Source: Komagataeibacter xylinus
GTDB lineage: Bacteria; Pseudomonadota; Alphaproteobacteria; Acetobacterales; Acetobacteraceae
DNA: 64,000 bases
Reading direction: 5' to 3'
Assembly: GCF_009834365.1 (NCBI RefSeq)
Contig: NZ_CP041348.1
Coordinates: 1,612,501 to 1,676,500, forward strand
Below are positions 1 through 64,000 of the stretch, piece by piece. Every line of letters begins with the position of its first letter. Positions within the stretch are counted from its first letter, which is position 1. The position numbers and the translations under genes are program-made. The notes beneath the pieces are model-generated. The model had not been told where the DNA came from, made no database searches, and saw only the letters and a program-made list of their open reading frames with translations.

Positions 1-1
1 A

Positions 2-214
2 CATGGCAGCACGATCTCGCCCGAGCTTGTGGTGCTGGCTACCGGGGCAGGGGCAGTGATGTTCGGGCCGATGAATGATTCCGGCTTCTGGCAGGTGCGC
101 GATGCGCTGGGACTGACCGTGCCGCAGACCCTGCGCACATGGTCCGTGCTGGAAACGCTGATTGGTATGGTGGGGCTTGCGATGTGCGTGCTGCTGCAGG
201 CCTGTGGCCTGTGA
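2..214 (+). CDS. GntP-family gluconate/organic acid permease, C-terminal fragment
   Basis: Only the last 70 residues lie inside the window; the frame is open from base 2, so the gene starts upstream. GntP permeases are inner-membrane proteins that take up gluconate and related sugar acids with protons. The visible part begins HGSTISPELVV, then has ATGAG and a MNDSGFW motif, followed by a TLRTWSVLETLIG stretch and a final hydrophobic helix ending at the stop. HGS, NDSGFW and TLR-W are typical of the C-terminal end of this family. An uptake system for sugar acids suits an acetic acid bacterium that makes gluconate outside the cell. The exact substrate cannot be told from this fragment. A copy of the two-hairpin 3' element follows 13 bases after the stop. 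Confidence 0.85.
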   Translation, partial: HGSTISPELVVLATGAGAVMFGPMNDSGFWQVRDALGLTVPQTLRTWSVLETLIGMVGLAMCVLLQACGL

Positions 215-227
215 AATGGAAGCGTCC

Positions 228-297
228 GGGTGCTGCCTTGTTTTCAGGAAGGCGGCGTTCCCTGAAGCTTTTTTAAAAAAGCTTCACCAAAACCTTT
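228..297 (+). repeat. Two-hairpin 3' element, copy 1
   Basis: A degenerate first stem (GTGCTGCCTT / GAAGGCGGC) is followed by a perfect palindrome at 263-286 (TGAAGCTTTTT with its complement). It lies directly 3' of the GntP gene in the same orientation. The outer closing stem seen in other copies is not recognisable here, so this copy looks decayed. No T-tract follows either stem. Confidence 0.75.
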
Positions 298-457
298 GTC
301 TGATTTTTCAAACAGTTTCCAGCCGCGCATGGGCGATCATTGCGAATCTCCCGGCTGGGCGGAAAATAAGGTTACCCTGTTGTTACCGCGCCGCCGGATG
401 CAGGGCGCGCAATAGGCGGGGTAACATTCAAAGACTGTTATTTATCAAGAAGTTGGG

Positions 458-532
458 TGGTGCCGACACTCGGAATTGAACCGAGGGCCTACTGATTACG
501 AATCAGTTGCTCTACCCCTGAGCTATGTCGGC
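458..532 (-). tRNA. tRNA-Thr (anticodon CGT)
   Basis: On the minus strand the sequence folds as a complete cloverleaf. The acceptor arm GCCGACA pairs with TGTCGGC, the D stem is GCTC/GAGC, the anticodon stem is ACTGA/TCAGT with loop TTCGTAA, and the T arm is CTCGG-TTCAATT-CCGAG. The discriminator is A and CCA is encoded. Loop positions 34-36 read CGT, which decodes ACG (Thr). It is a stand-alone gene between gntP and pqiA. Confidence 0.97.
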
Positions 533-626
533 AAACCTGTGGCGTCTGATAAACGATGGGCTGGCATGATGCAATATATCAATTGCAGCATTCCCCATTT
601 TAATTTGGTCTATATGGTGGGGGCAG

Positions 627-2105
627 ATGAGTACGTCATTTTCCTCCCGGCAGATGCGCTGTGATGATGCGGGCATCGGCCCCGTGCCCCATATCCGCAT
701 TATTGGCGGCCTGTCGGAATGTCCCGGCTGCGGGCTGTACCAGCGCCTGCCCGAGCTCGCGCCCGGCCAGCAGGCCCTGTGCACGCGCTGCGGGCAGAAG
801 CTCGCGCGCAGGCGGCGCACGGCACCGCTGGCAACGCCGCTGGCCTTCTGCATCAGCTCGGCGGCGTTCTATCTCGCAGCCCTCGCCTCATCGCTCATGA
901 CGCTGGATGTGTATGGCAGGCAGCGCACCGTGGACCTGCTGACCGGGCCGATGGAACTCATGCATGAAGGCTGGGGCGAGGCCGGGATTCTGGTGGGAGC
1001 GGTAACCGTGCTGGCACCCGCGGTGGCGATCGGGTTCATGTTTGCCATCCTGTATGCCGCCGCCCGTCCGCAACTGCCTGACTGGGGGCCGCGCATTCTG
1101 GTGTGGTATGACAAGCTGCGGCCGTGGTCGATGGTCGAGGTCTATATTCTGGGCATCTTCGTGGCCTACACCAAGCTGACCGACATGGCGCATGTCGATG
1201 TCGGCCCTGCGGTGTATCTGATCGGCGCGCTGATGCTGACCATGGCGGCCACTGATTCGACGCTCGATACCGAAATGATCTGGCAGCACCGCCGCATCGA
1301 TTCGCTCACCCGCGCCGAAGGCGGCGGCAGGGTAGTGGTGGATTACGCACATGTGGATGACATCGGCATGCCGCCGGTCGATCATCTGGTGGCGTGCAGC
1401 TCATGCGGGCTGGTGGGGGAACTGGCGCACCCGGTCTCGAACCTGCGCTGCGTGGGGGTTTGTCCGCGCTGTGAGCACAAGGTATGGCGCCGCCTGCCGC
1501 AAACACTTACCCGCACCACCGCCTTCCTCATCGCGGCGGTCGTGTTCTATATTCCGGCCAATCTCTACCCGGTCATGACGTTCACGCGCATGGGCGGCGG
1601 GGGCGGGCACACCATCATCGAAGGCGCGCTCGAACTGTGGGCCGATGGCATGATCCCGCTGGCGCTGCTGGTGTTCTTTGCCTCCATCACCGTGCCCATG
1701 CTCAAGATCGCGAGCCTTGGGTGGATGATCATCCAGACATGGCGCGGCGCGCGCGGGCACCTCGTGGCGCGCACGCGGCTGTTCAGGGTGGTTGATATGG
1801 TGGGCCGGTGGTCGATGATCGATGTGTTCATGATCTCGATCCTGGTGGCGGTGGTGCGATTCAATTTCATGGCCAGTGTCACGGCCAATGCCGGGATGGT
1901 GGCGTTTGCCGCCGTCGTGATCCTGACACTGCTGGCCGCCTGGAGCTTCGACCCGCGCATCATGTGGGATGCAGCGGGGCGCAACGGCCCGGTGACCGAT
2001 GGCCTGCCGCCGGGCGTGGTGGCGGCGGTTGACCAAGGCGGCCCGGCCTCTTCCCTTTCGCCGGCGGAAACACGCCCGGCCAGCATGGAGCCAGATCTGG
2101 CGTGA
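627..2105 (+). CDS. pqiA: PqiA, paraquat-inducible integral membrane protein
   Basis: A 492-residue inner-membrane protein, the usual size for full-length two-domain PqiA. Each half starts with a zinc-ribbon-like Cys pair set (C32-x2-C35 and C52-x2-C55 in the first half, CSSCG and CPRC in the second) followed by several hydrophobic helices, so the protein is an internal duplication. PqiA works with the MCE protein PqiB and the lipoprotein PqiC, which probably move phospholipid between inner and outer membranes and protect the envelope under stress. The ATG at 627 gives a normal N-terminus. The gene overlaps pqiB by four bases (GTGA), pointing to translational coupling in a pqiABC operon. The last 40 or so residues are low-complexity and probably cytoplasmic. 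Confidence 0.9.
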   Translation: MSTSFSSRQMRCDDAGIGPVPHIRIIGGLSECPGCGLYQRLPELAPGQQALCTRCGQKLARRRRTAPLATPLAFCISSAAFYLAALASSLMTLDVYGRQRTVDLLTGPMELMHEGWGEAGILVGAVTVLAPAVAIGFMFAILYAAARPQLPDWGPRILVWYDKLRPWSMVEVYILGIFVAYTKLTDMAHVDVGPAVYLIGALMLTMAATDSTLDTEMIWQHRRIDSLTRAEGGGRVVVDYAHVDDIGMPPVDHLVACSSCGLVGELAHPVSNLRCVGVCPRCEHKVWRRLPQTLTRTTAFLIAAVVFYIPANLYPVMTFTRMGGGGGHTIIEGALELWADGMIPLALLVFFASITVPMLKIASLGWMIIQTWRGARGHLVARTRLFRVVDMVGRWSMIDVFMISILVAVVRFNFMASVTANAGMVAFAAVVILTLLAAWSFDPRIMWDAAGRNGPVTDGLPPGVVAAVDQGGPASSLSPAETRPASMEPDLA

Positions 2106-3766
2106 GTGACGATTTTTCTTCCGGTAATTCCAATGGCAGCGTGCCGCAGGCCCAGACGCGGCGGTACCGTTTCTCGGTCGTGTGGCTGGTGCCGATCGTG
2201 GCCATCATCATCGCGGGCTATCTGGGCTGGCGCGGGCTGACCGGGCGCGGGCCGCTGATTGTCATTAGCTTCGACACCGCCGATGGCCTGACCAGCGGCC
2301 AGACCGAGGTCAAGAACAAGGCGGTCTCGCTCGGCACGGTCGATTCCATCCGGCTGAGCGATGACCTGCACCATGTCGAGGTGCGCGTGCGCATGACGGC
2401 GGCAGCAGGCCGCATGCTGACTGACCACGCCCGCTTCTGGGTCGTGCGCCCGCGCATCAATGGCGCGAGCATTACGGGGCTGGAAACGGTCATGTCGGGT
2501 GCCTACATCGCCATGGATGCGGGTGAGGCGGGCGGTCATTACACCACCCGTTTCACTGGCCTGGAATCACCGCCGGGCGTGCGCTCCGACCAGCCGGGCC
2601 ATACCTATACGCTCATCACGCAGTCGCTCGGCTCGCTTGGCCAGGGCGCGCCCATCTTCTTCCGTGACGTGGTGGTGGGCGAGGTGCTCGGCTACACCAT
2701 GCCGCCAGAAGGGCGCGGGCCGATCAAGGTGCAGATTTTTGTGCAGGCCCCCTATGACAGCTACCTGCGCACCACCACGCGCTTTTGGAACGTGTCGGGC
2801 GTGCAGGTGGGTCTTGGGGCGGGCGGGCTCAAGGTCAAGCTCCAGTCACTTCAGGCGCTGCTCTCGGGCGGGGTGGCGTTTGATCCGCCCGATGAACGCA
2901 ATGAGAAGAACACGCTGTCCCCCACTGCCGGGCCGGACACCGCCTTCCAGCTTTATGACAGCGCGGAGGAAGCCAATAGTGCGGGCTACCGCGAGCGCAT
3001 TCCGCTGGTTACGTACCTGACCAGCTCGGTCACGGGGCTGACCAAGGGAGGGCGCCTGACCATGTTCGGCATTCAGGTCGGCATGATTGATGACGTGAAG
3101 CTGCAGGTCGATCCCGCTACTGGCAAGGCGCATGTGCGCGTGGCCATGGAGCTCCAGCCCGAGCGCGTGCTCGATAACCGGCAGGTTTCACCTGATGCGC
3201 TGGCCGGGCTTTTGCGCATGCAGGTGGCATCCGGCCTGCGGGCTTCGGTGCAGAGCACCAGCATGCTGACCGGCGAATCCGAAATCGGGCTGACCTTCGT
3301 GAAGAATGCAACACCCGCGCAGGTCGAGATGGAGGGCGACGCCATGGTGCTGCCCGGCCAGGCGGGCGGCATGTCGGGCATCATGGATTCGCTCTCGGTG
3401 GTGAGCGACAAGATTGCCGCGATGCCGCTGACCCAGATGGGCGAGAACCTGAACAGCCTGCTGGCCCATGCCGATGCCCGCATCAACAGCCCCGACACCA
3501 AGCAGGCCCTGACCGCGCTGCGCAGTTCGCTGCAGAACCTGCAGGTCATATCGCATGATGCCCGCACCGAAATGCCGCAACTGCTGACCGGCATGGACAA
3601 GACGCTCAAGAGTGCCAACTCGGTACTGTCGAGCTATGGCGGCGATACCGACTTCCAGCGCAACCTGCAGCAGATGATGCTGCAGCTCAACGATGCCGCG
3701 CGCTCGCTGCGCTTCCTGTCAGACTTCCTGACCCACCACCCCTCGGCACTGATTACGGGACGATAA
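2102..3766 (+). CDS. pqiB: PqiB, MCE-domain intermembrane lipid transport protein
   Basis: A 554-residue protein with a short cytoplasmic N-terminus, one transmembrane helix at about residues 20-42 (FSVVWLVPIVAIIIAGYLGW) and a large periplasmic part with repeated MCE (MlaD-like) modules; the first starts at about residue 48 (GPLIVISFDTADGL). The C-terminal region (about 440-540) is rich in Leu heptads and is probably helical, as in PqiB proteins that form a hollow needle across the periplasm. The start is GTG at 2102, which overlaps the pqiA stop. The stop is four bases before pqiC. The role in lipid transport comes from the family; the direction of transport is not shown by sequence. Confidence 0.9.
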   Translation: MSDDFSSGNSNGSVPQAQTRRYRFSVVWLVPIVAIIIAGYLGWRGLTGRGPLIVISFDTADGLTSGQTEVKNKAVSLGTVDSIRLSDDLHHVEVRVRMTAAAGRMLTDHARFWVVRPRINGASITGLETVMSGAYIAMDAGEAGGHYTTRFTGLESPPGVRSDQPGHTYTLITQSLGSLGQGAPIFFRDVVVGEVLGYTMPPEGRGPIKVQIFVQAPYDSYLRTTTRFWNVSGVQVGLGAGGLKVKLQSLQALLSGGVAFDPPDERNEKNTLSPTAGPDTAFQLYDSAEEANSAGYRERIPLVTYLTSSVTGLTKGGRLTMFGIQVGMIDDVKLQVDPATGKAHVRVAMELQPERVLDNRQVSPDALAGLLRMQVASGLRASVQSTSMLTGESEIGLTFVKNATPAQVEMEGDAMVLPGQAGGMSGIMDSLSVVSDKIAAMPLTQMGENLNSLLAHADARINSPDTKQALTALRSSLQNLQVISHDARTEMPQLLTGMDKTLKSANSVLSSYGGDTDFQRNLQQMMLQLNDAARSLRFLSDFLTHHPSALITGR

Positions 3767-3770
3767 GAGC

Positions 3771-4418
3771 ATGCAACGCCCCTTCTGGCATTTCATACAG
3801 TCCACCCGGCCCGTGGCCGCAGGCATGGCGGTTGCATCGCTGCTGGCACTAGGCGGCTGCAGTTCGGCCGACCCCACGCTCTACTCGCTGGCCCCCGTGC
3901 CCGCAGCGCAGGCAGGCATGGTTGGCACAGGCATGCCGGCGGTGATCGAGGTGCGCACGCCCGGCGTCTCGCCCTCGCTTGACCGGCAGAGCATCGTGGG
4001 CGTGCAGGATGACTACAGCGTTACGCCAAGCAGTGGCGCAGCCTGGAGCGAGCCGCTCGCCCCCATGCTCGGTCATGTGCTGGCCGCCGACCTGCAGCAG
4101 CGCCTGCCCGGCGTGAGCATATTTGCCCAGAACGATGCCACGAGCGTGCCCGCGCAGGGGTTTGTCGAGGTCGAGATTACCCGTTTCGCGCATGATGCCA
4201 CGGGCATCGTGCATCTGGCAGGCAGCCTGTCGGTGCACCGGGCGGGTGACCCCGAGCATGCCCTGTCGGTGCCACTGGCACTGACGGCCACGCCAGCAGG
4301 CAGTGGCATGCGGGCCATGGTGGCCTCGCTCAGCCAGTTGACCGGACAGGTGGCGGATATGGCGGCTGCACGGTTACAGACCCTGCCGCCCGCGCCCCAA
4401 CCGGCTCTCCATAAATAA
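3771..4418 (+). CDS. pqiC: PqiC-like outer-membrane lipoprotein (ABC transport auxiliary family)
   Basis: A 215-residue lipoprotein. The N-terminus has a hydrophobic signal (AAGMAVASLLALGGC) ending in a lipobox, with the lipidated Cys near residue 29. The mature part begins SSADPTLYSLAPVP, and the TLYSL stretch is characteristic of the DUF330/PqiC family. It is the third gene of the pqiABC operon, four bases after pqiB, and probably anchors the PqiB needle at the outer membrane. The stop at 4418 is followed at once by a structured 3' element. Confidence 0.87.
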   Translation: MQRPFWHFIQSTRPVAAGMAVASLLALGGCSSADPTLYSLAPVPAAQAGMVGTGMPAVIEVRTPGVSPSLDRQSIVGVQDDYSVTPSSGAAWSEPLAPMLGHVLAADLQQRLPGVSIFAQNDATSVPAQGFVEVEITRFAHDATGIVHLAGSLSVHRAGDPEHALSVPLALTATPAGSGMRAMVASLSQLTGQVADMAAARLQTLPPAPQPALHK

Positions 4419-4420
4419 TA

Positions 4421-4484
4421 AAGGTTTTCGGGTGCCGCCTTTTTTCAAAAAGGCGGCATTCTTCTGCAGGTCCTGCAAAGCCTT
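4421..4484 (+). repeat. Two-hairpin 3' element, copy 2
   Basis: It starts two bases after pqiC. The outer stem is AAGGTTTT (4421-4428) with AAAGCCTT (4477-4484), eight pairs including one G-U. Inside are the core hairpin GGTGCCGCCTTTTT/AAAAAGGCGGCATT and a second small hairpin TGCAGG/CCTGCA whose sequence differs from the second hairpin of other copies. The shape of a closed three-way junction is kept although the sequence has changed. Confidence 0.75.
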
Positions 4485-4492
4485 CCGGGCAT

Positions 4493-4518
4493 AAAAAAAA
4501 GCGCCCGGAGGCGCTTTT
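4493..4518 (-). terminator. Intrinsic terminator of the secE-nusG unit
   Basis: Read on the minus strand, AAAAGCGCC-TCCG-GGCGC is followed by eight T residues (4493-4500). It lies 23 bases past the nusG stop, so it should end the tRNA-Trp/secE/nusG transcript. It is a standard stem plus T-tract, unlike the neighbouring two-hairpin element. Confidence 0.9.
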
Positions 4519-4540
4519 CAGTTCAGTGGGGAGAGAAGGC

Positions 4541-5071
4541 TCAGACCTTCTCCACCTGGCTGTATTCCAGATCGACCGGGGTGGAACGGCCGAAGATGGA
4601 GACGCTCACCTTCAGGCGGCCACGCTCCTCGTCCACTTCCTCGATCGTGCCGTTGAACGAGGTGAAGGGACCATCAGCCACGCGGATCTGCTCGCCAATT
4701 TCGAAGGTAACGGAGGGGCGGACCTGTGCCACACCTTCTTCCGCCTGCTTCATCGCCCGTTCGGCTTCAGCCTTGGGGATGGGCGTGGGGCGGGTCTTGC
4801 TGCCAAGAAAGCCGGTTACCTTGGGCGTGTCCTTGACCAGGTGCCACGCCTCATCGGTCAGCTCCATGTTGACCAGCACGTAACCGGGGAAGAACTTGCG
4901 CTCGGCGTTGACCTTCTGGCCACGACGCACTTCCGTCACTTCTTCCGAAGGGACGAGGATCTCACCGAAATGGTCAGCCAGCCCTTTCTGGGCAGCCTGT
5001 TCCGTGATGTGCTGGGCAATCTTCTTCTCGAAGCCCGAATAGACGTGGATCACATACCACCGCTTGGCCAT
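4541..5071 (-). CDS. nusG: Transcription termination/antitermination factor NusG
   Basis: A 176-residue NusG. The N-terminal NGN domain begins [17 protein letters not shown] and contains the FFPGYVLV motif; the C-terminal KOW domain contains [16 protein letters not shown] and the [17 protein letters not shown] strand. NusG binds RNA polymerase and links it to Rho, ribosomes and NusE. The open frame extends 48 codons further upstream, but family alignment supports the ATG at 5071, which lies eight bases after secE. The pair secE-nusG is the normal arrangement, but here a terminator follows instead of rplK, so the unit is cut off from the ribosomal protein/rpoBC operon. Confidence 0.97.
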
Positions 5072-5079
5072 GGCTGAAC

Positions 5080-5274
5080 TCAGCCTCCCAGTCCGAAGAG
5101 TTTCCGTACGGCAAGGCCGATCACCTCGTCGACGAGGAAAAAGAAAACCGATGCAAGACCGGCCATGGCCAGCACCGCACCCGTTGTCATCAGGGTGGCG
5201 CGTCGTGTGGGCCACGTGACTTTCCTGGCCTCGGCCCGAACGTCTTCAACAAATTTCGCGGGACTGACCGACAC
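5080..5274 (-). CDS. secE: Preprotein translocase subunit SecE
   Basis: A 64-residue single-span SecE of the short alphaproteobacterial type. It has an amphipathic N-terminal helix ([19 protein letters not shown]), including the conserved KVTWPT motif, then one transmembrane helix (about 30-55). The start is taken as GTG at 5274 because AGGAAGGG lies a few bases upstream and the N-terminus matches the family. It is the second protein of the SecYEG channel in the inner membrane. It sits between tRNA-Trp and nusG. Confidence 0.95.
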
Positions 5275-5409
5275 GAAATACCCTTCCTGCAACGCCACGG
5301 CGCACCAACCGGATGAACCAGCCGGTGCGGGGCCAAAGAACCGGTGCGGACCATTGTGGCCCGACCCATCGGGTGCCAGGCCGGAAGGGGAATGCCCGAC
5401 CGGAAAGAA

Positions 5410-5486
5410 TGGCAGGGGTGGAGGGTCTCGAACCCGCAACCTCCGGTTTTGGAGACCGGCGCTCTAGCCAATTGAGCTACACCCCT
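5410..5486 (-). tRNA. tRNA-Trp (anticodon CCA)
   Basis: On the minus strand the acceptor arm AGGGGTG pairs with CACCCCT, the discriminator is G, and CCA is encoded. The D stem is GCTC/GAGC. The anticodon stem is CCGGT/ACCGG with loop CTCCAAA, giving anticodon CCA (Trp). The T stem GCGGG/CCCTC contains one mismatch. tRNA-Trp directly before secE-nusG is a conserved bacterial order. Confidence 0.96.
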
Positions 5487-5665
5487 GCAAAGCCGCCTGC
5501 GAAGGCCCGAAACACACGGCATGGCATCTGCCACGCTGTTTCGGATCGTCCATGCGAACCCGGCACAGGAAGCGGAAAAAAGTATGAACCGAGCCGAAAG
5601 TCAAGAGGGTGCACTCATAAAAATACAAGTTTGGTGCGTTTGGCCGCCCGTTCCGGTTTATGGGC

Positions 5666-5695
5666 TTGCGCGACAGAGGGCGGAAACGGTATGGA
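5666..5695 (+). promoter_or_regulatory. Candidate promoter for tRNA-Gly
   Basis: TTGCGC (5666-5671), an 18-base gap and TATGGA (5690-5695) lie 16 bases before the tRNA-Gly gene. It is a reasonable sigma-70 fit by spacing, but both boxes are imperfect. Confidence 0.3.
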
Positions 5696-5711
5696 TGGGC
5701 CAACCTTATGG

Positions 5712-5785
5712 GCGGGCGTAGCATAGTGGTAATGCAGTAGCCTTCCAAGCTTCTGAGGAGGGTTCGATTCCCTTCGCCCGCTCCA
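5712..5785 (+). tRNA. tRNA-Gly (anticodon TCC)
   Basis: The acceptor arm GCGGGCG pairs with CGCCCGC, the discriminator is T, and CCA is encoded. The D stem is GCAT/ATGC. The anticodon loop CTTCCAA gives anticodon TCC, which reads GGA/GGG (Gly). The anticodon stem GTAGC/GCTTC has one T-T mismatch. A monocistronic gene between tRNA-Trp (divergent) and the MFS gene. Confidence 0.95.
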
Positions 5786-5873
5786 TGGTCCCCACACAAT
5801 ACAATCCGTTTCGGCCCTGACCGGATTCGGGCGCAGGCCGCCCCGGCGGCGTCATGGGGCATGGGTGATTTCA

Positions 5874-7304
5874 ATGGCATTGACCGGCTCTCCTACCCTC
5901 CATCCGCGCGTGGTGCTGGCCACCTGCTGCCTCAGCCTGCTGCTGGTCATGATGGATGTCACGGTGGTCAATGTCGTGCTGCCCTCCATCCGCGCGCAGA
6001 TGCATGGTGGCTTTTCCACCCTGCAATGGGTGGTGGATGCCTACACCCTCATGGTTGCCAGCCTCATGCTGCTGGTGGGCACGCTGGCCGACCGGTTCGG
6101 GCGGCGGCGGATGTTCCTGATCGGCATTACGCTGTTCTGCGCAGGCTCGGCCCTGTGCGGGCTGGCGCGCAGCGTGGAGATGCTGGTGTTCGCGCGCGCG
6201 GTGCAGGGAATCGGCGGCTCGATGCTCAACCCGGTGGCGCTGTCGATCCTGACAAGCGTGTATGTCGAGCCACGGGCGCGGGCGCAGGCCATTGGCACAT
6301 GGGGTGCGACATCGGGCGTTGCGTTGGCGCTGGGGCCGGTTGTTGGTGGCGTGCTGGTGCACTGGGTGGGCTGGCAGGCGGTGTTCTGGGTCAATGTGCC
6401 GATCGGGCTGCTTGCCATCGGGCTGACGCTGCGCTTCGTGCCTGAATCCCGTGGCGGGCGCGGGCGTAGCATTGATGCGCCGGGGCAGCTGCTGGCCATC
6501 GTGGCGCTGGCCATGATCACCTCCGGGCTGATCGAGGCGCATAATTATGGCTGGGCGTCGCCTGCCATTTCCGGCTTCCTCGGTTTCGGGCTGCTGTCGA
6601 TCGTGGGGTTTGTCATTGTCGAACGCCGTGCCGGGACGCCCCTGATTGACCTGCGCTTTTTTGGCGCGTGGCCGTTCTCGGGGGCGATTGTCATCGCCGT
6701 GATGGCCTTTGCCATGTTCAGCGCCTTCCTGTTTCTCAACACGCTTTACCTGCAGGATGTGCGCGGGTTTGATGCGCTGCATGCCGGGCTGTGCACGCTG
6801 CCATTTGCGGCAGGTTCCATGCTGTGCGCCCCGCTTTCGGGGCGGCTGACCGGGCGGTATGGCGCGCGACTGCCGTTGCTGCTGTCCGCCATCGGGTTTG
6901 GTGCGGGCGCGCTGCTGCTGACTGGGCTGGACGCCATGACCCCGCTCGGCCTGCTTCTGGCCTCCTACGGGCTGTGCGGGTGCGGCTTTGGCCTGTGCAA
7001 CGCGCCCATTACCAATGCGGCCATTTCCGGCATGCCGCGGGCGCAGGCGGGGGTGGCGGCTGCCATTGCGTCAACAAGTCGGCAGGTGGGCGCGCTGCTT
7101 GGTATAGCGCTTGGTGGTGCCATGAGTGCATCAAGCGTGCGGGGTGGGGTGGTGCAGTGGAGCGCCTTCCCCCAGGCCACCCATGCAGTGTGGTGGAGCA
7201 TGGCGGTGGGGGCGGGCTGCATCGCGGCGCTGGGACTGGTTTCGACCGGACTCCGCGCGCGGCGGAGCGCCCAGGCCGTTGCGGCCCTGCTTGATTCGGC
7301 ATGA
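5874..7304 (+). CDS. MFS drug exporter, DHA2 (EmrB/QacA) family, 14-helix type
   Basis: A 476-residue inner-membrane proton antiporter. Motif A is seen as GTLADRFGRRRMFLIG after helix 2, the DHA signature ALGPVVGGVLV occurs in helix 5, and the length and spread of hydrophobic segments fit 14 helices. The family exports drugs and other hydrophobic compounds. Two starts are possible in frame: GTG at 5865 and ATG at 5874. The ATG is preferred because it leaves a normal short cytoplasmic N-terminus before helix 1 (VVLATCCLSLLLVMMDVTVV). No regulator lies beside it, so the substrate is unknown. It appears to be a single-gene unit. Confidence 0.88.
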   Translation: MALTGSPTLHPRVVLATCCLSLLLVMMDVTVVNVVLPSIRAQMHGGFSTLQWVVDAYTLMVASLMLLVGTLADRFGRRRMFLIGITLFCAGSALCGLARSVEMLVFARAVQGIGGSMLNPVALSILTSVYVEPRARAQAIGTWGATSGVALALGPVVGGVLVHWVGWQAVFWVNVPIGLLAIGLTLRFVPESRGGRGRSIDAPGQLLAIVALAMITSGLIEAHNYGWASPAISGFLGFGLLSIVGFVIVERRAGTPLIDLRFFGAWPFSGAIVIAVMAFAMFSAFLFLNTLYLQDVRGFDALHAGLCTLPFAAGSMLCAPLSGRLTGRYGARLPLLLSAIGFGAGALLLTGLDAMTPLGLLLASYGLCGCGFGLCNAPITNAAISGMPRAQAGVAAAIASTSRQVGALLGIALGGAMSASSVRGGVVQWSAFPQATHAVWWSMAVGAGCIAALGLVSTGLRARRSAQAVAALLDSA

Positions 7305-7619
7305 TGCATTATTGATATGCGGTTTATGCATACCTTGACCGCCATTCCCGCCAGCCCGTCGCGCAGGGAGGCGACAAAACTGGCGCTTTCCTGTTTCCGA
7401 AACGGTGCGCGGCATGTATGATCCCGCCAGCCTTTGGCACGAGCGTGACCATATGCGCGAAAACAGGCGGTAGTGTGGCGTTGCGCAACGCCAGCGGGCC
7501 GCCTGTCTGTTGCGTGTGTTTACGCTGCGTGCTAGAGCCGCGCCAGCAGCGCACGGGGCCTCGGTTTCCGGGCAGGCGGCTTGTGTTTGAATCAAGATTC
7601 TGGATTGGAAAAGCGGACA
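7305..7619. other. Intergenic region upstream of the ATP synthase operon
   Basis: 315 bases without a convincing gene. It should contain the atpHAGDC promoter. The best sigma-70-like match I see is TTGCGT (7510-7515) with CTAGAG (7532-7537), which is weak. The short open frames here lack a good ribosome site or recognisable product. No hairpin terminator for the preceding MFS gene is visible. Confidence 0.4.
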
Positions 7620-8201
7620 GTGGATTCGGGTGGAACGACCTCAATACCGATCGCCTCCATTGCCAATGGCCTTCCCGGTCGTTACGCGACGGCGCTCTAT
7701 GAGCTTGCGGCTGAACGCCAGCAGCTTGATCCTGTTCTCGAGCAGGCCACGGCCCTTGCCAGCCTGATTGATGGCAGCGCCGACCTGCGTACCGCCCTTG
7801 CGGACCGCACGCTCGACCTGCGCGACAGCGCGCGGGCGGTCGATGCCGTGCTCGACGCCGAGGGGTTCAGCCCCCTCATGCGTGATTTTGTCGGCGTGGT
7901 GGCGAATAACCGCCGCCTTCCGCGCCTGCGTGAGATTCTTGCCGCGCTGGCGGCTATCGCTGCGGCCCGGCGCGGGGAAGTGGTGGCGGATGTCGTATCC
8001 GCCCACCCCCTGACCGACCTGCAGCGTGTCCAGCTTCGCAGCCGCCTTGCCGAGGCCGGCTATTCCAAAGTCAATATCCAGGAGCGTGTTGACGCGGCCC
8101 TGCTGGGCGGTCTGGTCGTGCGCGTAGGCGCCCGCCTGTATGACACCAGTCTCAGATCCCGCCTTACCCGCCTGCACCATGCCATGAAGGGAGCCGCGTG
8201 A
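7620..8201 (+). CDS. atpH: F1 ATP synthase subunit delta
   Basis: A 193-residue OSCP/delta subunit that joins the F1 head to the peripheral stalk. It starts with the family helix ([17 protein letters not shown]) and contains a conserved [14 protein letters not shown] segment and a C-terminal [21 protein letters not shown] motif. The start is placed at GTG 7620, with GGAA nine bases upstream; an alternative start 39 bases earlier would add an unconserved tail. It is the first gene of atpHAGDC and its TGA overlaps the atpA ATG. Confidence 0.95.
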
Positions 8202-9739
8202 TGGAAATCCGCCCCTCCGAGATTTCGGATATCCTCAAGCAGCAGATCGCTACGTTCGACAAGGCCGCTGACGTTGCCGAGACAGGGACCATCCTGTCGG
8301 TTGGTGACGGCATTGCCCGTGTCTACGGTCTGCAGAATGTTGAAGCCGGCGAAATGCTGGACTTCCCCGCCAGTGGCCAGAAAGGCATGGCGCTCAACCT
8401 CGAGAATGACAATGTCGGCGTTGTCATCTTCGGCGATGACAGCGCAATGCGTGAAGGCGACACCGTCGCCCGCACCGGCAAGGTGGTTGAAGTGCCCACC
8501 GGCAAGGCGCTGCTCGGCCGCGTGGTCGATGGCCTTGGCAACCCGATTGACGGCAAGGGGCCGCTGGTTGGCGAAGTCATCAGCAAGCGCGCGGAAATCA
8601 AGGCGCCCGGCATCATGCCGCGCCAGTCCGTCAGCGAGCCGATGCAGACCGGCATCAAGGCGATCGATGCGCTCGTGCCCATCGGGCGTGGCCAGCGTGA
8701 GCTGATTATCGGTGACCGCCAGACCGGCAAGACCGCCATCCTGATCGACACCATCGTCAACCAGAAGAGCGTCAACGCGCTTGGTGACGAGAGCAAGTCG
8801 CTCTACTGCATCTATGTCGCCATCGGGCAGAAGCGCTCGACGGTGGCACAGCTGGTGCGCACGCTCGAAGAGACCGGCGCGATGGAATACTCCATCGTCG
8901 TGGCCGCTACCGCGTCCGACCCGGCTCCGATGCAGTACCTGGCACCGTATGCCGCCTGCTCCATGGGTGAATACTTCCGCGATAACGGCATGCATGCCCT
9001 GATCGTGTATGATGATCTGTCCAAGCAGGCCGTGGCCTACCGCCAGATGTCGCTGCTGCTGCGTCGCCCGCCGGGCCGCGAAGCTTACCCCGGTGACGTG
9101 TTCTACCTGCATTCGCGCCTGCTGGAACGCGCGGCCAAGATGTCCGACAAGTTCGGCGCAGGCTCGCTGACCGCCCTGCCGGTGATCGAGACGCAGGCCG
9201 GTGACGTGTCCGCCTATATCCCGACCAACGTGATCTCCATCACCGATGGTCAGGTCTTCCTTGAAACCGACCTGTTCTACCGTGGCATCCGCCCGGCCGT
9301 GAACGTGGGTGGTTCCGTCTCCCGCGTGGGGTCTGCCGCGCAGATCAAGGCGATGAAGCAGGTTGCGGGCAAGATCAAGCTCGAGCTGGCGCAGTATCGT
9401 GAAATGGCGGCGTTCTCGCAGTTCGCCTCCGATCTCGACCCCGCGACCCAGAAGCAGCTTGCCCGTGGCGCACGCCTTGTCGAGCTGCTCAAGCAGCCCG
9501 AAACCTCGCCGCTGTCGGTCGAGGAGCAGGTTGTGGTGCTGTTTGCTGGCACGCGCGGCTACATCGATGCCGTGCCGGTTGCCGAAGTGACCAGCTACGA
9601 GAAGCGCCTGCTTGATGATGTTCGCACATCGGGCAAGGATATCCTGGAATCGATCCGGACCCAGCGCCAGCTGACGAAGGATATCGAAAGCCGTCTGAAC
9701 GATTTCCTGACGACATTCGGCCGTCAGTTCGCCAACTGA
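8201..9739 (+). CDS. atpA: F1 ATP synthase subunit alpha
   Basis: A 512-residue alpha subunit, normal length. The Walker A motif is [10 protein letters not shown], and the N-terminal beta-barrel ([17 protein letters not shown]) and C-terminal helical bundle are both present. Alpha subunits form the non-catalytic nucleotide sites of the F1 hexamer and interact with delta at the crown. The start is the ATG at 8201, which overlaps the atpH stop as TGATG; a GTG one codon earlier is in frame. The downstream gap to atpG is 16 bases with a GAGGAAG ribosome site. Confidence 0.98.
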
Positions 9740-9755
9740 GGAAGATCGGGCAACC

Positions 9756-12145
<2,390 letters not shown>

Positions 12146-12176
12146 ACCCCGGCCCCTGACGCAAGGAAAATAGACC

Positions 12177-12602
12177 ATGTCCATTAAGGTCAAGATTGTC
12201 AGCCCGGAGAAAGTCCTGTTCGCGCATGACGCCGATATGGCTGTCATGCCGGGGGCGGAAGGCGACATCGCGGCCATGCCCGATCATGCCCCGCTCATGC
12301 TGACGCTGCGCGGTGGCGTGGTTGACATCTATGAAGGTGATGCGGTCACGCATCGCTTCTTCGTGGCGGGCGGCTTTGCCGATATCGCGCCAAGCCACTG
12401 CACCATCCTTGCCGACCGGGCCACCAAGCTCGAAGACCTGTCGGTTGACGATGCGGAAGCCCGCCTGGCGGGTCTGGAAAAATCCTATGAGGAAGCGGAC
12501 AAGATGAACGTGCCCGCGCTTGATATCCTTATGGGCAAGATGCAGTCGGCCCGGGCCGAGATCGAGGCGGCGCAGTCCGCTATTCCGGGCATGTCGCTCT
12601 GA
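12177..12602 (+). CDS. atpC: F1 ATP synthase subunit epsilon
   Basis: A 141-residue epsilon subunit. The N-terminal beta-sandwich (MSIKVKIVSPEKVLFAHDAD, then MAVMPGAEGDIAAMPDHAPL) matches the family, and a C-terminal helical pair follows. Epsilon couples gamma rotation to Fo and can inhibit hydrolysis. It is the last gene of the operon, with AAGGAAA before the start. A strong intrinsic terminator follows 59 bases later. The Fo genes are not in this window, in keeping with the split arrangement usual in this class. Confidence 0.97.
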   Translation: MSIKVKIVSPEKVLFAHDADMAVMPGAEGDIAAMPDHAPLMLTLRGGVVDIYEGDAVTHRFFVAGGFADIAPSHCTILADRATKLEDLSVDDAEARLAGLEKSYEEADKMNVPALDILMGKMQSARAEIEAAQSAIPGMSL

Positions 12603-12659
12603 TATTATAGCCAGTCTGCGTCTGCTTCCTGCATTGGGGCGGACGTATTGCCGGACATG

Positions 12660-12688
12660 AAAAGCGCCCTTTACGGGGCGCTTTTTTG
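12660..12688 (+). terminator. Intrinsic terminator of atpHAGDC
   Basis: The stem AAGCGCCC/GGGGCGCTT with loop TTTAC is followed by a run of six T. A-rich bases before the stem could make it work on the minus strand too, for queF. Confidence 0.92.
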
Positions 12689-12705
12689 TTTGGTGGGTAT
12701 TAGCT

Positions 12706-12760
12706 AAAGCATTCAAAAAATGCCGCCTTTTTGAAAACAGGCGGCACCCAGAAATCTTTA
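12706..12760 (-). repeat. Two-hairpin 3' element, copy 3
   Basis: Minus-strand orientation, ending eight bases from the queF stop. The core hairpin on the minus strand is GGTGCCGCCTGTTTT/AAAAAGGCGGCATT. The flanks TAAAG (12706-12710) and CTTTA (12756-12760) pair, with three further pairs inside after two mismatches. The second inner hairpin is missing. Confidence 0.72.
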
Positions 12761-12767
12761 TTATGAA

Positions 12768-13247
12768 TTAGCCGCGCCCGCGATAGCCCGGCACGTCCTG
12801 CGCGGGAATCCACACACCTTCCGGTGGGGCGCCGGTCTGCCAGAACACATCGATGGGCATGCCGCCGCGCGGGTACCAGTAGGCCCCGATGCGCAGCCAC
12901 ACCGGCTTGAGCAGATCGACAAGCGTGGTGGCAATCTGCATCGAGCACCGTTCATGAAAGGCGCCGTGGTTGCGGAAGCTGGTCAGGAACAGCTTGAGCG
13001 ACTTGCTCTCCACAATCCATTCATCGGGAATGTAGTCAATCACGATATGGGCGAAGTCGGGCTGTCCCGTAACCGGGCACAGCGAGGTGAATTCGGGTGC
13101 TGTGAAACGCACCACGTAGCGCCGCCCGCGATCGGGGGCGGGCACGCGTTCAAGCCGGGCTTCCTCCGGGCTTGCGGGCTGGGCGCTGTTCTGGCCGAGC
13201 TGCGTCAGGAACTGGCTGCCATCATCTTGGGTGGGGCTGGAGGTCAT
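12768..13247 (-). CDS. queF: QueF, NADPH-dependent 7-cyano-7-deazaguanine (preQ0) reductase
   Basis: A 159-residue single-domain (type I, GTP-cyclohydrolase-like tunnel fold) nitrile reductase that turns preQ0 into preQ1 for queuosine in tRNA. The catalytic Cys lies in [12 protein letters not shown], the QueF motif is [20 protein letters not shown], and the NADPH/substrate His-Glu lie in FHERC. The open frame runs 49 codons further upstream, but the ATG at 13247 is chosen because family homology begins about 40 residues after it and the longer N-terminus would overlap the divergent rnd gene. No other queuosine gene is nearby. Confidence 0.93.
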
Positions 13248-13387
13248 GGACGGGTCCGTCAGCAATGAAAAAAGGGGATAGAGGGCTGATGCCGCAAGCC
13301 GTTGGGGGGCGTCAATGGAAATGCGGAGAGGGGGCATGTGGTTTTCCCTTCTTCCGCAACCCGGGGCAGCCATGATAACTGCACGGA

Positions 13388-14575
13388 ATGGCACGTGTAT
13401 CCCGACCCGAATTTCCCGCTCCTGTGCTGGTTACCACCACGGCGGCGCTTGAGGCTGTAACGGCGCGACTGCGCCAGGAGCCGTTTGTAACAATCGACAC
13501 GGAATTCGTGCGCGAGCGCACCTACTGGCCGGAGCTGTGCCTTGTGCAGCTGGCAGGCGCAAACGAGGTGGTGGTGATCGACACGATCGCCCCCGGCATT
13601 GACCTGTCCAGCCTTGGTGGCCTGCTTGATGATGCGGCAGTGGTGAAAGTCTTTCACGCAGCAAGGCAGGATCTTGAAATCTTTCTGCATCTGTTCGACC
13701 GCCTGCCCGCCGCCCTGTTCGACACGCAGGTCGCGGCCATGGTGGCAGGCTATGGCGACCAGGTGGGATATGACAATCTCGTCTCGTCGTTGCTGGGCGT
13801 GCAGATCGACAAGTCGCATCGCTTTTCCGACTGGTCGGCGCGCCCGCTCTCGCCAGCCCAGATCGGCTACGCGGCGGCTGATGTCACCTATCTGCGGCTG
13901 GTCTATGCCAAGCTGCTGGCACAGCTCGAGCGCGAGGGCAGGCTGGACTGGGTCGCGGCCGAGCTGGATATCCTGAACAATCCCGCCACCTTCCGCCCCG
14001 ACCCGCTGACCCTGTGGGAGAAGATGCGCCCGCGCACCAATAACCGGCGCATGCTGGGCATCCTGCGGGCCGTGGCGGCCTGGCGTGAGGGCGAGGCCCA
14101 GCGCGTCAACGTGCCGCGCCAGCGCCTGCTCAAGGATGAAAGCCTGATGGAAATCGCGGCGACAGCGCCCGATACGGTCGATGCACTGGCCCGCGTGCGC
14201 GGCGTCTCGCGCGGGTTTGCCGAGGGGCGTAGCGGGCAATCCCTGCTTGACGCGGTGACCGAGGCCCAGGCGGTGCCGGAAGCGGATCTGCCGCGCCTGC
14301 CCAAGGGGCGGGGCAAGGATGCGCCACGCCCGTCGGCAGCCCTGATTGCCCTGCTCAAGGTGCTGCTGGCCACCTGCTGCGAGGCCCATCGCGTGGCCCC
14401 GAAACTTGTGGTGTCATCAGAGGATCTCGACCGTTTCGCGCTGGATGACGCGGCGGATATCCCCGCGTTTCACGGTTGGCGCAATACGGTATTTGGCAAG
14501 CTTGCGCGTGAACTCAAGGCGGGTCGGCTGACCATGGGGGTCGAGGATGGCAAGGTCAGGCTGATCCACGACTGA
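13388..14575 (+). CDS. rnd: Ribonuclease D
   Basis: A 395-residue 3'-5' exoribonuclease of the DEDDy class, used in tRNA and stable RNA maturation. Exo I is [16 protein letters not shown] (Asp and Glu), Exo II is [13 protein letters not shown] (Asp) and Exo III is [15 protein letters not shown] (Tyr and Asp). Two HRDC-like helical domains follow ([19 protein letters not shown] near 220, and a second near 330). Length is normal for the family. It is divergent from queF with 140 bases between starts. Confidence 0.95.
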
Positions 14576-14641
14576 GCCCGCAGGGGGGCTCAGGCGGTTT
14601 TACAGGGGTTGCAAACAGGTTATAGGCAGAACTGTCCACAA

Positions 14642-14646
14642 GATTC
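14642..14646 (+). promoter_or_regulatory. GANTC site upstream of gcrA
   Basis: GATTC lies 73 bases before the gcrA ATG. GANTC is the CcrM methylation site, and GcrA acts on promoters with this site in Caulobacter. A single 5-base match can occur by chance. Confidence 0.25.
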
Positions 14647-14718
14647 TGTCATTCTGCGGTTGAGATAGATGGCAGATACGCCTAGTTTCGCTCCATTCCG
14701 CGTAAGGAGTGCAGAACG

Positions 14719-15333
14719 ATGGCGATGGAATGGACAGAGGAGACGATCGCGCGGCTGCGTGATCTGTGGCAGCAGGGATTATCGACCGCAGAAATCGGCC
14801 GCCAGTTATCTGTTACCAAAAATGCCGTTGTAGGCAAGGCGCATCGCCTTGGCCTCAAGCCCCGCCCATCGCCCATCCGTCGTGCCGCCAAGGCCACGCC
14901 GCCTGCCGATGCCGTACCACAGGCCGCCCCGGTTGCGGCGGCCCCCGCCGTGGCTCCAAAAAAGGAAGCGGCTCCGGCCCCCGTGGTGGCAGCCCCTCCC
15001 GCGCCTGAAAAGGCACCCGCGCCGGTGAAGGCCACTGTTGCGGCTCCCGAGCCAAAGGCCGCAACCCCGGCTCCCGCTGCCGAACCGGCCCCCGAAGCCC
15101 CGGCTGCCCGTCAGGCCCGCGCGCCAGCCCGTGCCGCCCGTGCGGCGCTGCGCCCGGTTAGCGAGCCCCGCCGCCGCAGCAGCCAGTCCTGCTGCTGGCC
15201 GCTGGGCGATCCGGGCACGCCGGGCTTTCACTTCTGTGGGGCAACACCACTGCCGGGCAAGCCGTACTGTGCCGAGCACGCGCAGCTTGCCTATGTAAAG
15301 CTGCGTAGCGACCGGCGCGATAATGTAGCCTGA
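14719..15333 (+). CDS. gcrA: GcrA cell-cycle regulator
   Basis: A 204-residue GcrA. The N-terminal helix-turn-helix is EWTEETIARLRDLWQQGLST followed by EIGRQLSVTKNAVVGKAHRLGL. A long Ala/Pro-rich linker (about residues 55-150) follows, and the C-terminus has the conserved Cys/His block (SCCWPLGDPG, FHFCG, GKPYCAEHA). GcrA binds sigma-70 RNA polymerase and activates promoters carrying methylated GANTC, controlling division and DNA replication genes. The linker is longer than in Caulobacter GcrA. A bidirectional terminator follows. The gene stands alone. Confidence 0.95.
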   Translation: MAMEWTEETIARLRDLWQQGLSTAEIGRQLSVTKNAVVGKAHRLGLKPRPSPIRRAAKATPPADAVPQAAPVAAAPAVAPKKEAAPAPVVAAPPAPEKAPAPVKATVAAPEPKAATPAPAAEPAPEAPAARQARAPARAARAALRPVSEPRRRSSQSCCWPLGDPGTPGFHFCGATPLPGKPYCAEHAQLAYVKLRSDRRDNVA

Positions 15334-15381
15334 TCTCTTGCGGGAGACGGCGCTGACGCGAGCTGTTTGCTAATTAGTGCA

Positions 15382-15418
15382 AAAAAACGCCAGGGCATTG
15401 CTGCCGCTGGCGTTTTTT
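15382..15418. terminator. Bidirectional terminator between gcrA and the bactofilin gene
   Basis: AAAAAACGCCAG (15382-15393) pairs with CTGGCGTTTTTT (15407-15418). T-runs follow the stem on both strands, so it can end both convergent genes. Confidence 0.92.
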
Positions 15419-15454
15419 GTATCCGCCCGGCTGGCCCGGGCGGAAAAGCCTGCT

Positions 15455-16084
15455 TCAGCCAGCACTGGCCGGGCGCGGGGCCGCGGGCTGGGCTGCCGGA
15501 GCAGGAGCGGCCTGCGGGGCAGCAGGGGTCGTGATCATTTCCAGCTGGCCGGTGACCTGGCCACCATCTTCAACCTTCAGGCGGCGGCACTTGGCCTTGC
15601 CGAGCAGGCGGCCGGTGGAGCGGATGGTCAGGCTGCCGCGCACGGTCAGTGTGCCATCGATGGTGCCCGCGAGTTCCGCGTCCTCAACCTCGACTTCGCC
15701 CTTGAACACGCCGCCCTGTGCGATCTGCAGTTCGGATGCATTGATCAGCGAGGATTCGACCGTGCCTTCCACAACCAGGCGCTCGGCATCCTGGATGGTG
15801 CCCTGCACGCTGATGCCACGCCCGACCACGAGGGTGCGGCGCTCATTTTCCTTTTTGACGGGTGCGGCGGCAGCGCCCGGCGCACCGGGGCGTGCGCCAC
15901 CCGGCGCAGGCGAAGGGGAAGGCGTGGGCGGGAAGGGCGGACGGGCCATGGATGTGTTTTCCTTGCTGGCGGATGGAGAGGAAGGAGTGGCGCCACCGCC
16001 CATGACCGGGCGGCCCGGCTGCTGCACGGGGGACGGAGTGGGGGCGGGTGGCTTGGTGTCTGCTGGCTTGCGTCGTTTAAACAA
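15455..16084 (-). CDS. Bactofilin (polymer-forming cytoskeletal protein)
   Basis: A 209-residue bactofilin. A Pro/Ala/Ser-rich N-terminal tail (about 1-80) precedes the beta-helical bactofilin core, which starts at about residue 83 (RTLVVGRGISVQGTIQDAER) and runs through repeats such as LVVEGTVESSLINASELQI and AELAGTIDGTLTVRGSLTI to about 185. A short Ala/Pro tail ends the protein. Bactofilins polymerise without nucleotide and organise cell-wall or stalk proteins. No M23 peptidase partner gene sits beside it here. It is convergent with gcrA and shares its terminator. Confidence 0.92.
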   Translation of the reverse strand: MFKRRKPADTKPPAPTPSPVQQPGRPVMGGGATPSSPSASKENTSMARPPFPPTPSPSPAPGGARPGAPGAAAAPVKKENERRTLVVGRGISVQGTIQDAERLVVEGTVESSLINASELQIAQGGVFKGEVEVEDAELAGTIDGTLTVRGSLTIRSTGRLLGKAKCRRLKVEDGGQVTGQLEMITTPAAPQAAPAPAAQPAAPRPASAG

Positions 16085-16361
16085 TATTACCCCGCTTGGT
16101 TAGATGCTGCATCGGAGCGCGTGAATGCCCCGGAACGAAAAAGAACGCTTCGTCGGGCTGGTTGCAGGCCGCAGCCCCCATACCCGGTTATACGCCCCCC
16201 AAACCTGTGGACAAGGGCGTTAAGGGGCCGGGAGAGGCATAAAAAACTTCATGCATTGCGCCATTTACCCGCCAATGATAGCGAAGGGCGACTTTGGCCC
16301 GAAAAAATGGGTTATTTCGTGGCGCACCTGCGCCTTGCCTGCATATTGGGCCTGATCTGCG

Positions 16362-17390
16362 ATGGGAGTGACACAGGATATGGAAAATTCGGGACAGGCG
16401 GCAGAATGCCGGTTTGACCTGCTGGGCATTGGCAATGCGATTGTCGATGTGCTGGCGCCGGTGGAAACCGCCTTCCCGGAGCGCAACGGCATGACGCCGG
16501 GCGGGATGATGCTGATCGACGCCGCCCGGGCCGAGGCGCTGTACGGCCAGATCCGGCGCGAGAAGGAAATGGGCGGCGGCTCGGCGGCCAATACCTGCGT
16601 CGTCGCCTCCAACATGGGCGCGCGCGTGGCCTATCTGGGCAAGGTGGCCGATGACGTGCCGGGCCAGGCGTTTGCAACCGATATGCAGGCGGCAGGCGTG
16701 TATTTCCCCTCATCGCCGCTGCAGGGCGATGCGGGCACGGCCCACCCCACCGCGCGCTGCATTATTCTGGTCACGCCCGATGGCCAGCGCACCATGAACA
16801 CCTATCTGGGTGCGTGCGTGAATTTCGGCCCCGAAGACGTGCTCGCCGATGTGGTCCAGTCCGCCAAGGTCACCTACATGGAAGGCTACCTGTTCGACCC
16901 GCCAGCAGCCCAGGAAGCCTTTCGCACCGCAGCCCGCATTGCACATGAGGCCGGTCGCAAGGTGGCGCTCTCGCTGTCCGACAGATTCTGCGTCGACCGT
17001 CACCGTGCGGCGTTCCTCGACCTCGTGCGCGGGCATATCGACATCCTGTTCGCCAACGAGGACGAAATCTGCGCGCTGTACCAGACCGCCGATTTCGACC
17101 ACGCCGCCCGCCTTGTCGCAGATGATACGCACTTCGCCGTCCTGACCCGCTCGGAAAAGGGCAGCGTCATCATCCAGGACCAGCAGCGCATCGTCATCGA
17201 CAGCGTGCGCACGCAGGTGATCGACACCACCGGCGCGGGCGATGCCTATGCCGCGGGCTTTCTTGCAGGCTGGACATCGGACCGCACGCTTGCCGAGTGC
17301 GGGCGGCTTGGCAGTGTCGCGGCCTCGGAAGTGATTTCGCATTACGGCGCGCGCCCGCTCATGAACATGCGCCAGGACATGGATTTCTGA
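16362..17390 (+). CDS. PfkB-family sugar/nucleoside kinase (adenosine kinase-like)
   Basis: A 342-residue ribokinase-fold enzyme. The N-terminus has LLGIGNAIVDVLAPVE and GGSAANTCVVASNMGARVAYLGKV (the GG substrate-lid region), and the C-terminus has the catalytic DTTGAGDAYAAGFLAGW with the anion hole and general base Asp. The pattern matches the alphaproteobacterial group annotated as adenosine kinase, which phosphorylates adenosine to AMP, but a ribokinase-type sugar substrate cannot be excluded. The start may be the ATG at 16362 or the one at 16380; neither has a strong ribosome site. It is divergent from the bactofilin with 277 bases between. Confidence 0.85.
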   Translation: MGVTQDMENSGQAAECRFDLLGIGNAIVDVLAPVETAFPERNGMTPGGMMLIDAARAEALYGQIRREKEMGGGSAANTCVVASNMGARVAYLGKVADDVPGQAFATDMQAAGVYFPSSPLQGDAGTAHPTARCIILVTPDGQRTMNTYLGACVNFGPEDVLADVVQSAKVTYMEGYLFDPPAAQEAFRTAARIAHEAGRKVALSLSDRFCVDRHRAAFLDLVRGHIDILFANEDEICALYQTADFDHAARLVADDTHFAVLTRSEKGSVIIQDQQRIVIDSVRTQVIDTTGAGDAYAAGFLAGWTSDRTLAECGRLGSVAASEVISHYGARPLMNMRQDMDF

Positions 17391-17578
17391 TCTGAAGGGC
17401 ATGGGGCCGGGCGTTTGACAGGGTTGTGCGCGAAGTTTCGCGTGCAATCCGCGCCAGTCCGCTTTATCTACGCAGCCAGCAGCCAATCATTCCGCCGCCG
17501 CACGCACGGGTGTCGCCCGCATGTGCCGCTGCGCACCCGTATGGCGTAACGCCAAGGAAAGTCAGGTCAAGAGCACTT

Positions 17579-19402
17579 ATGGATATCCGCAATATCGCCA
17601 TTATCGCGCACGTCGATCATGGCAAGACCACACTGGTCGACCAGCTTCTGAAACAGTCCGGTTCCTTCCGTGACAACCAGCACGTCGCTGAACGCGCCAT
17701 GGACAGCAATGACCTTGAGCGCGAGCGTGGCATCACCATTCTTGCCAAGTGCACGTCGGTGGTGTGGAAAGATACCCGCATCAACATCATCGACACCCCG
17801 GGCCATGCCGACTTCGGCGGCGAGGTCGAGCGTATCCTGAGCATGGTCGATGGCGCTGTCGTGCTCGTCGATTCCGCCGAAGGTGCCCTGCCCCAGACCA
17901 AGTTCGTGGTGGGCAAGGCGCTCGCGCGCGGCCTGAAGCCGATCGTGGTCGTGAACAAGATCGACCGTGGCGATGCCCGCCCCGATGAAGTGCATAACGA
18001 GATTTTCGACCTGTTCGCGGCCCTTGGCGCCAATGACGAGCAGCTCGACTTCCCCATGCTCTACGCCTCGGGCCGCCAGGGCTGGGCCGATACCGAGATC
18101 GATGGTCCGCGCAAGGACCTCTCGCCCATGTTCGACCTGATCCTGAGCCACGTGCCGCCGCCGAAGGTCAACAAGGATGCGCCGTTCGCGATGGTCGCCA
18201 CCATCCTCGAGAACGACAACTTCCTTGGCCGCGTGCTGACCGGGCGCGTCGAGCAGGGTATTGCGAAGATGAACATGCCCGTGCATGTGCTGCGCCCCGA
18301 TGGCTCGGTAGTCGAGACCGGCCGCCTGACCAAGCTGCTCTCCTTCCGTGGCCTTGACCGCGTGCCGGTGGAAGAAGTCGAAGCCGGCGACATCGTGGCC
18401 GTGGCCGGCCTGTCGGAAGCGACGATTCCCGAGACGATCGCAGCCCTTGAAGTCAAGGAGCCGCTGCCCTCCACCCCGGTTGATCCGCCGACGCTCTCCA
18501 TGACCTTCCGCCTCAACGATGGCCCGCTTGGCGGCCGCGAAGGCAAGAAGGTCACCTCGCGCCAGATCCGTGATCGCCTGTTCAAGGAAACGGAAGGCAA
18601 CATCGCCATCCGCGTGTCCGAGAGCCCCGAGAGCGAGGCCTTCGAGGTCGCAGGCCGTGGCGAACTGCAGCTTGGCGTGCTGATCGAGCAGATGCGCCGC
18701 GAGGGCTTCGAGCTGACCATCGGCCGCCCCCGCGTGCTGTTCCGCACCAATGAGGAAACCGGCGAGCGCGAAGAGCCGTTCGAGGAAGTCCTGATCGACG
18801 TGGACGAGCCGTATTCGGGCGTCGTGGTCGAGAAGATGGCCCTGCGCAAGGGCATCATGCAGGACATGCAGCCTTCGGGCGGTGGCAAGGTGCGCCTGAG
18901 CTTCATCATCCCCTCGCGCGGGCTGATCGGCTATCATGGTGAATTCCTGACCGACACGCGCGGCTCGGGCATCATGAACCGTCTGTTCCATGGCTATCAG
19001 CCCTATGTCGGGCCGATTGCAGGCCGCCGCAACGGTTCGCTGATCTCGTCGGAAGACGGGGCGACCACGCAGTATTCGCTGTTCTCGCTGCAGGACCGCG
19101 GCACGCTGTTCGTCGATGCGGGCGAGAAGGTTTACGTGGGCATGATCATCGGCGAGCATTCGCGCGAGAATGACCTTGAAGTGAACCCGGTGCGTGAAAA
19201 GAAGCTGACCAACATCCGTGCCGCTGGCAAGGACGAGGCCCTGCTGCTGATCCCGCCGCGCAAGATGAACCTCGAGCAGGCGATTGCCTATATCGAGGAT
19301 GACGAACTTGTCGAGGTCACGCCGTCTGCCGTGCGTATCCGCAAGCGCTACCTTGACCCGCACGAGCGCAAGAAGCGCGAGCGTTCGGGCTCGGTCGACT
19401 GA
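17579..19402 (+). CDS. typA: Ribosome-associated GTPase TypA/BipA
   Basis: A 607-residue translational GTPase. G1 is AHVDHGKTT, switch I is ERGITI, G3 is DTPGHADF and G4 is NKIDR; domain II and the EF-G-like domains III and V follow, with the conserved FIIPSRGLIGYHGEFLTDT segment and the C-terminal SAVRIRKRYLD. BipA binds the ribosome and helps 50S assembly and growth under cold and other stress. The frame is open 51 codons further upstream, but the family N-terminus MDIRNIAIIAHVDHG fixes the start at ATG 17579. Confidence 0.96.
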   Translation: MDIRNIAIIAHVDHGKTTLVDQLLKQSGSFRDNQHVAERAMDSNDLERERGITILAKCTSVVWKDTRINIIDTPGHADFGGEVERILSMVDGAVVLVDSAEGALPQTKFVVGKALARGLKPIVVVNKIDRGDARPDEVHNEIFDLFAALGANDEQLDFPMLYASGRQGWADTEIDGPRKDLSPMFDLILSHVPPPKVNKDAPFAMVATILENDNFLGRVLTGRVEQGIAKMNMPVHVLRPDGSVVETGRLTKLLSFRGLDRVPVEEVEAGDIVAVAGLSEATIPETIAALEVKEPLPSTPVDPPTLSMTFRLNDGPLGGREGKKVTSRQIRDRLFKETEGNIAIRVSESPESEAFEVAGRGELQLGVLIEQMRREGFELTIGRPRVLFRTNEETGEREEPFEEVLIDVDEPYSGVVVEKMALRKGIMQDMQPSGGGKVRLSFIIPSRGLIGYHGEFLTDTRGSGIMNRLFHGYQPYVGPIAGRRNGSLISSEDGATTQYSLFSLQDRGTLFVDAGEKVYVGMIIGEHSRENDLEVNPVREKKLTNIRAAGKDEALLLIPPRKMNLEQAIAYIEDDELVEVTPSAVRIRKRYLDPHERKKRERSGSVD

Positions 19403-19626
19403 TTTCTGCCCGGCGTGAGGGTGGCTGCAATCTTTAGTAATGTTTCAGTTCTTGAGATTGCGGTCACCCTGCGGCAGAAGTAAGAACATATCTATAAATT
19501 TAAAAATTTTAATTCAGGACGACTTTCCTGCTTCATGGTAGAGCAGGGAAGCCAGACCGGCTGGCACGATTCGTCAGCCCATTGGCGTATTGGGACATAC
19601 AGTCCTGAGTCCTGGAGTATTTTTAT

Positions 19627-19896
19627 ATGATCGTTTCCACCCGTCGTTTCCTGGCTGCCCTGTCCGCTGTTGCCGTCATGGGCGTTGCAGCACCTGTCAT
19701 GGCGCAGACCGCCGAGCCGACCACCCCGGCCGTTTCCGCGCCGCAGCACGTGCCTGACGCAGCCGACGGCACGGCCCCGGCTGAAGCTGGTGCGAAGAAG
19801 AAGCATCACGGTGGCCGCCATCACAATGGCACGCACCATCATGGTGCCAAGAAGGACACGGCGGCTCCGGCTGCTGCTGCCCCGGCCGCTCAGTAA
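19627..19896 (+). CDS. Small exported His/Lys-rich protein, function unknown
   Basis: An 89-residue protein I cannot assign to a family. Residues 1-26 form a Sec signal peptide (two Arg, a hydrophobic core and VMA-Q cleavage site). The mature part is about 63 residues: a Pro/Ala-rich stretch, then a patch at about 56-77 with seven His among Lys and Gly (KKKHHGGRHHNGTHHHGAKK), then an Ala-rich tail. There is no Cys. Such a patch could bind metal ions such as Ni, Cu or Zn, or polyanions; this is inference. The ribosome site GGAG lies nine bases before ATG. It has its own strong terminator, so it is a separate and probably well expressed gene. Confidence 0.75.
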   Translation: MIVSTRRFLAALSAVAVMGVAAPVMAQTAEPTTPAVSAPQHVPDAADGTAPAEAGAKKKHHGGRHHNGTHHHGAKKDTAAPAAAAPAAQ

Positions 19897-19946
19897 TTCC
19901 CGCATGACCGTAACCGGCCCTTTCCCGGGCTGGTTACGGCTGCACG

Positions 19947-19977
19947 AAAAAAGCCCGGTTCATGCCGGGCTTTTTTT
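19947..19977 (+). terminator. Intrinsic terminator of the His-rich protein gene
   Basis: AAAAAAGCCCGG pairs with CCGGGCTTTTTTT across a 6-base loop, with a seven-T tail. The A-run on the other side makes it possibly bidirectional. Confidence 0.92.
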
Positions 19978-19984
19978 ATGAAAT

Positions 19985-20027
19985 GTTTCAGGATGCCCCC
20001 TTATTTGAAAAAGGGGGCATCCGAAAC
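19985..20027 (-). repeat. Two-hairpin 3' element, copy 8 (variant core)
   Basis: Minus-strand orientation, 26 bases past the dadA stop. The core stem is GGATGCCCCCTT/AAGGGGGCATCC instead of GGTGCCGCCTT/AAGGCGGC, so both arms differ from the other copies and still pair. Flanks GTTTC/GAAAC extend the stem with one unpaired base. Confidence 0.7.
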
Positions 20028-20052
20028 GTTCTTATGATGAAAACTTCGTCTT

Positions 20053-21318
20053 TCAGGCCGTGGCGTAGCGGTCGATGGACAGGTCAAGGCAGGGGATCTC
20101 GGTGCGCTTGTTGCTCATGCGGTCGGCCAGCACGCGGCCAGACCCACAGGCCATGGTCCAGCCCAGCGTGCCGTGGCCGGTATTGAGCCACAGATTGGCA
20201 AAGCGCCCCGCAGGCCCGATGACCGGCGTGCCATCTGGCGTGCTCGGGCGCAGCCCGGTCCAGTAAGCGCCCTGCGACAGGTCGCCGCCCGCGCCGAACA
20301 GTTCGCTGAACGAGAGTTCAAGCAGTTCGCGCCGGTCGCGGCTCAGGCGCAGGTTGTAGCCCGTCAGTTCCGCCGTGCCGCCAATGCGGATGCGATCGCC
20401 CAGCCGCGTGATCGAGACCTTGTGGGTCGCGTCATTGACGGTGGAAACCGGCGCGCGGGCAGGGTCGGTGACCGGCAGCGTCAGCGAATAGCCCTTGGTG
20501 GGGTAGACCGGCAGCTTTATGCCCAGCGGGCGCAGCAGCAGCGGGGAATAGCTGCCCATCGACACCACATAGGCATCCGCCGTCATGCGGCCCATGGAGG
20601 TACGCACGCCCAGGATGTCGGTAGCCGAGGCATCGAGCGCCTCGATATTGATCTCGTAATGGAAGGTGACGCCAAGTTCCTCTTCCGCCTTCTGGGCCAG
20701 GCGCGCGGTAAACATGTGGCAGTCGCCTGATTCATCGCCGGGCAGGCGCAGGCCACCCTGAAACAGGTGGCGGTTCTCCATCAGGCCCGGTTCGTGGCGG
20801 GCGATGTCATCCGGGCTGAGGAACTCGTGTTCAATGCCCGCAAGGTCGAGCAGCTTCATGTCACGGGTGGCGGCGTCCACCTGCTTTTGCGTGCGGAAAA
20901 GCTGGATCAGGCCGCGCTGCTCGTCATCATAGGTAATGCCGGTATCGCGGCGCAGGGCATCAAGGCAGTCGCGGCTGTAGGTCGCGATGCGCAGCATGCG
21001 GGACTTGTTGATGTCGTAGTCATGCGCGTTGCAGTTGGCCAGAAGCTGCTCGAGCCAGCGCATCATGGCCAGGTCGAAGCGCGGGCGCACGACGATGGGC
21101 GCATGCGGCCCGGCCATCCAGCGCAGCACCTTGAGCGGCAGCCCGGGCTCGGCCCAGGGGGAGGAGAAACCCGGCGAGATCTGGCCCGCATTGGCGAACG
21201 AGGTTTCCATCGCGGCGGCAGGCTGGCGGTCAATGACCGTGACCTCATGGCCTTCCTTGGCGAGATACCATGCCGCCGTCACGCCAACCACGCCTGCGCC
21301 CAGAACGATAACTTTCAC
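20053..21318 (-). CDS. dadA: D-amino acid dehydrogenase small subunit
   Basis: A 421-residue FAD-dependent oxidoreductase of the DAO/DadA family. The dinucleotide-binding motif is VIVLGAGVVGVTAAWYLAKEG, shown here by its key Gly residues 7, 9 and 12, and the C-terminal FAD site is LWLNTGHGTLGWTMACGSG. DadA oxidises D-alanine and other D-amino acids to keto acids and passes electrons to the respiratory chain. Length is normal. No alanine racemase (dadX) lies beside it. A variant two-hairpin element follows its stop. The next upstream gene on the same strand, the ferredoxin reductase, is 109 bases away and may be a separate unit. Confidence 0.93.
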   Translation of the reverse strand: MKVIVLGAGVVGVTAAWYLAKEGHEVTVIDRQPAAAMETSFANAGQISPGFSSPWAEPGLPLKVLRWMAGPHAPIVVRPRFDLAMMRWLEQLLANCNAHDYDINKSRMLRIATYSRDCLDALRRDTGITYDDEQRGLIQLFRTQKQVDAATRDMKLLDLAGIEHEFLSPDDIARHEPGLMENRHLFQGGLRLPGDESGDCHMFTARLAQKAEEELGVTFHYEINIEALDASATDILGVRTSMGRMTADAYVVSMGSYSPLLLRPLGIKLPVYPTKGYSLTLPVTDPARAPVSTVNDATHKVSITRLGDRIRIGGTAELTGYNLRLSRDRRELLELSFSELFGAGGDLSQGAYWTGLRPSTPDGTPVIGPAGRFANLWLNTGHGTLGWTMACGSGRVLADRMSNKRTEIPCLDLSIDRYATA

Positions 21319-21427
21319 GGTCTGTCCCTTATTCTTCCGTCATCAACACATCGGGGATGCGCCAGACGGAAGCAATGGTCAACCGTTTGAGTTATGACAG
21401 GACCGGGTGGCTGAAATCCGCCACCCG

Positions 21428-22453
21428 TCAGCCCGCAGGCACGCCCTTGCTGGTCGAATATTCAAAATGCAGCGCCCTGTCAGGGTGCACGATGGGGTGG
21501 ATGGCATGCGCCGCCATGGCCCCTTCGGTAAAGCCCTGCAGGATCAGCTTGAGCTTGCCGGGATAGGTCGCCACATCCCCCACCGCGAAAATGCCGGGCA
21601 GGCTGCTCTCGCAGGTGGAAGGCGTGACCGGAATGGTGCCGCGCAGGGTGTCGAGCCCCCATTGGGCAATCGGCCCGAGGTCGGTTGCCAGCCCGAAGAA
21701 GGGCAGCAGATGGTCGCACGCCACCTGCCTGATCGTGCCATCAAGCGTGGCAAGGTCCACGCCCGCAAGCGCGCCATCCGTGCCATGCAGGCCATGCAGC
21801 TGGTAGCCGATGATCTTTTCCACCTCGCCCCGGCTCACCGCCTCGTCAAGCTGGCGCAGGCTTTCGGGGGCGGCGCGGAAGCGGTCGCGGCGGTGCACCA
21901 GCTTCACGCTGCGCGCGACCTCGCGCAGTGATAGCGCCCAGTCCACCGCCGAGTCGCCACCGCCTGCAATCAGCACGTCCTTGCCTGCAAAATCGGCGCG
22001 GCGGCGCACGAAATACTGCACGCTACCCGTGGCCTCGAAAGCCGCCAGCCCCTCAAGCGGGGGGCGGTTGGGGCCAAACGCGCCCGCACCGGCAGCGATG
22101 ATGACGGCGCGGGCGGCAATCACGTCGCCCTTCGTGGTGCCAAGAAGGAAAGCGCCGCGCGTGCCCTCAAGGCGCTCGACCCGGCGGCCGAGCAGGCGCG
22201 GCACGTCAAAGGGGGCAATCTGGCGGTCAAGTGCCTCGATCAGCGCGCCACCCTCGATCGCGGGGTGGGCGGGAATGTCATAGATCGGTTTTTCAGGGTA
22301 AAGCGCTGCGCACTGGCCGCCAATTTCATCAAGCGCGTCAATCAGCACGCAGCCGAGTTTGAGCATGCCGCATTCAAAGGCGGCGAACAGCCCGGCAGGG
22401 CCTGCGCCAATAATGGCGACATCTGTGGTGTGGGTGGGGGGGGGCGTGGTCAT
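21428..22453 (-). CDS. TrxB-like ferredoxin/flavodoxin-NADP(+) reductase
   Basis: A 341-residue flavoprotein of the thioredoxin-reductase-like FNR group. The FAD motif is IGAGPAGLFAAFECG, the NADP motif is AGGGDSAVDWALSL and the second FAD motif is GIFAVGDVATYPGKLKLI. There is no CxxC redox pair where thioredoxin reductases have one, and the tail ends in the YSTSKG motif typical of this FNR type. It moves electrons between NADPH and ferredoxin or flavodoxin. The start ATG at 22453 sits immediately before VTTPPPTHTTDVAIIG-like sequence; an exact ribosome site is not obvious. Confidence 0.9.
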   Translation of the reverse strand: MTTPPPTHTTDVAIIGAGPAGLFAAFECGMLKLGCVLIDALDEIGGQCAALYPEKPIYDIPAHPAIEGGALIEALDRQIAPFDVPRLLGRRVERLEGTRGAFLLGTTKGDVIAARAVIIAAGAGAFGPNRPPLEGLAAFEATGSVQYFVRRRADFAGKDVLIAGGGDSAVDWALSLREVARSVKLVHRRDRFRAAPESLRQLDEAVSRGEVEKIIGYQLHGLHGTDGALAGVDLATLDGTIRQVACDHLLPFFGLATDLGPIAQWGLDTLRGTIPVTPSTCESSLPGIFAVGDVATYPGKLKLILQGFTEGAMAAHAIHPIVHPDRALHFEYSTSKGVPAG

Positions 22454-22707
22454 GTCCGGCTCAGCTGTCCTGCAGTCCGTGGTCTGGTTAAAGGCATATG
22501 TCAGGTGCGGTTTTGCTTGGTTGTGCCTTAGGGCGCAAGCCTCGGGCGCGGTCCGGGGCGTTACGATGGCGTGCGCGGCGGCGCTAAATCATTGAAAACA
22601 TGTTTTTCCCCGCGCCATCATGGTGCAGGAAGTGAAAGCGGTTTTCCATGCGCGCGCCCTGCCATGCCCCTTGTGCGCGAGGGCAGGGCAGGGGCACACT
22701 GGCTGGC

Positions 22708-23193
22708 ATGGATGCAAACCCGTTCGTGCATGAAATTTCCCTGCCCGACTCCCAGGCCACGCAGGCGCTGGGCCGGGCGCTGGCTGCCGTGCTGCGCCCT
22801 GGCGATGTCGTGCTGCTGGAAGGCGATCTGGGCGCTGGCAAGACCACGCTGGCCCGCGCCCTGCTGCGCGCCCTGTGCGGGGATGCGGAGATGGAAGTGC
22901 CCAGCCCGTCCTATACTCTGGTGCAGGTGTATGAGGCTCCGGTAGCCCCGGTTTCGCATTTTGACCTGTGGCGGCTCGATGGGCCTGACGCATTGTATGA
23001 GCTGGGGTGGGATGAGGCATGCGAGGGCATCGTGCTGGTTGAATGGCCGGACCGGCTGGGCGGCCTGACGCCCCCTGATGTGCTGCGCGTGAGCCTCGTG
23101 CCCGATGCGGCGGGCGGGCGCATGGCCCGGCTGGCAGGCGACGCAGTCCGGCTGGCGCCGTTGATGAACCTCGATACAGGAGATGCCCCATGA
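22708..23193 (+). CDS. tsaE: TsaE, ATPase for tRNA N6-threonylcarbamoyladenosine synthesis
   Basis: A 161-residue P-loop ATPase. The Walker A motif is [17 protein letters not shown], and the TsaE signature [12 protein letters not shown] is present, with HFDLWRLDG after it. It assists TsaB-TsaD in making t6A37 on ANN-decoding tRNAs. The open frame runs 20 codons further upstream but the ATG at 22708 fits the family length. The stop overlaps the next ATG by ATGA, so it is coupled to the nucleotidyltransferase gene. In many alphaproteobacteria a sugar kinase (amgK) lies between these two; here it does not. Confidence 0.94.
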
Positions 23194-23951
23194 GCGTGAA
23201 CATGCCCCGTACCGCCATGGTTTTTGCAGCAGGGCTGGGGCGGCGCATGCGGCCTTTGAGCGAATCGGTGCCCAAGCCGCTGCTGCGCGTGGCGGGTCAG
23301 CCGATTCTGGACCACGTGCTCGACCGGCTCGAGGCGGCAGGGGTCGCGCAGGTGGTGGTTAATGCCCACTGGCAGCCTGATGCCATTCATGCGGCACTTG
23401 CTGCGCGCGCGGCTGCCCATCGCGGCCCCCGCACCGTCGAGCAGGTCGAGGACACATTGCTTGAAACCGGCGGCAGTGCGGCGAGTGCCCTGCGCGCGGG
23501 CCGGATCGGGCCGGACCCGTTCTTTCTGCTCAATGGCGATGCCATGTGGCTCAACGGCCCGGTGCCCGCGCTGCGGCGGCTGGCGGCGGCATTCGACCCG
23601 GCCAGCATGGACGCCATGCTGCTGCTTGGCGGCATGACGCGGGCCGTGGGCGAGGTAGGGCATGGCGATTTTGCCGTTGATGCCCATGGCAGGCCGCGCC
23701 GCCCGCGTGCAGGCGAGATCACGCCCTATATCTTTACCGGCGTGCAGATTGTCTCGCCCCGGCTGTTTGATGCAGCGCCCGAGGGCGGCTTCAGCATGAA
23801 CCGGCTGTGGGACCGCGCCATGGAGGCAGGACGCCTGGGTGTGATCGTGCATGATTCGCTGTGGTTTCACCTCTCGCGCCCGGCCGATCTCGCAGCCGCC
23901 GAGCGCGTGCTGCATTCAACCCTCAACCCGGATTCGGATTGCGGCCTGTGA
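23190..23951 (+). CDS. murU: MurU-like sugar-1-phosphate nucleotidyltransferase
   Basis: A 253-residue nucleotidyltransferase. The pyrophosphorylase signature is [20 protein letters not shown], followed by LLNGDAMW with the metal-binding Asp and a C-terminal [15 protein letters not shown] motif typical of MurU (MurNAc-1-phosphate uridylyltransferase), which recycles cell-wall MurNAc to UDP-MurNAc. Assignment rests on this motif and on the gene order. The kinase partner AmgK is not next to it, so the substrate supply is unclear and another hexose-1-phosphate is possible. It overlaps tsaE (ATGA) and addB (GTGA). Confidence 0.82.
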
Positions 23952-26900
23952 GCCAGCCCGAAGCACCCTGCGTGCGGGGCCGCGCCGCCGTCATTGCGCC
24001 GCATGTGCCGTTTGTGGACCAGATTGCAGCACGCTGGCTGGCGCAGGCGGGGCATGACGCGCAGGCCTGCGGCAACGGGTTGATCCTGCTGCCCAGCCGC
24101 CGCGCCGCCCGCGCGCTGACCGAGGCTTTCGTGCGCCAGGTCGATGGCCGCCCCATCCTGCTGCCGCGCATCGCCCCCATTGCCGGACTTGATGAGGCGG
24201 CCCTTGCGCTTTCGGGCCGCAACGCGCTCGACCTGCCGCCTGCGGTTGATCCCGTGCGCCGCCTTGCCACGCTCACGCTACTGGTCATGCAGGCGGGCCG
24301 TGCCTTTGGTGATGTGCAGGGCGTGGACCAGGCCTGGCCGCTGGCCCGCGCGCTGGCCGACCTGATGGATGAGGCGGAATGGGCCGAATGCGACCTGCAC
24401 GAACGCCTGCCCCATGCCGCCGAGGGCGATTTTGCCCAGCACTGGCACCTGACCGTGCAGTTCCTGTCCATCATCACCCAGGTCTGGCCCGCATGGCTGG
24501 CCGAGCAGGGGGTGATGAACCCTGTCGCCCGCCAGACTGCCCTGCTGCATGCGCAGGCCGCGCGCTGGCTGGAGGCACCACCACCGGCGGGCTACCCCAT
24601 CTGGGCGGCGGGTTTTTCCGATGCCGTGCCGTCCACCATCGCCATGCTGCGCGCCGTGCTGTCGCTGCCCGATGGGCTGCTGGTGCTGCCGGGCGTGGAT
24701 ATGGAATGCGCCGATAACGTCTGGTGCAACCTGCCGCCCGACCACCCGCAGGCGGGCACCGCGCACATGCTGGCCGAACTCGGCCTTGAGCGGGACTGCA
24801 TGGAACAGTGGGGCGATCTGCCACCCGGCTGCGTTGCCAGCAGCCCCATCCCGCGCGCCAGCCTGCTGGCCCGCGCCCTGCTGCCCGCCCATGCGCTGGC
24901 GGGCTGGCGTGACCCCGAGGCCCCGGTCATGGCCGAGGGCCTGTCAGTGCTGCGCAGTGCCGACCAGCAGGAGGAAGCAGCGGCCATCGCCATGGTGCTG
25001 CGCCAGGTGCTCGAGCAGCCCGGCAGGCGCGCCGCCCTCGTCACCCCCGACCGCGCGCTGGCCGGGCGGGTTGCCACCGAACTGGTGCGCTGGGGCGTCA
25101 TTGCCGATGACAGTGCGGGTGAAAGCCTGCTCACCATACCGCAGACCGCCTTCCTGCGACTGATCATACAGGCGGTGGATGGCGGGCTTTCGCCCGTGGC
25201 GCTGCTTTCGGTCATCAAGCACCCGCTGGCGGCCTGCGGGCTGGCGCCGGGCAACTGCCGCGCCAGCGCCCGCCAGCTCGAGCGGCTGGTGCTGCGTGGG
25301 CCCGCCCCGCCACCGGGCATTGCCGGGCTGCGTGGCGCGCTGGCCCGCGCTGCGGAAGACCCGCACGGCGCGCTGGCCGATGCGCCTGACGCGCCGGAGG
25401 AAATCACCGCCTTCATCAACCGCCTTGAAGCCGCCCTCGGCCCGCTCATTGCCCTGCCGCGTGCGAGTCTGGTGCCGGTCTCCACCCTGCTTGCCGCTCT
25501 GATAGAGACCGCGCAGGCGCTTGCCGCGACCGACACCACTGATGGCGCCGAGCGCCTGTGGGCTGGCGAGGAAGGTAACGCGCTGGGCCAGCACATGAGC
25601 GCCATGCTGGCGTGGTGCGACGTGCTGCCCGAGGCAAGGCTGGGCGCGCTTGACGGGCTGCTGGCCTCCTCGCTTGCGGGCATGACGGTGCAGGGGCGGC
25701 GCGCGGTGCGCGGGCGCGAGGGCACGGCGGTGCATCCGCGCGTGTTCATCTGGGGCCTGCTCGAGGCGCGGTTGCAAACTGCTGATACCATCGTGCTCGG
25801 CGGGCTGGTCGAGACCGTCTGGCCCCCCGCTACCGATCCGGGGCCGTGGATGAGCCGCCCCATGCGCACCCGTGTGGGCCTGCCCTCGCCGGAATGGGCC
25901 ATCGGCCAGGCCGCGCATGACTTCGTATCATGCGCCTGCGCCGCGCCACGGGTCGTGCTGTCCATGGCGGCGCGGCGGCAGGGCGCACCGACCGTGCCCG
26001 CGCGGTGGCTGGTCAGGCTCAATGCCTATCTGGCAGGGCACGGCCACGGCCTGCCGCCGCACCCCGCCCTGCGCTGGCTTGACAGTCTCGACCGGCCGCC
26101 CGGCGGGCTGGTGCAGCCTGCAAGCCCGCCGCGCCCCCGGCCTGCCCTGGCCCTGCGCCCGCGCAGCCTGTCGGTGACCGAGATCGAGACATGGATGCGT
26201 GACCCCTACGCCATCTATGCCCGCCGCATCCTGCGCCTCAACCGCCTGCCCGACCTTGAGGAACTGGCCGATGCGGCCGATTACGGGCAGATCGTGCACA
26301 CGGCCCTTGACCGCTGGTTCCGCGCCCACCCCACCGGCTGGCCTGCCGATGGCGAAGAACGGATGCAGGCCGTCTTTGCCGATGTGCTGCGCGAGGCCGA
26401 ACTGCGCCCCGCACTGGCCGCATGGTGGGCGCCAAGGCTGGAACGCATCGCCACCTGGTGCGCGCAGACCGAACAGGCGCGCGGCACGACGGGTGGCAAG
26501 CGCACGGTGCTGACCGAGCTGAGCGGGCGCATGCAGCTCGAGGACCTGCCCGGCGGCCCCTTCACCCTGCGTGGCCGGGCCGACCGGATCGACCGCCATG
26601 ATGATGGCACGCTGAGCCTGTTCGATTACAAGACCGGCACCCTGCCCACCCGCCGCAGCGTGCTGGAGGGCTGGCAGTCGCAGCTGGTGCTTGAGGCCGC
26701 GATGATTGAAAGCGGCGGCTTTCCGCCCCCCGTGGCGGGCACGGTGGCCGAACTGGTGTACTGGCGGCTGACCGGCGGCCATGTGCCTGCGCTGGTGCTC
26801 GACGTGGCGCGCGGGGAGGAGCTGGCCGAACTGATCGCCTCATGCCGCACGGGGCTACGCGATCTGGTAGCCGGGTATGACAATCCTGCGCAGCCTTACC

Positions 26901-27001
26901 TGTCGCATCCCTATCCCGGCGAGGAACCCCGCTTTGCCGATTACGCCCATCTGGCCCGCGTTGCGGAATGGAGTGCGGCGCGTGAGGAGAATGGCGGATG
27001 A
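23948..27001 (+). CDS. addB: AddB, subunit of AddAB double-strand break repair helicase-nuclease
   Basis: A 1017-residue alphaproteobacterial AddB. The N-terminal half is helicase-like (LLPSRRAARALTEAFVRQV near residue 55) without a clear Walker A. The C-terminal PD-(D/E)XK nuclease domain starts around residue 745 (SVTEIETWMRDPYAIYARR) and has the catalytic LFDYKTGTLPT near 895. With AddA it resects broken DNA ends for RecA. The start is the GTG at 23948 overlapping the upstream stop (GTGA); the longer frame from 23861 would lie inside murU. It overlaps addA by ATGA. Confidence 0.94.
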   Translation: MSQPEAPCVRGRAAVIAPHVPFVDQIAARWLAQAGHDAQACGNGLILLPSRRAARALTEAFVRQVDGRPILLPRIAPIAGLDEAALALSGRNALDLPPAVDPVRRLATLTLLVMQAGRAFGDVQGVDQAWPLARALADLMDEAEWAECDLHERLPHAAEGDFAQHWHLTVQFLSIITQVWPAWLAEQGVMNPVARQTALLHAQAARWLEAPPPAGYPIWAAGFSDAVPSTIAMLRAVLSLPDGLLVLPGVDMECADNVWCNLPPDHPQAGTAHMLAELGLERDCMEQWGDLPPGCVASSPIPRASLLARALLPAHALAGWRDPEAPVMAEGLSVLRSADQQEEAAAIAMVLRQVLEQPGRRAALVTPDRALAGRVATELVRWGVIADDSAGESLLTIPQTAFLRLIIQAVDGGLSPVALLSVIKHPLAACGLAPGNCRASARQLERLVLRGPAPPPGIAGLRGALARAAEDPHGALADAPDAPEEITAFINRLEAALGPLIALPRASLVPVSTLLAALIETAQALAATDTTDGAERLWAGEEGNALGQHMSAMLAWCDVLPEARLGALDGLLASSLAGMTVQGRRAVRGREGTAVHPRVFIWGLLEARLQTADTIVLGGLVETVWPPATDPGPWMSRPMRTRVGLPSPEWAIGQAAHDFVSCACAAPRVVLSMAARRQGAPTVPARWLVRLNAYLAGHGHGLPPHPALRWLDSLDRPPGGLVQPASPPRPRPALALRPRSLSVTEIETWMRDPYAIYARRILRLNRLPDLEELADAADYGQIVHTALDRWFRAHPTGWPADGEERMQAVFADVLREAELRPALAAWWAPRLERIATWCAQTEQARGTTGGKRTVLTELSGRMQLEDLPGGPFTLRGRADRIDRHDDGTLSLFDYKTGTLPTRRSVLEGWQSQLVLEAAMIESGGFPPPVAGTVAELVYWRLTGGHVPALVLDVARGEELAELIASCRTGLRDLVAGYDNPAQPYLSHPYPGEEPRFADYAHLARVAEWSAAREENGG

Positions 27002-30000
27002 ACGTGTCTCCCCCCAAGGCCGACACCACGATGGACGCCATCGGCCTTGCCAATCGCAGCCAGGCCCAGGCATCTGACCCGCAGGCTTCGGTGTTTGTTT
27101 CGGCCTCGGCGGGCAGTGGCAAGACCAAGCTGCTGATCGACCGGCTGCTGCGCCTCATGCTGCCGCGTGATGTGCCTGACCGTGATGGCGTGCCCACCCG
27201 CGTTGCAGGCAGCGACCCCGGTCGCATCCTGTGCCTGACCTTTACCAAGGCGGCGGCAGCCGAAATGTCGATCCGCCTGCAGGACAGGCTGGGCCAGTGG
27301 GTCATGCTGCCTGATGCGGCGCTTGATGGGGAACTTGCCCGCCTGTCCGTGCCGGTGGATGACCGCACGAGGGAGGTGGCGCGTGAACTCTTTGCCCGCG
27401 TGCTCGACCTGCCCGGCGGCATGCGCATTGGCACCATCCATGCCTTCTGCCAGTCGCTGCTGCGGCGCTTCCCCATCGAGGCCGCGATCAGCCCGCATTT
27501 CACCCTGATCGAGGAGACCGATGCCCGCCTCGCCCAGCGCGCGGCAGTGGAGGATGTGGTGGGCGCGGGCGGCCCCGCCGTGGGGCTGCTCGCGGGTCAG
27601 ATCGGCGTGGGTGACTTTACTTCCCTGATCGCGCGGCTGCAGGCGCATGCGCGCCGCATGCTGCCGGTGGCACGGCAGTGGGTGCGCGACCGGGCCAGTG
27701 TCGAGGCCGCCCTGATGCGCCTGCTGGGCATAAGCGGGCGCAGCGTGGAGGAGGTGCTGCGGCATGCCTGCGCCACCATCCCCGATGAGGCCGCCCTGCG
27801 CGATGGTCTGCGTTACGCGGCGCAGGAAGGATCACCCACAGTAAGGACGCAGGCCGAGACCATGCTGGTCTGGCTGGGGCAGGATGCGGCCACCCGAACT
27901 GCGACCTGGCCCGTGTGGCGCAAGGCGCTGCTCAAGAACGATGGCGCCCCCCGCCAGCGCGGTGGCCTGAACGCGAAGCTTGCCACCGAGTGCCCGATTC
28001 TGGTCGAGCAACTGCTGGCGGAGGCCGCGCGCATCATCGCCATCGAGCAGCAGATGCGCGCGATCAGGGTGTTTGAACTGACCTGTGCACTGCTCTCGGT
28101 CGCCCAGCCGGTGCTCGAGCGCTACGCCACGCGCAAGAGCGCGCAGGGCATGGTCGATTATGATGACCTGATCGACCGCACGCTCGAACTGCTGCGCGAC
28201 CCCGGCGCTGCATGGGTGCTGTACAAGCTCGATGGCGGCATTGACCACCTGCTGCTTGATGAAGTGCAGGATACCTCATTCGACCAGTGGGCCATCGCCG
28301 GTGGCCTGACGGCGGAGTTCTTCGCGGGCGAGGGCACGCATGATGACGAGGGCACGCCGCGCACCATCTTCGCGGTGGGGGATTACAAGCAGTCGATCTA
28401 TTCGTTTCAGGGGGCTGACCCCGAGGCCTTTCGCGCATGGCGGCAGCGTTTTCGCCAAAGTGCCGCGGCAGCCGACGCCCTGTGGCGCGAACCGGCCCTG
28501 ACCGTCTCCTTCCGCTCCACCGCCCCGGTGCTGAAACTGGTGGACAGCGTGTTCGCCAACCCTGCCGCCGCCCGTGGCGTGGCCGAGCCTGATGGCACCA
28601 TTCCTCCCCATGTCACGGCCCGCCCCGGCCAGGGCGGCCGCGTCGAGATCTGGCCCCCCGTGCCGGTGGAGGAGGATGGCGAGGCAGTCAGCCCGTGGCA
28701 GGCCCCCAGTCAGAATGCAGGCCAGTCCACCGCCCAGCAGCGCCTGGCCGATACGCTGGCCGCCTGGATCGCAGCCGAGCTGCGCAGGCCCGCGGCACCG
28801 GGCGAGGCACCACTTGCGCCGGGGGATGTGCTGATTCTCGTGCCGCGCCGCTCGGCCTTCGCCCGTGCCCTGATCCGCGCGCTCAAAACAAACGACGTGC
28901 CGGTCGCCACCCTTGTGCGCACGGTGCTGACTGACCAGCTTGCCGTGCAGGACCTCATGGCGCTGTGCGCGTGCCTGCTCCTGCCACAGGATGACCTGAC
29001 GCTGGCCTGCGTGCTGACTTCGCCCATTGGCGGGCTGGATGATGAGTCGCTCATGCATCTGGCAACGGGCCGCGATGGCAAGCCCCTCTGGGCGGTGCTG
29101 CGCGCGCGCCATGCCGAGCGCCCGGACTGGGCGGCGGCATGGCATATTCTCAACACGCTGTTCCGGCAGGTGGATTACGCAACACCCTACCAGCTTCTGG
29201 CCGAGGCCCTTGGCCCGCTGGGCGGCCGCACGCGGCTGCTGGCCCGCCTTGGGCCAGAGGCGGTGGAGCCGGTGGATGAACTGCTCTCTGCCGCCCTGCG
29301 CTTTGAGGAGGCGCACGCCATCTCGCTGCAGGGTTTCCTGCACTGGCTCAATGCCTCGGATGAGACCGTGCGCCACGAGCCCGATGCCTCGGCCAACATG
29401 GTGCGCGTCATGACCGCGCACGGGGCCAAGGGGCTGCAGGCGCGGCTGGTGGTGCTGCCCGACACCATTGCCAGCCCCCGCTCTGACACCAACATCCTGT
29501 GGAAAAAAGATAAGCAGACTGGCCTCGACATCCCCATCTGGGTGCCCCGCCGCGAACTGGCTACTGACCTGACCGCGGCCCTGCAGGAAAAGATAAAGAA
29601 GGAGGCGGCAGAGGAATATAACCGCCTGCTCTACGTGGCGCTGACCCGTGCGAGCGATCGGCTGGTCGTATGCGGCTGGAAGCCGGGCCGGGGCGTGCCC
29701 GATGGCTGCTGGTATGACCTGTGCCACCGTGGCTTCGAACGGGCAGGCGCCGAGGCCCGGCCTTTTGATCTGGGCTGGGAGGGCGAAAGCCTTGTGCTGG
29801 AGGAACAGCGCACGGTCCCCGCGCCCGCGGCAAGACCACAGGCCCCGATGTGGGAGATGGAATCCGTCACCCTGCCGGACTGGATGGGTCACGCGCCGCT
29901 ATGGCGGCCCGTGCTGCCGGTGGCGGAAGGCCCGCTTGCCCGTCCGCTCGCCCCCAGCCGACCCGATGATATAGCCCTTGGCCCGCAGCCTGCCGTGCGC

Positions 30001-30588
30001 TCGCCGCTGGTCGCGGCCAGCACGGTGCGCGACCGGGCAGATGCCACGGCCCGGCGCGCCCGCGCCCTGCAACGCGGGCAACTGGTGCATGCCCTGTTGC
30101 AATACCTGCCCGACTGCGCGCCCGATGCGCGGGCGGAACTGGCCCATGCCTGGCTGTCGCGCCCGGCGGCAGGGCTTGCGCCGGACCTGCGTGATGCACT
30201 GGTGGCGGAGGTGCTCGCGGTCATGGACAGGCCGGAACTTGCAGCGCTGTTTGCCCCCGGCAGCCGCGTGGAGCAGCCGCTGGCCGGAATCGTGGGTGAG
30301 CAGGTGATCGTGGGGCAGGTGGACCGCATGGCGGTCAATGCCGATACGGTCATGGTGTGTGACTTCAAGACCAACCGCCACCCGCCTGCCGATATTGGCC
30401 AGACCCCCGTGCTTTACCTGCGCCAGATGGCGGCCTACCGCGCCCTGTTGCGCGGGGTCTATCCCGGCAGGCAGGTCGAGTGCGTGCTGGTCTGGACCGA
30501 GGGCGTGCGCGTTGACATCCTGCCTGCGGCCCTGCTGGACCATTATGCACCCGACAGGGTTGGCCTAAAGGGATCGGTACGGGCTTGA
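26998..30588 (+). CDS. addA: AddA, UvrD-type helicase and nuclease subunit of AddAB
   Basis: A 1196-residue protein. Helicase motifs in order: Walker A SAGSGKTKLLIDRLL, motif Ia CLTFTKAAAAEM, motif II LLLDEVQDTSFDQW, motif III GDYKQSIYSFQGADP, motif V VRVMTAHGAKGLQA and motif VI LLYVALTRASDRLVV. The C-terminal nuclease has GQVDRMAV and MVCDFKTNRHPP. The enzyme unwinds and cuts double-strand ends. It is coupled to addB by an ATGA overlap and followed by trxA after 80 bases, a conserved alphaproteobacterial order. Confidence 0.96.
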   Translation: MNVSPPKADTTMDAIGLANRSQAQASDPQASVFVSASAGSGKTKLLIDRLLRLMLPRDVPDRDGVPTRVAGSDPGRILCLTFTKAAAAEMSIRLQDRLGQWVMLPDAALDGELARLSVPVDDRTREVARELFARVLDLPGGMRIGTIHAFCQSLLRRFPIEAAISPHFTLIEETDARLAQRAAVEDVVGAGGPAVGLLAGQIGVGDFTSLIARLQAHARRMLPVARQWVRDRASVEAALMRLLGISGRSVEEVLRHACATIPDEAALRDGLRYAAQEGSPTVRTQAETMLVWLGQDAATRTATWPVWRKALLKNDGAPRQRGGLNAKLATECPILVEQLLAEAARIIAIEQQMRAIRVFELTCALLSVAQPVLERYATRKSAQGMVDYDDLIDRTLELLRDPGAAWVLYKLDGGIDHLLLDEVQDTSFDQWAIAGGLTAEFFAGEGTHDDEGTPRTIFAVGDYKQSIYSFQGADPEAFRAWRQRFRQSAAAADALWREPALTVSFRSTAPVLKLVDSVFANPAAARGVAEPDGTIPPHVTARPGQGGRVEIWPPVPVEEDGEAVSPWQAPSQNAGQSTAQQRLADTLAAWIAAELRRPAAPGEAPLAPGDVLILVPRRSAFARALIRALKTNDVPVATLVRTVLTDQLAVQDLMALCACLLLPQDDLTLACVLTSPIGGLDDESLMHLATGRDGKPLWAVLRARHAERPDWAAAWHILNTLFRQVDYATPYQLLAEALGPLGGRTRLLARLGPEAVEPVDELLSAALRFEEAHAISLQGFLHWLNASDETVRHEPDASANMVRVMTAHGAKGLQARLVVLPDTIASPRSDTNILWKKDKQTGLDIPIWVPRRELATDLTAALQEKIKKEAAEEYNRLLYVALTRASDRLVVCGWKPGRGVPDGCWYDLCHRGFERAGAEARPFDLGWEGESLVLEEQRTVPAPAARPQAPMWEMESVTLPDWMGHAPLWRPVLPVAEGPLARPLAPSRPDDIALGPQPAVRSPLVAASTVRDRADATARRARALQRGQLVHALLQYLPDCAPDARAELAHAWLSRPAAGLAPDLRDALVAEVLAVMDRPELAALFAPGSRVEQPLAGIVGEQVIVGQVDRMAVNADTVMVCDFKTNRHPPADIGQTPVLYLRQMAAYRALLRGVYPGRQVECVLVWTEGVRVDILPAALLDHYAPDRVGLKGSVRA

Positions 30589-30668
30589 CCGCGCGCCGGG
30601 TCATGGCCATGTCAGCAGGACGCAAGGACTAAAGGTGGCCACGGCTGCCATAAATGGAGAATTAAGTG

Positions 30669-30998
30669 ATGAGCGAAAACACGATTGCGGTCAGCGACGA
30701 CCAGTTCAAGACCCTGGTTCTCGACTCGAAGGAGCCGGTTCTGGTTGATTTCTGGGCTGAATGGTGCGGCCCGTGCAAGATGATCGCGCCTGCGCTTGAA
30801 GAACTCGGCGGCGAGTTCAAGGGCCGCATGACGGTGGCCAAGGTCGATATCGACAACAATCTCCGCACCCCCAATGAATACGGCGTGCGCAGCATCCCCA
30901 CTCTGGTCCTGTTCAAGGACGGCAAGCCCGTGGCGCAGCAGACCGGCGCCATGCCCAAGAGCCAGCTCAAGGCATGGGTTGAATCCAAGCTGGGCTGA
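30669..30998 (+). CDS. trxA: Thioredoxin
   Basis: A 109-residue thioredoxin with the active site WAEWCGPCK, the buried Asp (VDFWAE), and the cis-Pro loop GVRSIPTLVLFKDG. It is a cytoplasmic disulfide reductant. GTG at 30666 is in frame, but the ATG at 30669 with GGAGAATT upstream is the better start. It sits last in the tsaE-murU-addB-addA-trxA block. A well-preserved two-hairpin 3' element follows nine bases after the stop. Confidence 0.97.
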   Translation: MSENTIAVSDDQFKTLVLDSKEPVLVDFWAEWCGPCKMIAPALEELGGEFKGRMTVAKVDIDNNLRTPNEYGVRSIPTLVLFKDGKPVAQQTGAMPKSQLKAWVESKLG

Positions 30999-31007
30999 TT
31001 ATCAGTA

Positions 31008-31087
31008 AAAAGTTTTTGGGCGCCGCCTTTTTTTAAAAGGCGGCATTCTTTTGAAGCTTTTTGCAAAAAGCTTCACCAAAAACTTTT
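31008..31087 (+). repeat. Two-hairpin 3' element, copy 4 (complete)
   Basis: Outer stem of 12 perfect pairs: AAAAGTTTTTGG (31008-31019) and CCAAAAACTTTT (31076-31087). Inside are hairpin 1, GCCGCCTTTTT with AAAAGGCGGC, and hairpin 2, GAAGCTTTTT with AAAAAGCTTC. It lies between trxA and the convergent hpnK and could serve either, but the orientation matches trxA by comparison with other copies. Confidence 0.85.
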
Positions 31088-31098
31088 AGTCTGTCCGT

Positions 31099-31953
31099 CT
31101 AACGTCCGCTGGCGACATCGCTCCATGTCGTGGGTACCGCCCCCGCATGGGCCAGCCCGGAGCGAAAGCCCGGCGCACAGAGCGTGCGGAACTCGGCCTC
31201 ATGCTCATAAGTCGGCATGAGCCGTTGCAGCAGCCTGTTCTTGGCCGTGGCCGGATGGAAATAGATTTCCGACAGGCCATCAGGCAGATGGGCGGCCAGC
31301 GCCGAGACGCGCTCGGTCGTCATGTGTCCGCTCCATGCCAGGCCAAAGCACCAGTCATTCGTCACCAGTCCGGCCTTATGGGCCTGATGGCGCAAAAGCC
31401 CGGTCCAGCGCCGCAGGGCGGCATCGCCCAGTGTATCGGCATAGGTGCCGGCCGCACGGAGCGGCTCGGGTGGCTCAAGCGGCACGCGCACCGCGCGCAG
31501 GCCATGGCGCAGGCCGCTTTCAATCAGGTAGCGCCCCACGGTGGGGTGCAGGTGCATGTGCTTGTGCGCGTTGGCATGGTCCAGCGCCAGCCCCGTTGCG
31601 GCAAAGGCGCGGAACTGCGCCTCGATCTCGGCGGCAAGTTCTCGGCGCACGGCAGGGCGGAAGAAATACTCCACCCCCAGCTTGAGCTGGTCGGAGGGAA
31701 ACAGCCCATCCTGCGGCACCAGCAGCGGAATATCGGCAGGCGGCAGGGTAGCCGGGCCTTCAATGGCCACAAGATGCAGCCCTACCCGCAGGTCAGGCAG
31801 TTTCCTGGCCCGGCGCACGGCATCGGCGGCAGCAGGGCCGGATACCATCAGGCTCGCGGTTGACAGCAATCCATCCCGGTGGGCGATCTCGATGGCCTCG
31901 TTGACTTCTTCCGACAGGCCGAAATCATCGGCGGATATGATGACGCGCTTCAT
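31099..31953 (-). CDS. hpnK: HpnK, hopanoid-associated deacetylase (YdjC family)
   Basis: A 284-residue YdjC-type carbohydrate deacetylase. The metal site is seen as ISADDFGLSEEVNEAI (Asp pair) and HANAHKHMHLHP (His cluster). In Burkholderia HpnK removes the acetyl group from N-acetylglucosaminyl-bacteriohopanetetrol made by HpnI, giving the glucosamine form that HpnJ uses. It is the last gene of the minus-strand hpn run, 70 bases after hpnJ, which supports this role. The same fold also acts on chitooligosaccharides in other genomes, but that is unlikely in this setting. Confidence 0.92.
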   Translation of the reverse strand: MKRVIISADDFGLSEEVNEAIEIAHRDGLLSTASLMVSGPAAADAVRRARKLPDLRVGLHLVAIEGPATLPPADIPLLVPQDGLFPSDQLKLGVEYFFRPAVRRELAAEIEAQFRAFAATGLALDHANAHKHMHLHPTVGRYLIESGLRHGLRAVRVPLEPPEPLRAAGTYADTLGDAALRRWTGLLRHQAHKAGLVTNDWCFGLAWSGHMTTERVSALAAHLPDGLSEIYFHPATAKNRLLQRLMPTYEHEAEFRTLCAPGFRSGLAHAGAVPTTWSDVASGR

Positions 31954-32023
31954 GCAGCAAAACCGGGTGGCTTGAAAAAAGAAATGCCGGAACCCGAAGG
32001 CTCCGGCATGGATCGTGGCGGGA

Positions 32024-33448
32024 TCAGGCCGCGCGGCGTTCGCGCAGGAACTGGAAAAACTCCACCCCCTCGCGCAGGCGGCGCTTCATCATCTGCGGGC
32101 TGCGCACCATCTCGTTCAGGATCGAGGCGATCTTGGGCGCGCGGAAGTAGAACTTCCGGTAGAACTCTTCCACGCTCTGGAAGATTTCGGTGTGCGACAG
32201 GTGCGGGTAGTGCAGCGGTGCGATCTGCACGCCGTTATCATCGATCAGCTCGGCGTTCTTTTCATCCAGCCAGCCATTCTCGGTCGCCTGCTGGTGCAGG
32301 AACGTGCCGGGATAGGGCGCCGCCAGTGAGACCTGCAGCGTGTGCGGGTTGATCTCGGTGGCGAAGCGGATGGTTTCCTGAATGGTTTCCTTCGTCTCGC
32401 CCGGCAGGCCGAGGATGAAGGTGCCATGGATCTTGATGCCGAGCTCGTGGCAGTTCTTGGTGAACTCGCGGGCCGTCTCGACGCGCATGCCCTTCTTGAT
32501 GTTGTGCAGGATCTGCTGGTTGCCGCTCTCGTAGCCCACGAGCAGCAGGCGCAGGCCGTTGGCCTTGAGCACTTCCAGCGTCTTGCGGGGCACGTTCGCC
32601 TTGGCGTTGCATGACCAGGTCACGCCCAGCTTGCCGAGTTCCTTGGCAATCGCTTCGGCGCGCGGCAGGTCATCGGTGAAGGTGTCGTCGTCGAAGAAGA
32701 ATTCCTTCACCTGCGGGAAATACTGCTTCGCCAGGCGGATCTCGGCGGCCACGTGCTCGGGGCTGCGGGTGCGGTAGTGATGGCCGCCCACGGTCTGCGG
32801 CCACAGGCAGAAGGTGCAGCGCGATTTGCAGCCACGGCCGGTATAGATCGAGATGTAGGGGTGCATCAGGTAACCGATGAAGTAATCTTCAATCTTCAGG
32901 TCACGCTTGTACACCTCGGTCACGAACGGCAGGCTGTCCATGTCCTCGATCATGGCGCGGTCGCGGTTATGCACGATCTTGCCATCGGCATCGCGCCAGG
33001 AGATGCCATCGACATCCTTCCACTCGCGGCCTTCCGCCATTTCCTTGATGGTGAAGTCGAACTCGTTGCGGGCCACGAAGTCCACCGGCGGGGCGTTGAG
33101 CAGGCTCTCTTCGGGCTGCACCGCCACCTTGGCGCCAACCATGCCGATCTTGACCTTGGGGTTGGCATCCTTGAGCATCTGGGCCACGCGCACGTCCGAT
33201 GCGAAGGAAGGCGTGGAGGTATGCATGATGACGAGGTCGCGGTTGCGCACGTCTTCGAGGATCGGCTCCATGCCCATGCGGGCAGGCGGGGCATCAATCA
33301 GGCGGCTGCCCTCGACCATGGCGGCGGGCTGCGCCAGCCAGGTCGGGTACCAGAACGACTTGATTTCCCGCTTGGCCTGATAGCGGGAACCGGCCCCACC
33401 GTCGAATCCGTCAAACGAAGGCGGCTGGAGAAACAGGGTTTTCATCAT
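32024..33448 (-). CDS. hpnJ: HpnJ, B12-binding radical SAM enzyme of hopanoid side-chain synthesis
   Basis: A 474-residue class B radical SAM protein. The N-terminal half resembles a cobalamin-binding domain (KTLFLQPPSFDGF; VIMHTSTPSFASDVRVAQML), and the cluster motif is GRGCKSRCTFCLWPQ (C-x3-C-x2-C). In Burkholderia HpnJ is needed to turn the glucosamine-substituted hopanoid into the cyclitol ether, a ring contraction. Two ATG codons are adjacent at the start (33448 and 33445). It follows hpnI by 103 bases, a gap with an inverted repeat. Confidence 0.94.
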   Translation of the reverse strand: MMKTLFLQPPSFDGFDGGAGSRYQAKREIKSFWYPTWLAQPAAMVEGSRLIDAPPARMGMEPILEDVRNRDLVIMHTSTPSFASDVRVAQMLKDANPKVKIGMVGAKVAVQPEESLLNAPPVDFVARNEFDFTIKEMAEGREWKDVDGISWRDADGKIVHNRDRAMIEDMDSLPFVTEVYKRDLKIEDYFIGYLMHPYISIYTGRGCKSRCTFCLWPQTVGGHHYRTRSPEHVAAEIRLAKQYFPQVKEFFFDDDTFTDDLPRAEAIAKELGKLGVTWSCNAKANVPRKTLEVLKANGLRLLLVGYESGNQQILHNIKKGMRVETAREFTKNCHELGIKIHGTFILGLPGETKETIQETIRFATEINPHTLQVSLAAPYPGTFLHQQATENGWLDEKNAELIDDNGVQIAPLHYPHLSHTEIFQSVEEFYRKFYFRAPKIASILNEMVRSPQMMKRRLREGVEFFQFLRERRAA

Positions 33449-33474
33449 GCTACGCGTATCCTCGGGTTCTGGCG

Positions 33475-33489
33475 GGGAACGGGGTTCCC
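33475..33489. promoter_or_regulatory. Inverted repeat in the hpnI-hpnJ gap
   Basis: GGGAAC-GGG-GTTCCC lies 26 bases upstream of the hpnJ start. It could be an operator or an RNA hairpin within an hpnI-hpnJ message. No T-tract follows. Confidence 0.3.
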
Positions 33490-33551
33490 TTAATACCCGT
33501 TCTTATTGACTACAGGGTGGGTTTTTAAACGGTCCGGCGGGCTGGGGGGTA

Positions 33552-34730
33552 TCAGTCACCGGGGGAGGCGGGTTGCGATCGTGGCGTCATGACCGAATGG
33601 GGTGTGACATGCATTGTCTGCCCGCGCCAGGCAACCCGTGTGCCCGTAACGCTGCCCACCATGATCGCGGCTGAAATCCAGTCGCGCAGGGGGAGCAGCA
33701 GTAACGGCAGCAGGCTGCGCTGCGCCAGTGTCCGGTCAAGGATGAAGGAACATACGCCCCGCCATCCCCACGCGCCAAGAAAGAAGAACCATGTCCACGC
33801 CGCATGGGGTGCGAGCAGCACCGCAACAGTGGCCCAGAACAAAGGTAGCTGGATGGCCGAGGCCGCATAGCCTGCCGGTTCCAGTGTCTTGACAGTGCGG
33901 CCCCAGCGCAGTTCATGCGCCAGCACCTCACGCATCGAGGTTTCGCCCACGGTGGTCCATGTCATGCACGCGGCAATGGCAATGTCCTTGCCGTGCTCGC
34001 GCACGTAGCGGCCAAGAATCGCGTCATCGGCCACATGGGGCACAAGGGCTTCGAGCCCGCCAATGGCGTCGAGCATGGAGCGCCGCAGCGCCATGGTGGC
34101 GCCAAGGCAGTCCTGCCGGCCGAGGTAACGCGACAGCATGACGCCGGGCAGGAAGTTGTGGTTGATCTGGCAGGCGGCAAGCAGGCGCGGCACGGTGCTG
34201 GAGGCGGGCAGCCCGGCATAGAGCGTGGTCACGAGCCCCACATTGTCGGGCACCATGGCACCCACCACATGGCGCAGGTAATCGGGTGCGACATGAATGT
34301 CCGAGTCGGAAATGACCAGCACATCATGCTTCACGCGCTTCATGATATTGATCAGGTTGCCGATCTTGCGGTTCACCCCATGGAAGGTGGGATCGATCAC
34401 CAGATCCATCGGCACATCCGGATGGCGTTCCATCAGGCGGCGCACGATGGGGATGGCGGCATCATCCTCGGCCTGCACGCCAAAGACGATCTGCATATGC
34501 GGATAATCCTGCGTACAGAAGCTTTCGAGTGCTTCCTCAAGCAGGGGTTCATCGCCATGCAGCGGCTTGAGCACGGAGACCGGGGGCAGGGATACTTCCC
34601 GGTCAACGCGTTTTTCCTGCCAGCGGAAACGCGAGACCAGAAAAGTGCCTATCGCTGCCTGCATGCACCCGGCGGCCGCGACAGTCGCAGCCAGTCCGGC
34701 GGGTGAAACAAGAGCGTTAAAAACAGACAT
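33552..34730 (-). CDS. hpnI: HpnI, hopanoid glycosyltransferase (ceramide-glucosyltransferase-like)
   Basis: A 392-residue family 2 glycosyltransferase in the inner membrane. An N-terminal helix (residues 10-30), then the GT2 core with PVSVLKPLHGDEPLLEEALE, the DxD motif in ISDSDIHV, ADDAILG, and the (Q/R)xxRW-like ELRWGRTVK, then C-terminal hydrophobic helices. It adds N-acetylglucosamine to bacteriohopanetetrol. The frame is open 11 codons further upstream; the ATG at 34730 is preferred because it has a GGAAAA site and starts just before the first helix. Operon: dxs-hpnM-hpnI-hpnJ-hpnK. Confidence 0.92.
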   Translation of the reverse strand: MSVFNALVSPAGLAATVAAAGCMQAAIGTFLVSRFRWQEKRVDREVSLPPVSVLKPLHGDEPLLEEALESFCTQDYPHMQIVFGVQAEDDAAIPIVRRLMERHPDVPMDLVIDPTFHGVNRKIGNLINIMKRVKHDVLVISDSDIHVAPDYLRHVVGAMVPDNVGLVTTLYAGLPASSTVPRLLAACQINHNFLPGVMLSRYLGRQDCLGATMALRRSMLDAIGGLEALVPHVADDAILGRYVREHGKDIAIAACMTWTTVGETSMREVLAHELRWGRTVKTLEPAGYAASAIQLPLFWATVAVLLAPHAAWTWFFFLGAWGWRGVCSFILDRTLAQRSLLPLLLLPLRDWISAAIMVGSVTGTRVAWRGQTMHVTPHSVMTPRSQPASPGD

Positions 34731-34792
34731 TATTTTTCCGGCAAGGTCCCGCGCGTGAAACAAAATGAAAAAGACATCAGGGAAGGGTCAGG

Positions 34793-35455
34793 TTACTCTT
34801 CCGAAAAAGTCTTGATTTTCTTCTGTAACAGATTTGTCAGTTTTTGCACATTCCCGCCAGACAGGGCGGAACTGAAATCCGCACGCTGTGCCGCAACCTG
34901 ACTGATGTGGGCATTGAGCAGCACGTCAACGATCTGCCAGCCCTTTGCACTCGAGCGCATCACGTAATTGATTTCCGTCCCGCTCGGGTCATCGGATGAA
35001 CCAATATGCGTTATAACAATGCGGTCGTTACCCACTGGTGAGGGGGTGACGGAAGGGTCGATGGTGAAGCGCGCATCGCTGCCGGGCTTGAAGCTCGAGA
35101 CATAGCGGGCAATGGTAAACTGGCGGAACGTGGTCAGAAGCTGCTGCTTCTGGTCATCGGGCAGGGCGGCGTAGCGCGGGCCGATGGAGGAGGCGAGCAC
35201 GGCCTCCATGTCATAGGCGCGGTCGATTGCCGGCGCGAGCATCTGCGAGCGCTGCTCGAACGTGCCGCTGCCTTTGGCCTGCACGCGGTCGAGGGCAGCA
35301 TACAGGGCCTTGATCGGCTCCTGCACCTGCGCATCGGACGCGGCGGCCGCATGGGCTGCGGAAATGGGGAAGACGGCAGGGATGACCGGTGCCGCCATCA
35401 GGCCGGCGCACAGCGCCAGTGCGGTGGTTTTCAGGGCATGTTTCATAATGTTCAT
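34793..35455 (-). CDS. hpnM: HpnM, periplasmic hopanoid-associated MlaC/Ttg2D-family protein
   Basis: A 220-residue exported protein. The signal peptide runs to about residue 37 (AAHA-AAAS). The mature protein has the MlaC/Ttg2 fold pattern: [20 protein letters not shown], then [16 protein letters not shown] and [20 protein letters not shown]. MlaC proteins carry phospholipids through the periplasm; HpnM is the version found in hopanoid loci and may help carry hopanoids to the outer membrane (inference). Its ATG overlaps the dxs stop (ATGA), so the two genes are translationally coupled. A Lys-rich C-terminus ends the protein. Confidence 0.88.
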
Positions 35456-37482
35456 GATTTCGGTCCGTTTGCCGTCTTTAGCAAGGGCTGCGTCATGCTG
35501 ATTCCGACACCCAGCGCATCGAGTGCGGTATTGGTAATGGCTACCGCATCCAGCCCGGCCTCATGGTACTGGGCCTCCTGGCTGTTATGGTCGATGAAGC
35601 GGTCAGGCAGGGTCATGGGGCGGAAGCGCACGCGGTCGAGCAGGCCGGTTTTGGCCAGATGCGTCATGACAAAGCTTGCAAATCCGCCAACCGAGCCTTC
35701 CTCGATGGTGATCAGCACCGCATGGTTGCGCGCCAGTTGCTCGATCAGCGCGGTATCGAGCGGCTTGGCGAAGCGGGCATCGGCCACGGTGGGGGCTAGC
35801 CCCTGGGCGGCCAGCATGTCAGCGGCCTTCAGCGCATCGGCCAGCCTTGGCCCGAGCGAGAGGATGGCGATGCCGCCCTGCTCGGGGCCGGACTGGCGCG
35901 CCATTTCACGCACGATTCGCCCGCGCCCGATCTCGATGATCTGGCCCGCCGCCGGCAGGTCCAGCCCCAGCCCAGCGCCGCGCGGGTAGCGCAGGCCAAG
36001 CGGGCCTTCGTCAAACGCGATGGAGGTTGCGGTCATGTTCAGCAGTTCAAGCTCGTCGCTTGGCGCCATGAGCGTGATGCCGGGCAGGCAGCCCAGATAG
36101 GCGATGTCGAACGCACCGGCATGGGTCGCGCCATCGGCGCCGACCAGCCCCGCACGGTCGATGGCGAAGCGCACCGGCAGCTTCTGCAGCACCACGTCAT
36201 GCATCACCTGATCATAGGCGCGCTGCAGGAAGGTGGAATAGATGGCGCAGAACGGGCGCAGCCCTTCGGTCGCCATGCCGGCAGCAAAGGTCACGGCATG
36301 CTGCTCGGCAATGCCGACATCAAAGAAGCGGTCGGGATAGGCCCTGGCGAACTTGTCGAGCCCGGTGCCCGACGGCATGGCGGCAGTGATGGTGACGATT
36401 TTGTCGTCAGTCGCCGCCTGGCGGACGAGTTCTTTCGCAAACACCGAAGTGTAGCTCGGCGGGCCGGACGGGCCTTTCTTCTGCTCGCCGGTGACCACAT
36501 TGAACTTGGAGACGGCGTGATACTTGTCACCCGCCGATTCGGCCGGGCTGTAGCCATGGCCCTTCTCGGTGATGACATGCAGCAGCACGGGGCCGACATC
36601 CTCGGCATCACGCAGGTTGCGCAGGATGTGGACGAGCTGGTTCATGTCATGCCCATCAACGGGGCCGACATAATAGAAGCCGAGTTCCTCGAACAGCGTG
36701 CCGCCGGTCATGATGCCGCGCGCGTATTCATCGGCCTTCTTGGCCGTGCGCTCGAGGCGGCCGGGAAGGCGCTTGGCCATTTTGGCGGCGAGTTCACGCA
36801 AACTCAGGAACTTGCGCGAGGACATCAGCCGCGACAGGTAGCTCGACATGGCGCCCACGGGGGGTGCGATCGACATCTCGTTGTCGTTGAGCACCACGAT
36901 CAGGCGCTCCGCGCCCGGGCCGCAATGCGAGGCGTTGTTCATTGCCTCATACGCCATGCCCGCCGAGATCGAGCCATCGCCGATCACCGCAATCACGTTG
37001 CGTTCACGGTAGGAGGGGTCTTCCTCCGCGCGCAGGTGGTGGGCAACGGCCATGCCGAGGCCGGCTGAAATGGAGGTGGAGGAGTGGGCCGCGCCAAACG
37101 GGTCGTATTCGCTCTCGCTGCGGCGCGTAAAGCCCGAAAGCCCGCCCGGCTGGCGCAGGGTGCGGATGCGCTCGCGCCGCCCGGTCAGGATCTTGTGGGG
37201 GTAGGTCTGGTGGCCCACATCCCAGATCACGCGGTCGGCGGGCGTGTCGAACACGGCATGGAGTGCGACCGTGAGTTCAACCACGCCGAGCGACGCGCCA
37301 AGATGGCCGCCGGTGGTGGACACGGTATCGATCGTTTCCGACCGCAGTTCCTCCGCAAGCTGCTTGAGCTGCTCGACCGAGAGGTTGCGCATGTCGTGCG
37401 GCCACTGCACCCGGTCAAGCTGGGCGTAGCGCCCAAGGGTCGGAATCGCGGGTTTGGTCTGATCCATGATGTTCGCGTCCAT
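35452..37482 (-). CDS. dxs: 1-deoxy-D-xylulose-5-phosphate synthase
   Basis: A 676-residue thiamine-diphosphate enzyme that joins pyruvate and glyceraldehyde 3-phosphate, the first step of the MEP isoprenoid pathway. The ThDP/Mg motif is [35 protein letters not shown] lies near the start, and the transketolase-like pyrimidine domain has [17 protein letters not shown]. The frame extends 44 codons upstream; ATG 37482 is chosen from family alignment, with ATG 37467 also possible. It heads the minus-strand hpn run and is coupled to hpnM, so precursor supply and hopanoid genes should be co-expressed. Confidence 0.94.
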
Positions 37483-37915
37483 TGTTCTGTGTCGGCCCTT
37501 GCCCATATGGGAGGAACCGACCCGGTTTTCGGTTGGGCCCCATGGCCCCGGCAAAGGAGCCGGGCGGGGCTGCCCCGGCGGCGATGAATGGCGGCTCATG
37601 GCAAAACAGACCATGGCGACCGTAGCGTAATCGCGATGTGTTACTCCGGTTAGGCGTGCAAATACAGTCTCTAATTCCCTGACTGTTGTTAATTCGCCAC
37701 ACTGAAGGCAATAGCAATTGAATACAGGATGGTTTCTGTCCTATACCCTCGCGAAAGGCTTCATGTGTCGTACAAGTTCGCATTCTCGGCATGCTCTGTG
37801 TGCACGGCTGGGTGATGTTGGGCTTGTTTTCTTGTAGGTGGATGTGTCCATAGTCCGACCTACCAGACTTGAAATATGAGACCGGCGGTTGGGCCGGTGC
37901 AGGAGCAGAGGTTTC
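37483..37915. promoter_or_regulatory. Divergent control region between dxs and hpnH
   Basis: 433 bases separate the two starts. It must hold the promoters of the dxs-hpnMIJK run and of hpnH. Base composition drops in GC at 37640-37740 and 37800-37870. A weak -35/-10 pair towards hpnH is TTGTTT (37824-37829) and CATAGT (37849-37854) with a 19-base gap. I see no riboswitch-like fold and no credible gene. Confidence 0.5.
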
Positions 37916-39097
37916 ATGGCCGTTCCTATTATGCAGGCAGTCCGCGTCGGCGCCTATGTTGTCAAGCAGCATGTCACGCGGCGTAAACGTTATCCGCTCG
38001 TGCTTATGCTCGAGCCCTTGTTCCGCTGTAACCTGGCCTGCGCCGGGTGCGGCAAGATCGACTACCCCGCGCAGATCCTGAACCAGCGCCTGAGCGTGCA
38101 GGAATGCCTTGATGCCGATACCGAGGCCGGTGCGCCCGTTATCGCCGTGGCTGGCGGCGAGCCGCTGTTGCACAAGGAAATGCCCGAGATCATCCGCGGA
38201 CTGATCGCGCGCAAGAAGTACGTATATCTGTGCACGAACGCCCTCCTTCTTGAAAAGAAGATGGACGATTACGAGCCGAATCCGTTCTTCTCTTGGGATG
38301 TGCATCTTGATGGTGACCCGCAGATGCACGATGCCTCCGTCTGCCAGGATGGTGTGTACGAGCGCGCCGTGTCCGCGATCAAGAAAGCGAAGGCGCGCGG
38401 CTTCCGCGTGTCGATCAACTGCACCCTGTTCGATGGGGCCGACCCCAAGCGCGTCGCCACCTTCTTTGATGAAGTGATGGCCATGGGCGTGGACGGCATC
38501 ATGACCGCGCCGGGCTATGCCTATGAGCGTGCGCCCGATCAGGAGCACTTCCTCAACCGGCAGAAGACCAAGCAGCTGTTCCGCGACATCTTCCGCCTGG
38601 GCAAGGGAAAGAAGTGGCGCTTCACGCAGTCGCCGCTGTTCCTGAACTTCCTGGCAGGCAACGAGCAGTATCACTGCACGCCGTGGGGCAAGCCGCTGCG
38701 CAACCCGTTTGGCTGGCAGCGCCCGTGCTACCTGCTGGGTGAAGGCTACGCCAAGAGCTTCAACGAGCTCATGACCGATACCGACTGGGATGCCTACGGC
38801 ACCGGCAATTACGAAAAATGCGCCGACTGCATGGTCCATTCGGGCTACGAGTCGACGGCGGTGATGGATGCGGTCCGCAGGCCCTGGCACATTGCCAAGG
38901 TTGCGCTGTTCGGCCCCGAGACGGAAAAGCCGATGGCGCCGGAAATCCCGCTCGACCACCAGCGCCCGGCGGAATACGTGTTTACCCAGCACGTCGATGC
39001 CAAGATGGCCGAGCTGGCCGCCCGCAAGAAGCCCGCGGCCCCGCCGCGCGTAAAAAAGGTCGCGGCCCCGGCCGAGACTGCGGATGCAGCCGACTGA
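37916..39097 (+). CDS. hpnH: HpnH, radical SAM adenosylhopane synthase
   Basis: A 393-residue radical SAM enzyme that adds an adenosyl group to diploptene, the first step in making C35 hopanoids. The cluster motif is FRCNLACAGCGKIDYP (C-x3-C-x2-C), followed by VAGGEPLLHKEMPEI. The SPASM-like C-terminal part has NYEKCADCMVHSGYE. A Lys/Ala/Pro tail of about 30 residues extends the C-terminus. ATG 37916 has AGGAG and AGAGG upstream; the nine extra codons before it are not conserved. It is transcribed away from dxs and ends in its own terminator. Confidence 0.95.
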   Translation: MAVPIMQAVRVGAYVVKQHVTRRKRYPLVLMLEPLFRCNLACAGCGKIDYPAQILNQRLSVQECLDADTEAGAPVIAVAGGEPLLHKEMPEIIRGLIARKKYVYLCTNALLLEKKMDDYEPNPFFSWDVHLDGDPQMHDASVCQDGVYERAVSAIKKAKARGFRVSINCTLFDGADPKRVATFFDEVMAMGVDGIMTAPGYAYERAPDQEHFLNRQKTKQLFRDIFRLGKGKKWRFTQSPLFLNFLAGNEQYHCTPWGKPLRNPFGWQRPCYLLGEGYAKSFNELMTDTDWDAYGTGNYEKCADCMVHSGYESTAVMDAVRRPWHIAKVALFGPETEKPMAPEIPLDHQRPAEYVFTQHVDAKMAELAARKKPAAPPRVKKVAAPAETADAAD

Positions 39098-39136
39098 GCA
39101 CGCATTCCGGCATCATATCGACCGGATGGTTAAGGG

Positions 39137-39167
39137 AAGGCGGGGCATTTGCTCCGCCTTTTCTTTT
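39137..39167 (+). terminator. Intrinsic terminator of hpnH
   Basis: AAGGCGGGGC pairs with GCTCCGCCTT (one G-U pair) across ATTT and is followed by TTTTCTTTT. Confidence 0.85.
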
Positions 39168-39228
39168 GCGCACGGGTCAGGGGCAAAATATGCCCGTCTG
39201 GCTGAATATGCTGTAAGAGCGTGGGATC

Positions 39229-40518
39229 ATGCTTGTTTCCCTGATTGTCATATTGTGCCTCGTTCTGCTCAACGGGCTTTTTGCCATGGGCGAGCTGGCG
39301 CTGATTTCCGCCCGCCGGGCGCGGCTTGCCATTCTTGCGCGTGATGGCACCAAGGGTGCGGACCGCGCGCTGAAACTGGCTGGCGACCCGCAGAGCTTTC
39401 TGCCCACGGTCCAGATCGGCATGACGCTGGTCTCGATTCTCGAGGGCACGTTTGGTGGCAACAGCATCGAGGCCGGGGTCAGCCGGTGGCTTTCACACAT
39501 AGCCGCCCTGCGCTCGATTGCCGATGAACTGGCCATGTTCCTCGTGGTCAGCGCCATTACGGCGGTCATGCTGGTGCTGGGCGAGTTGGTGCCCAAGCAG
39601 ATCGCGCTGCGCCAGCCCGAACTGATTGCCGCCCGCCTGTCGCTGCTGCTGGAGTGGATGGCGTGGTTCACGCGCCCCATCGTCTGGCTGCTTGGCCGCT
39701 CATCGGAGCTGGTGCTCAGGGTGATGGGCATTGGCAATGCGATCCGCCAGTCGGTCTCGGTGGAGGAACTGCGCGCCTATATTGCCGAGGGCGCCCAGGC
39801 AGGCGTGCTGGAGCAGGAGGAGCGCGACATGATCGAGCGCCTGCTGCGCCTGGCCGAGCGCCCGGTCCGCGCCATCATGACGCCGCGCAACGAACTGTGC
39901 TGGGTGGAGCGTCACGTGCCGCGCGCGCAACTGCTGCAGGTGCTGCGTTCGACCACCTATTCGCGCATCGTGGTGTGCGAAGGCGGCGTGGACAACCCGG
40001 TGGGTGTGATCCTGGCCAAGGACATGCTCGACCGGTTCCTTGATGGCAAGAGCCCCTCGGTCGAGATCGGGCTGCGCCATCCCATCTCGGTGCCCGATAC
40101 GCTGTCCGCCTTCGATATGCTCGAGCGCATGCGGGCTTCCCCGCTGGGCATGGCGCTGGTGCTTGATGAATATGGCTCGTTTGAGGGAATCGTCACCTCA
40201 TCCGACCTGTTTGGCGCGATCGTGGGCGAGCAGCACGAGCCGGGCAGCACACCGCCCCAGCGCCTGGCGCATGACGATGTGCTGGTGCTCGATGGTGCCA
40301 TGCCTGCCGATGAGGTCAAGGACCGGCTCGGCCTGTCCGACCTGCCAGCCGAGGGCAGCTATCACACGCTGGCCGGCTTGGTGCTGGCCCTGCTGCGTCG
40401 TGTGCCCGCGAAGGGGGACAAGGTCGTATTCTCGGGCTGGCTGTTCGAGGTGCTGGAAATGGAAGGTCGCCGCGTGGTGCGCGTGCAGGCCAGCCGCCAG
40501 CTTCTGGCTGAGAACTGA
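39229..40518 (+). CDS. CorC/HlyC-family membrane protein (DUF21-CBS-transporter-associated domain)
   Basis: A 429-residue protein. The DUF21 membrane domain covers about 1-190 (LVLLNGLFAMGELALISARR; LVLGELVPKQIALRQPE), two CBS domains cover about 215-335 (IMTPRNELCWV; VLDEYGSFEGIVTSSDLFGAI), and the C-terminal transporter-associated domain covers 345-425. Proteins with this layout are CNNM/CorC-like and have been linked to magnesium or cobalt efflux; haemolysin is an old and misleading name. It is a single gene, convergent with the lytic transglycosylase. Confidence 0.9.
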   Translation: MLVSLIVILCLVLLNGLFAMGELALISARRARLAILARDGTKGADRALKLAGDPQSFLPTVQIGMTLVSILEGTFGGNSIEAGVSRWLSHIAALRSIADELAMFLVVSAITAVMLVLGELVPKQIALRQPELIAARLSLLLEWMAWFTRPIVWLLGRSSELVLRVMGIGNAIRQSVSVEELRAYIAEGAQAGVLEQEERDMIERLLRLAERPVRAIMTPRNELCWVERHVPRAQLLQVLRSTTYSRIVVCEGGVDNPVGVILAKDMLDRFLDGKSPSVEIGLRHPISVPDTLSAFDMLERMRASPLGMALVLDEYGSFEGIVTSSDLFGAIVGEQHEPGSTPPQRLAHDDVLVLDGAMPADEVKDRLGLSDLPAEGSYHTLAGLVLALLRRVPAKGDKVVFSGWLFEVLEMEGRRVVRVQASRQLLAEN

Positions 40519-40548
40519 GGCCAGAGAAGCGGGTTTGGAAATCCAGGA

Positions 40549-40599
40549 ACGCTTCAGAAAAATGCCGCCTTTTTGAAAAAAGGCGGCACCCGGAAACGT
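40549..40599 (-). repeat. Two-hairpin 3' element, copy 5
   Basis: Minus-strand orientation, six bases past the lytic transglycosylase stop. The core is GGTGCCGCCTTTTTT/AAAAAGGCGGCATT. On the minus strand the outer arms are ACGTTTC (40593-40599) and GAAGCGT (40549-40555), which pair with one G-U. The second inner hairpin is absent. Confidence 0.75.
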
Positions 40600-40604
40600 C
40601 TGTT

Positions 40605-42581
40605 TTAGTGGATGGTATGACCCGCCATGGCCATTTCGGCGCCAAAGCCGGGCCATTCATCGCGTGCCATTGTCTCGAGCGAGGGGGTGGCAAGGCCCAT
40701 CCGGTCGGCATAGATCCACAGATAGGTGAAGGCCCGGCGCACATACTCGCGTGTTTCGCCATTGGGCAGGCTCTCGATATAGAGCAGGGGATCTTCATCT
40801 TCATCCATCGTCGCACTGCGGCGCGAGATGACGGATGGACCGGCATTATAGCTGGCCAGCACGCGGATCATGTCGCCACCCGCAGGCACATGCGCCCCGC
40901 CCGTCTGGGCAGAAATCTGGGCAAGGTAAAGCACGAAGCGCTGCCCGATATCGAGGTTGGTGCCGGGATCGTGCAGGTCGGTCGGGCGGCGGATGAAGCG
41001 GTCCCTGTCATGGGCGATGAAACCGGCGGTCAGTGGCATGAGCTGCATCAGCCCGTGTGCCCCGGAGCCGGAAACGATATTGGGGTCGAAATTGGATTCC
41101 AGTCGGGTCAGCGCATAGACGAGTGCCGGGTCCATGCGGAAGCCATGCTCGGGCTGGAGCGGCGGCAGCGGGAAGCGGGCGGCGTGGGTGTTATGCTCGC
41201 TCTCGTTGGTGTCGATCAGCATGAGCATCTGCGATGACAGTTCCTTGAGCCCCATCGCGTCAGCCACCATCTGGGTGGAATGGCACAGGGCGGCATCGTT
41301 CTGGATATCGGGCCACAGCCGCCGCAGCGCGGCCTCCGCCCGTTCGCGCTCGCCCACCTGCATCAGGGCAAACGCCCTGCGCCCGGCAGGGGTGGCGGCA
41401 ACCGCCTCGATATCGATTTCACCCAATACCGGGCTGCCCGCATGAATGGTCTGCTGGGCTGCTGCAAGCGTCATGTCGGCATCGGCGCTGATGGTATCGG
41501 GCGTGCGGGCCGAGCGGCTGGCCTGTGAGGCCCGCAGGCCCAGAATCTGTGAGGCCAGAAGGCCATAGAAGGTATGCGGTGCCGCCGCCGCCCGGTGCAG
41601 CCATGGCTGATAGGCCGCGACATCGCCGGTTGCCTGATGCGCGCGGGCTGCCCAGTAGGCCGCTCCCGCGCGGATGCTGCCCGGTGTCAGGCTGGCGCGA
41701 GATGCGGCCTCGAACAGGGGACGGGCCATGTCGGCGCGCCCCTGCCGCCAGGCGGCAAGACCGGCCACATAGCCTGCAAACCCAAGCCTCTGGCCGGATT
41801 TTTCAAATGCGTCGCGCGCAACCGACATGGCCAGCCGGTTTTCGCCGCTGCTGAACAGCGTCATGGCAATTTCGGCATGCAGATGGGCGGCATACAGGTC
41901 GTTTATGCCCGGCGTCGTGGCAATCAGGTGCAGGGCGCTGCGGGCACCCTTTACGCCCTGGGCGGTACGCTCGCGCACGGCGCGGTCGAGCATGCTGCTG
42001 CGCGTGAACACCCGCAGCGAGGGGTCATCCTCCTCCGGCAGGTGGATGTGCTGCGGCGAGCGGCTGCTGTCCAGCATGTCATGGCTGGGAGCGGGGGGGA
42101 GTGGCCCTCCACGGACCGGCGCGGGCATGGCGGCCAGCATGGAATAGATGGCCGGTGAATCCGCAAGACCCGAGAAGGTGCGCAACCACAGCCGCAACTG
42201 TCCCGCACTGGGGTGGTAGGCCGGGTTGAGGTAGCGGGCTGCCAGGATGTCACCAAGCAGGATGTCATCATGGATAAAAGCGGTCTCGCGGATGGCGGCA
42301 TCGAACTTGCCATCCGCCTGCAGGCGCAGCACCCGGCGGATACGGCTTACATCCTCGGGCGAGAGCGGGCGCGGCATTCCGGCGTTACCGTGCGCGTGGA
42401 GGCGTGGAAGGGCGAGCGCCGTTTCCTCGTTATGGTCGCCATGGCTGGCTGGATCATCGTCCAGTCGGCCTGGCGCCACTGTTTGGGCACGCAACGGCGC
42501 GAACGCCGCTCCTGCCAGAAATGCGGCGCCAGCCAGAAAGGCTGCTACCGCATGATGGGGGGTATTGATTGTCCCTCGCAT
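40605..42581 (-). CDS. Soluble lytic murein transglycosylase (SLT family)
   Basis: A 658-residue exported peptidoglycan lyase. A hydrophobic N-terminus (VAAFLAGAAFLAGAAFAPLRA) acts as signal peptide, a long helical superhelix follows, and the C-terminal lysozyme-like domain has LTRLESNFDPNIVSGSG with the catalytic Glu, GLMQLMPLTAGFIA and ASYNAGPSVISR. It cleaves MurNAc-GlcNAc bonds with 1,6-anhydro ring formation, as in Slt70. The product feeds MurNAc recycling, the pathway of the murU-like gene elsewhere in this window. The start ATG 42581 has a GGGGTATTG-like lead with no perfect ribosome site. Confidence 0.92.
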   Translation of the reverse strand: MRGTINTPHHAVAAFLAGAAFLAGAAFAPLRAQTVAPGRLDDDPASHGDHNEETALALPRLHAHGNAGMPRPLSPEDVSRIRRVLRLQADGKFDAAIRETAFIHDDILLGDILAARYLNPAYHPSAGQLRLWLRTFSGLADSPAIYSMLAAMPAPVRGGPLPPAPSHDMLDSSRSPQHIHLPEEDDPSLRVFTRSSMLDRAVRERTAQGVKGARSALHLIATTPGINDLYAAHLHAEIAMTLFSSGENRLAMSVARDAFEKSGQRLGFAGYVAGLAAWRQGRADMARPLFEAASRASLTPGSIRAGAAYWAARAHQATGDVAAYQPWLHRAAAAPHTFYGLLASQILGLRASQASRSARTPDTISADADMTLAAAQQTIHAGSPVLGEIDIEAVAATPAGRRAFALMQVGERERAEAALRRLWPDIQNDAALCHSTQMVADAMGLKELSSQMLMLIDTNESEHNTHAARFPLPPLQPEHGFRMDPALVYALTRLESNFDPNIVSGSGAHGLMQLMPLTAGFIAHDRDRFIRRPTDLHDPGTNLDIGQRFVLYLAQISAQTGGAHVPAGGDMIRVLASYNAGPSVISRRSATMDEDEDPLLYIESLPNGETREYVRRAFTYLWIYADRMGLATPSLETMARDEWPGFGAEMAMAGHTIH

Positions 42582-42762
42582 GGCGAAGCGGATTTAAGCC
42601 GTGCGTGCAGGGAAAGCAATAGCTAACGCATTTCAGGGCAGTAAATAAGTTTTCAGAACAGAATGAGGGAACTTATGTAAACATCGTAAAGCATGTGCGC
42701 AAATGGCAATGAATAGCTGATCTGCACAGCCTAATATGCCGGAATGATTATGTTAATACCCT

Positions 42763-43617
42763 TTATGATTTCAAGGGCATGTTTCCGATTGTTTCGCGTA
42801 TGAGCAGCATGTCTTTCCATGCATCGCGCCGGGCCGTGGCGCTGGCGCGCAACTGCAGGGGATGGCGCATGGCAAGGGCTGGCAGCGTGGTGGCGGGGGC
42901 GCCCTCGGGGCCGGTGGGCAGGGTGATGTCGCGCCACCGACCGCGCATGCGCGCTGCCGTGGTGTTCTGCCCGGTGATGAGGGAGACGGCGAGGTTGCCA
43001 AGCAGCACCACCCGCTGTGGCCGCGCGAGCACGATGGCGCGCTGGATGAAGGGCAGGCAGATCCGTGCCTCCGCCACCGAAGGCGGCCTGCCGCCGGGTG
43101 GCCGCCATGGAATGATGGGGGCGGCGAGCAGGTCGGCGCGGTCGATGCCGATGCTGGCGAACATGGTCGTAACCAGCGCGCCTCCTTCCCCCGCGAAGGG
43201 GTGACCACTGCGGTCCTCATCCGCGTCCGGTGCTTCGCCGATCAGCATCAGCGCGGCCTGTTCCGAGCCTTCAACGCACACGCTATGGGTGGCGGTGGCC
43301 CGCAGCCCGCATGGTTCGAAGCCGCTTACGGCCGCGCGCAGCGCGGGCAGCGTATCAGCCGCCGCCGCGGCCGCACGGGCGGCTGCTACCGCCTCGTCAA
43401 TCAGCGTGGCGCGCGAAGGGGGTGCTGGCGGTCGGGACCTGCGGGCGGGTTTTGGGTGTCCATTCCCCGCATCTGGCTGTATGGGGAGGGGCTGTGCAGC
43501 AGGGGCAGGGTTGTGCTGTGGCGTGGGAAGGGCGAGCCTGTCATGCGGGTCGGGGTCCAGCGCGTCATCCGCGCCCCACTCCACATAAAGGCGTAACAGG
43601 GACAGGGAATCAGTCAT
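42763..43617 (-). CDS. Uracil-DNA glycosylase-like protein, family 4-type fold, incomplete Fe-S ligands
   Basis: A 284-residue protein. Residues 1-75 are a Pro-rich, low-complexity N-terminus; the glycosylase domain follows. Motif A is LIGEAPDADEDRSGHPFAG, the helix after it ends in PWRPPGGRPPSVAEARICLP, and motif B is MRHPLQLRASATARRD. Family 4 enzymes bind a 4Fe-4S cluster by four Cys. Here only two remain (C103 and C187); the others are Phe100 and Trp171. The cluster is therefore probably absent. The start is taken at ATG 43617, since upstream sequence overlaps the divergent TPR gene region. It may remove uracil from DNA, but activity is not assured. Confidence 0.8.
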   Translation of the reverse strand: MTDSLSLLRLYVEWGADDALDPDPHDRLALPTPQHNPAPAAQPLPIQPDAGNGHPKPARRSRPPAPPSRATLIDEAVAAARAAAAAADTLPALRAAVSGFEPCGLRATATHSVCVEGSEQAALMLIGEAPDADEDRSGHPFAGEGGALVTTMFASIGIDRADLLAAPIIPWRPPGGRPPSVAEARICLPFIQRAIVLARPQRVVLLGNLAVSLITGQNTTAARMRGRWRDITLPTGPEGAPATTLPALAMRHPLQLRASATARRDAWKDMLLIRETIGNMPLKS

Positions 43618-43722
43618 CGGATGGATACACCCCGCACCGGCACGGACCATGCAGCCGCGCGCCGTCCTGCCTCCCCGCTCGGGGTTTGGCAGCAGACGCC
43701 GCACGCGGTAGATTCTGGCGTC

Positions 43723-45552
43723 ATGCTCTTACCTCGTCTGTCACGCATGGTCGTGGCCTCCCTTGTTGTACCGCTCCTTGCCGGGATTCCCAACCGGGAA
43801 ATGCGGGCCGCCCCGCCAGATGACCCCATCATCGAGGCGGGAAAGCAGGATCTGGCCACCAACCTGCTCGTGGGCAACGTGGCGGCAGCCGAGGGCGACA
43901 ATGCCGAGGCCGCGCGGGCCTATGGCGTGGCGGCAGGGCTTGCGCCCACCTTCCGGCTGTTTGGCGAGCGGGCGTTTTTCTACAGCATTCTCGCAGGCAG
44001 CCCGCAGGCCGCCGCCCTTGCCCACGCCCAGCCCCCCGGCGTGATGCCTGAACTGATCATGGGCAATGCCGCAGCCCTTGCAGGGCAGTGGGATGAGGCG
44101 GCGACGCATTACCAGAACGCGCCGGCCGACCAGATCATGGGCCTGCTGCGTCCGCTGCTGCGTGCCTGGGCGCTGCAGGGCGCAGGCAAAACGGATGAGG
44201 CCCTCGCCGCCCTTGCCCCCGCCGAGGTCGATGCCCGGCTGGGAGGCTACTATACCCTGCACTCGGCCCTGATCGCCCAGCTTGGCGGCATGCAGATGCG
44301 TGCTGATACGCTGTTCCGCCAGGCAGCGGACAAGGGCAGTGGCGATCTGTTCACCACGATGGTCATGGCGCGCTGGCTGGTCACACAGGGGCAGGAGGCG
44401 GCAGCGCGCGACCTGATCAACCAGCGCATCGCGGCCATGCCGGTGCTGGAAACGGCGCGTGGCAACATCATGGCCATGCTCCAGCACCCGGTGGTCAGTC
44501 ATGCCACGCAGGGCCTGGCACAGGCATACGGGCTGGTGGCGCTGCTGATCGACCAGCAGCTTTATGCCCATGAGGGTGGGGACGAAGACCACCCGGGCGA
44601 TGCCGCAATGGAAATCGGCACCCTGCGCGGCACCGAGCAGATGATGCTGCGCATGGCGCTCACCCTTGACCCTGCGGATTCGGAGGCGCGGCTGCTGCTC
44701 TCCTCCATGCTGCATGCCCGCAAGCAGGACCGCCAGGCGCGCGCCGCCTTTGATGGCGCCCCGGCCAGCGACCCGCTGCTGTCCGTCTACCGTGCCGAGC
44801 AGGCCGATCTTGACGTGGTGCTCGGCCACAAGGAGCAGGCGGCGCAGGAACTGCGCGACCTGCTGCGCCAGTCCCCCGATGACCGCATGCTGTGGAGCAG
44901 CCTTGGAGATGCCCTGCTCGACCAGCAGAAATGGCCCGAAGCACTTGATGCCTACCAGCATGCCACAGCACTCACCCCCCACCGGCTGGAAGGTGATGAC
45001 TGGCGGCTGCTGTTTGGCCAGGCCATAGCCCAGGAGCGCCAGAACCACTGGCCACAGGCGCGGGTGCTGCTGCAGCACGCTCTCCAGCTTGCGCCCAACG
45101 AGGCGGAACTGCTGAACTACCTTGGCTACTCCATGGTCGAGCACGGCGAGAATCCGGCCCTGGCCGAATCCTACCTGCGCCGCGCGCTGGCACTCGCCCC
45201 TACCGATAACCAGATCCGCGACAGTGTGGGCTGGGTGCTCATGCGCCTGGGCCACGTGGCGGAGGGCCTGCCACTGCTTGAGCAGTCGGTCGAGCAGATG
45301 CCGCAGGATCCCGCCATAAACTACCATCTTGGTGTGGCGTACTGGATGGTGGGCCGCAGGCTGGAGGCGGTCAACGAATGGCAGAACGCCATCCAGTTCC
45401 AGCCCGACCCGATGGACCGCCGCAAGATCATGGCGGCGCTGGACTATGCCCATGCGTGGCAGGCCCACAGGCCGATGGCCCTGCCTGCCGACCTCAAGCC
45501 GGTGGTAACCCCGCCTTCTTCCCCTTCCCAGCCAAATGGAACCCGTCACTGA
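43723..45552 (+). CDS. Exported tetratricopeptide-repeat protein
   Basis: A 609-residue protein with an N-terminal signal peptide (residues 1 to about 30, VVASLVVPLLAG core) and many helical TPR-type units along its length; the clearest are LGDALLDQQKWPEALDAYQH, LNYLGYSMVEHGENPALAES and INYHLGVAYWMVGRRLEAVN in the last third. TPR arrays bind partner proteins. Similar proteins are common in the alphaproteobacterial envelope, with no defined function. The frame is open to 43621, but ATG 43723 places the signal peptide at the N-terminus. Its TGA overlaps the ispE start (TGATG), so the two genes are coupled. Confidence 0.85.
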   Translation: MLLPRLSRMVVASLVVPLLAGIPNREMRAAPPDDPIIEAGKQDLATNLLVGNVAAAEGDNAEAARAYGVAAGLAPTFRLFGERAFFYSILAGSPQAAALAHAQPPGVMPELIMGNAAALAGQWDEAATHYQNAPADQIMGLLRPLLRAWALQGAGKTDEALAALAPAEVDARLGGYYTLHSALIAQLGGMQMRADTLFRQAADKGSGDLFTTMVMARWLVTQGQEAAARDLINQRIAAMPVLETARGNIMAMLQHPVVSHATQGLAQAYGLVALLIDQQLYAHEGGDEDHPGDAAMEIGTLRGTEQMMLRMALTLDPADSEARLLLSSMLHARKQDRQARAAFDGAPASDPLLSVYRAEQADLDVVLGHKEQAAQELRDLLRQSPDDRMLWSSLGDALLDQQKWPEALDAYQHATALTPHRLEGDDWRLLFGQAIAQERQNHWPQARVLLQHALQLAPNEAELLNYLGYSMVEHGENPALAESYLRRALALAPTDNQIRDSVGWVLMRLGHVAEGLPLLEQSVEQMPQDPAINYHLGVAYWMVGRRLEAVNEWQNAIQFQPDPMDRRKIMAALDYAHAWQAHRPMALPADLKPVVTPPSSPSQPNGTRH

Positions 45553-46481
45553 TGTCGTCGCTGCACGAACTGGCGCATGCCAAGATCAACCTGTACCTGC
45601 ATGTCACGGGGCGACGTCAGGCCGATGGTTATCACCTGCTTGACAGCCTTGCCGTATTTGCTGGTGCTGCGGACAGGCTGGACCTGAAAACGGGCAGCGG
45701 GCAGGGCGGCCATGTGGCGCTTGATATCAAGGGCCGGTTTTCTGCCGGGCTGGGCAGCGAGGACTGCGCCGATAACCTGATCGTCCGCGCAGGAACGATC
45801 CTGCGCGAACTGGCAGGCGAGCATGCCTCGCGTGACCTGCCGGATGTAGAGATCACGCTGCACAAGGAACTGCCCGTAGCCTCGGGCATTGGCGGTGGCT
45901 CGGCTGATGCCGCTGCTGCCCTGCGGCTGCTGCTTGGGGTGTGGAAGCTGTCGCTGCCGCCTGCTCGGCTCAATGCGGTGGCCACGCGGCTCGGAGCGGA
46001 CGTGCCGGTCTGCCTTGAGCAGCATGCCGCGCGCATGGAAGGAATCGGCGAGGTGCTCTCACCCGCGCCCCACCTGCCGACCTGTGGCATGATGCTGGTC
46101 AATTGCGGGCAGAGCGTATCCACCCCGCAGGTGTTCAAGGCACGTGCCCCGGTCTTCACCCCCCGCGCCACGCTGCCTGCCGCCTGGGCCACGCTGGCCG
46201 ATATGGTGCGCGACCTCGCTGCCCAGACCAACGATCTGCAGGAGGCCGCCTGCGCCATCTGCCCGGAAATCCTGACCGTGCTTGAAGCCCTGCGCGCAGC
46301 ACCCGGCTGCCGCCTTGCGCGCATGAGTGGCTCGGGGGCTACGTGTTTCGCCCTGTTCGACAGCCCCGAGGTCGCCCGTGCAGCACAGGCCGCCGTGCAG
46401 CAGGCTGGCCCGCACTGGTGGGTATGGGCGGGTGATCTGTGCCGTGCCGAGGCCCATGCAGGGGCATGTGTTTCCGCCTGA
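45552..46481 (+). CDS. ispE: 4-diphosphocytidyl-2-C-methyl-D-erythritol kinase
   Basis: A 309-residue GHMP kinase of the MEP pathway. The N-terminal motif is HAKINLYLHVTGRRQADGYH, the ATP motif is PVASGIGGGSADAAAALRLL and the C-terminal GHMP segment is ARMSGSGATCFALFD. It phosphorylates CDP-methylerythritol. The start is the ATG at 45552, overlapping the TPR gene stop. A fusion frame from 45378 is an artefact. A complete two-hairpin element follows 22 bases after the stop. Together with dxs 8 kb away it supplies isoprenoids for hopanoids and quinones. Confidence 0.95.
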   Translation: MSSLHELAHAKINLYLHVTGRRQADGYHLLDSLAVFAGAADRLDLKTGSGQGGHVALDIKGRFSAGLGSEDCADNLIVRAGTILRELAGEHASRDLPDVEITLHKELPVASGIGGGSADAAAALRLLLGVWKLSLPPARLNAVATRLGADVPVCLEQHAARMEGIGEVLSPAPHLPTCGMMLVNCGQSVSTPQVFKARAPVFTPRATLPAAWATLADMVRDLAAQTNDLQEAACAICPEILTVLEALRAAPGCRLARMSGSGATCFALFDSPEVARAAQAAVQQAGPHWWVWAGDLCRAEAHAGACVSA

Positions 46482-46503
46482 GCGGGAAGGACATTTACGG
46501 ATG

Positions 46504-46581
46504 AAAGTTTCTGGGTGCCGCCTTTTTGAAAAAAGGCGGCGTTCTCTGAAGCTTTTTGAAAAAAGCTTTACCAGAAACTTT
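46504..46581 (+). repeat. Two-hairpin 3' element, copy 6 (complete)
   Basis: Outer stem of 11 perfect pairs: AAAGTTTCTGG (46504-46514) with CCAGAAACTTT (46571-46581). Inside are GCCGCCTTTTT/AAAAAGGCGGC and GAAGCTTTTT/AAAAAGCTTT. Compared with copy 4, TTTCTGG has replaced TTTTTGG and the other arm has changed from CCAAAAA to CCAGAAA, so pairing is kept. It lies between ispE and the convergent SDR gene. Confidence 0.85.
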
Positions 46582-46583
46582 TA

Positions 46584-47570
46584 TCAGTTTTTCCTGCGGC
46601 GCAGGGCCAGCAGCACGATGCCCATCAGCCCCGTTACGGTGGCAAGCTGGGCATGGCGGCTGGTCAGCAGGAACGGCATGGCCTTGCGCGTGACCATGTC
46701 AAACCGGCCATGGGCGGCATAGGCGCCGGGCACGGTTTCATACAGGTCATCAGGCTCATTGCCTGCCACCGGGGTTTTTTCCAGTTGTTTCGCATAGCCC
46801 TTGCCCGACAGCCAGCGGTCCGACAGGCCGGGCAGGAAGGTGGACAGCGCCCAGTTGCGCACGCCCGACAGGCCCACCCAGATATCACGCTCGCGCCCGA
46901 AGGCGGCGCGGCAGATGGCCTCGGCGGCAATTTCAGGCTCGTACACCGGCCCCATCGGCTTGAGGCGTTTGCCGGTGTGGTTGCGTGTCCATGAAAAGCG
47001 CGGCGTGTTGATGGCGGGCAGATGCACCAGCGCGATATGGATGCGGTCGCCATCATGCAGGATTTCGGGGCGGATGCTCTCGGAAAAGGCCCGCACGGCG
47101 GCACGCGCCCCGTTTTCCACCGCCTGCAGCGGCGGCGGGCGCAGGCTGGCCAGCCGGTCAAGGTTGACGATGGTGCCATGGCCCCGGCGGCGCATGCGGG
47201 TCAGGGCCGCGCGGGTGCCGTTGACGGTGCCAAGGTAGGTCACCTCGGTTGCGCGTCGGATCTCATCGGCCTCAAGGGCTGCGACCTGACCGGTCACGGT
47301 GGCCCCGGCGCAGTTGATCCACAGTGTGATGGGGCCGAGCTTTTCTTCTATTTCCTCAGCCGCCTGTTCCACTGCTGCCGCATCGGCCACGTCGGCGCAG
47401 ACGATATGGGTGCGCACGGTGAGTTCACGCAGTTCGGCTGCGGCATCATTGAGCCGGTCGCGGTTGCGGCCAAGCAGGGCGACATCGCACCCGGCCCGGG
47501 CCAGTGTGCGGGCCGTGGCGCGGCCGATTCCCGCGCCCGCTCCGGTAATGACGGCAACCTGCTGCGGCAT
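46584..47570 (-). CDS. Membrane-anchored short-chain dehydrogenase-like protein with degenerate active site
   Basis: A 328-residue SDR-fold protein. The cofactor motif TGAGAGIGRATA and NCAG are intact. The catalytic region reads IVNLDRLASLR and LQAVENGARAAV. By gap-free comparison with active relatives (S...YxxxK), Ser is Arg139, Tyr is Glu152 and Lys is Arg156. The C-terminus has a hydrophobic helix (LATVTGLMGIVLLAL) and an RRRKN end, so it is probably tail-anchored in the inner membrane. It may bind NAD(P) as a sensor or scaffold, without normal dehydrogenase chemistry. The ATG at 47570 begins just before the Rossmann strand; 47585 is also possible. The frame is clean, so it is not a recent pseudogene. 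Confidence 0.85.
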   Translation of the reverse strand: MPQQVAVITGAGAGIGRATARTLARAGCDVALLGRNRDRLNDAAAELRELTVRTHIVCADVADAAAVEQAAEEIEEKLGPITLWINCAGATVTGQVAALEADEIRRATEVTYLGTVNGTRAALTRMRRRGHGTIVNLDRLASLRPPPLQAVENGARAAVRAFSESIRPEILHDGDRIHIALVHLPAINTPRFSWTRNHTGKRLKPMGPVYEPEIAAEAICRAAFGRERDIWVGLSGVRNWALSTFLPGLSDRWLSGKGYAKQLEKTPVAGNEPDDLYETVPGAYAAHGRFDMVTRKAMPFLLTSRHAQLATVTGLMGIVLLALRRRKN

Positions 47571-47696
47571 GAATGATGCTCCCACCCGTTGGTAACAAGA
47601 ACCGCGCGGGCAACGCCGCGCGGGCTGAAAATCATGACCGGCACCCTATCACGGCCTGCGGCGGGCGAACACCATCACGCAGGCAGGGGTGCCCCC

Positions 47697-48275
47697 TCAG
47701 ATGTATTTCAGCGCCACGATGCCGCCCACCAGCACGACAGCGAACAGCCCGGCCACCAGCGGCAGGCGCTGCTCGATAAAGCCCTGGATCGGCGCGCCAT
47801 AGCGGCGCAGCAGGGCCGCAAGCAGGAAGAAGCGCGCGCCGCGTGTTATCGCGCAGGCCAGCAGGAACGGCACTACAGACAGATGCGCCGCACCACTGGC
47901 AATGGTGACGAATTTGAACGGGATGGGCGTCAGCCCCTTGATGAGAATGATCCACACGCCCCATTCACGGAAGCGGTCCTGCAGGGTCTGTAATGTGTGC
48001 TCGGCATGATAGAAATGCACGATTGGCATGGCCGCATATTCCAGCAGGAACGAGCCGATGCACCAGCCCAGCACCGCCCCCGCCACGGAGGCCGCGGTGC
48101 AGACGGCCGCCAGCCGGAAGGCCCGCTCGCGCTGTGTCAGCACCATGGGCAGCAGCATGATGTCAGGCGGCAGCGGAAAGACGCTGGCCTCGGCAAAGGC
48201 GATCACTGCCAGCCAGATGACGGCATGCCGGCTGGCGGCGAGGGCAGTGATGCGGGCATACAGGCGATCAAGCAT
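47697..48275 (-). CDS. DedA/YqaA-family (VTT domain) membrane protein
   Basis: A 192-residue inner-membrane protein. The VTT/SNARE-associated pattern is seen: FAEASVFPLPPDIMLLPMVL near the N-terminus (the E and P residues of the re-entrant loop) and GLTPIPFKFVTIASGAAHLS in the middle (G-x-TPIP-K). DedA-type proteins act in lipid carrier recycling or proton-linked transport and affect envelope stability. About four to five hydrophobic helices are visible. It is a single gene between the SDR-like and OsmC-like genes. Confidence 0.88.
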   Translation of the reverse strand: MLDRLYARITALAASRHAVIWLAVIAFAEASVFPLPPDIMLLPMVLTQRERAFRLAAVCTAASVAGAVLGWCIGSFLLEYAAMPIVHFYHAEHTLQTLQDRFREWGVWIILIKGLTPIPFKFVTIASGAAHLSVVPFLLACAITRGARFFLLAALLRRYGAPIQGFIEQRLPLVAGLFAVVLVGGIVALKYI

Positions 48276-48315
48276 TATCGGGCAATGCCATTAACCGCCT
48301 GCTGCGGGCAAGGAC

Positions 48316-48795
48316 TTATTGCGCGCTGGTCACCCGTGGCTCGCAGCTCACGGGAAAGCGTACAGAGCGCGCGATACAGCTGCGCATGGCGGCATCGTGG
48401 TGCAGGTCAATGACCTGCTGCACGTCATGCGCGGTGGAAAGGGCGGCATGGGGCCGCAGGATGACCTGCGTGAAGGAAAATGACCCGTCCTCGAACTCCT
48501 CCAGAATGCCCTCGGCATGGTCGGCATAGGAAAGAATGCCGATTCCCATCGCCGTGCACAGATGGATGAACCAGAGCTGGTGGTCAGCGCACAGCGCGCC
48601 GAGCAGAAGCTTTTCCGGGTTCCATTTCTGGGAGTCGCCGCGAAAGGCGGGTGAGGCCGAGCCGTCAATGACCGGTCGGCCCGTGCAGTGCAGCTCGTAG
48701 CTGCGTTGATGATGGGCCTGCCGGGAAGCCCCGTCATGTTCGCCGCTTCCGGTCCATAAAAGTGAGACCTGATAACGGTGTGTTCTGTCCGGCAT
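48316..48795 (-). CDS. OsmC-family protein with altered catalytic Cys
   Basis: A 159-residue OsmC/Ohr-fold protein. WNPEKLLLGALCADHQLWFI covers the central helix. Relatives have the peroxidatic Cys at the position of Asp71 (pattern L-S-A-C-H); here the segment is L-C-A-D-H, so a Cys sits two residues earlier (C69). The second conserved Cys (C140 in MRSCIARSVRFP) is kept. OsmC proteins reduce organic hydroperoxides with a Cys pair; this member may use C69 instead or may have lost activity. It lies just downstream of the two-component genes on the same strand (40 bases from the kinase stop). Confidence 0.85.
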   Translation of the reverse strand: MPDRTHRYQVSLLWTGSGEHDGASRQAHHQRSYELHCTGRPVIDGSASPAFRGDSQKWNPEKLLLGALCADHQLWFIHLCTAMGIGILSYADHAEGILEEFEDGSFSFTQVILRPHAALSTAHDVQQVIDLHHDAAMRSCIARSVRFPVSCEPRVTSAQ

Positions 48796-48835
48796 CGAGC
48801 GCTATATCCTGATTTGTCCGTACTGGAATCGGACC

Positions 48836-50413
48836 TTAGCAGACAAGTGTGACAGTCACACGTAGTCCATGCGGGTGTCGGTTGCCTAGCCGGATATCGC
48901 CGCCAAGCCCCCAGATGATATTACGCGAGATGGACAGGCCGAGCCCCGTGCCGCCGGTTTCGCGGTTGCGGCTCTGTTCGGCGCGGACAAAGGGGTCGAA
49001 CATGCGCTCGAGGTCCTCGGTGGGCAGGCCGGGGCCATCATCCTCGATCAGGATGGTGACGGTGGATTCCGCGCCATCCTCGCCTGCCTTCTGGTGGGGT
49101 GGAAGCAGCACGATCCGCACGCCGCCGCCATATTTTATGGCGTTGGTCACGAGGTTGCTCAGCGCGCGCTTGAGCGCCATGGGGCGCGCGCGCACCAGCA
49201 CGTCGGGTATTTCGGATGAAAATGCGATGTTGTCAGCCGCATCGAGATAGGTCTCGGTGGCTTCATCGGCAATGGTCTGCAGCAGTGCGGTCAGGTTGAC
49301 CTGCCCCATCGGCTCGCGCTGCGAGGCGTCGCGGCCAAAGGCCAGGGTGGCGGCCACCATGGCTTCGAGTTCATCGAGGTCAGCGAGCATCTTGGCCCGC
49401 ATCTCGTCATCCTCGATGAATTCTGCGCGCAGCTTCAGGCGCGTGATCGGCGTGCGCAGGTCGTGGCCAATGGCGGTCAGCATCAGCGTGCGATCGGTCA
49501 GGTAGCGGCGGATGCGGTGCGCCATGGTGTTGAAGGCATGGGCGGCGCGCGCCACCTCGCTTGGCCCGTTCTCGGGCATGGGCGGGGCGTTGACGTTGCG
49601 GCCAAGCTCCTCGGCGGCGGCGCCGAGCGTGCTGACGGGCGCGATCAGCCTGCGCACGCCCCACAGGATCAGGATGCCGCCCGCGAAGGTCATGATGAGG
49701 AAGGCGATGGGGAAGGTTGGCGAGCGGAACAGGCTGGGCCGGGGCAGGATGTAATGGATCGTGACCCACCGCCGCTCATCGGGCAGCAGGAAGGCAACCG
49801 CCCGCCTGCGCCCCGATGCGGGCGAGATCAGCACCTGCTCGGGGCGCATGGATTGCGGCAGCGGCCCCATGCCGGGGTCGTTTTCCGGGCCGAATCCATG
49901 CGGGCCGCCGGGGCTGTCGGGGCCAAAGGGGCCACCCGGTCCGTGCGGGCCACCGTGGCTGAAGGGCACCGGCCCCATGTCATCGGACATGTGGCCGCCG
50001 TTCCACTCACCCGGTGGCATGTGGTGCTGGGAGCGGGGCGGCAGCGCCATGGCGTTGATCATGTCCGGCTCGGGGCCGGGGGTGAGGGTGATGTGCACGC
50101 TCTCAGGCAGGTGCAGGGCCGCAAGCTCGCGGTCACGGTCTGACGGCGCCGTCTCCACGATGGCGCGGTAATAGGTGAACATCTTGCTGCGCGCGCGCTC
50201 ATAGATCATGCGCTGGTCAAAATCGAACCGGTCCAGCGCGTGGATGGTCAGCCCGATGATCTGGATGATGCCCAGCCCCCCGATCAGCAGCAGCGTGGTG
50301 CGCGCGGCAAGCGACTGCGGCAGGATACGGCGCCACAGGCGCGGCCACGCACCTGGCGGTTTTTCCGCCGGTGGAGGGGCTGACAGGAAGGAGGAACCGG
50401 AGAACGGCTGCAT
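48836..50413 (-). CDS. Sensor histidine kinase (EnvZ/OmpR-type) with Gly/Pro/His-rich sensor insert
   Basis: A 525-residue inner-membrane kinase. TM1 is at about 38-58, the periplasmic sensor at 60-232, TM2 at 233-253 (AFLIMTFAGGILILWGVRR), then HAMP, the H-box IGHDLRTPITRLKLRAEF with His317, and an HATPase domain with NLVTNAIKYGG (N box), EDDGPGLP (G1) and GGTGLGLSIS (G2). Residues 129-188 in the sensor are unusually rich in Gly, Pro and His, with Met and Asp, and may bind metal. It is transcribed after the response regulator, nine bases from its stop, so the two form one operon. Confidence 0.93.
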   Translation of the reverse strand: MQPFSGSSFLSAPPPAEKPPGAWPRLWRRILPQSLAARTTLLLIGGLGIIQIIGLTIHALDRFDFDQRMIYERARSKMFTYYRAIVETAPSDRDRELAALHLPESVHITLTPGPEPDMINAMALPPRSQHHMPPGEWNGGHMSDDMGPVPFSHGGPHGPGGPFGPDSPGGPHGFGPENDPGMGPLPQSMRPEQVLISPASGRRRAVAFLLPDERRWVTIHYILPRPSLFRSPTFPIAFLIMTFAGGILILWGVRRLIAPVSTLGAAAEELGRNVNAPPMPENGPSEVARAAHAFNTMAHRIRRYLTDRTLMLTAIGHDLRTPITRLKLRAEFIEDDEMRAKMLADLDELEAMVAATLAFGRDASQREPMGQVNLTALLQTIADEATETYLDAADNIAFSSEIPDVLVRARPMALKRALSNLVTNAIKYGGGVRIVLLPPHQKAGEDGAESTVTILIEDDGPGLPTEDLERMFDPFVRAEQSRNRETGGTGLGLSISRNIIWGLGGDIRLGNRHPHGLRVTVTLVC

Positions 50414-50421
50414 GGGGCGGG

Positions 50422-51141
50422 TCAGCTGCGCTCGACCTCGGCTGCGAGCACGTAACCCCCGCCGCGCACCGTCTTGATCAGCTGCGCGTTGCGCCCGTTA
50501 TCCTCAAGCTTGCGGCGCAGGCGGCTGATGGCCACGTCGATGGCGCGGTCGAACGGACCGGCCTGCCGCCCGCGCAGCAGGTCGAACAGCATGTCGCGTG
50601 TCATGACCCGGTTGGCGCGGTCGAGCAGGGCGAGCAGCAGGTCGTATTCGCCGCCGGTCAGGGGCACTTCCACCCCTTCAGGGTTATGCAGCCGCCGCCG
50701 CCCGGTATCGAGCGACCAGCCCGCAAAGCGCAGCGTGTGCAGCACCGGCACGCTGCGCGGGTCCGGCGTGTCGCTCGCGCGGCGCAGCACGGCGCGGATG
50801 CGCGCGAGCAGTTCGCGCGGGTTGAAGGGCTTGGGCACGTAGTCATCCGCGCCCAGTTCAAGGCCGATGATGCGGTCTGTATCATCGCCCATGGCGGTCA
50901 GCATCACGATGGGCACGTTGGCCTGCGTGCGCAGCCAGCGCGAGATGTCCAGCCCGCTTTCGCCCGGCAGCATGAGGTCGAGGATGACGAGCTGGTAATG
51001 CCCTTCCCCCCACCGGCGGCGGGCTTCCTGCCCGTCACGCGCGGTGGTGACGCGCAGTTCGTTGCGTTCGAGGAAGCGTGCCAGCAGGTCACGGATCTCG
51101 CGGTCGTCATCGATGATGAGGATATGCGGCAGCGGGTTCAT
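50422..51141 (-). CDS. OmpR-family response regulator
   Basis: A 239-residue regulator. The receiver domain has IDDDRE (acidic pocket), the phospho-acceptor in LVILDLMLPGESG, TAMG and the conserved Lys in DDYVPKPFNPREL. The C-terminal winged helix (about 140-235) has LTGGEYDLLLALLDRANRVM and FDRAIDVAISRLRRKLED, ending GGGYVLA. The start is ATG 51141; the frame continues 16 codons upstream without conservation. It pairs with the kinase directly downstream. The target genes are not evident. Confidence 0.94.
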   Translation of the reverse strand: MNPLPHILIIDDDREIRDLLARFLERNELRVTTARDGQEARRRWGEGHYQLVILDLMLPGESGLDISRWLRTQANVPIVMLTAMGDDTDRIIGLELGADDYVPKPFNPRELLARIRAVLRRASDTPDPRSVPVLHTLRFAGWSLDTGRRRLHNPEGVEVPLTGGEYDLLLALLDRANRVMTRDMLFDLLRGRQAGPFDRAIDVAISRLRRKLEDNGRNAQLIKTVRGGGYVLAAEVERS

Positions 51142-51219
51142 GCGGTCTACTCTACACCATGGCGCGGGTGGCCGCACCCGGTGTTTCACTCCGTTTCAAA
51201 GGCTGTGACCGCAGCCTTT

Positions 51220-52242
51220 TCAGGCCAGCCAGGAGGGCACGGGCAGGTTCTTGCCGCGCAGGAATTCCGGGTTGAACAGCTTGGACTGGTAGCGCGCGCC
51301 GCCATCGCACAGGATGGTGACGATGCGGTGCCCCGGCCCCATGGCGCGGGCCACGCGGATGGCGGCGGCAATGTTGATGCCCGCCGACCCGCCAACCGAG
51401 AGCCCTTCATGGATCAGCAGGCTGTAGATCTGCTCCAGTGCCTCGGGGTCGGGGATGCGCACGGCATCATCGAAATGCAGCCCCTCGAGGTTGCCCGTCA
51501 CGCGCGACTGGCCGATGCCCTCGGTCACGGAAGACCCGCTGACCGAAAGATCGCCCGACTTCACCCAGCCATACAGGCCCGAGCCTTCGGGGTCGGCCAG
51601 CACGATGCGCGGGCGTGCCACGCCGGCCTTGCGGGCTTCATCCTCCAGCCCCAGCGTAACACCTGCCAGCGTGCCGCCGGTGCCGCACGAGCAGGTGAAG
51701 GCATCAAGCTTTCCGCCCATCTGCTGCCAGATCTCGGGGGCGGTGGTGTGGCGGTGGCCTTCGCGGTTGGCGGTGTTGTCGAACTGGTTGGCCCACACGC
51801 CGCCGGTCTCCTCGGCCAGGCGGCGCGAGACATGCACGTAGTTGCCCGGATCGCGGAAGGGCCTGGCGGGCACGAGCCGCAGGTCGGCCCCGATCATGCG
51901 CAGGAAGTCGATCTTCTCGCGGCTCTGGGTCTCGGGCATGACGATGATGGAGCGGTAGCCGCGCGCATTGGCCACGAGTGTGAGGCCAATGCCGGTATTG
52001 CCTGCCGTGCCCTCGACAATCGTGCCGCCGGGTTTGAGCGTGCCGCGGCGCTCGGCATCGTCGATGATGGCCAGCGCCGCGCGGTCCTTGACCGAGCCGC
52101 CGGGATTCATGAATTCCGCCTTGCCGTAGATCTCGCACCCCGTGATGTCCGACGCATGGCGCAGGCGGATCAGCGGCGTGTGGCCGATCGCGCCAGGCAT
52201 GTCAGCGCTGGGGGAGGAGACGGGATTTGCACTTTCGGCCAT
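51220..52242 (-). CDS. PLP-dependent cysteine synthase-family protein
   Basis: A 340-residue fold-type II PLP enzyme. The PLP Lys lies in NPGGSVKDRAALAII, the Asn loop is EGTAGNTGIGL, the phosphate loop is CSCGTGGTLAGVTLG and the Ser near the end of the site is GLSVGGSAGINIAAA. It is close to O-acetylserine sulfhydrylases (CysK) and to the cysteine synthase/cystathionine synthase group; the MPETQSREK segment and the sequence after it fit a CysK-like enzyme. The start is ATG 52242, with AAGG upstream. It is divergent from the rhodanese gene, which also handles sulfur. Confidence 0.88.
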   Translation of the reverse strand: MAESANPVSSPSADMPGAIGHTPLIRLRHASDITGCEIYGKAEFMNPGGSVKDRAALAIIDDAERRGTLKPGGTIVEGTAGNTGIGLTLVANARGYRSIIVMPETQSREKIDFLRMIGADLRLVPARPFRDPGNYVHVSRRLAEETGGVWANQFDNTANREGHRHTTAPEIWQQMGGKLDAFTCSCGTGGTLAGVTLGLEDEARKAGVARPRIVLADPEGSGLYGWVKSGDLSVSGSSVTEGIGQSRVTGNLEGLHFDDAVRIPDPEALEQIYSLLIHEGLSVGGSAGINIAAAIRVARAMGPGHRIVTILCDGGARYQSKLFNPEFLRGKNLPVPSWLA

Positions 52243-52388
52243 AAGGCAGCACCTTCGCTTGATCTGGGTCGTACCATGCGGCACGGCAGGCCGGATGGGG
52301 CCATGCAGTGCCTGTTGCATCCTTACTATCAGGAATGGGGCAGGGGTGGCATATCCCCCTGCACAGGTTTTTCCAGCCGAAAGGAAAC

Positions 52389-52802
52389 ATGATGATTGAC
52401 GATATCTCGCCCGCCGCCGCGTGGGCTGCAGTCAGCGGTCGCCCCAATGCCCATCTGGTGGATGTGCGGACCCCCATGGAGTGGGAGCATATCGGTGTGC
52501 CGGATCTTTCCAGCGCGGGGCGCGCGCTGGTGCGCGATAGCTGGCAACTGCCGCCTGCCGGCCAGGTCAACCCGGACTTCCTCACCACGCTTGAACAGGC
52601 CGGCATTGGCAAGACCGACGAGATCTATTTCATCTGCCGCTCCGGCGCGCGCAGCATGGCAGCTGCCCACGCGGCGTATGACGCGGGCTATCACAATGTT
52701 TTCAACGTGGCTGACGGATTCGAGGGGCCGGAAGACGCTACCGGCAGCCGCGGTCGCCTTGCAGGCTGGCAGGCATCCGAGCTGCCGTGGACGCGTGGCT
52801 GA
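52389..52802 (+). CDS. Rhodanese-domain protein
   Basis: A 137-residue single-domain rhodanese. The N-terminal strand LVDVRTPMEWEHIG and the active-site loop FICRSGARSMAAA with the persulfide-forming Cys are clear. It may transfer sulfane sulfur or detoxify cyanide; the exact acceptor is unknown. Two ATG codons are adjacent (52389 and 52392) after AAAGGAAAC. It is transcribed divergently from the cysteine synthase-type gene, which may point to a shared sulfur role (inference). A two-hairpin element follows. Confidence 0.9.
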   Translation: MMIDDISPAAAWAAVSGRPNAHLVDVRTPMEWEHIGVPDLSSAGRALVRDSWQLPPAGQVNPDFLTTLEQAGIGKTDEIYFICRSGARSMAAAHAAYDAGYHNVFNVADGFEGPEDATGSRGRLAGWQASELPWTRG

Positions 52803-52823
52803 GTGGCCGTGCGGGATTAAAGT

Positions 52824-52878
52824 AAAAGTTCCTGGGTGCCGCCTTTTTTCAAGAAGGCGGCATTTTTCTGAAACTTTT
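52824..52878 (+). repeat. Two-hairpin 3' element, copy 7
   Basis: It starts 21 bases past the rhodanese stop. The core is GGTGCCGCCTTTTTTC with AAGAAGGCGGCATT. The outer arms AAAAGTT (52824-52830) and AACTTTT (52872-52878) pair perfectly. The second inner hairpin is lost. Confidence 0.75.
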
Positions 52879-52895
52879 GCAACTTAAAGCCCGCT

Positions 52896-53789
52896 TTACT
52901 GGTCGGCCTGCGGCTCGTGGTCAGCATCGTAATGCACCTGCAGCACCACGCACCACGGGTAGCGGGGGTCGAGGCTTTTGCCATGGCTGTCGGTCAGGCG
53001 GCCATTGGGGCCTACGGGCACATGGGTCAGGGCCACGGCATCATCGATATTGCCGCCAATGATGCTGATCTCGTGGCCAAAGGGCGCATCATCATGCGCG
53101 CCTGCCACCACGATGCCGCAATGCGCGGGAAAGCCCTGCGGCGTGGGCAGGTCACGAAAGCGCACCGACTTGCTCGCCCCGCGCCCCACGCAGATCAGGT
53201 CGCCCGGTTTTGGCGCGTAACGGGCGGGATTGCGGGCCTTGACGCCCTTCTCCTGCCCTGATGCGGCAGCGTTGATATAGGTGGCGTGGTTGGGGGAATA
53301 GGCGAAGCGGTCATTCGCACCCGCCACCCGCATCACATACGAGATGAACGCCGCCGACCACGCATAATAACCATCATGCACGAAATCGGTGATGTGGCCG
53401 TTTGCATCATGCTTGCCATCCCATGAGGATTCGGTCTCGGCGGGGTCCTGGCCAATCCACCAGTATTCGCCCACGCGCTGCCACAATCCGGCCGTGCGCT
53501 CGGGCTTGACCACGGGCGTGGTCGGTTCGGGGCGCAGCAGCGGGTCATCATCATTGACCGGCTGGCCGAACAGCCGCCATTCGCGCAGCGCGATCGCCAC
53601 CACATCCTGCCGGTTGAAAGGCTCGTAGTTGCGGGTGGCGAAATCGGGCACGTGCGGGTTGACCGCCAGCGGCCCGGCCCCATTGGCGTATTGCGCGACC
53701 GGGGTGGTGGCCCGATGGGCCTGATTGGCCGGAGTATGCGCGCACGCAGCCAGCACGAGCAGGGGGGCGAGCAGGACTGTCTTGCGCAA
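52896..53789 (-). CDS. DUF2272-domain lipoprotein
   Basis: A 297-residue lipoprotein, assuming a TTG start at 53789 with GGAG seven bases upstream; this gives a short signal peptide (RKTVLLAPLLVLAAC) with lipobox LAAC. A longer frame to 54017 would bury the signal sequence. The C-terminal domain (about 100-290) has YYAWSAAFISYVMRVAG, FAYSPNHATYINAAA, KPGDLICVGRG and HCGIVVAG, the pattern of DUF2272, which resembles NlpC/P60 and CHAP amidases in layout but has Ser at the place where those have the Cys after Trp. The function is not known; a cell-wall role is likely from location. Confidence 0.8.
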   Translation of the reverse strand: MRKTVLLAPLLVLAACAHTPANQAHRATTPVAQYANGAGPLAVNPHVPDFATRNYEPFNRQDVVAIALREWRLFGQPVNDDDPLLRPEPTTPVVKPERTAGLWQRVGEYWWIGQDPAETESSWDGKHDANGHITDFVHDGYYAWSAAFISYVMRVAGANDRFAYSPNHATYINAAASGQEKGVKARNPARYAPKPGDLICVGRGASKSVRFRDLPTPQGFPAHCGIVVAGAHDDAPFGHEISIIGGNIDDAVALTHVPVGPNGRLTDSHGKSLDPRYPWCVVLQVHYDADHEPQADQ

Positions 53790-54046
53790 GGGGCACTCCG
53801 TAACAGGTAACGTGCCTCTACCCATACGGCGCGGACCGGCCTTGCGGAAGGGGTGCGCCCCTTCCTGGCCCGAAAAAGAACGCAACGCCGCCACGCGCTT
53901 CGTGTTGTGAAAGGGCAGGAGCAGGCGCGGGGCGTGCATGCGGCGGCTCCGTCGGGGCGGGTTAACGCCACGTGCCGCGCCGTGGCACACTATGTGTGGC
54001 GGTCCCCCCATCGCCACGACCGTTTTACCACAAGGGAGAGCATTTC

Positions 54047-55045
54047 ATGACGCAGGCGCCTGTTACGGAAACCATCCAGATCCGGGGGCTCAAACACCCC
54101 GTCTCGCGCATTGCGCTGGGCACATGGGCCATTGGCGGATGGATGTGGGGCGGCCCGGATGACCGCAATGCCATCGCCACCATTCACGAAGCCCTCGATC
54201 TGGGCATAACGCTGGTTGATACCGCGCCCGTTTACGGTTTTGGCCATTCGGAGGAGATCGTGGGCCAGGCCCTGGCCGGGCGACGCGATAAAGTGGCCAT
54301 TGCCACCAAGGTCGGCCTGGACTGGAAGGACGACCACAAGCCGTTCCGCAATGCCTCACCCGCGCGCATCCGCAAGGAAATCGAGGATTCGCTGCGCCGC
54401 CTGCGCACCGACTACATCGATCTCTATCAGGTGCACTGGCCCGATTCATCGGTGCCTATGGAAGAGACCGCCCGCACGCTCGAGGCCCTGGTGCGTGAAG
54501 GCAAGGTGCTGGCGCTGGGGGTGAGCAATTTCTCCATCGCCCAGATGGATGCCTTCCGGGAGTTCGCCCCGCTCTGTGCCGTGCAGCCGCCCTACAACCT
54601 GTTCGAGCGCGCAATGGAGCACGACATCCTGCCCTATGCCCGCCAGCATGACCTGGCCATCCTCGCCTATGGCCCGCTGTGCCGTGGGCTGCTGTCAGGC
54701 AAGATGACGGCGGAGACGAAATTCGGCGCTGATGACCTGCGCAGTGCCGACCCCAAATTCCAGGCTCCCCGCTTTGCGCATTACCTGCAGGCCGTGCGTG
54801 AACTGCAAGATTTTGCCCATGAAAAGCATGGCAAGTCGCTGCTTGCCCTGGCCATACGCTGGGTGCTGGATCAGGGACCGACCATTGCCCTGTGGGGCGC
54901 GCGCCGCCCCGACCAGATCGCCGCCGTGGCCGATGCAATGGGCTGGCACCTGAGTGCTGATGACCGGCGCGAGATCGATGCCATCCTGGCGCGCTGCATC
55001 CCCGACCCGGTCGGCCCCGGCTTCATGGCTCCTCCGGGTAGCTGA
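54047..55045 (+). CDS. Aldo/keto reductase
   Basis: A 332-residue TIM-barrel oxidoreductase. The catalytic tetrad can be seen: Asp in LVDTAPVYGFGHSEE, Tyr in the same segment, Lys in IATKVGLDW and His in LYQVHWPDSSV. The C-terminal NADPH site (LWGARRPDQIAAVAD) is present. The family reduces aldehydes and ketones with NADPH; this branch resembles YajO/Tas-like and pyridoxal/methylglyoxal-type reductases, so the substrate is open. The ATG at 54047 has AAGGGAGAG upstream. It is divergent from the DUF2272 gene. Confidence 0.92.
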   Translation: MTQAPVTETIQIRGLKHPVSRIALGTWAIGGWMWGGPDDRNAIATIHEALDLGITLVDTAPVYGFGHSEEIVGQALAGRRDKVAIATKVGLDWKDDHKPFRNASPARIRKEIEDSLRRLRTDYIDLYQVHWPDSSVPMEETARTLEALVREGKVLALGVSNFSIAQMDAFREFAPLCAVQPPYNLFERAMEHDILPYARQHDLAILAYGPLCRGLLSGKMTAETKFGADDLRSADPKFQAPRFAHYLQAVRELQDFAHEKHGKSLLALAIRWVLDQGPTIALWGARRPDQIAAVADAMGWHLSADDRREIDAILARCIPDPVGPGFMAPPGS

Positions 55046-55087
55046 CGGGTGCAGTCGGCCCCGTGTCCTGTGCCCCCTCCGCAGGGC

Positions 55088-55447
55088 TCAGGGGTCGACC
55101 TTGTCGCCCACGCTGGTGCTGTAGCGGGGGCGCCATACCCCGGACTCGACCATGCATTCGGAGAAGAAAGTTGTATGTGATGACCCGACCCATGTCTGGG
55201 CGCTGCCGCTGCCCGCGCTGCCCATGGCGCCTACGCCAGCCTTGCTCTGGCACCGCTGCGAGGCTGCTACGTAGCGGGGATCTTTCTCGCTCATGGCAGG
55301 CACGAAACCGCTGATATCGCCATAGGGTGAGTTGCCGTGCGGATGATGTTCGCGCACGTTGAAGTGGTGCGAACGGGCCTGTGCTCCCGCGGCCCCGACG
55401 GTGCCGAGGCACAGGCAGGCCAGCAGGATACGAATGCGCAGCAGCAT
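55088..55447 (-). CDS. Small exported protein, function unknown
   Basis: A 119-residue protein I do not recognise. Residues 1-24 form a signal peptide (LLACLCLGTVGAAGAQA). The mature part has a His-rich start (SHHFNVREHHPHGN), a Gly/Ser/Ala segment and two Cys (RCQ and SEC) that could form one disulfide. The start is ATG 55447; codons upstream to 55531 overlap the antiporter end and are not signal-like. It lies 56 bases after the CPA1 antiporter stop on the same strand, so they may share a transcript. Confidence 0.6.
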   Translation of the reverse strand: MLLRIRILLACLCLGTVGAAGAQARSHHFNVREHHPHGNSPYGDISGFVPAMSEKDPRYVAASQRCQSKAGVGAMGSAGSGSAQTWVGSSHTTFFSECMVESGVWRPRYSTSVGDKVDP

Positions 55448-55503
55448 GGGGTGGGTCCTCTTGCGGTTTTGGTCTGCCAGGGGTTCGGGTGGTGGCCCTT
55501 TTA

Positions 55504-57273
55504 TCAGTCTGTCAGGGCGGGTGCCATGCATGCCGTTTCAGGCAGGGCTGCGCCATCATGGGTGCTGGCGGGCGGAAGGCCATCGGGGCGGGGCAGGGAA
55601 CGCGCCTCGATCTGGAGTTCCTGCTCGATGAAATCAAGCTCCTGGTTGATGGTCAGCTCGGTCTCGTCATTGATGAGTTTCTGCACCACCCGCATGTGCA
55701 GCCGTTCGCGCATGTGGCGGATGAGGCGGAAGCGCAGCGCGAGTTCGGTCCGCTTTTCACGGATGGCGGTGGCGCGGATGCTGGCTTCCGCCGCGCGGGA
55801 ATTGTCCAGCCTGCGCAGCGTGTCCTGATATTCGTGCAGCAGGCGGCCAATGGCTTCCTGCTTGAGGTCCACGCTTTCCGAGCCATCGGGCATTGTGTCG
55901 AGTTCCTGCTGCGCCAGCACGGCCTGTTCGGCATGCAGGGCCTCGATGGCGGTCTGCGCCAGTTCGATGCGCATCATGTCCAGCTCGTGCAGGCTGGGGT
56001 CGTCCTCATCGGTGCTCATGCCATGCAGCAGCGGCGGAATGGCCACGCTCGCCAGCACCAGCGAGCAGATGATCACGCCCGCCGCCAGCGTGACCAGCAG
56101 GTCGCGGCCCGGAAAGCCGGGTCCTGCCAGCGTTGCCACCGGCAGCGACAGCACGGCCGCCAGCGTAATGGCCCCGCGCGTGCCCGCCACGGTCATGAGC
56201 AGCACGTTGCGTGCCGACGGGATGACCGTGTTGCGGTGGCGCAGATGGGCGAACAGCCGCCGGGCGGAAATGGAAATCCAGATCCACGCAAAGCGGATCA
56301 GGCTCATCATGAGCTGAATGCCCACGATGGCCAGGATCAGGAACCATGGCGAAATGCCGCCTGCGCGCGCAATGGCGGCCCCCCCGGTCACCAGATCCGG
56401 CAACTGCAGCCCCAGCAGCAGGAAGATCACGGCATTGAACGTGAAGTTCACCATGTCCCACACCGTGGTGGCCTTGAGGCGGGTTTCGGTGCGGGCCTCG
56501 TTCATCACGCCGGTGAACTTGACCGTCATGCCGCCCGCCACGGCGGCGAGAATGCCCGAGCACTGCACAGCATCGGCCAGCAGGTAGATGCCAAAGGGCA
56601 GCATCATGGCCAGCGTGATGTGGGTGGGCGGGTCGTCATAGCCGCGCACCAGCAGCATGTGCTCCGCCCGGCATGCCGCCCACGCCACGACAATACCGAT
56701 CACGATGCCGCCCGCTGCCATGAAGATGAAGCTGCCCAGCGCCTGCTGGAACGAGAACAGCCCCGTCATGGCCGCCGCCACCGCAAACTTGAAGCACACC
56801 AGCCCCGAGGCATCGTTGAGCAGCGCCTCGCCATGCAGAATATGCACCACGCGTGCGGGGGCCCGCCCGCCCTCGATCATGCTGCCCACCGAGACCGCAT
56901 CGGTAGGCGACATGACGGCGGCGAGCGCGAAGGCCGCGGGCAGCATGATGGGCGGAATGAGCCAGTGGATGAAGTAGCCGCAGGCCAGCGTGGTGAATAC
57001 CACCAGTCCCAGCGCCATCATGATGATGATGTTGCGCAGTTCACCAAACTCGCGCATCGGCATGCGGTAGGCATCGGCATAGAGCAGCGGCGGAATGAAC
57101 AGCAGCAGGAACATGTCGGGGTCGAAACCGATATTCAGCCCCGCAAGCGCCGCGATGGCGCCCACCGCAATCTGGATCAGCGGCAGGGGCACGGGAATGC
57201 GCCCCACGCGCGAAATCAGGCTGCTGATCCCGGTAACGGTCAGTAATGCAAGGGTGATGAAAACGGCATGCAT
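55504..57273 (-). CDS. CPA1-family Na+/H+ antiporter
   Basis: A 589-residue antiporter. About 12 membrane helices cover residues 1-415; the ion-binding region is ALNDASG-like (GEALLNDASGLVCFKFAV) with the Asn-Asp pair, preceded by AVMSPTDAVSVGSM and followed by VAGTRGAITLAAVLSLPV with a conserved Arg. A cytoplasmic tail of about 170 residues is rich in charged heptads (LRRLDNSRAAEASIRATAI) and is probably coiled coil. The exchange of sodium or potassium for protons would help pH control in an acid-producing organism. Confidence 0.92.
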   Translation of the reverse strand: MHAVFITLALLTVTGISSLISRVGRIPVPLPLIQIAVGAIAALAGLNIGFDPDMFLLLFIPPLLYADAYRMPMREFGELRNIIIMMALGLVVFTTLACGYFIHWLIPPIMLPAAFALAAVMSPTDAVSVGSMIEGGRAPARVVHILHGEALLNDASGLVCFKFAVAAAMTGLFSFQQALGSFIFMAAGGIVIGIVVAWAACRAEHMLLVRGYDDPPTHITLAMMLPFGIYLLADAVQCSGILAAVAGGMTVKFTGVMNEARTETRLKATTVWDMVNFTFNAVIFLLLGLQLPDLVTGGAAIARAGGISPWFLILAIVGIQLMMSLIRFAWIWISISARRLFAHLRHRNTVIPSARNVLLMTVAGTRGAITLAAVLSLPVATLAGPGFPGRDLLVTLAAGVIICSLVLASVAIPPLLHGMSTDEDDPSLHELDMMRIELAQTAIEALHAEQAVLAQQELDTMPDGSESVDLKQEAIGRLLHEYQDTLRRLDNSRAAEASIRATAIREKRTELALRFRLIRHMRERLHMRVVQKLINDETELTINQELDFIEQELQIEARSLPRPDGLPPASTHDGAALPETACMAPALTD

Positions 57274-57422
57274 CTGGCGTGGTCTTTTTTATAGTTCTAT
57301 TGCATTGCGGAAATACTTCATTTTGGCATGAATTAAAAATACAAAAGATGTTATTTTGAAGTTCCTGTTGTGTTATTTTCTTCTGCCAGCCATGCATGGA
57401 TCGAAGATTTCATCACCCTTCA

Positions 57423-57451
57423 TTGACCCTGCCTCCCCCACTTCCCATTAT
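57423..57451 (+). promoter_or_regulatory. Candidate promoter of cbpA-cbpM (sigma-32 or sigma-70 type)
   Basis: TTGACC (57423-57428), a 16-base C-rich gap and CCATTA (57445-57450) resemble an alphaproteobacterial heat-shock promoter. Read as TTGACC-N17-CATTAT it also fits sigma-70. It lies 102 bases before the GTG start. Confidence 0.4.
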
Positions 57452-57552
57452 TGAAGCATGAAGGGCCGCAAGGCTGTATTGATGGTGTTCAGGGGGCACG
57501 GGCGTGGCGCATGGCCGGGCAGGCCCATTCCTGACGGAGGGATGATTTTTAA

Positions 57553-58479
57553 GTGAGCAAGGATCCATACGAAGTACTCGGCCTGACGCGCTCGGCCAGC
57601 CAGGATGATATCCGCAAGGCCTATCGCAAGCTGGCCAAGAAGTACCACCCCGACCTCAACCCCGGCGACAAGGTGGCCGAAGAACGCTTCAAGGCCATAG
57701 GGGCGGCCAACGCCCTGCTGTCCGATGAGGCGCAGCGCGCGCGCTATGACCGGGGCGAGATTGATGAAACCGGGCAGGAAAAGGGCTTCGGCTTTGGTGG
57801 CGGCGGTGGCTACCGCGACCATGCCGAAGGGGCGCAGGGCTTCCATTACGGTGGCGGCCAGTTCTCGGAAGATGATCTGGGCGATATCTTCGGCATGTTT
57901 GGCGGTGGCGGCGGTGGGTTCCGCCGCAGGCCGCAGGGGCCGATGAAGGGTGCTGACCGGCAGTACGCGCTGACCGTGAGCTTTCTTGATTCCGTCAATG
58001 GCGGCACCACGCGCATCACGCTCCCCGGTGGTGCGCAGCTTGATGTGAAGATTCCCCCCGGCACGACCGATGGCCAGGTCATGCGCCTGCGCGGCAAGGG
58101 TGATCCGGGGCAGCAGGGCGGGCCTGCGGGCGATGCGCTGATCACCATCACCGTCGCACCCGACAGCACCTACACGCGTGATGGCAACGACATCCGCATG
58201 TCGCTGCCGGTGGACCTGAAAACGGCGGTGCTTGGCGGCAGCATCACCATCCCCACGCCTGCGGGGTCGGTGAAGATGAACGTGCCCGCCCATTCCGACA
58301 GTGGCAGCGTGCTGCGCCTGCGCGGGCGCGGGGTCAAGGCGCATGGCAAGACCGAGGCGGGCAACCTGTATGTCAAGCTGGTGGTGACCCTGGGCAAGGT
58401 TGACCCGGCGCTGGAGGAATTCCTGCGCAAGGGCACGGCGGGCGAAAAGGCGGAGCCTGCGGAGGGCAAGAAGGCATGA
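57553..58479 (+). CDS. cbpA: CbpA-like DnaJ co-chaperone
   Basis: A 308-residue class II J-protein. The J domain (1-70) has the HPD motif in KKYHPDLNPGDK and ends LSDEAQRARYDRG. A Gly-rich linker (about 78-135) follows, then the two beta-barrel substrate domains (KGADRQYALTVSFLDSVNGG; PPGTTDGQVMRLRGKG). There is no zinc-finger, which separates it from DnaJ. It works with DnaK. The start is GTG 57553 with GGAGG 12 bases upstream. The stop overlaps cbpM by ATGA. Confidence 0.93.
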   Translation: MSKDPYEVLGLTRSASQDDIRKAYRKLAKKYHPDLNPGDKVAEERFKAIGAANALLSDEAQRARYDRGEIDETGQEKGFGFGGGGGYRDHAEGAQGFHYGGGQFSEDDLGDIFGMFGGGGGGFRRRPQGPMKGADRQYALTVSFLDSVNGGTTRITLPGGAQLDVKIPPGTTDGQVMRLRGKGDPGQQGGPAGDALITITVAPDSTYTRDGNDIRMSLPVDLKTAVLGGSITIPTPAGSVKMNVPAHSDSGSVLRLRGRGVKAHGKTEAGNLYVKLVVTLGKVDPALEEFLRKGTAGEKAEPAEGKKA

Positions 58480-58805
58480 TTACGATCGAGACCCTGTGCC
58501 TGCGCATTGGCAACGTGCCGCAGCAGGACGTGCAGGCATGGATCGATAGCGACTGGCTGCGGCCCGAGGGCGCGCCGGGGCACTACCTGTTTCGTGAAAT
58601 CGACGAGGCGCGGGCCCGGCTGATTGTCGAACTGCGCGATGACATGGGCATCAATGACGAAGGCATGCCGGTGGTGCTGTCTCTTCTCGACCAGCTTTAT
58701 GCCGCCCGCCGCCAGATGCTGCGCCTGCGCGAGGCGATCAGCATCCCGCGCGAGAACGAACTGCGTTCACGCCTGCGCGGCCTGCTGACCAGCGCGCAGG
58801 ACTGA
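58476..58805 (+). CDS. cbpM: CbpM-like chaperone modulator
   Basis: A 109-residue MerR-like helical protein. In E. coli CbpM binds the J domain of CbpA and blocks it. This protein has the WIDSDWLRPEGAPGHYLF helix-turn pattern and a C-terminal helix (LDQLYAARRQMLRLREAI). It overlaps cbpA by four bases, so the co-chaperone and its modulator are made together. Assignment rests on this pairing, size and motif. A strong terminator follows. Confidence 0.87.
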   Translation: MITIETLCLRIGNVPQQDVQAWIDSDWLRPEGAPGHYLFREIDEARARLIVELRDDMGINDEGMPVVLSLLDQLYAARRQMLRLREAISIPRENELRSRLRGLLTSAQD

Positions 58806-58822
58806 CACTGACACACAGCCCG

Positions 58823-58857
58823 CCCCCGTGCCCGCATCCGGCCACGGGGGGTTTTTT
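58823..58857 (+). terminator. Intrinsic terminator of cbpA-cbpM
   Basis: CCCCCGTG pairs with CACGGGGG across a 12-base loop, then G and six T. It ends just before the convergent small-protein gene. Confidence 0.9.
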
Positions 58858-58863
58858 CATGGC

Positions 58864-59271
58864 TCAGTCCGCGCGGCTGAGCGGCAGGTCCAGCTTCTGG
58901 CCCGGCTTCGCACCCTGCATCTGCAGGTCGGCGGCATTGGGCGAGATCAGGCGGAAGACAGTGCGCGGGTCGTCATTGACCGAGCGCAGCGAGGTATCAT
59001 CCTGCACCTTCAGCTCGATGGTGCGGCCCGTCAGCCCCGTGATCTTGCCCAGCGAATCCGGCAGCTTCAGGTAAAGCCGGGCCGCAGGTCCGAGCGCCTT
59101 GTTGGCGGCGATGGTGACGGGCTGCAGGCCAAGCGCCGTCCACTCGCCCGTATAAGCGCCGGGGCCATAGGGAGGTTTGGGGTCGGGCTGGTCGGCGCGC
59201 GCCACGCCAGCACCCGCGATCACGCCGGTCAGGCCCAGCGCTGCGATCGCCATGTAGAGGGGTTTCATCAT
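58864..59271 (-). CDS. Small exported protein, function unknown
   Basis: A 135-residue protein with no family I can name. The signal peptide covers 1-26 (AIAALGLTGVIAGAGVARA-D). The mature part starts with a Pro-rich stretch (DQPDPKPPYGPGAYTG) and then alternates short polar and hydrophobic segments that suggest beta strands (LYLKLPDSLGKITGLTGRTI). No Cys. It is a single gene, convergent with cbpM and divergent from the acetolactate decarboxylase. Confidence 0.7.
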   Translation of the reverse strand: MMKPLYMAIAALGLTGVIAGAGVARADQPDPKPPYGPGAYTGEWTALGLQPVTIAANKALGPAARLYLKLPDSLGKITGLTGRTIELKVQDDTSLRSVNDDPRTVFRLISPNAADLQMQGAKPGQKLDLPLSRAD

Positions 59272-59368
59272 CGGTCATCCTGCCTGTTCATTTAGCGTTC
59301 ACAATGCAGGCGGGGCGCGGGCAGGGCAAGCGGCAAGCCCCGTGTGGCGGCCCTGCGGTCCGCGCCAA

Positions 59369-59409
59369 TCCATATTTTTTATATATGGAAGTAGCCTTGA
59401 ATATATATT
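59369..59409. promoter_or_regulatory. AT-rich palindromes upstream of the acetolactate decarboxylase gene
   Basis: TCCATAT-N7-ATATGGA (59369-59389) and AATATATATT (59400-59409) are two palindromes in a region much richer in A+T than its surroundings. They lie 104-144 bases before the start and may be an operator and promoter for the acetoin genes. No regulator gene is next to them in this window. Confidence 0.45.
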
Positions 59410-59512
59410 GGACGTACTGAACAACCTGCAGCACCATCATCGTGCCATCTACACATGATCGGGAAGCAGGTCGTGCCGCCGCGCCGCCGCCCCGTTGCAG
59501 GAGACCCAGGTC

Positions 59513-60298
59513 TTGAAGCTGAAATGCTACTCGGTAGGCGATATCGATACCCGCTCCAGCGCCGCTGACGCGACGGGCGTGCGTCCGCGCATGAACCGCC
59601 TGTACCAGACCTCCACCATGGCCGCACTGCTCGATGCCGTCTATGATGGGGAAACCACGCTTGATGAACTGCTGCTGCACGGCAATTTCGGCCTGGGCAC
59701 GTTCAACGCGCTCGATGGCGAGATGATCGTCAATGACAGCGTCATCCACCAGTTCCGCGCCGATGGGCAGGCCGGTCGCGTGCCGGGCGATCTCAAGACC
59801 CCGTTCGCCTGCGTCACCTTCTTCAACCCGGAGAAGGAGTACATGATCGACACCGCGCAGGACAAGGAAGGCTTCGAGGCGATTGTCGACCGTCTGGTCA
59901 ACAACCCCAACCTGTTTGCCGCCGTGCGCTTCACCGGCCTGTTCGAGCGTGTCGAGACCCGCACCGTGTTCTGCCAGTGCCATCCGTACCCGCCCATGCT
60001 CGAGGTGGTCAGCCGCCAGCCGACCATGCAGCTCGGTGCCGCCGCGGGCACCATGCTCGGCTTCCGCACGCCGGGCTACATGCAGGGCGTGAACGTGGCG
60101 GGCTATCACCTGCACTTCCTGACCGAAGACGGACGCCGTGGCGGCCATCTGACCGATTATGCCGTGCTCAAGGGCAAGCTCGAGGTTGGCATCATCTCCG
60201 ATGTTGAGATCCAGTTGCCCCGCACCGAGCAGTTCGCGAAGGCCAACCTGTCACCCGAGAACATTCACGAGGCCATTCGCGTGGCCGAGGGCGGTTGA
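59513..60298 (+). CDS. budA: Alpha-acetolactate decarboxylase
   Basis: A 261-residue zinc enzyme that converts 2-acetolactate to (R)-acetoin. The Zn-binding His residues lie in NVAGYHLHFLTEDGRRGGH, and LLHGNFGLGTFNALDGEM is the conserved N-terminal strand. The start is taken as TTG 59513 because AGGAG sits nine bases upstream; TTG 59495 would place the ribosome site inside the gene. It lies first in a likely budA-alsS operon, 75 bases before the synthase. Acetoin formation removes pyruvate without acid production. Confidence 0.93.
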   Translation: MKLKCYSVGDIDTRSSAADATGVRPRMNRLYQTSTMAALLDAVYDGETTLDELLLHGNFGLGTFNALDGEMIVNDSVIHQFRADGQAGRVPGDLKTPFACVTFFNPEKEYMIDTAQDKEGFEAIVDRLVNNPNLFAAVRFTGLFERVETRTVFCQCHPYPPMLEVVSRQPTMQLGAAAGTMLGFRTPGYMQGVNVAGYHLHFLTEDGRRGGHLTDYAVLKGKLEVGIISDVEIQLPRTEQFAKANLSPENIHEAIRVAEGG

Positions 60299-60373
60299 GG
60301 GATTATCCCTCCCGCCATTTCCCTGCCCGGCAGCCAAGGCTGCGGCACATAATCTTTCAGGATAGCTGAACCA

Positions 60374-62065
60374 ATGACTGACAAGACCCAATCGGCCGCG
60401 CCTGAGTGCGGGGCGGACATGATCGTGCGCAACCTGGTGGCTCACGGCACGACCCACGTATTCGGTATTCCGGGTGCGAAGGTGGACCGCCTGTTCGACG
60501 CGCTGGTCGACAGTCCGATCGAGACGGTGGTGACCCGCCATGAGCAGAATGCCGCCTTCATTGCCGGGGGCATTGGCCGCCTGACCGGCAAGGCGGGCGT
60601 TGCCATTGCAACCTCGGGCCCCGGCGCCTCGAACTTCGTGACAGGCCTTGCCACCGCCAACTCAGAAGGCGACCCGGTGCTGGCCATTGGTGGTGCCGTG
60701 AAGCTGGCCGACCGCCTCAAGCTGACCCACCAGAGCATGGACACGGTGGCCCTGTTCCAGCCGATTACCAAATACAGCGCGGAAATCACCTCGCCTGCCG
60801 CCGTATCCGAATCCATCGCCAACGCGCTGCGCTTTGCCGAGAGCGGCCGCCCGGGTGCTGCCTTCGTCAGCACGCCGATGGACATCCTGTCCATGCCGGC
60901 GGAAGGCAAGGTGCTGGCCGGGCGCGAACTGCCCAGGAATGGCGCAGCCCCGGCCGAGGCCATCAATGAGGCGCTGGGCCTAATCCGCAAGGCGCAGCGT
61001 CCGGTCATTCTGCTCGGCCTGCTGGCCAGCCGCCCTGATGTGTCGGACGCGGTGCGCGCGCTGGTGGCGACCACGGGCGTGCCGGTCATTGGCACCTACC
61101 AGGCTGCCGGTGCGGTGTCGCAGGAACTGTCCGACCGCTTTGGCGGCCGCGTGGGCCTGTTCCGCAACCAGCCGGGCGACCAGCTGCTGCATGAGGCCGA
61201 CCTCGTGATCTCGATCGGCTACAACCCGATCGAATATGATCCGTGGCTGTGGAATGTCGATAACGGCCGCAAGATCGTGCATGTCGATGTGGTCGCCGCC
61301 GAGCTCGACACGCATTACGACCCGGCGGTGGAACTGGTGGGCGACATCGCCGCCTCCATCCGCGCGCTGGCGGCACAGGCAGGCAAGCTTGCGCGTGCGC
61401 CGCAGCTTGAAGAGATCCTGAGCCAGTATCACGCCACCCGCCTTGCCGCCCTGTCGGGCGCGCGCAGCACGTCCAACACCGCCGTTCACCCGCTGCAGAT
61501 CGTGCGCGAGCTTGAGCAGTTCGTGACCCCGGACGTGACGATGTGCCTCGACATGGGTACCTTCCACATCTGGCTGGCGCGTTACCTGCTGTCCTTCCGC
61601 GCGCGCCAGATGCTGATCAGCAACGGCCAGCAGACCATGGGCGTGGGCCTGCCGTGGGGTATTGCCGCAAGTCTGGTCAATCCGGGGCAGAAGGTCATCT
61701 CGATTTCGGGCGATGGCGGGTTCATGATGTCGTGCATGGAGCTGGAAACGGCGGTGCGCCTCAAGTGCAACCTCATCCACATGGTCTGGGTCGATCAGGC
61801 CTACAACATGGTTGAGATGCAGGAGAAGAAGAAGTACGGTCGCGGCTCGGGCGTGGATTTCGGGCCGATCGACTTCGCCATGTTCGCCCGTTCGTGCGGT
61901 GCGCACGGCATTGCCGTCCATTCCGCCGATGGCGTGGCGGGTGCGCTGCGCGAGGCCATGGAAATTGAAGGTCCGGTGGTGATTTCGGTGCCGGTGGATT
62001 ATTCGCAGAACCATCTGCTCATGAAGCCGCTGGCCACACTGGGCGAGACCTCGGCCGCGGCGTAA
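60374..62065 (+). CDS. alsS: Acetolactate synthase, catabolic type
   Basis: A 563-residue thiamine-diphosphate enzyme that joins two pyruvates to 2-acetolactate. The N-terminal HVFGIPGAKVDRLFDAL and catalytic Glu in TRHEQNAAFIAGG are clear, and the ThDP/Mg motif is SGDGGFMMSCMELE followed by NMVEMQ. No regulatory ilvN gene follows and the decarboxylase is adjacent, which supports the catabolic, FAD-independent AlsS/BudB type over the biosynthetic IlvB. Good ATG at 60374. A GC-rich stem follows the stop. Confidence 0.92.
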   Translation: MTDKTQSAAPECGADMIVRNLVAHGTTHVFGIPGAKVDRLFDALVDSPIETVVTRHEQNAAFIAGGIGRLTGKAGVAIATSGPGASNFVTGLATANSEGDPVLAIGGAVKLADRLKLTHQSMDTVALFQPITKYSAEITSPAAVSESIANALRFAESGRPGAAFVSTPMDILSMPAEGKVLAGRELPRNGAAPAEAINEALGLIRKAQRPVILLGLLASRPDVSDAVRALVATTGVPVIGTYQAAGAVSQELSDRFGGRVGLFRNQPGDQLLHEADLVISIGYNPIEYDPWLWNVDNGRKIVHVDVVAAELDTHYDPAVELVGDIAASIRALAAQAGKLARAPQLEEILSQYHATRLAALSGARSTSNTAVHPLQIVRELEQFVTPDVTMCLDMGTFHIWLARYLLSFRARQMLISNGQQTMGVGLPWGIAASLVNPGQKVISISGDGGFMMSCMELETAVRLKCNLIHMVWVDQAYNMVEMQEKKKYGRGSGVDFGPIDFAMFARSCGAHGIAVHSADGVAGALREAMEIEGPVVISVPVDYSQNHLLMKPLATLGETSAAA

Positions 62066-62090
62066 AACCCGGCCCCGCGCACTTGAAAAC

Positions 62091-62131
62091 CGGCCCGCCA
62101 CGCCCTGACCGGCGGGCGGGCCGTTCTGTTT
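62091..62131 (+). terminator. Probable terminator of the acetoin operon
   Basis: CGGCCCGCC (62091-62099) pairs with GGCGGGCCG (62115-62123), followed by TTCTGTTT. The tail is imperfect. Confidence 0.7.
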
Positions 62132-62267
62132 GGGCATGCGACCTCAGCATTTTATGCGCACGTCGCCCGATGCGGAACATGCCAGACTATAAAACATCAT
62201 TTTACGAATGCCCCCAGGCCGTGACTGGCGTGCGGGCATGAGGAAATGACATCGAGGAAAAGTAAAA

Positions 62268-64000
62268 ATGCTGAAAGCGGCACAGGACATGGCATCCACA
62301 ACGGGCGCGCAACTGGTTACGGAACTCCAGCAGATCGTGGGCAACCACCATGTGCTGACCGAGGATGGCGCAACCCTTCCTTACCGGCGGGGGTTCCGTT
62401 TTGGTGAGGGGCGTGCCCTTGCGGTCGTCATGCCCGGCTCGCTGGTGGAGCAGTGGCGTGTGTTGCAGGCCTGCGTGAAAGCAGGCGTGATCGTGATCAT
62501 GCAGGCCGCCAATACCGGGCTGACTGGCGGCTCCACGCCTGATGGCAATACCTATGACCGTGATATCGTGATCGTGCACAGCATGCGCATGCGCACGATT
62601 CACCTCATCGGCGGCGGCAGGCAGGTGGTGTGCCTGCCGGGCGCCACGCTCGACCAGCTCGAGACCATGCTCAGGCCCATCGGGCGCGAGCCGCATTCGG
62701 TCATTGGCTCATCGTGCATCGGGGCGTCGGTCTTTGGCGGGGTCAGCAACAATTCCGGTGGCGCGCTGGTGCGCCGCGGGCCAGCCTATACCGACATGGC
62801 GCTGTTTGCCCAGGTCTCGCCGCAGGGCGAACTGCAGCTTGTCAACCATCTTGGCATCGAGCTTGGCGCCGACCCCGAGGAGATTCTCAAGCACGCGGAG
62901 GAAGGCAACTTCCCTGATGCCAGCATCAACTGGCAGGCCGGGCGCGGGCATGATGATGGCTACGCCACCCATGTGCGCGACGTGAACGCCGATACGCCCG
63001 CGCGCTTCAATGCCGACCTGCAGCGCCTGCACGAAGGGTCAGGCTGTGCTGGCAAGCTTGGCCTGTTCGCCGTGCGTCTTGACACGTTCGAGGCGGAAAA
63101 GGACCCGGTCGTTTTCTACATGGGCACCAACCAGACCGATGTGCTCGAAGATGTGCGCCGTCATATCCTGTCGGAATTCAAGGAACTGCCGATCGCAGGC
63201 GAGTACCTGCACCGTGATGCGTTCAACATTGCCGAGAAATACGGCAAGGACACCTTCGTCATCATCCGCATGATCGGCACCAGCCGCCTGCCCGCCATGT
63301 TCGCCATGAAAAATGCGTTTGACCGCATCGCGGACAGGATCGGCTTCCTGCCCAAGCATTTCAGCGACCGGTTCATGCAGTTCATGAGCAACTTTTTCCC
63401 CCAGCACCTGCCCGCGCGCATGCGTGATTACCGCGACCGCTTCGAGCATCACCTCATGCTCAAGGTCAGCGCCTCGGGCGCGCAGGAGGCGCGTGACTTC
63501 CTCAAAAGCCATTTCGCCACGCATGAAGGCGAATTCTTTGAATGCACGCCCGATGAAGGGGCCAAGGCCTTCCTGCACCGCTTTGCCGCTGCGGGTGCCG
63601 CCGTGCGGTACCGCAATGTCCATACCGACACGACCGAGAACATCGTAGCGCTCGACGTGGCGCTGCGCCGCAACGACCGCGAGTGGTTCGAGGTGCTACC
63701 CAAGGACATCGAGGACGAGATCATCGTCAAGCTGTACTACGGCCATTTCCTGTGCCACGTGATGCATCAGGATTACGTGGTGCGTAAGGGTTATGACTGC
63801 ATTGCGCTCGAGCACCGCATGCTGCCTGGCCTGGACAGGCGCGGCGCGCGCTACCCGGCGGAGCATAATTTCGGTCATCTCTATCAGGCACCTGAGGACG
63901 TGCTGGCCCATTACCGCCAGCTTGACCCGTGCAACTGTTTCAATCCCGGCATTGGTCAGGCGACCAAGCGCCGGAACTGGGTTGCCGAAAGCGTGGGGTA
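62268..64000 (+). CDS. dld: Quinone-dependent D-lactate dehydrogenase (3' end cut by window)
   Basis: 577 codons are visible and the frame is open at the edge; the family is a little longer, so only the last few residues are probably missing. The FAD (PCMH) domain has NTGLTGGSTPDG and SVIGSSCIGASVFGGVSNNS. The C-terminal half matches the membrane-associated Dld domain, with LHRDAFNIAEKYGKDTF and the late CNCFNPGIGQATK motif. The enzyme oxidises D-lactate to pyruvate and passes electrons to ubiquinone. The ATG at 62268 has GAGGAAAAG upstream. The pyruvate made would feed the acetolactate genes just before it. Confidence 0.93.
   Translation, partial: MLKAAQDMASTTGAQLVTELQQIVGNHHVLTEDGATLPYRRGFRFGEGRALAVVMPGSLVEQWRVLQACVKAGVIVIMQAANTGLTGGSTPDGNTYDRDIVIVHSMRMRTIHLIGGGRQVVCLPGATLDQLETMLRPIGREPHSVIGSSCIGASVFGGVSNNSGGALVRRGPAYTDMALFAQVSPQGELQLVNHLGIELGADPEEILKHAEEGNFPDASINWQAGRGHDDGYATHVRDVNADTPARFNADLQRLHEGSGCAGKLGLFAVRLDTFEAEKDPVVFYMGTNQTDVLEDVRRHILSEFKELPIAGEYLHRDAFNIAEKYGKDTFVIIRMIGTSRLPAMFAMKNAFDRIADRIGFLPKHFSDRFMQFMSNFFPQHLPARMRDYRDRFEHHLMLKVSASGAQEARDFLKSHFATHEGEFFECTPDEGAKAFLHRFAAAGAAVRYRNVHTDTTENIVALDVALRRNDREWFEVLPKDIEDEIIVKLYYGHFLCHVMHQDYVVRKGYDCIALEHRMLPGLDRRGARYPAEHNFGHLYQAPEDVLAHYRQLDPCNCFNPGIGQATKRRNWVAESVG

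Follow-up and report, generated by a model that had tools for sequence, protein, structure and literature searches.

The window analysed here, a 64,000-nt stretch of Komagataeibacter xylinus DNA, holds all eight copies of the dispersed element named in the original prediction. A full copy measures about 82 nt: outer arms that pair with each other enclose a GC hairpin (H1), a T-rich tract and a second hairpin (H2). Copy 7 (46500..46584, + strand; R2 score 103.8 bits), in the convergent gap between a GHMP kinase gene and a short-chain dehydrogenase gene, is a full-length example, with H1 at 46516..46540 (+; TGCCGCCTTTTT/AAAAAAGGCGGC), the T-rich tract GTTCTCT behind it at 46541..46547 (+) and H2 at 46548..46569 (+; GAAGCTTTTT/AAAAAAGCTTT). 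Also full length are copy 5 (31005..31089, +; R2 91.5 bits), which lies between convergent thioredoxin and YdjC-like genes and whose interior is inverted at the same site in genome G014, and copy 1 (215..300, +; R2 72.7 bits), which has H1, H2 and weak arms. Copy 1 lies 2 nt behind the stop codon (window position 214) of a + strand gene that starts outside the window, and a tRNA-Thr gene on the - strand comes next. The short form is represented by copy 3 (12704..12762, -; R1 77.4 bits), which is without H2 and shares the convergent gap between an ATP synthase delta/epsilon-type gene and the QueF gene with a canonical terminator, by copy 6 (40547..40604, -; R1 74.7 bits) between convergent genes for a CNNM/CBS protein and an SLT transglycosylase, and by copy 8 (52821..52882, +; R1 77.4 bits) between convergent rhodanese and DUF2272 genes, where ATTTTT follows H1. 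Copy 2 (4417..4489, +; R1 75.3 bits), between convergent genes for an ABC-aux lipoprotein and a NusG-domain protein, has a different second hairpin, and another terminator-like hairpin stands later in the gap. Copy 4 (19978..20035; predicted at 19985-20027) is a divergent relative, a single hairpin with another stem (GATGCCCCC/GGGGGCATC), whose strands score nearly equally at 36-38 bits (R1 38.3 bits on the - strand, 36.5 bits on the + strand).

R1 is a covariance model built from the seven window copies other than copy 4, and it recovers them at 65-79 bits. RNA folding showed that each of the eight copies beats all 200 of its own shuffles (z -3.4 to -8.1) and that the outer arms pair in seven of the eight, as had been claimed; copy 1 folds as two hairpins. 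Besides three tRNAs, no Rfam covariance model matched the window at the gathering score, and none matched at the element in eight loci at E up to 0.5. No published description of the element was found in the open-access literature, among the matches listed.

Since copies 2-8 each stand in a convergent gap, a copy that is sense for one neighbouring gene is antisense for the other. The fixed sense orientation originally described thus means little for 7/8 copies and is not supported, tandem and orthologous copies likewise running both ways. The earlier count of 8 gene ends with and 23 without the element also had to be revised: our gene calls, made with an in-house codon-score script rather than a published program, give 50 coding ends wholly in the window; of these, 13 have the element no more than 200 nt away and 11 no more than 30 nt away, and copy 1 comes in addition.

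A covariance-model scan bore out the idea of a dispersed family, revealing at least 150 copies in the source genome with no overlaps between copies, and relatives also match. Given that the weakest of the 150 matches has E = 1.5e-7 and that there are 129 occurrences of the arm motif RAAAGTTTYTGG but 2 of its reversed control, chance is excluded. R2 matches are present in 19 of 19 genomes of the genus (34 to at least 150 each) and in 17 of 102 sampled genera of the family, nine of the 29 family genomes in that set having four or fewer; at most 150, 22 or 11 candidates were scored per genome for these counts, and one copy may count on both strands. Such numbers of similar copies, within the genome and across the genus, are what a REP/MITE-like repeat without host function would produce if an unknown enzyme spread it, if it survived only where harmless (behind genes and outside operons) and if its palindromes were kept perfect by spreading or templated hairpin repair. 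The arms (AAAAGTTTTTGG/CCAAAAACTTTT) are terminal inverted repeats, as in MITEs, a recognisable 3′ arm is kept in 99 of the 150 copies, and truncation (H2 is intact in only 96) is also consistent with this explanation, which we regard as possible but doubtful. The genome has no Y1 transposase, and no two inward-facing arms 300-4000 nt apart were found among the 36 unassigned of the 100 arm places listed (129 in all); both results speak against it. No insertion sequence with the same ends was seen among the arm places listed (100 of 129).

Of the 150 copies, 90 stand in convergent gaps, 56 in tandem gaps (38 sense and 18 antisense) and 3 in divergent gaps, with 1 unplaced (tRNA and other RNA genes being ignored in these counts). 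None lies inside a gene and only 3 of the 149 placed copies are in divergent gaps, in agreement with the predicted class of 3′-end elements, but the orientation of the tandem copies relative to stop codons is mixed (38 sense, 18 antisense). A stop codon is at most 20 nt away in 122 of 146 copies. In 600 kb of tiles, gaps longer than 0 nt contain the element in 31 of 64 convergent cases, 18 of 276 tandem cases and 1 of 66 divergent cases, and it is absent from all 180 tandem ends with a gap below 60 nt. Placement is similar in G014 (148 of 149 listed matches used, on contig C1, with 27 left out) and G004 (111 of 112 used, one being the opposite strand of another match, with 29 left out and 2 without neighbours), where tandem copies number 31 sense and 14 antisense, and 10 sense and 13 antisense, respectively. 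In one 23-locus set, L134 was left unplaced. Within tandem gaps, the median distance is 14.5 nt from the stop codon to the element and 126.5 nt from the element to the following start codon, and such tight anchoring in long gaps argues against a repeat that merely survives where it does no harm. The strong preference for convergent gaps and the free orientation would suit an element that acts as DNA and handles supercoils between convergent genes, its nested A/T-rich palindrome either being bound by a topoisomerase or nucleoid protein or forming a cruciform. We consider this unlikely.

Five orthologous gaps each show the element in both orientations, as a functionless repeat might, yet the same gaps are occupied in species with up to 18% divergence in the SLT protein, which such a repeat would not readily explain. 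At some sites the orthologous gap lacks the element and measures just 21-41 nt, so none of the copies is essential on its own; these empty sites, where the junctions are too diverged for a target-site duplication to be read, again fit a functionless repeat, as does the retention, judged by eye, of another terminator-like hairpin beside the element in two of five orthologous gaps compared for this. In the Komagataeibacter record L156, no R2 match lies within 3 kb of trxA. Across genera, the A- and T-tracts in the arms and the hairpin tips are kept and the GC stems change, a pattern also compatible with recognition of the element as DNA.

Of the 150 copies, 82 have the three-way junction of the original prediction as their minimum-energy fold, but 48 fold as two hairpins and 20 as a single stem. 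H1, the best conserved part, shows 16 two-sided compensated cells at ten pairs in the source genome against about 3 expected from shuffling; the covariation of H2 is smaller, and the outer arms show no excess. In another genus (genome G156), stem letters are swapped among copies with pairing kept: there are 9 different stem hexamers in H1 and 8 in H2, and Watson-Crick pairs number 106/114 and 109/114 against shuffled maxima of 85 and 94, a count that favours the observed value because the hairpin centre was picked per copy for best pairing. Selection on structure, as first proposed, is thus borne out for H1, less so for H2, and by the swapped stems of G156, but not for the outer arms. The arm change cited in its favour (TTTTTGG/CCAAAAA to TTTCTGG/CCAGAAA) does exist, but the copies concerned are 5 and 7 rather than 4 and 6. 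The association of that arm pair over three genomes is weak (p = 0.02), and with no excess in the genome we rejected outer-arm covariation as evidence.

Wobble pairs in H1 track the transcribed strand, but not in every genome. The G-U:A-C ratio is 13:3 in sense versus 3:10 in antisense copies in the source genome (p = 0.003), 11:7 versus 4:9 in G014 (p = 0.15) and 3:4 versus 4:7 in G004 (p = 1); pooled over the three genomes it is 27:14 versus 11:26 (p = 0.0017). Contrary to the original prediction that T-runs do not come after stems, a T-rich tract (consensus GTTCTTT) follows H1, and the seven bases behind H1 contain on average 4.3 T in sense and convergent copies and 3.8 in antisense copies. 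A functionless repeat would not be expected to carry wobble and T-tract signs that depend on orientation, and an element acting as DNA predicts no orientation difference in H1, whereas one is present in the source genome and the pooled set. H2 gave no strand sign in the same wobble test, and in the outer arms A-C exceeds G-U in every class (G-U:A-C 13:33, 9:29 and 44:91); the lack of a sign of RNA selection in these two parts is in keeping with a DNA-level role.

H1 with its T tract raises the question of ordinary Rho-independent terminators whose likeness in sequence is fortuitous. By a re-implemented terminator score, 13 of 38 tandem sense copies in the source genome exceed zero against 1 of 18 antisense copies (p = 0.02), with 7/31 versus 0/14 in G014 (p = 0.08), 1/10 versus 1/13 in G004 (p = 1) and 21/79 versus 2/45 over the three genomes (p = 0.0017); the pooled strand p values, here and for wobble, are too small because the source genome and G014 share orthologous sites. 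The 13 positive sense copies would favour ordinary terminators. However, 29 of 146 source-genome copies score above zero on the + strand and 0 of 146 on the - strand, the median is below zero in every class, the arms and H2 are foreign to terminators, and of three canonical hairpins given the same score as a reference, two come to about +40 and one to -1.4. Ordinary terminators of fortuitous likeness are therefore a very unlikely explanation, and the distinction from canonical terminators drawn earlier mostly stands. Of 493 gene ends, only 45 were found to have a canonical terminator. Mutual exclusion with them, considered as proof of replacement, was rejected: among convergent ends with a gap of at least 60 nt, the figures are 10/60 with the element and 7/48 without it.

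REP, BIME and REPIN sequences of the GTAG and CGTC families are described in the cited part of PMC3733652 as short, high-copy palindromes outside genes, found for the most part in convergent and unidirectional gaps; the same source interprets G-T pairs in REP stems as indicating transcription and gives CGTC repeats as missing in Acetobacteraceae. The element resembles them in its short palindromes, copy number and gap preference as that part presents them, being extragenic, behind genes and rare in divergent gaps. It is REP-like in kind but not a member of the REP/RAYT system: neither GTAG nor CGTC occurs in the consensus of the 150 copies, and the Y1_Tnp (RAYT) profile PF01797 has 0 matches in the genome, with control matches in 5 of 14 genomes including E. 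coli. ERIC, YPAL, RUP and Correia/NEMIS, as far as covered by the cited part of PMC2229807, are likewise intergenic, most with terminal inverted repeats, and effects of ERIC on mRNA stability are described. The element differs in having two nested hairpins, exchangeable stems and a fixed place behind stop codons. It is not known to share sequence with these families. Intrinsic terminators, some of which are proposed in the cited part of PMC2267715 to consist of DNA uptake repeats, also have a GC hairpin followed by a T-rich tract at gene 3′ ends; the element departs from them in its weak T tract, extra hairpin, arms and occurrence in both orientations.

Taking these data together, we give about an even chance to this being a dispersed RNA element that acts at the 3′ ends of mRNAs and is under selection for its structure. 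On the sequence evidence, it is probably best read as a structured 3′-end module, part weak terminator and part end protector. The element would be transcribed a few bases past the stop codon as RNA polymerase leaves the gene. In the + orientation, H1 would fold first, and the T-rich tract behind it may act as a weak intrinsic terminator; whichever way round the element stands, H1, H2 and the paired arms could form a stable cap that shields transcripts ending further on from 3′ exonucleases. Flipping in place might produce the inverted interiors, and since the interior occurs in either orientation at the same site, one copy could serve either convergent gene.

More tentatively, the element may represent a portable, family-wide RNA 3′-end module of Acetobacteraceae, with a fixed frame of arms and A/T tips, GC stems exchanged like cassettes and an interior that flips in place, providing structured ends for about half of the convergent pairs (31/64 tile gaps) in a genome with few canonical terminators. 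If so, the chief structured 3′ end in an industrially used group, the cellulose and vinegar bacteria, would be provided by a REP/ERIC-type repeat. Because both orientations and swapped stems occur at many sites, whether dispersed palindromes have an RNA role or hide behind genes becomes testable here.

The eight sites proposed in the window were all present in the sequence, and a covariance model built from seven of them (R1) revealed at least 150 non-overlapping copies of the element in the K. xylinus genome. The best 150 copies, which were scored, all lie on the 3.53-Mb contig C1 and none on the other contigs. One of the latter, the plasmid contig C2, matched 24 plasmid records, 9 of them from Komagataeibacter; the best match was to K. 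oboediens (95.9% over 65% of the query) and the second to Novacetimonas hansenii. Copies also exist beyond these 150, as 36 of 100 listed arm-motif places (129 in total) were more than 40 nt away from them, and a full-length model with both hairpins (R2) detected 50 copies in 600 kb of the genome, versus 34 in the best-150 list of R1. At full length, the element spans about 82 nt and comprises, from 5′ to 3′, the outer arm AAAAGTTTTTGG, a GC hairpin H1 (TGCCGCCTTTTT...AAAAAGGCGGCG), a T-rich tract, a hairpin H2 (GAAGCTTTTT...AAAAAGCTTC), and the arm CCAAAAACTTTT. Shortened copies are common, window copies 3, 6, and 8 among them, since 96 of the 150 have an intact H2 and 99 a recognisable 3′ arm. 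Spread along the contig is uneven, with 96 of the 150 copies at 0.5–1.75 Mb and 22 beyond 2.25 Mb.

Based on our own gene calls, none of the best 150 R1 copies in the genome was inside a gene; 90 were in convergent gaps, 38 in tandem gaps in sense orientation, 18 tandem antisense, 3 divergent, and 1 unplaced. Counting by position relative to stop codons, as proposed with the original prediction, showed that 122 of the 146 copies in convergent or tandem gaps have a stop codon no more than 20 nt away. The corresponding numbers (convergent, tandem sense, tandem antisense, divergent) were 74, 31, 14, and 2 in the congener G014, and 56, 10, 13, and 1, plus 2 unplaced, in the congener G004. Of the 50 copies in the 600 kb, 31 were in convergent gaps, 18 in tandem gaps, and 1 in a divergent gap, whereas gap length would predict about 8, 28, and 14, respectively. 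No element was found at any of the 180 tandem ends with a gap below 60 nt. For the 56 copies in tandem gaps, the median distance was 14.5 nt from the stop codon to the near end of the element and 126.5 nt from its far end to the next start; a uniform distribution within these gaps was ruled out (p about 2e-26). Such placement is expected of an element at transcription-unit ends. Most of it, but not the anchoring to the stop codon, would also result if insertions at other places were removed by purifying selection.

Five convergent gaps were traced through up to 18 congeners. Among the genomes with data at each gap, K. xylinus included, the element was present in 14 of 18, 16 of 19, 3 of 6, 14 of 18, and 13 of 17, and both orientations were found at each gap (G016 at the copy 6 gap and G004 at the copy 7 gap being weak or ambiguous). 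Thus, the site of the element is conserved but its orientation varies, and the sense orientation originally claimed for the window copies carries little weight. At the thioredoxin gap, K. xylinus and G016 share one orientation and G014 has the opposite one with flanks and arms unchanged, a pattern resembling in-place inversion. Three congeners with fewer R2 matches (83, 34, and 66 in G005, G010, and G013, respectively) were empty at most of the five gaps. At the G014 site orthologous to copy 2, the gap retains ATAAAAGTT, the beginning of the 5′ arm, with the remainder absent; this piece looks like a deletion remnant.

Related Acetobacteraceae were scanned with R2, as had also been proposed, and matches were found across the genus and in some genera of the family. 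All 19 genus genomes had matches (34 to at least 150 each), as did, with an E-value cutoff of 1e-4, 29 of 200 family genomes (17 of 102 genera), of which nine had no more than four matches. With a cutoff of 1e-6, K. xylinus was the sole match among 385 genomes drawn from the class. The relatives in other genera retain the arms (AAAAGTTTTTTG/CAAAAAACTTTT) and the A/T tips but have different GC stems; their 22 placed loci comprised 15 tandem, 6 convergent, and 1 divergent. In G156, a genome of another genus, the best 30 of 61 R2 matches yielded 19 distinct copies, 8 convergent, 6 tandem sense, and 5 tandem antisense, with none divergent or inside a gene and every one within 18 nt of a stop.

The original prediction had argued for selection on structure, and two observations bear this out. 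Within K. xylinus, compensated changes in H1 filled 16 cells of the summed table versus about 3 after shuffling, and H2 showed some excess (35 versus about 19). In G156, the 19 copies carry nine different H1 and eight different H2 stem hexamers, and pairing is kept: Watson–Crick pairs numbered 106 of 114 in H1 and 109 of 114 in H2, versus shuffled-partner maxima of 85 and 94. It is the other genera, rather than K. xylinus itself, that supply strong comparative evidence for a maintained structure. Selection on pairing would be the simplest cause of the G156 pattern, with a possible contribution from template-directed repair of imperfect palindromes or from the swapping of entire hairpins. The outer arms of K. 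xylinus gave no excess (34 compensated cells versus about 42 shuffled). The compensated arm pair cited originally is real, lying between copies 5 and 7, but the association over three genomes is weak (p = 0.02). Over all copies, the arms hold 153 A-C mismatches versus 66 G-U pairs (three classes summed), independent of orientation; two inner pairs, C-A in 52 and 55 copies, account for most of these mismatches.

Pairing selected in RNA would tolerate G-U on the transcribed strand but not A-C, whereas a DNA structure would treat both alike. Pooled over three genomes, the G-U to A-C ratio in H1 differed between tandem sense copies (27:14) and tandem antisense copies (11:26; p = 0.0017), with 84:38 for convergent gaps. 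Sense versus antisense ratios were 13:3 versus 3:10 in K. xylinus (p = 0.003), 11:7 versus 4:9 in G014 (p = 0.15), and 3:4 versus 4:7 in G004 (p = 1). H2 gave no orientation difference, and in the outer arms A-C was more frequent than G-U in every orientation class. The terminator score of H1 plus tract (d'Aubenton-Carafa formula, re-implemented) exceeded zero in 21 of 79 copies in sense orientation, 2 of 45 in antisense orientation, and 37 of 220 in convergent gaps, and never on the opposite strand (sense versus antisense, p = 0.0017 pooled; 0.02 in K. xylinus, 0.08 in G014, and 1 in G004). The pooled p values are too small because K. xylinus and G014 share sites. These ratios and scores lend moderate support to an RNA role for H1, strongest in copies sense to their gene.

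Judged by this score, canonical terminators are rare in K. xylinus, occurring at 45 of 493 gene ends, but are no rarer at ends with the element than at ends without. By eye, another terminator-like hairpin was seen in all congeners read at two of the five orthologous gaps, and in some congeners at a third. Hairpins so kept lie in the copy 2 gap at window 4490–4520 (score only −1.4 on the + strand) and the copy 3 gap at 12659–12686 (score +41.7). The element as a pure substitute terminator is therefore unsupported. In other bacteria, transcripts released by Rho-dependent termination are shortened by exonucleases as far as a stable hairpin. A mixed mechanism seems most likely, in which H1 and the T tract of sense copies would act as a weak stop and, in either orientation, a stable folded end would withstand 3′ exonucleases.

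No Rfam family matched the element, and REP/REPIN membership was rejected, the head motif being absent and the Y1 transposase missing. According to a survey of GTAG/CGTC repeats, these prefer convergent and unidirectional gaps, as the Acetobacteraceae element does, and CGTC repeats are stated to be missing in Acetobacteraceae (PMC3733652). No prior description of the element was found among the open-access papers searched, and we file it with the dispersed palindromic 3′ repeats, a known kind. Separately, 9 of 18 congener contigs end 3.26–3.43 kb behind the SLT gene (window about 37200–37400), corresponding to near the start of the DXP synthase gene in the window.
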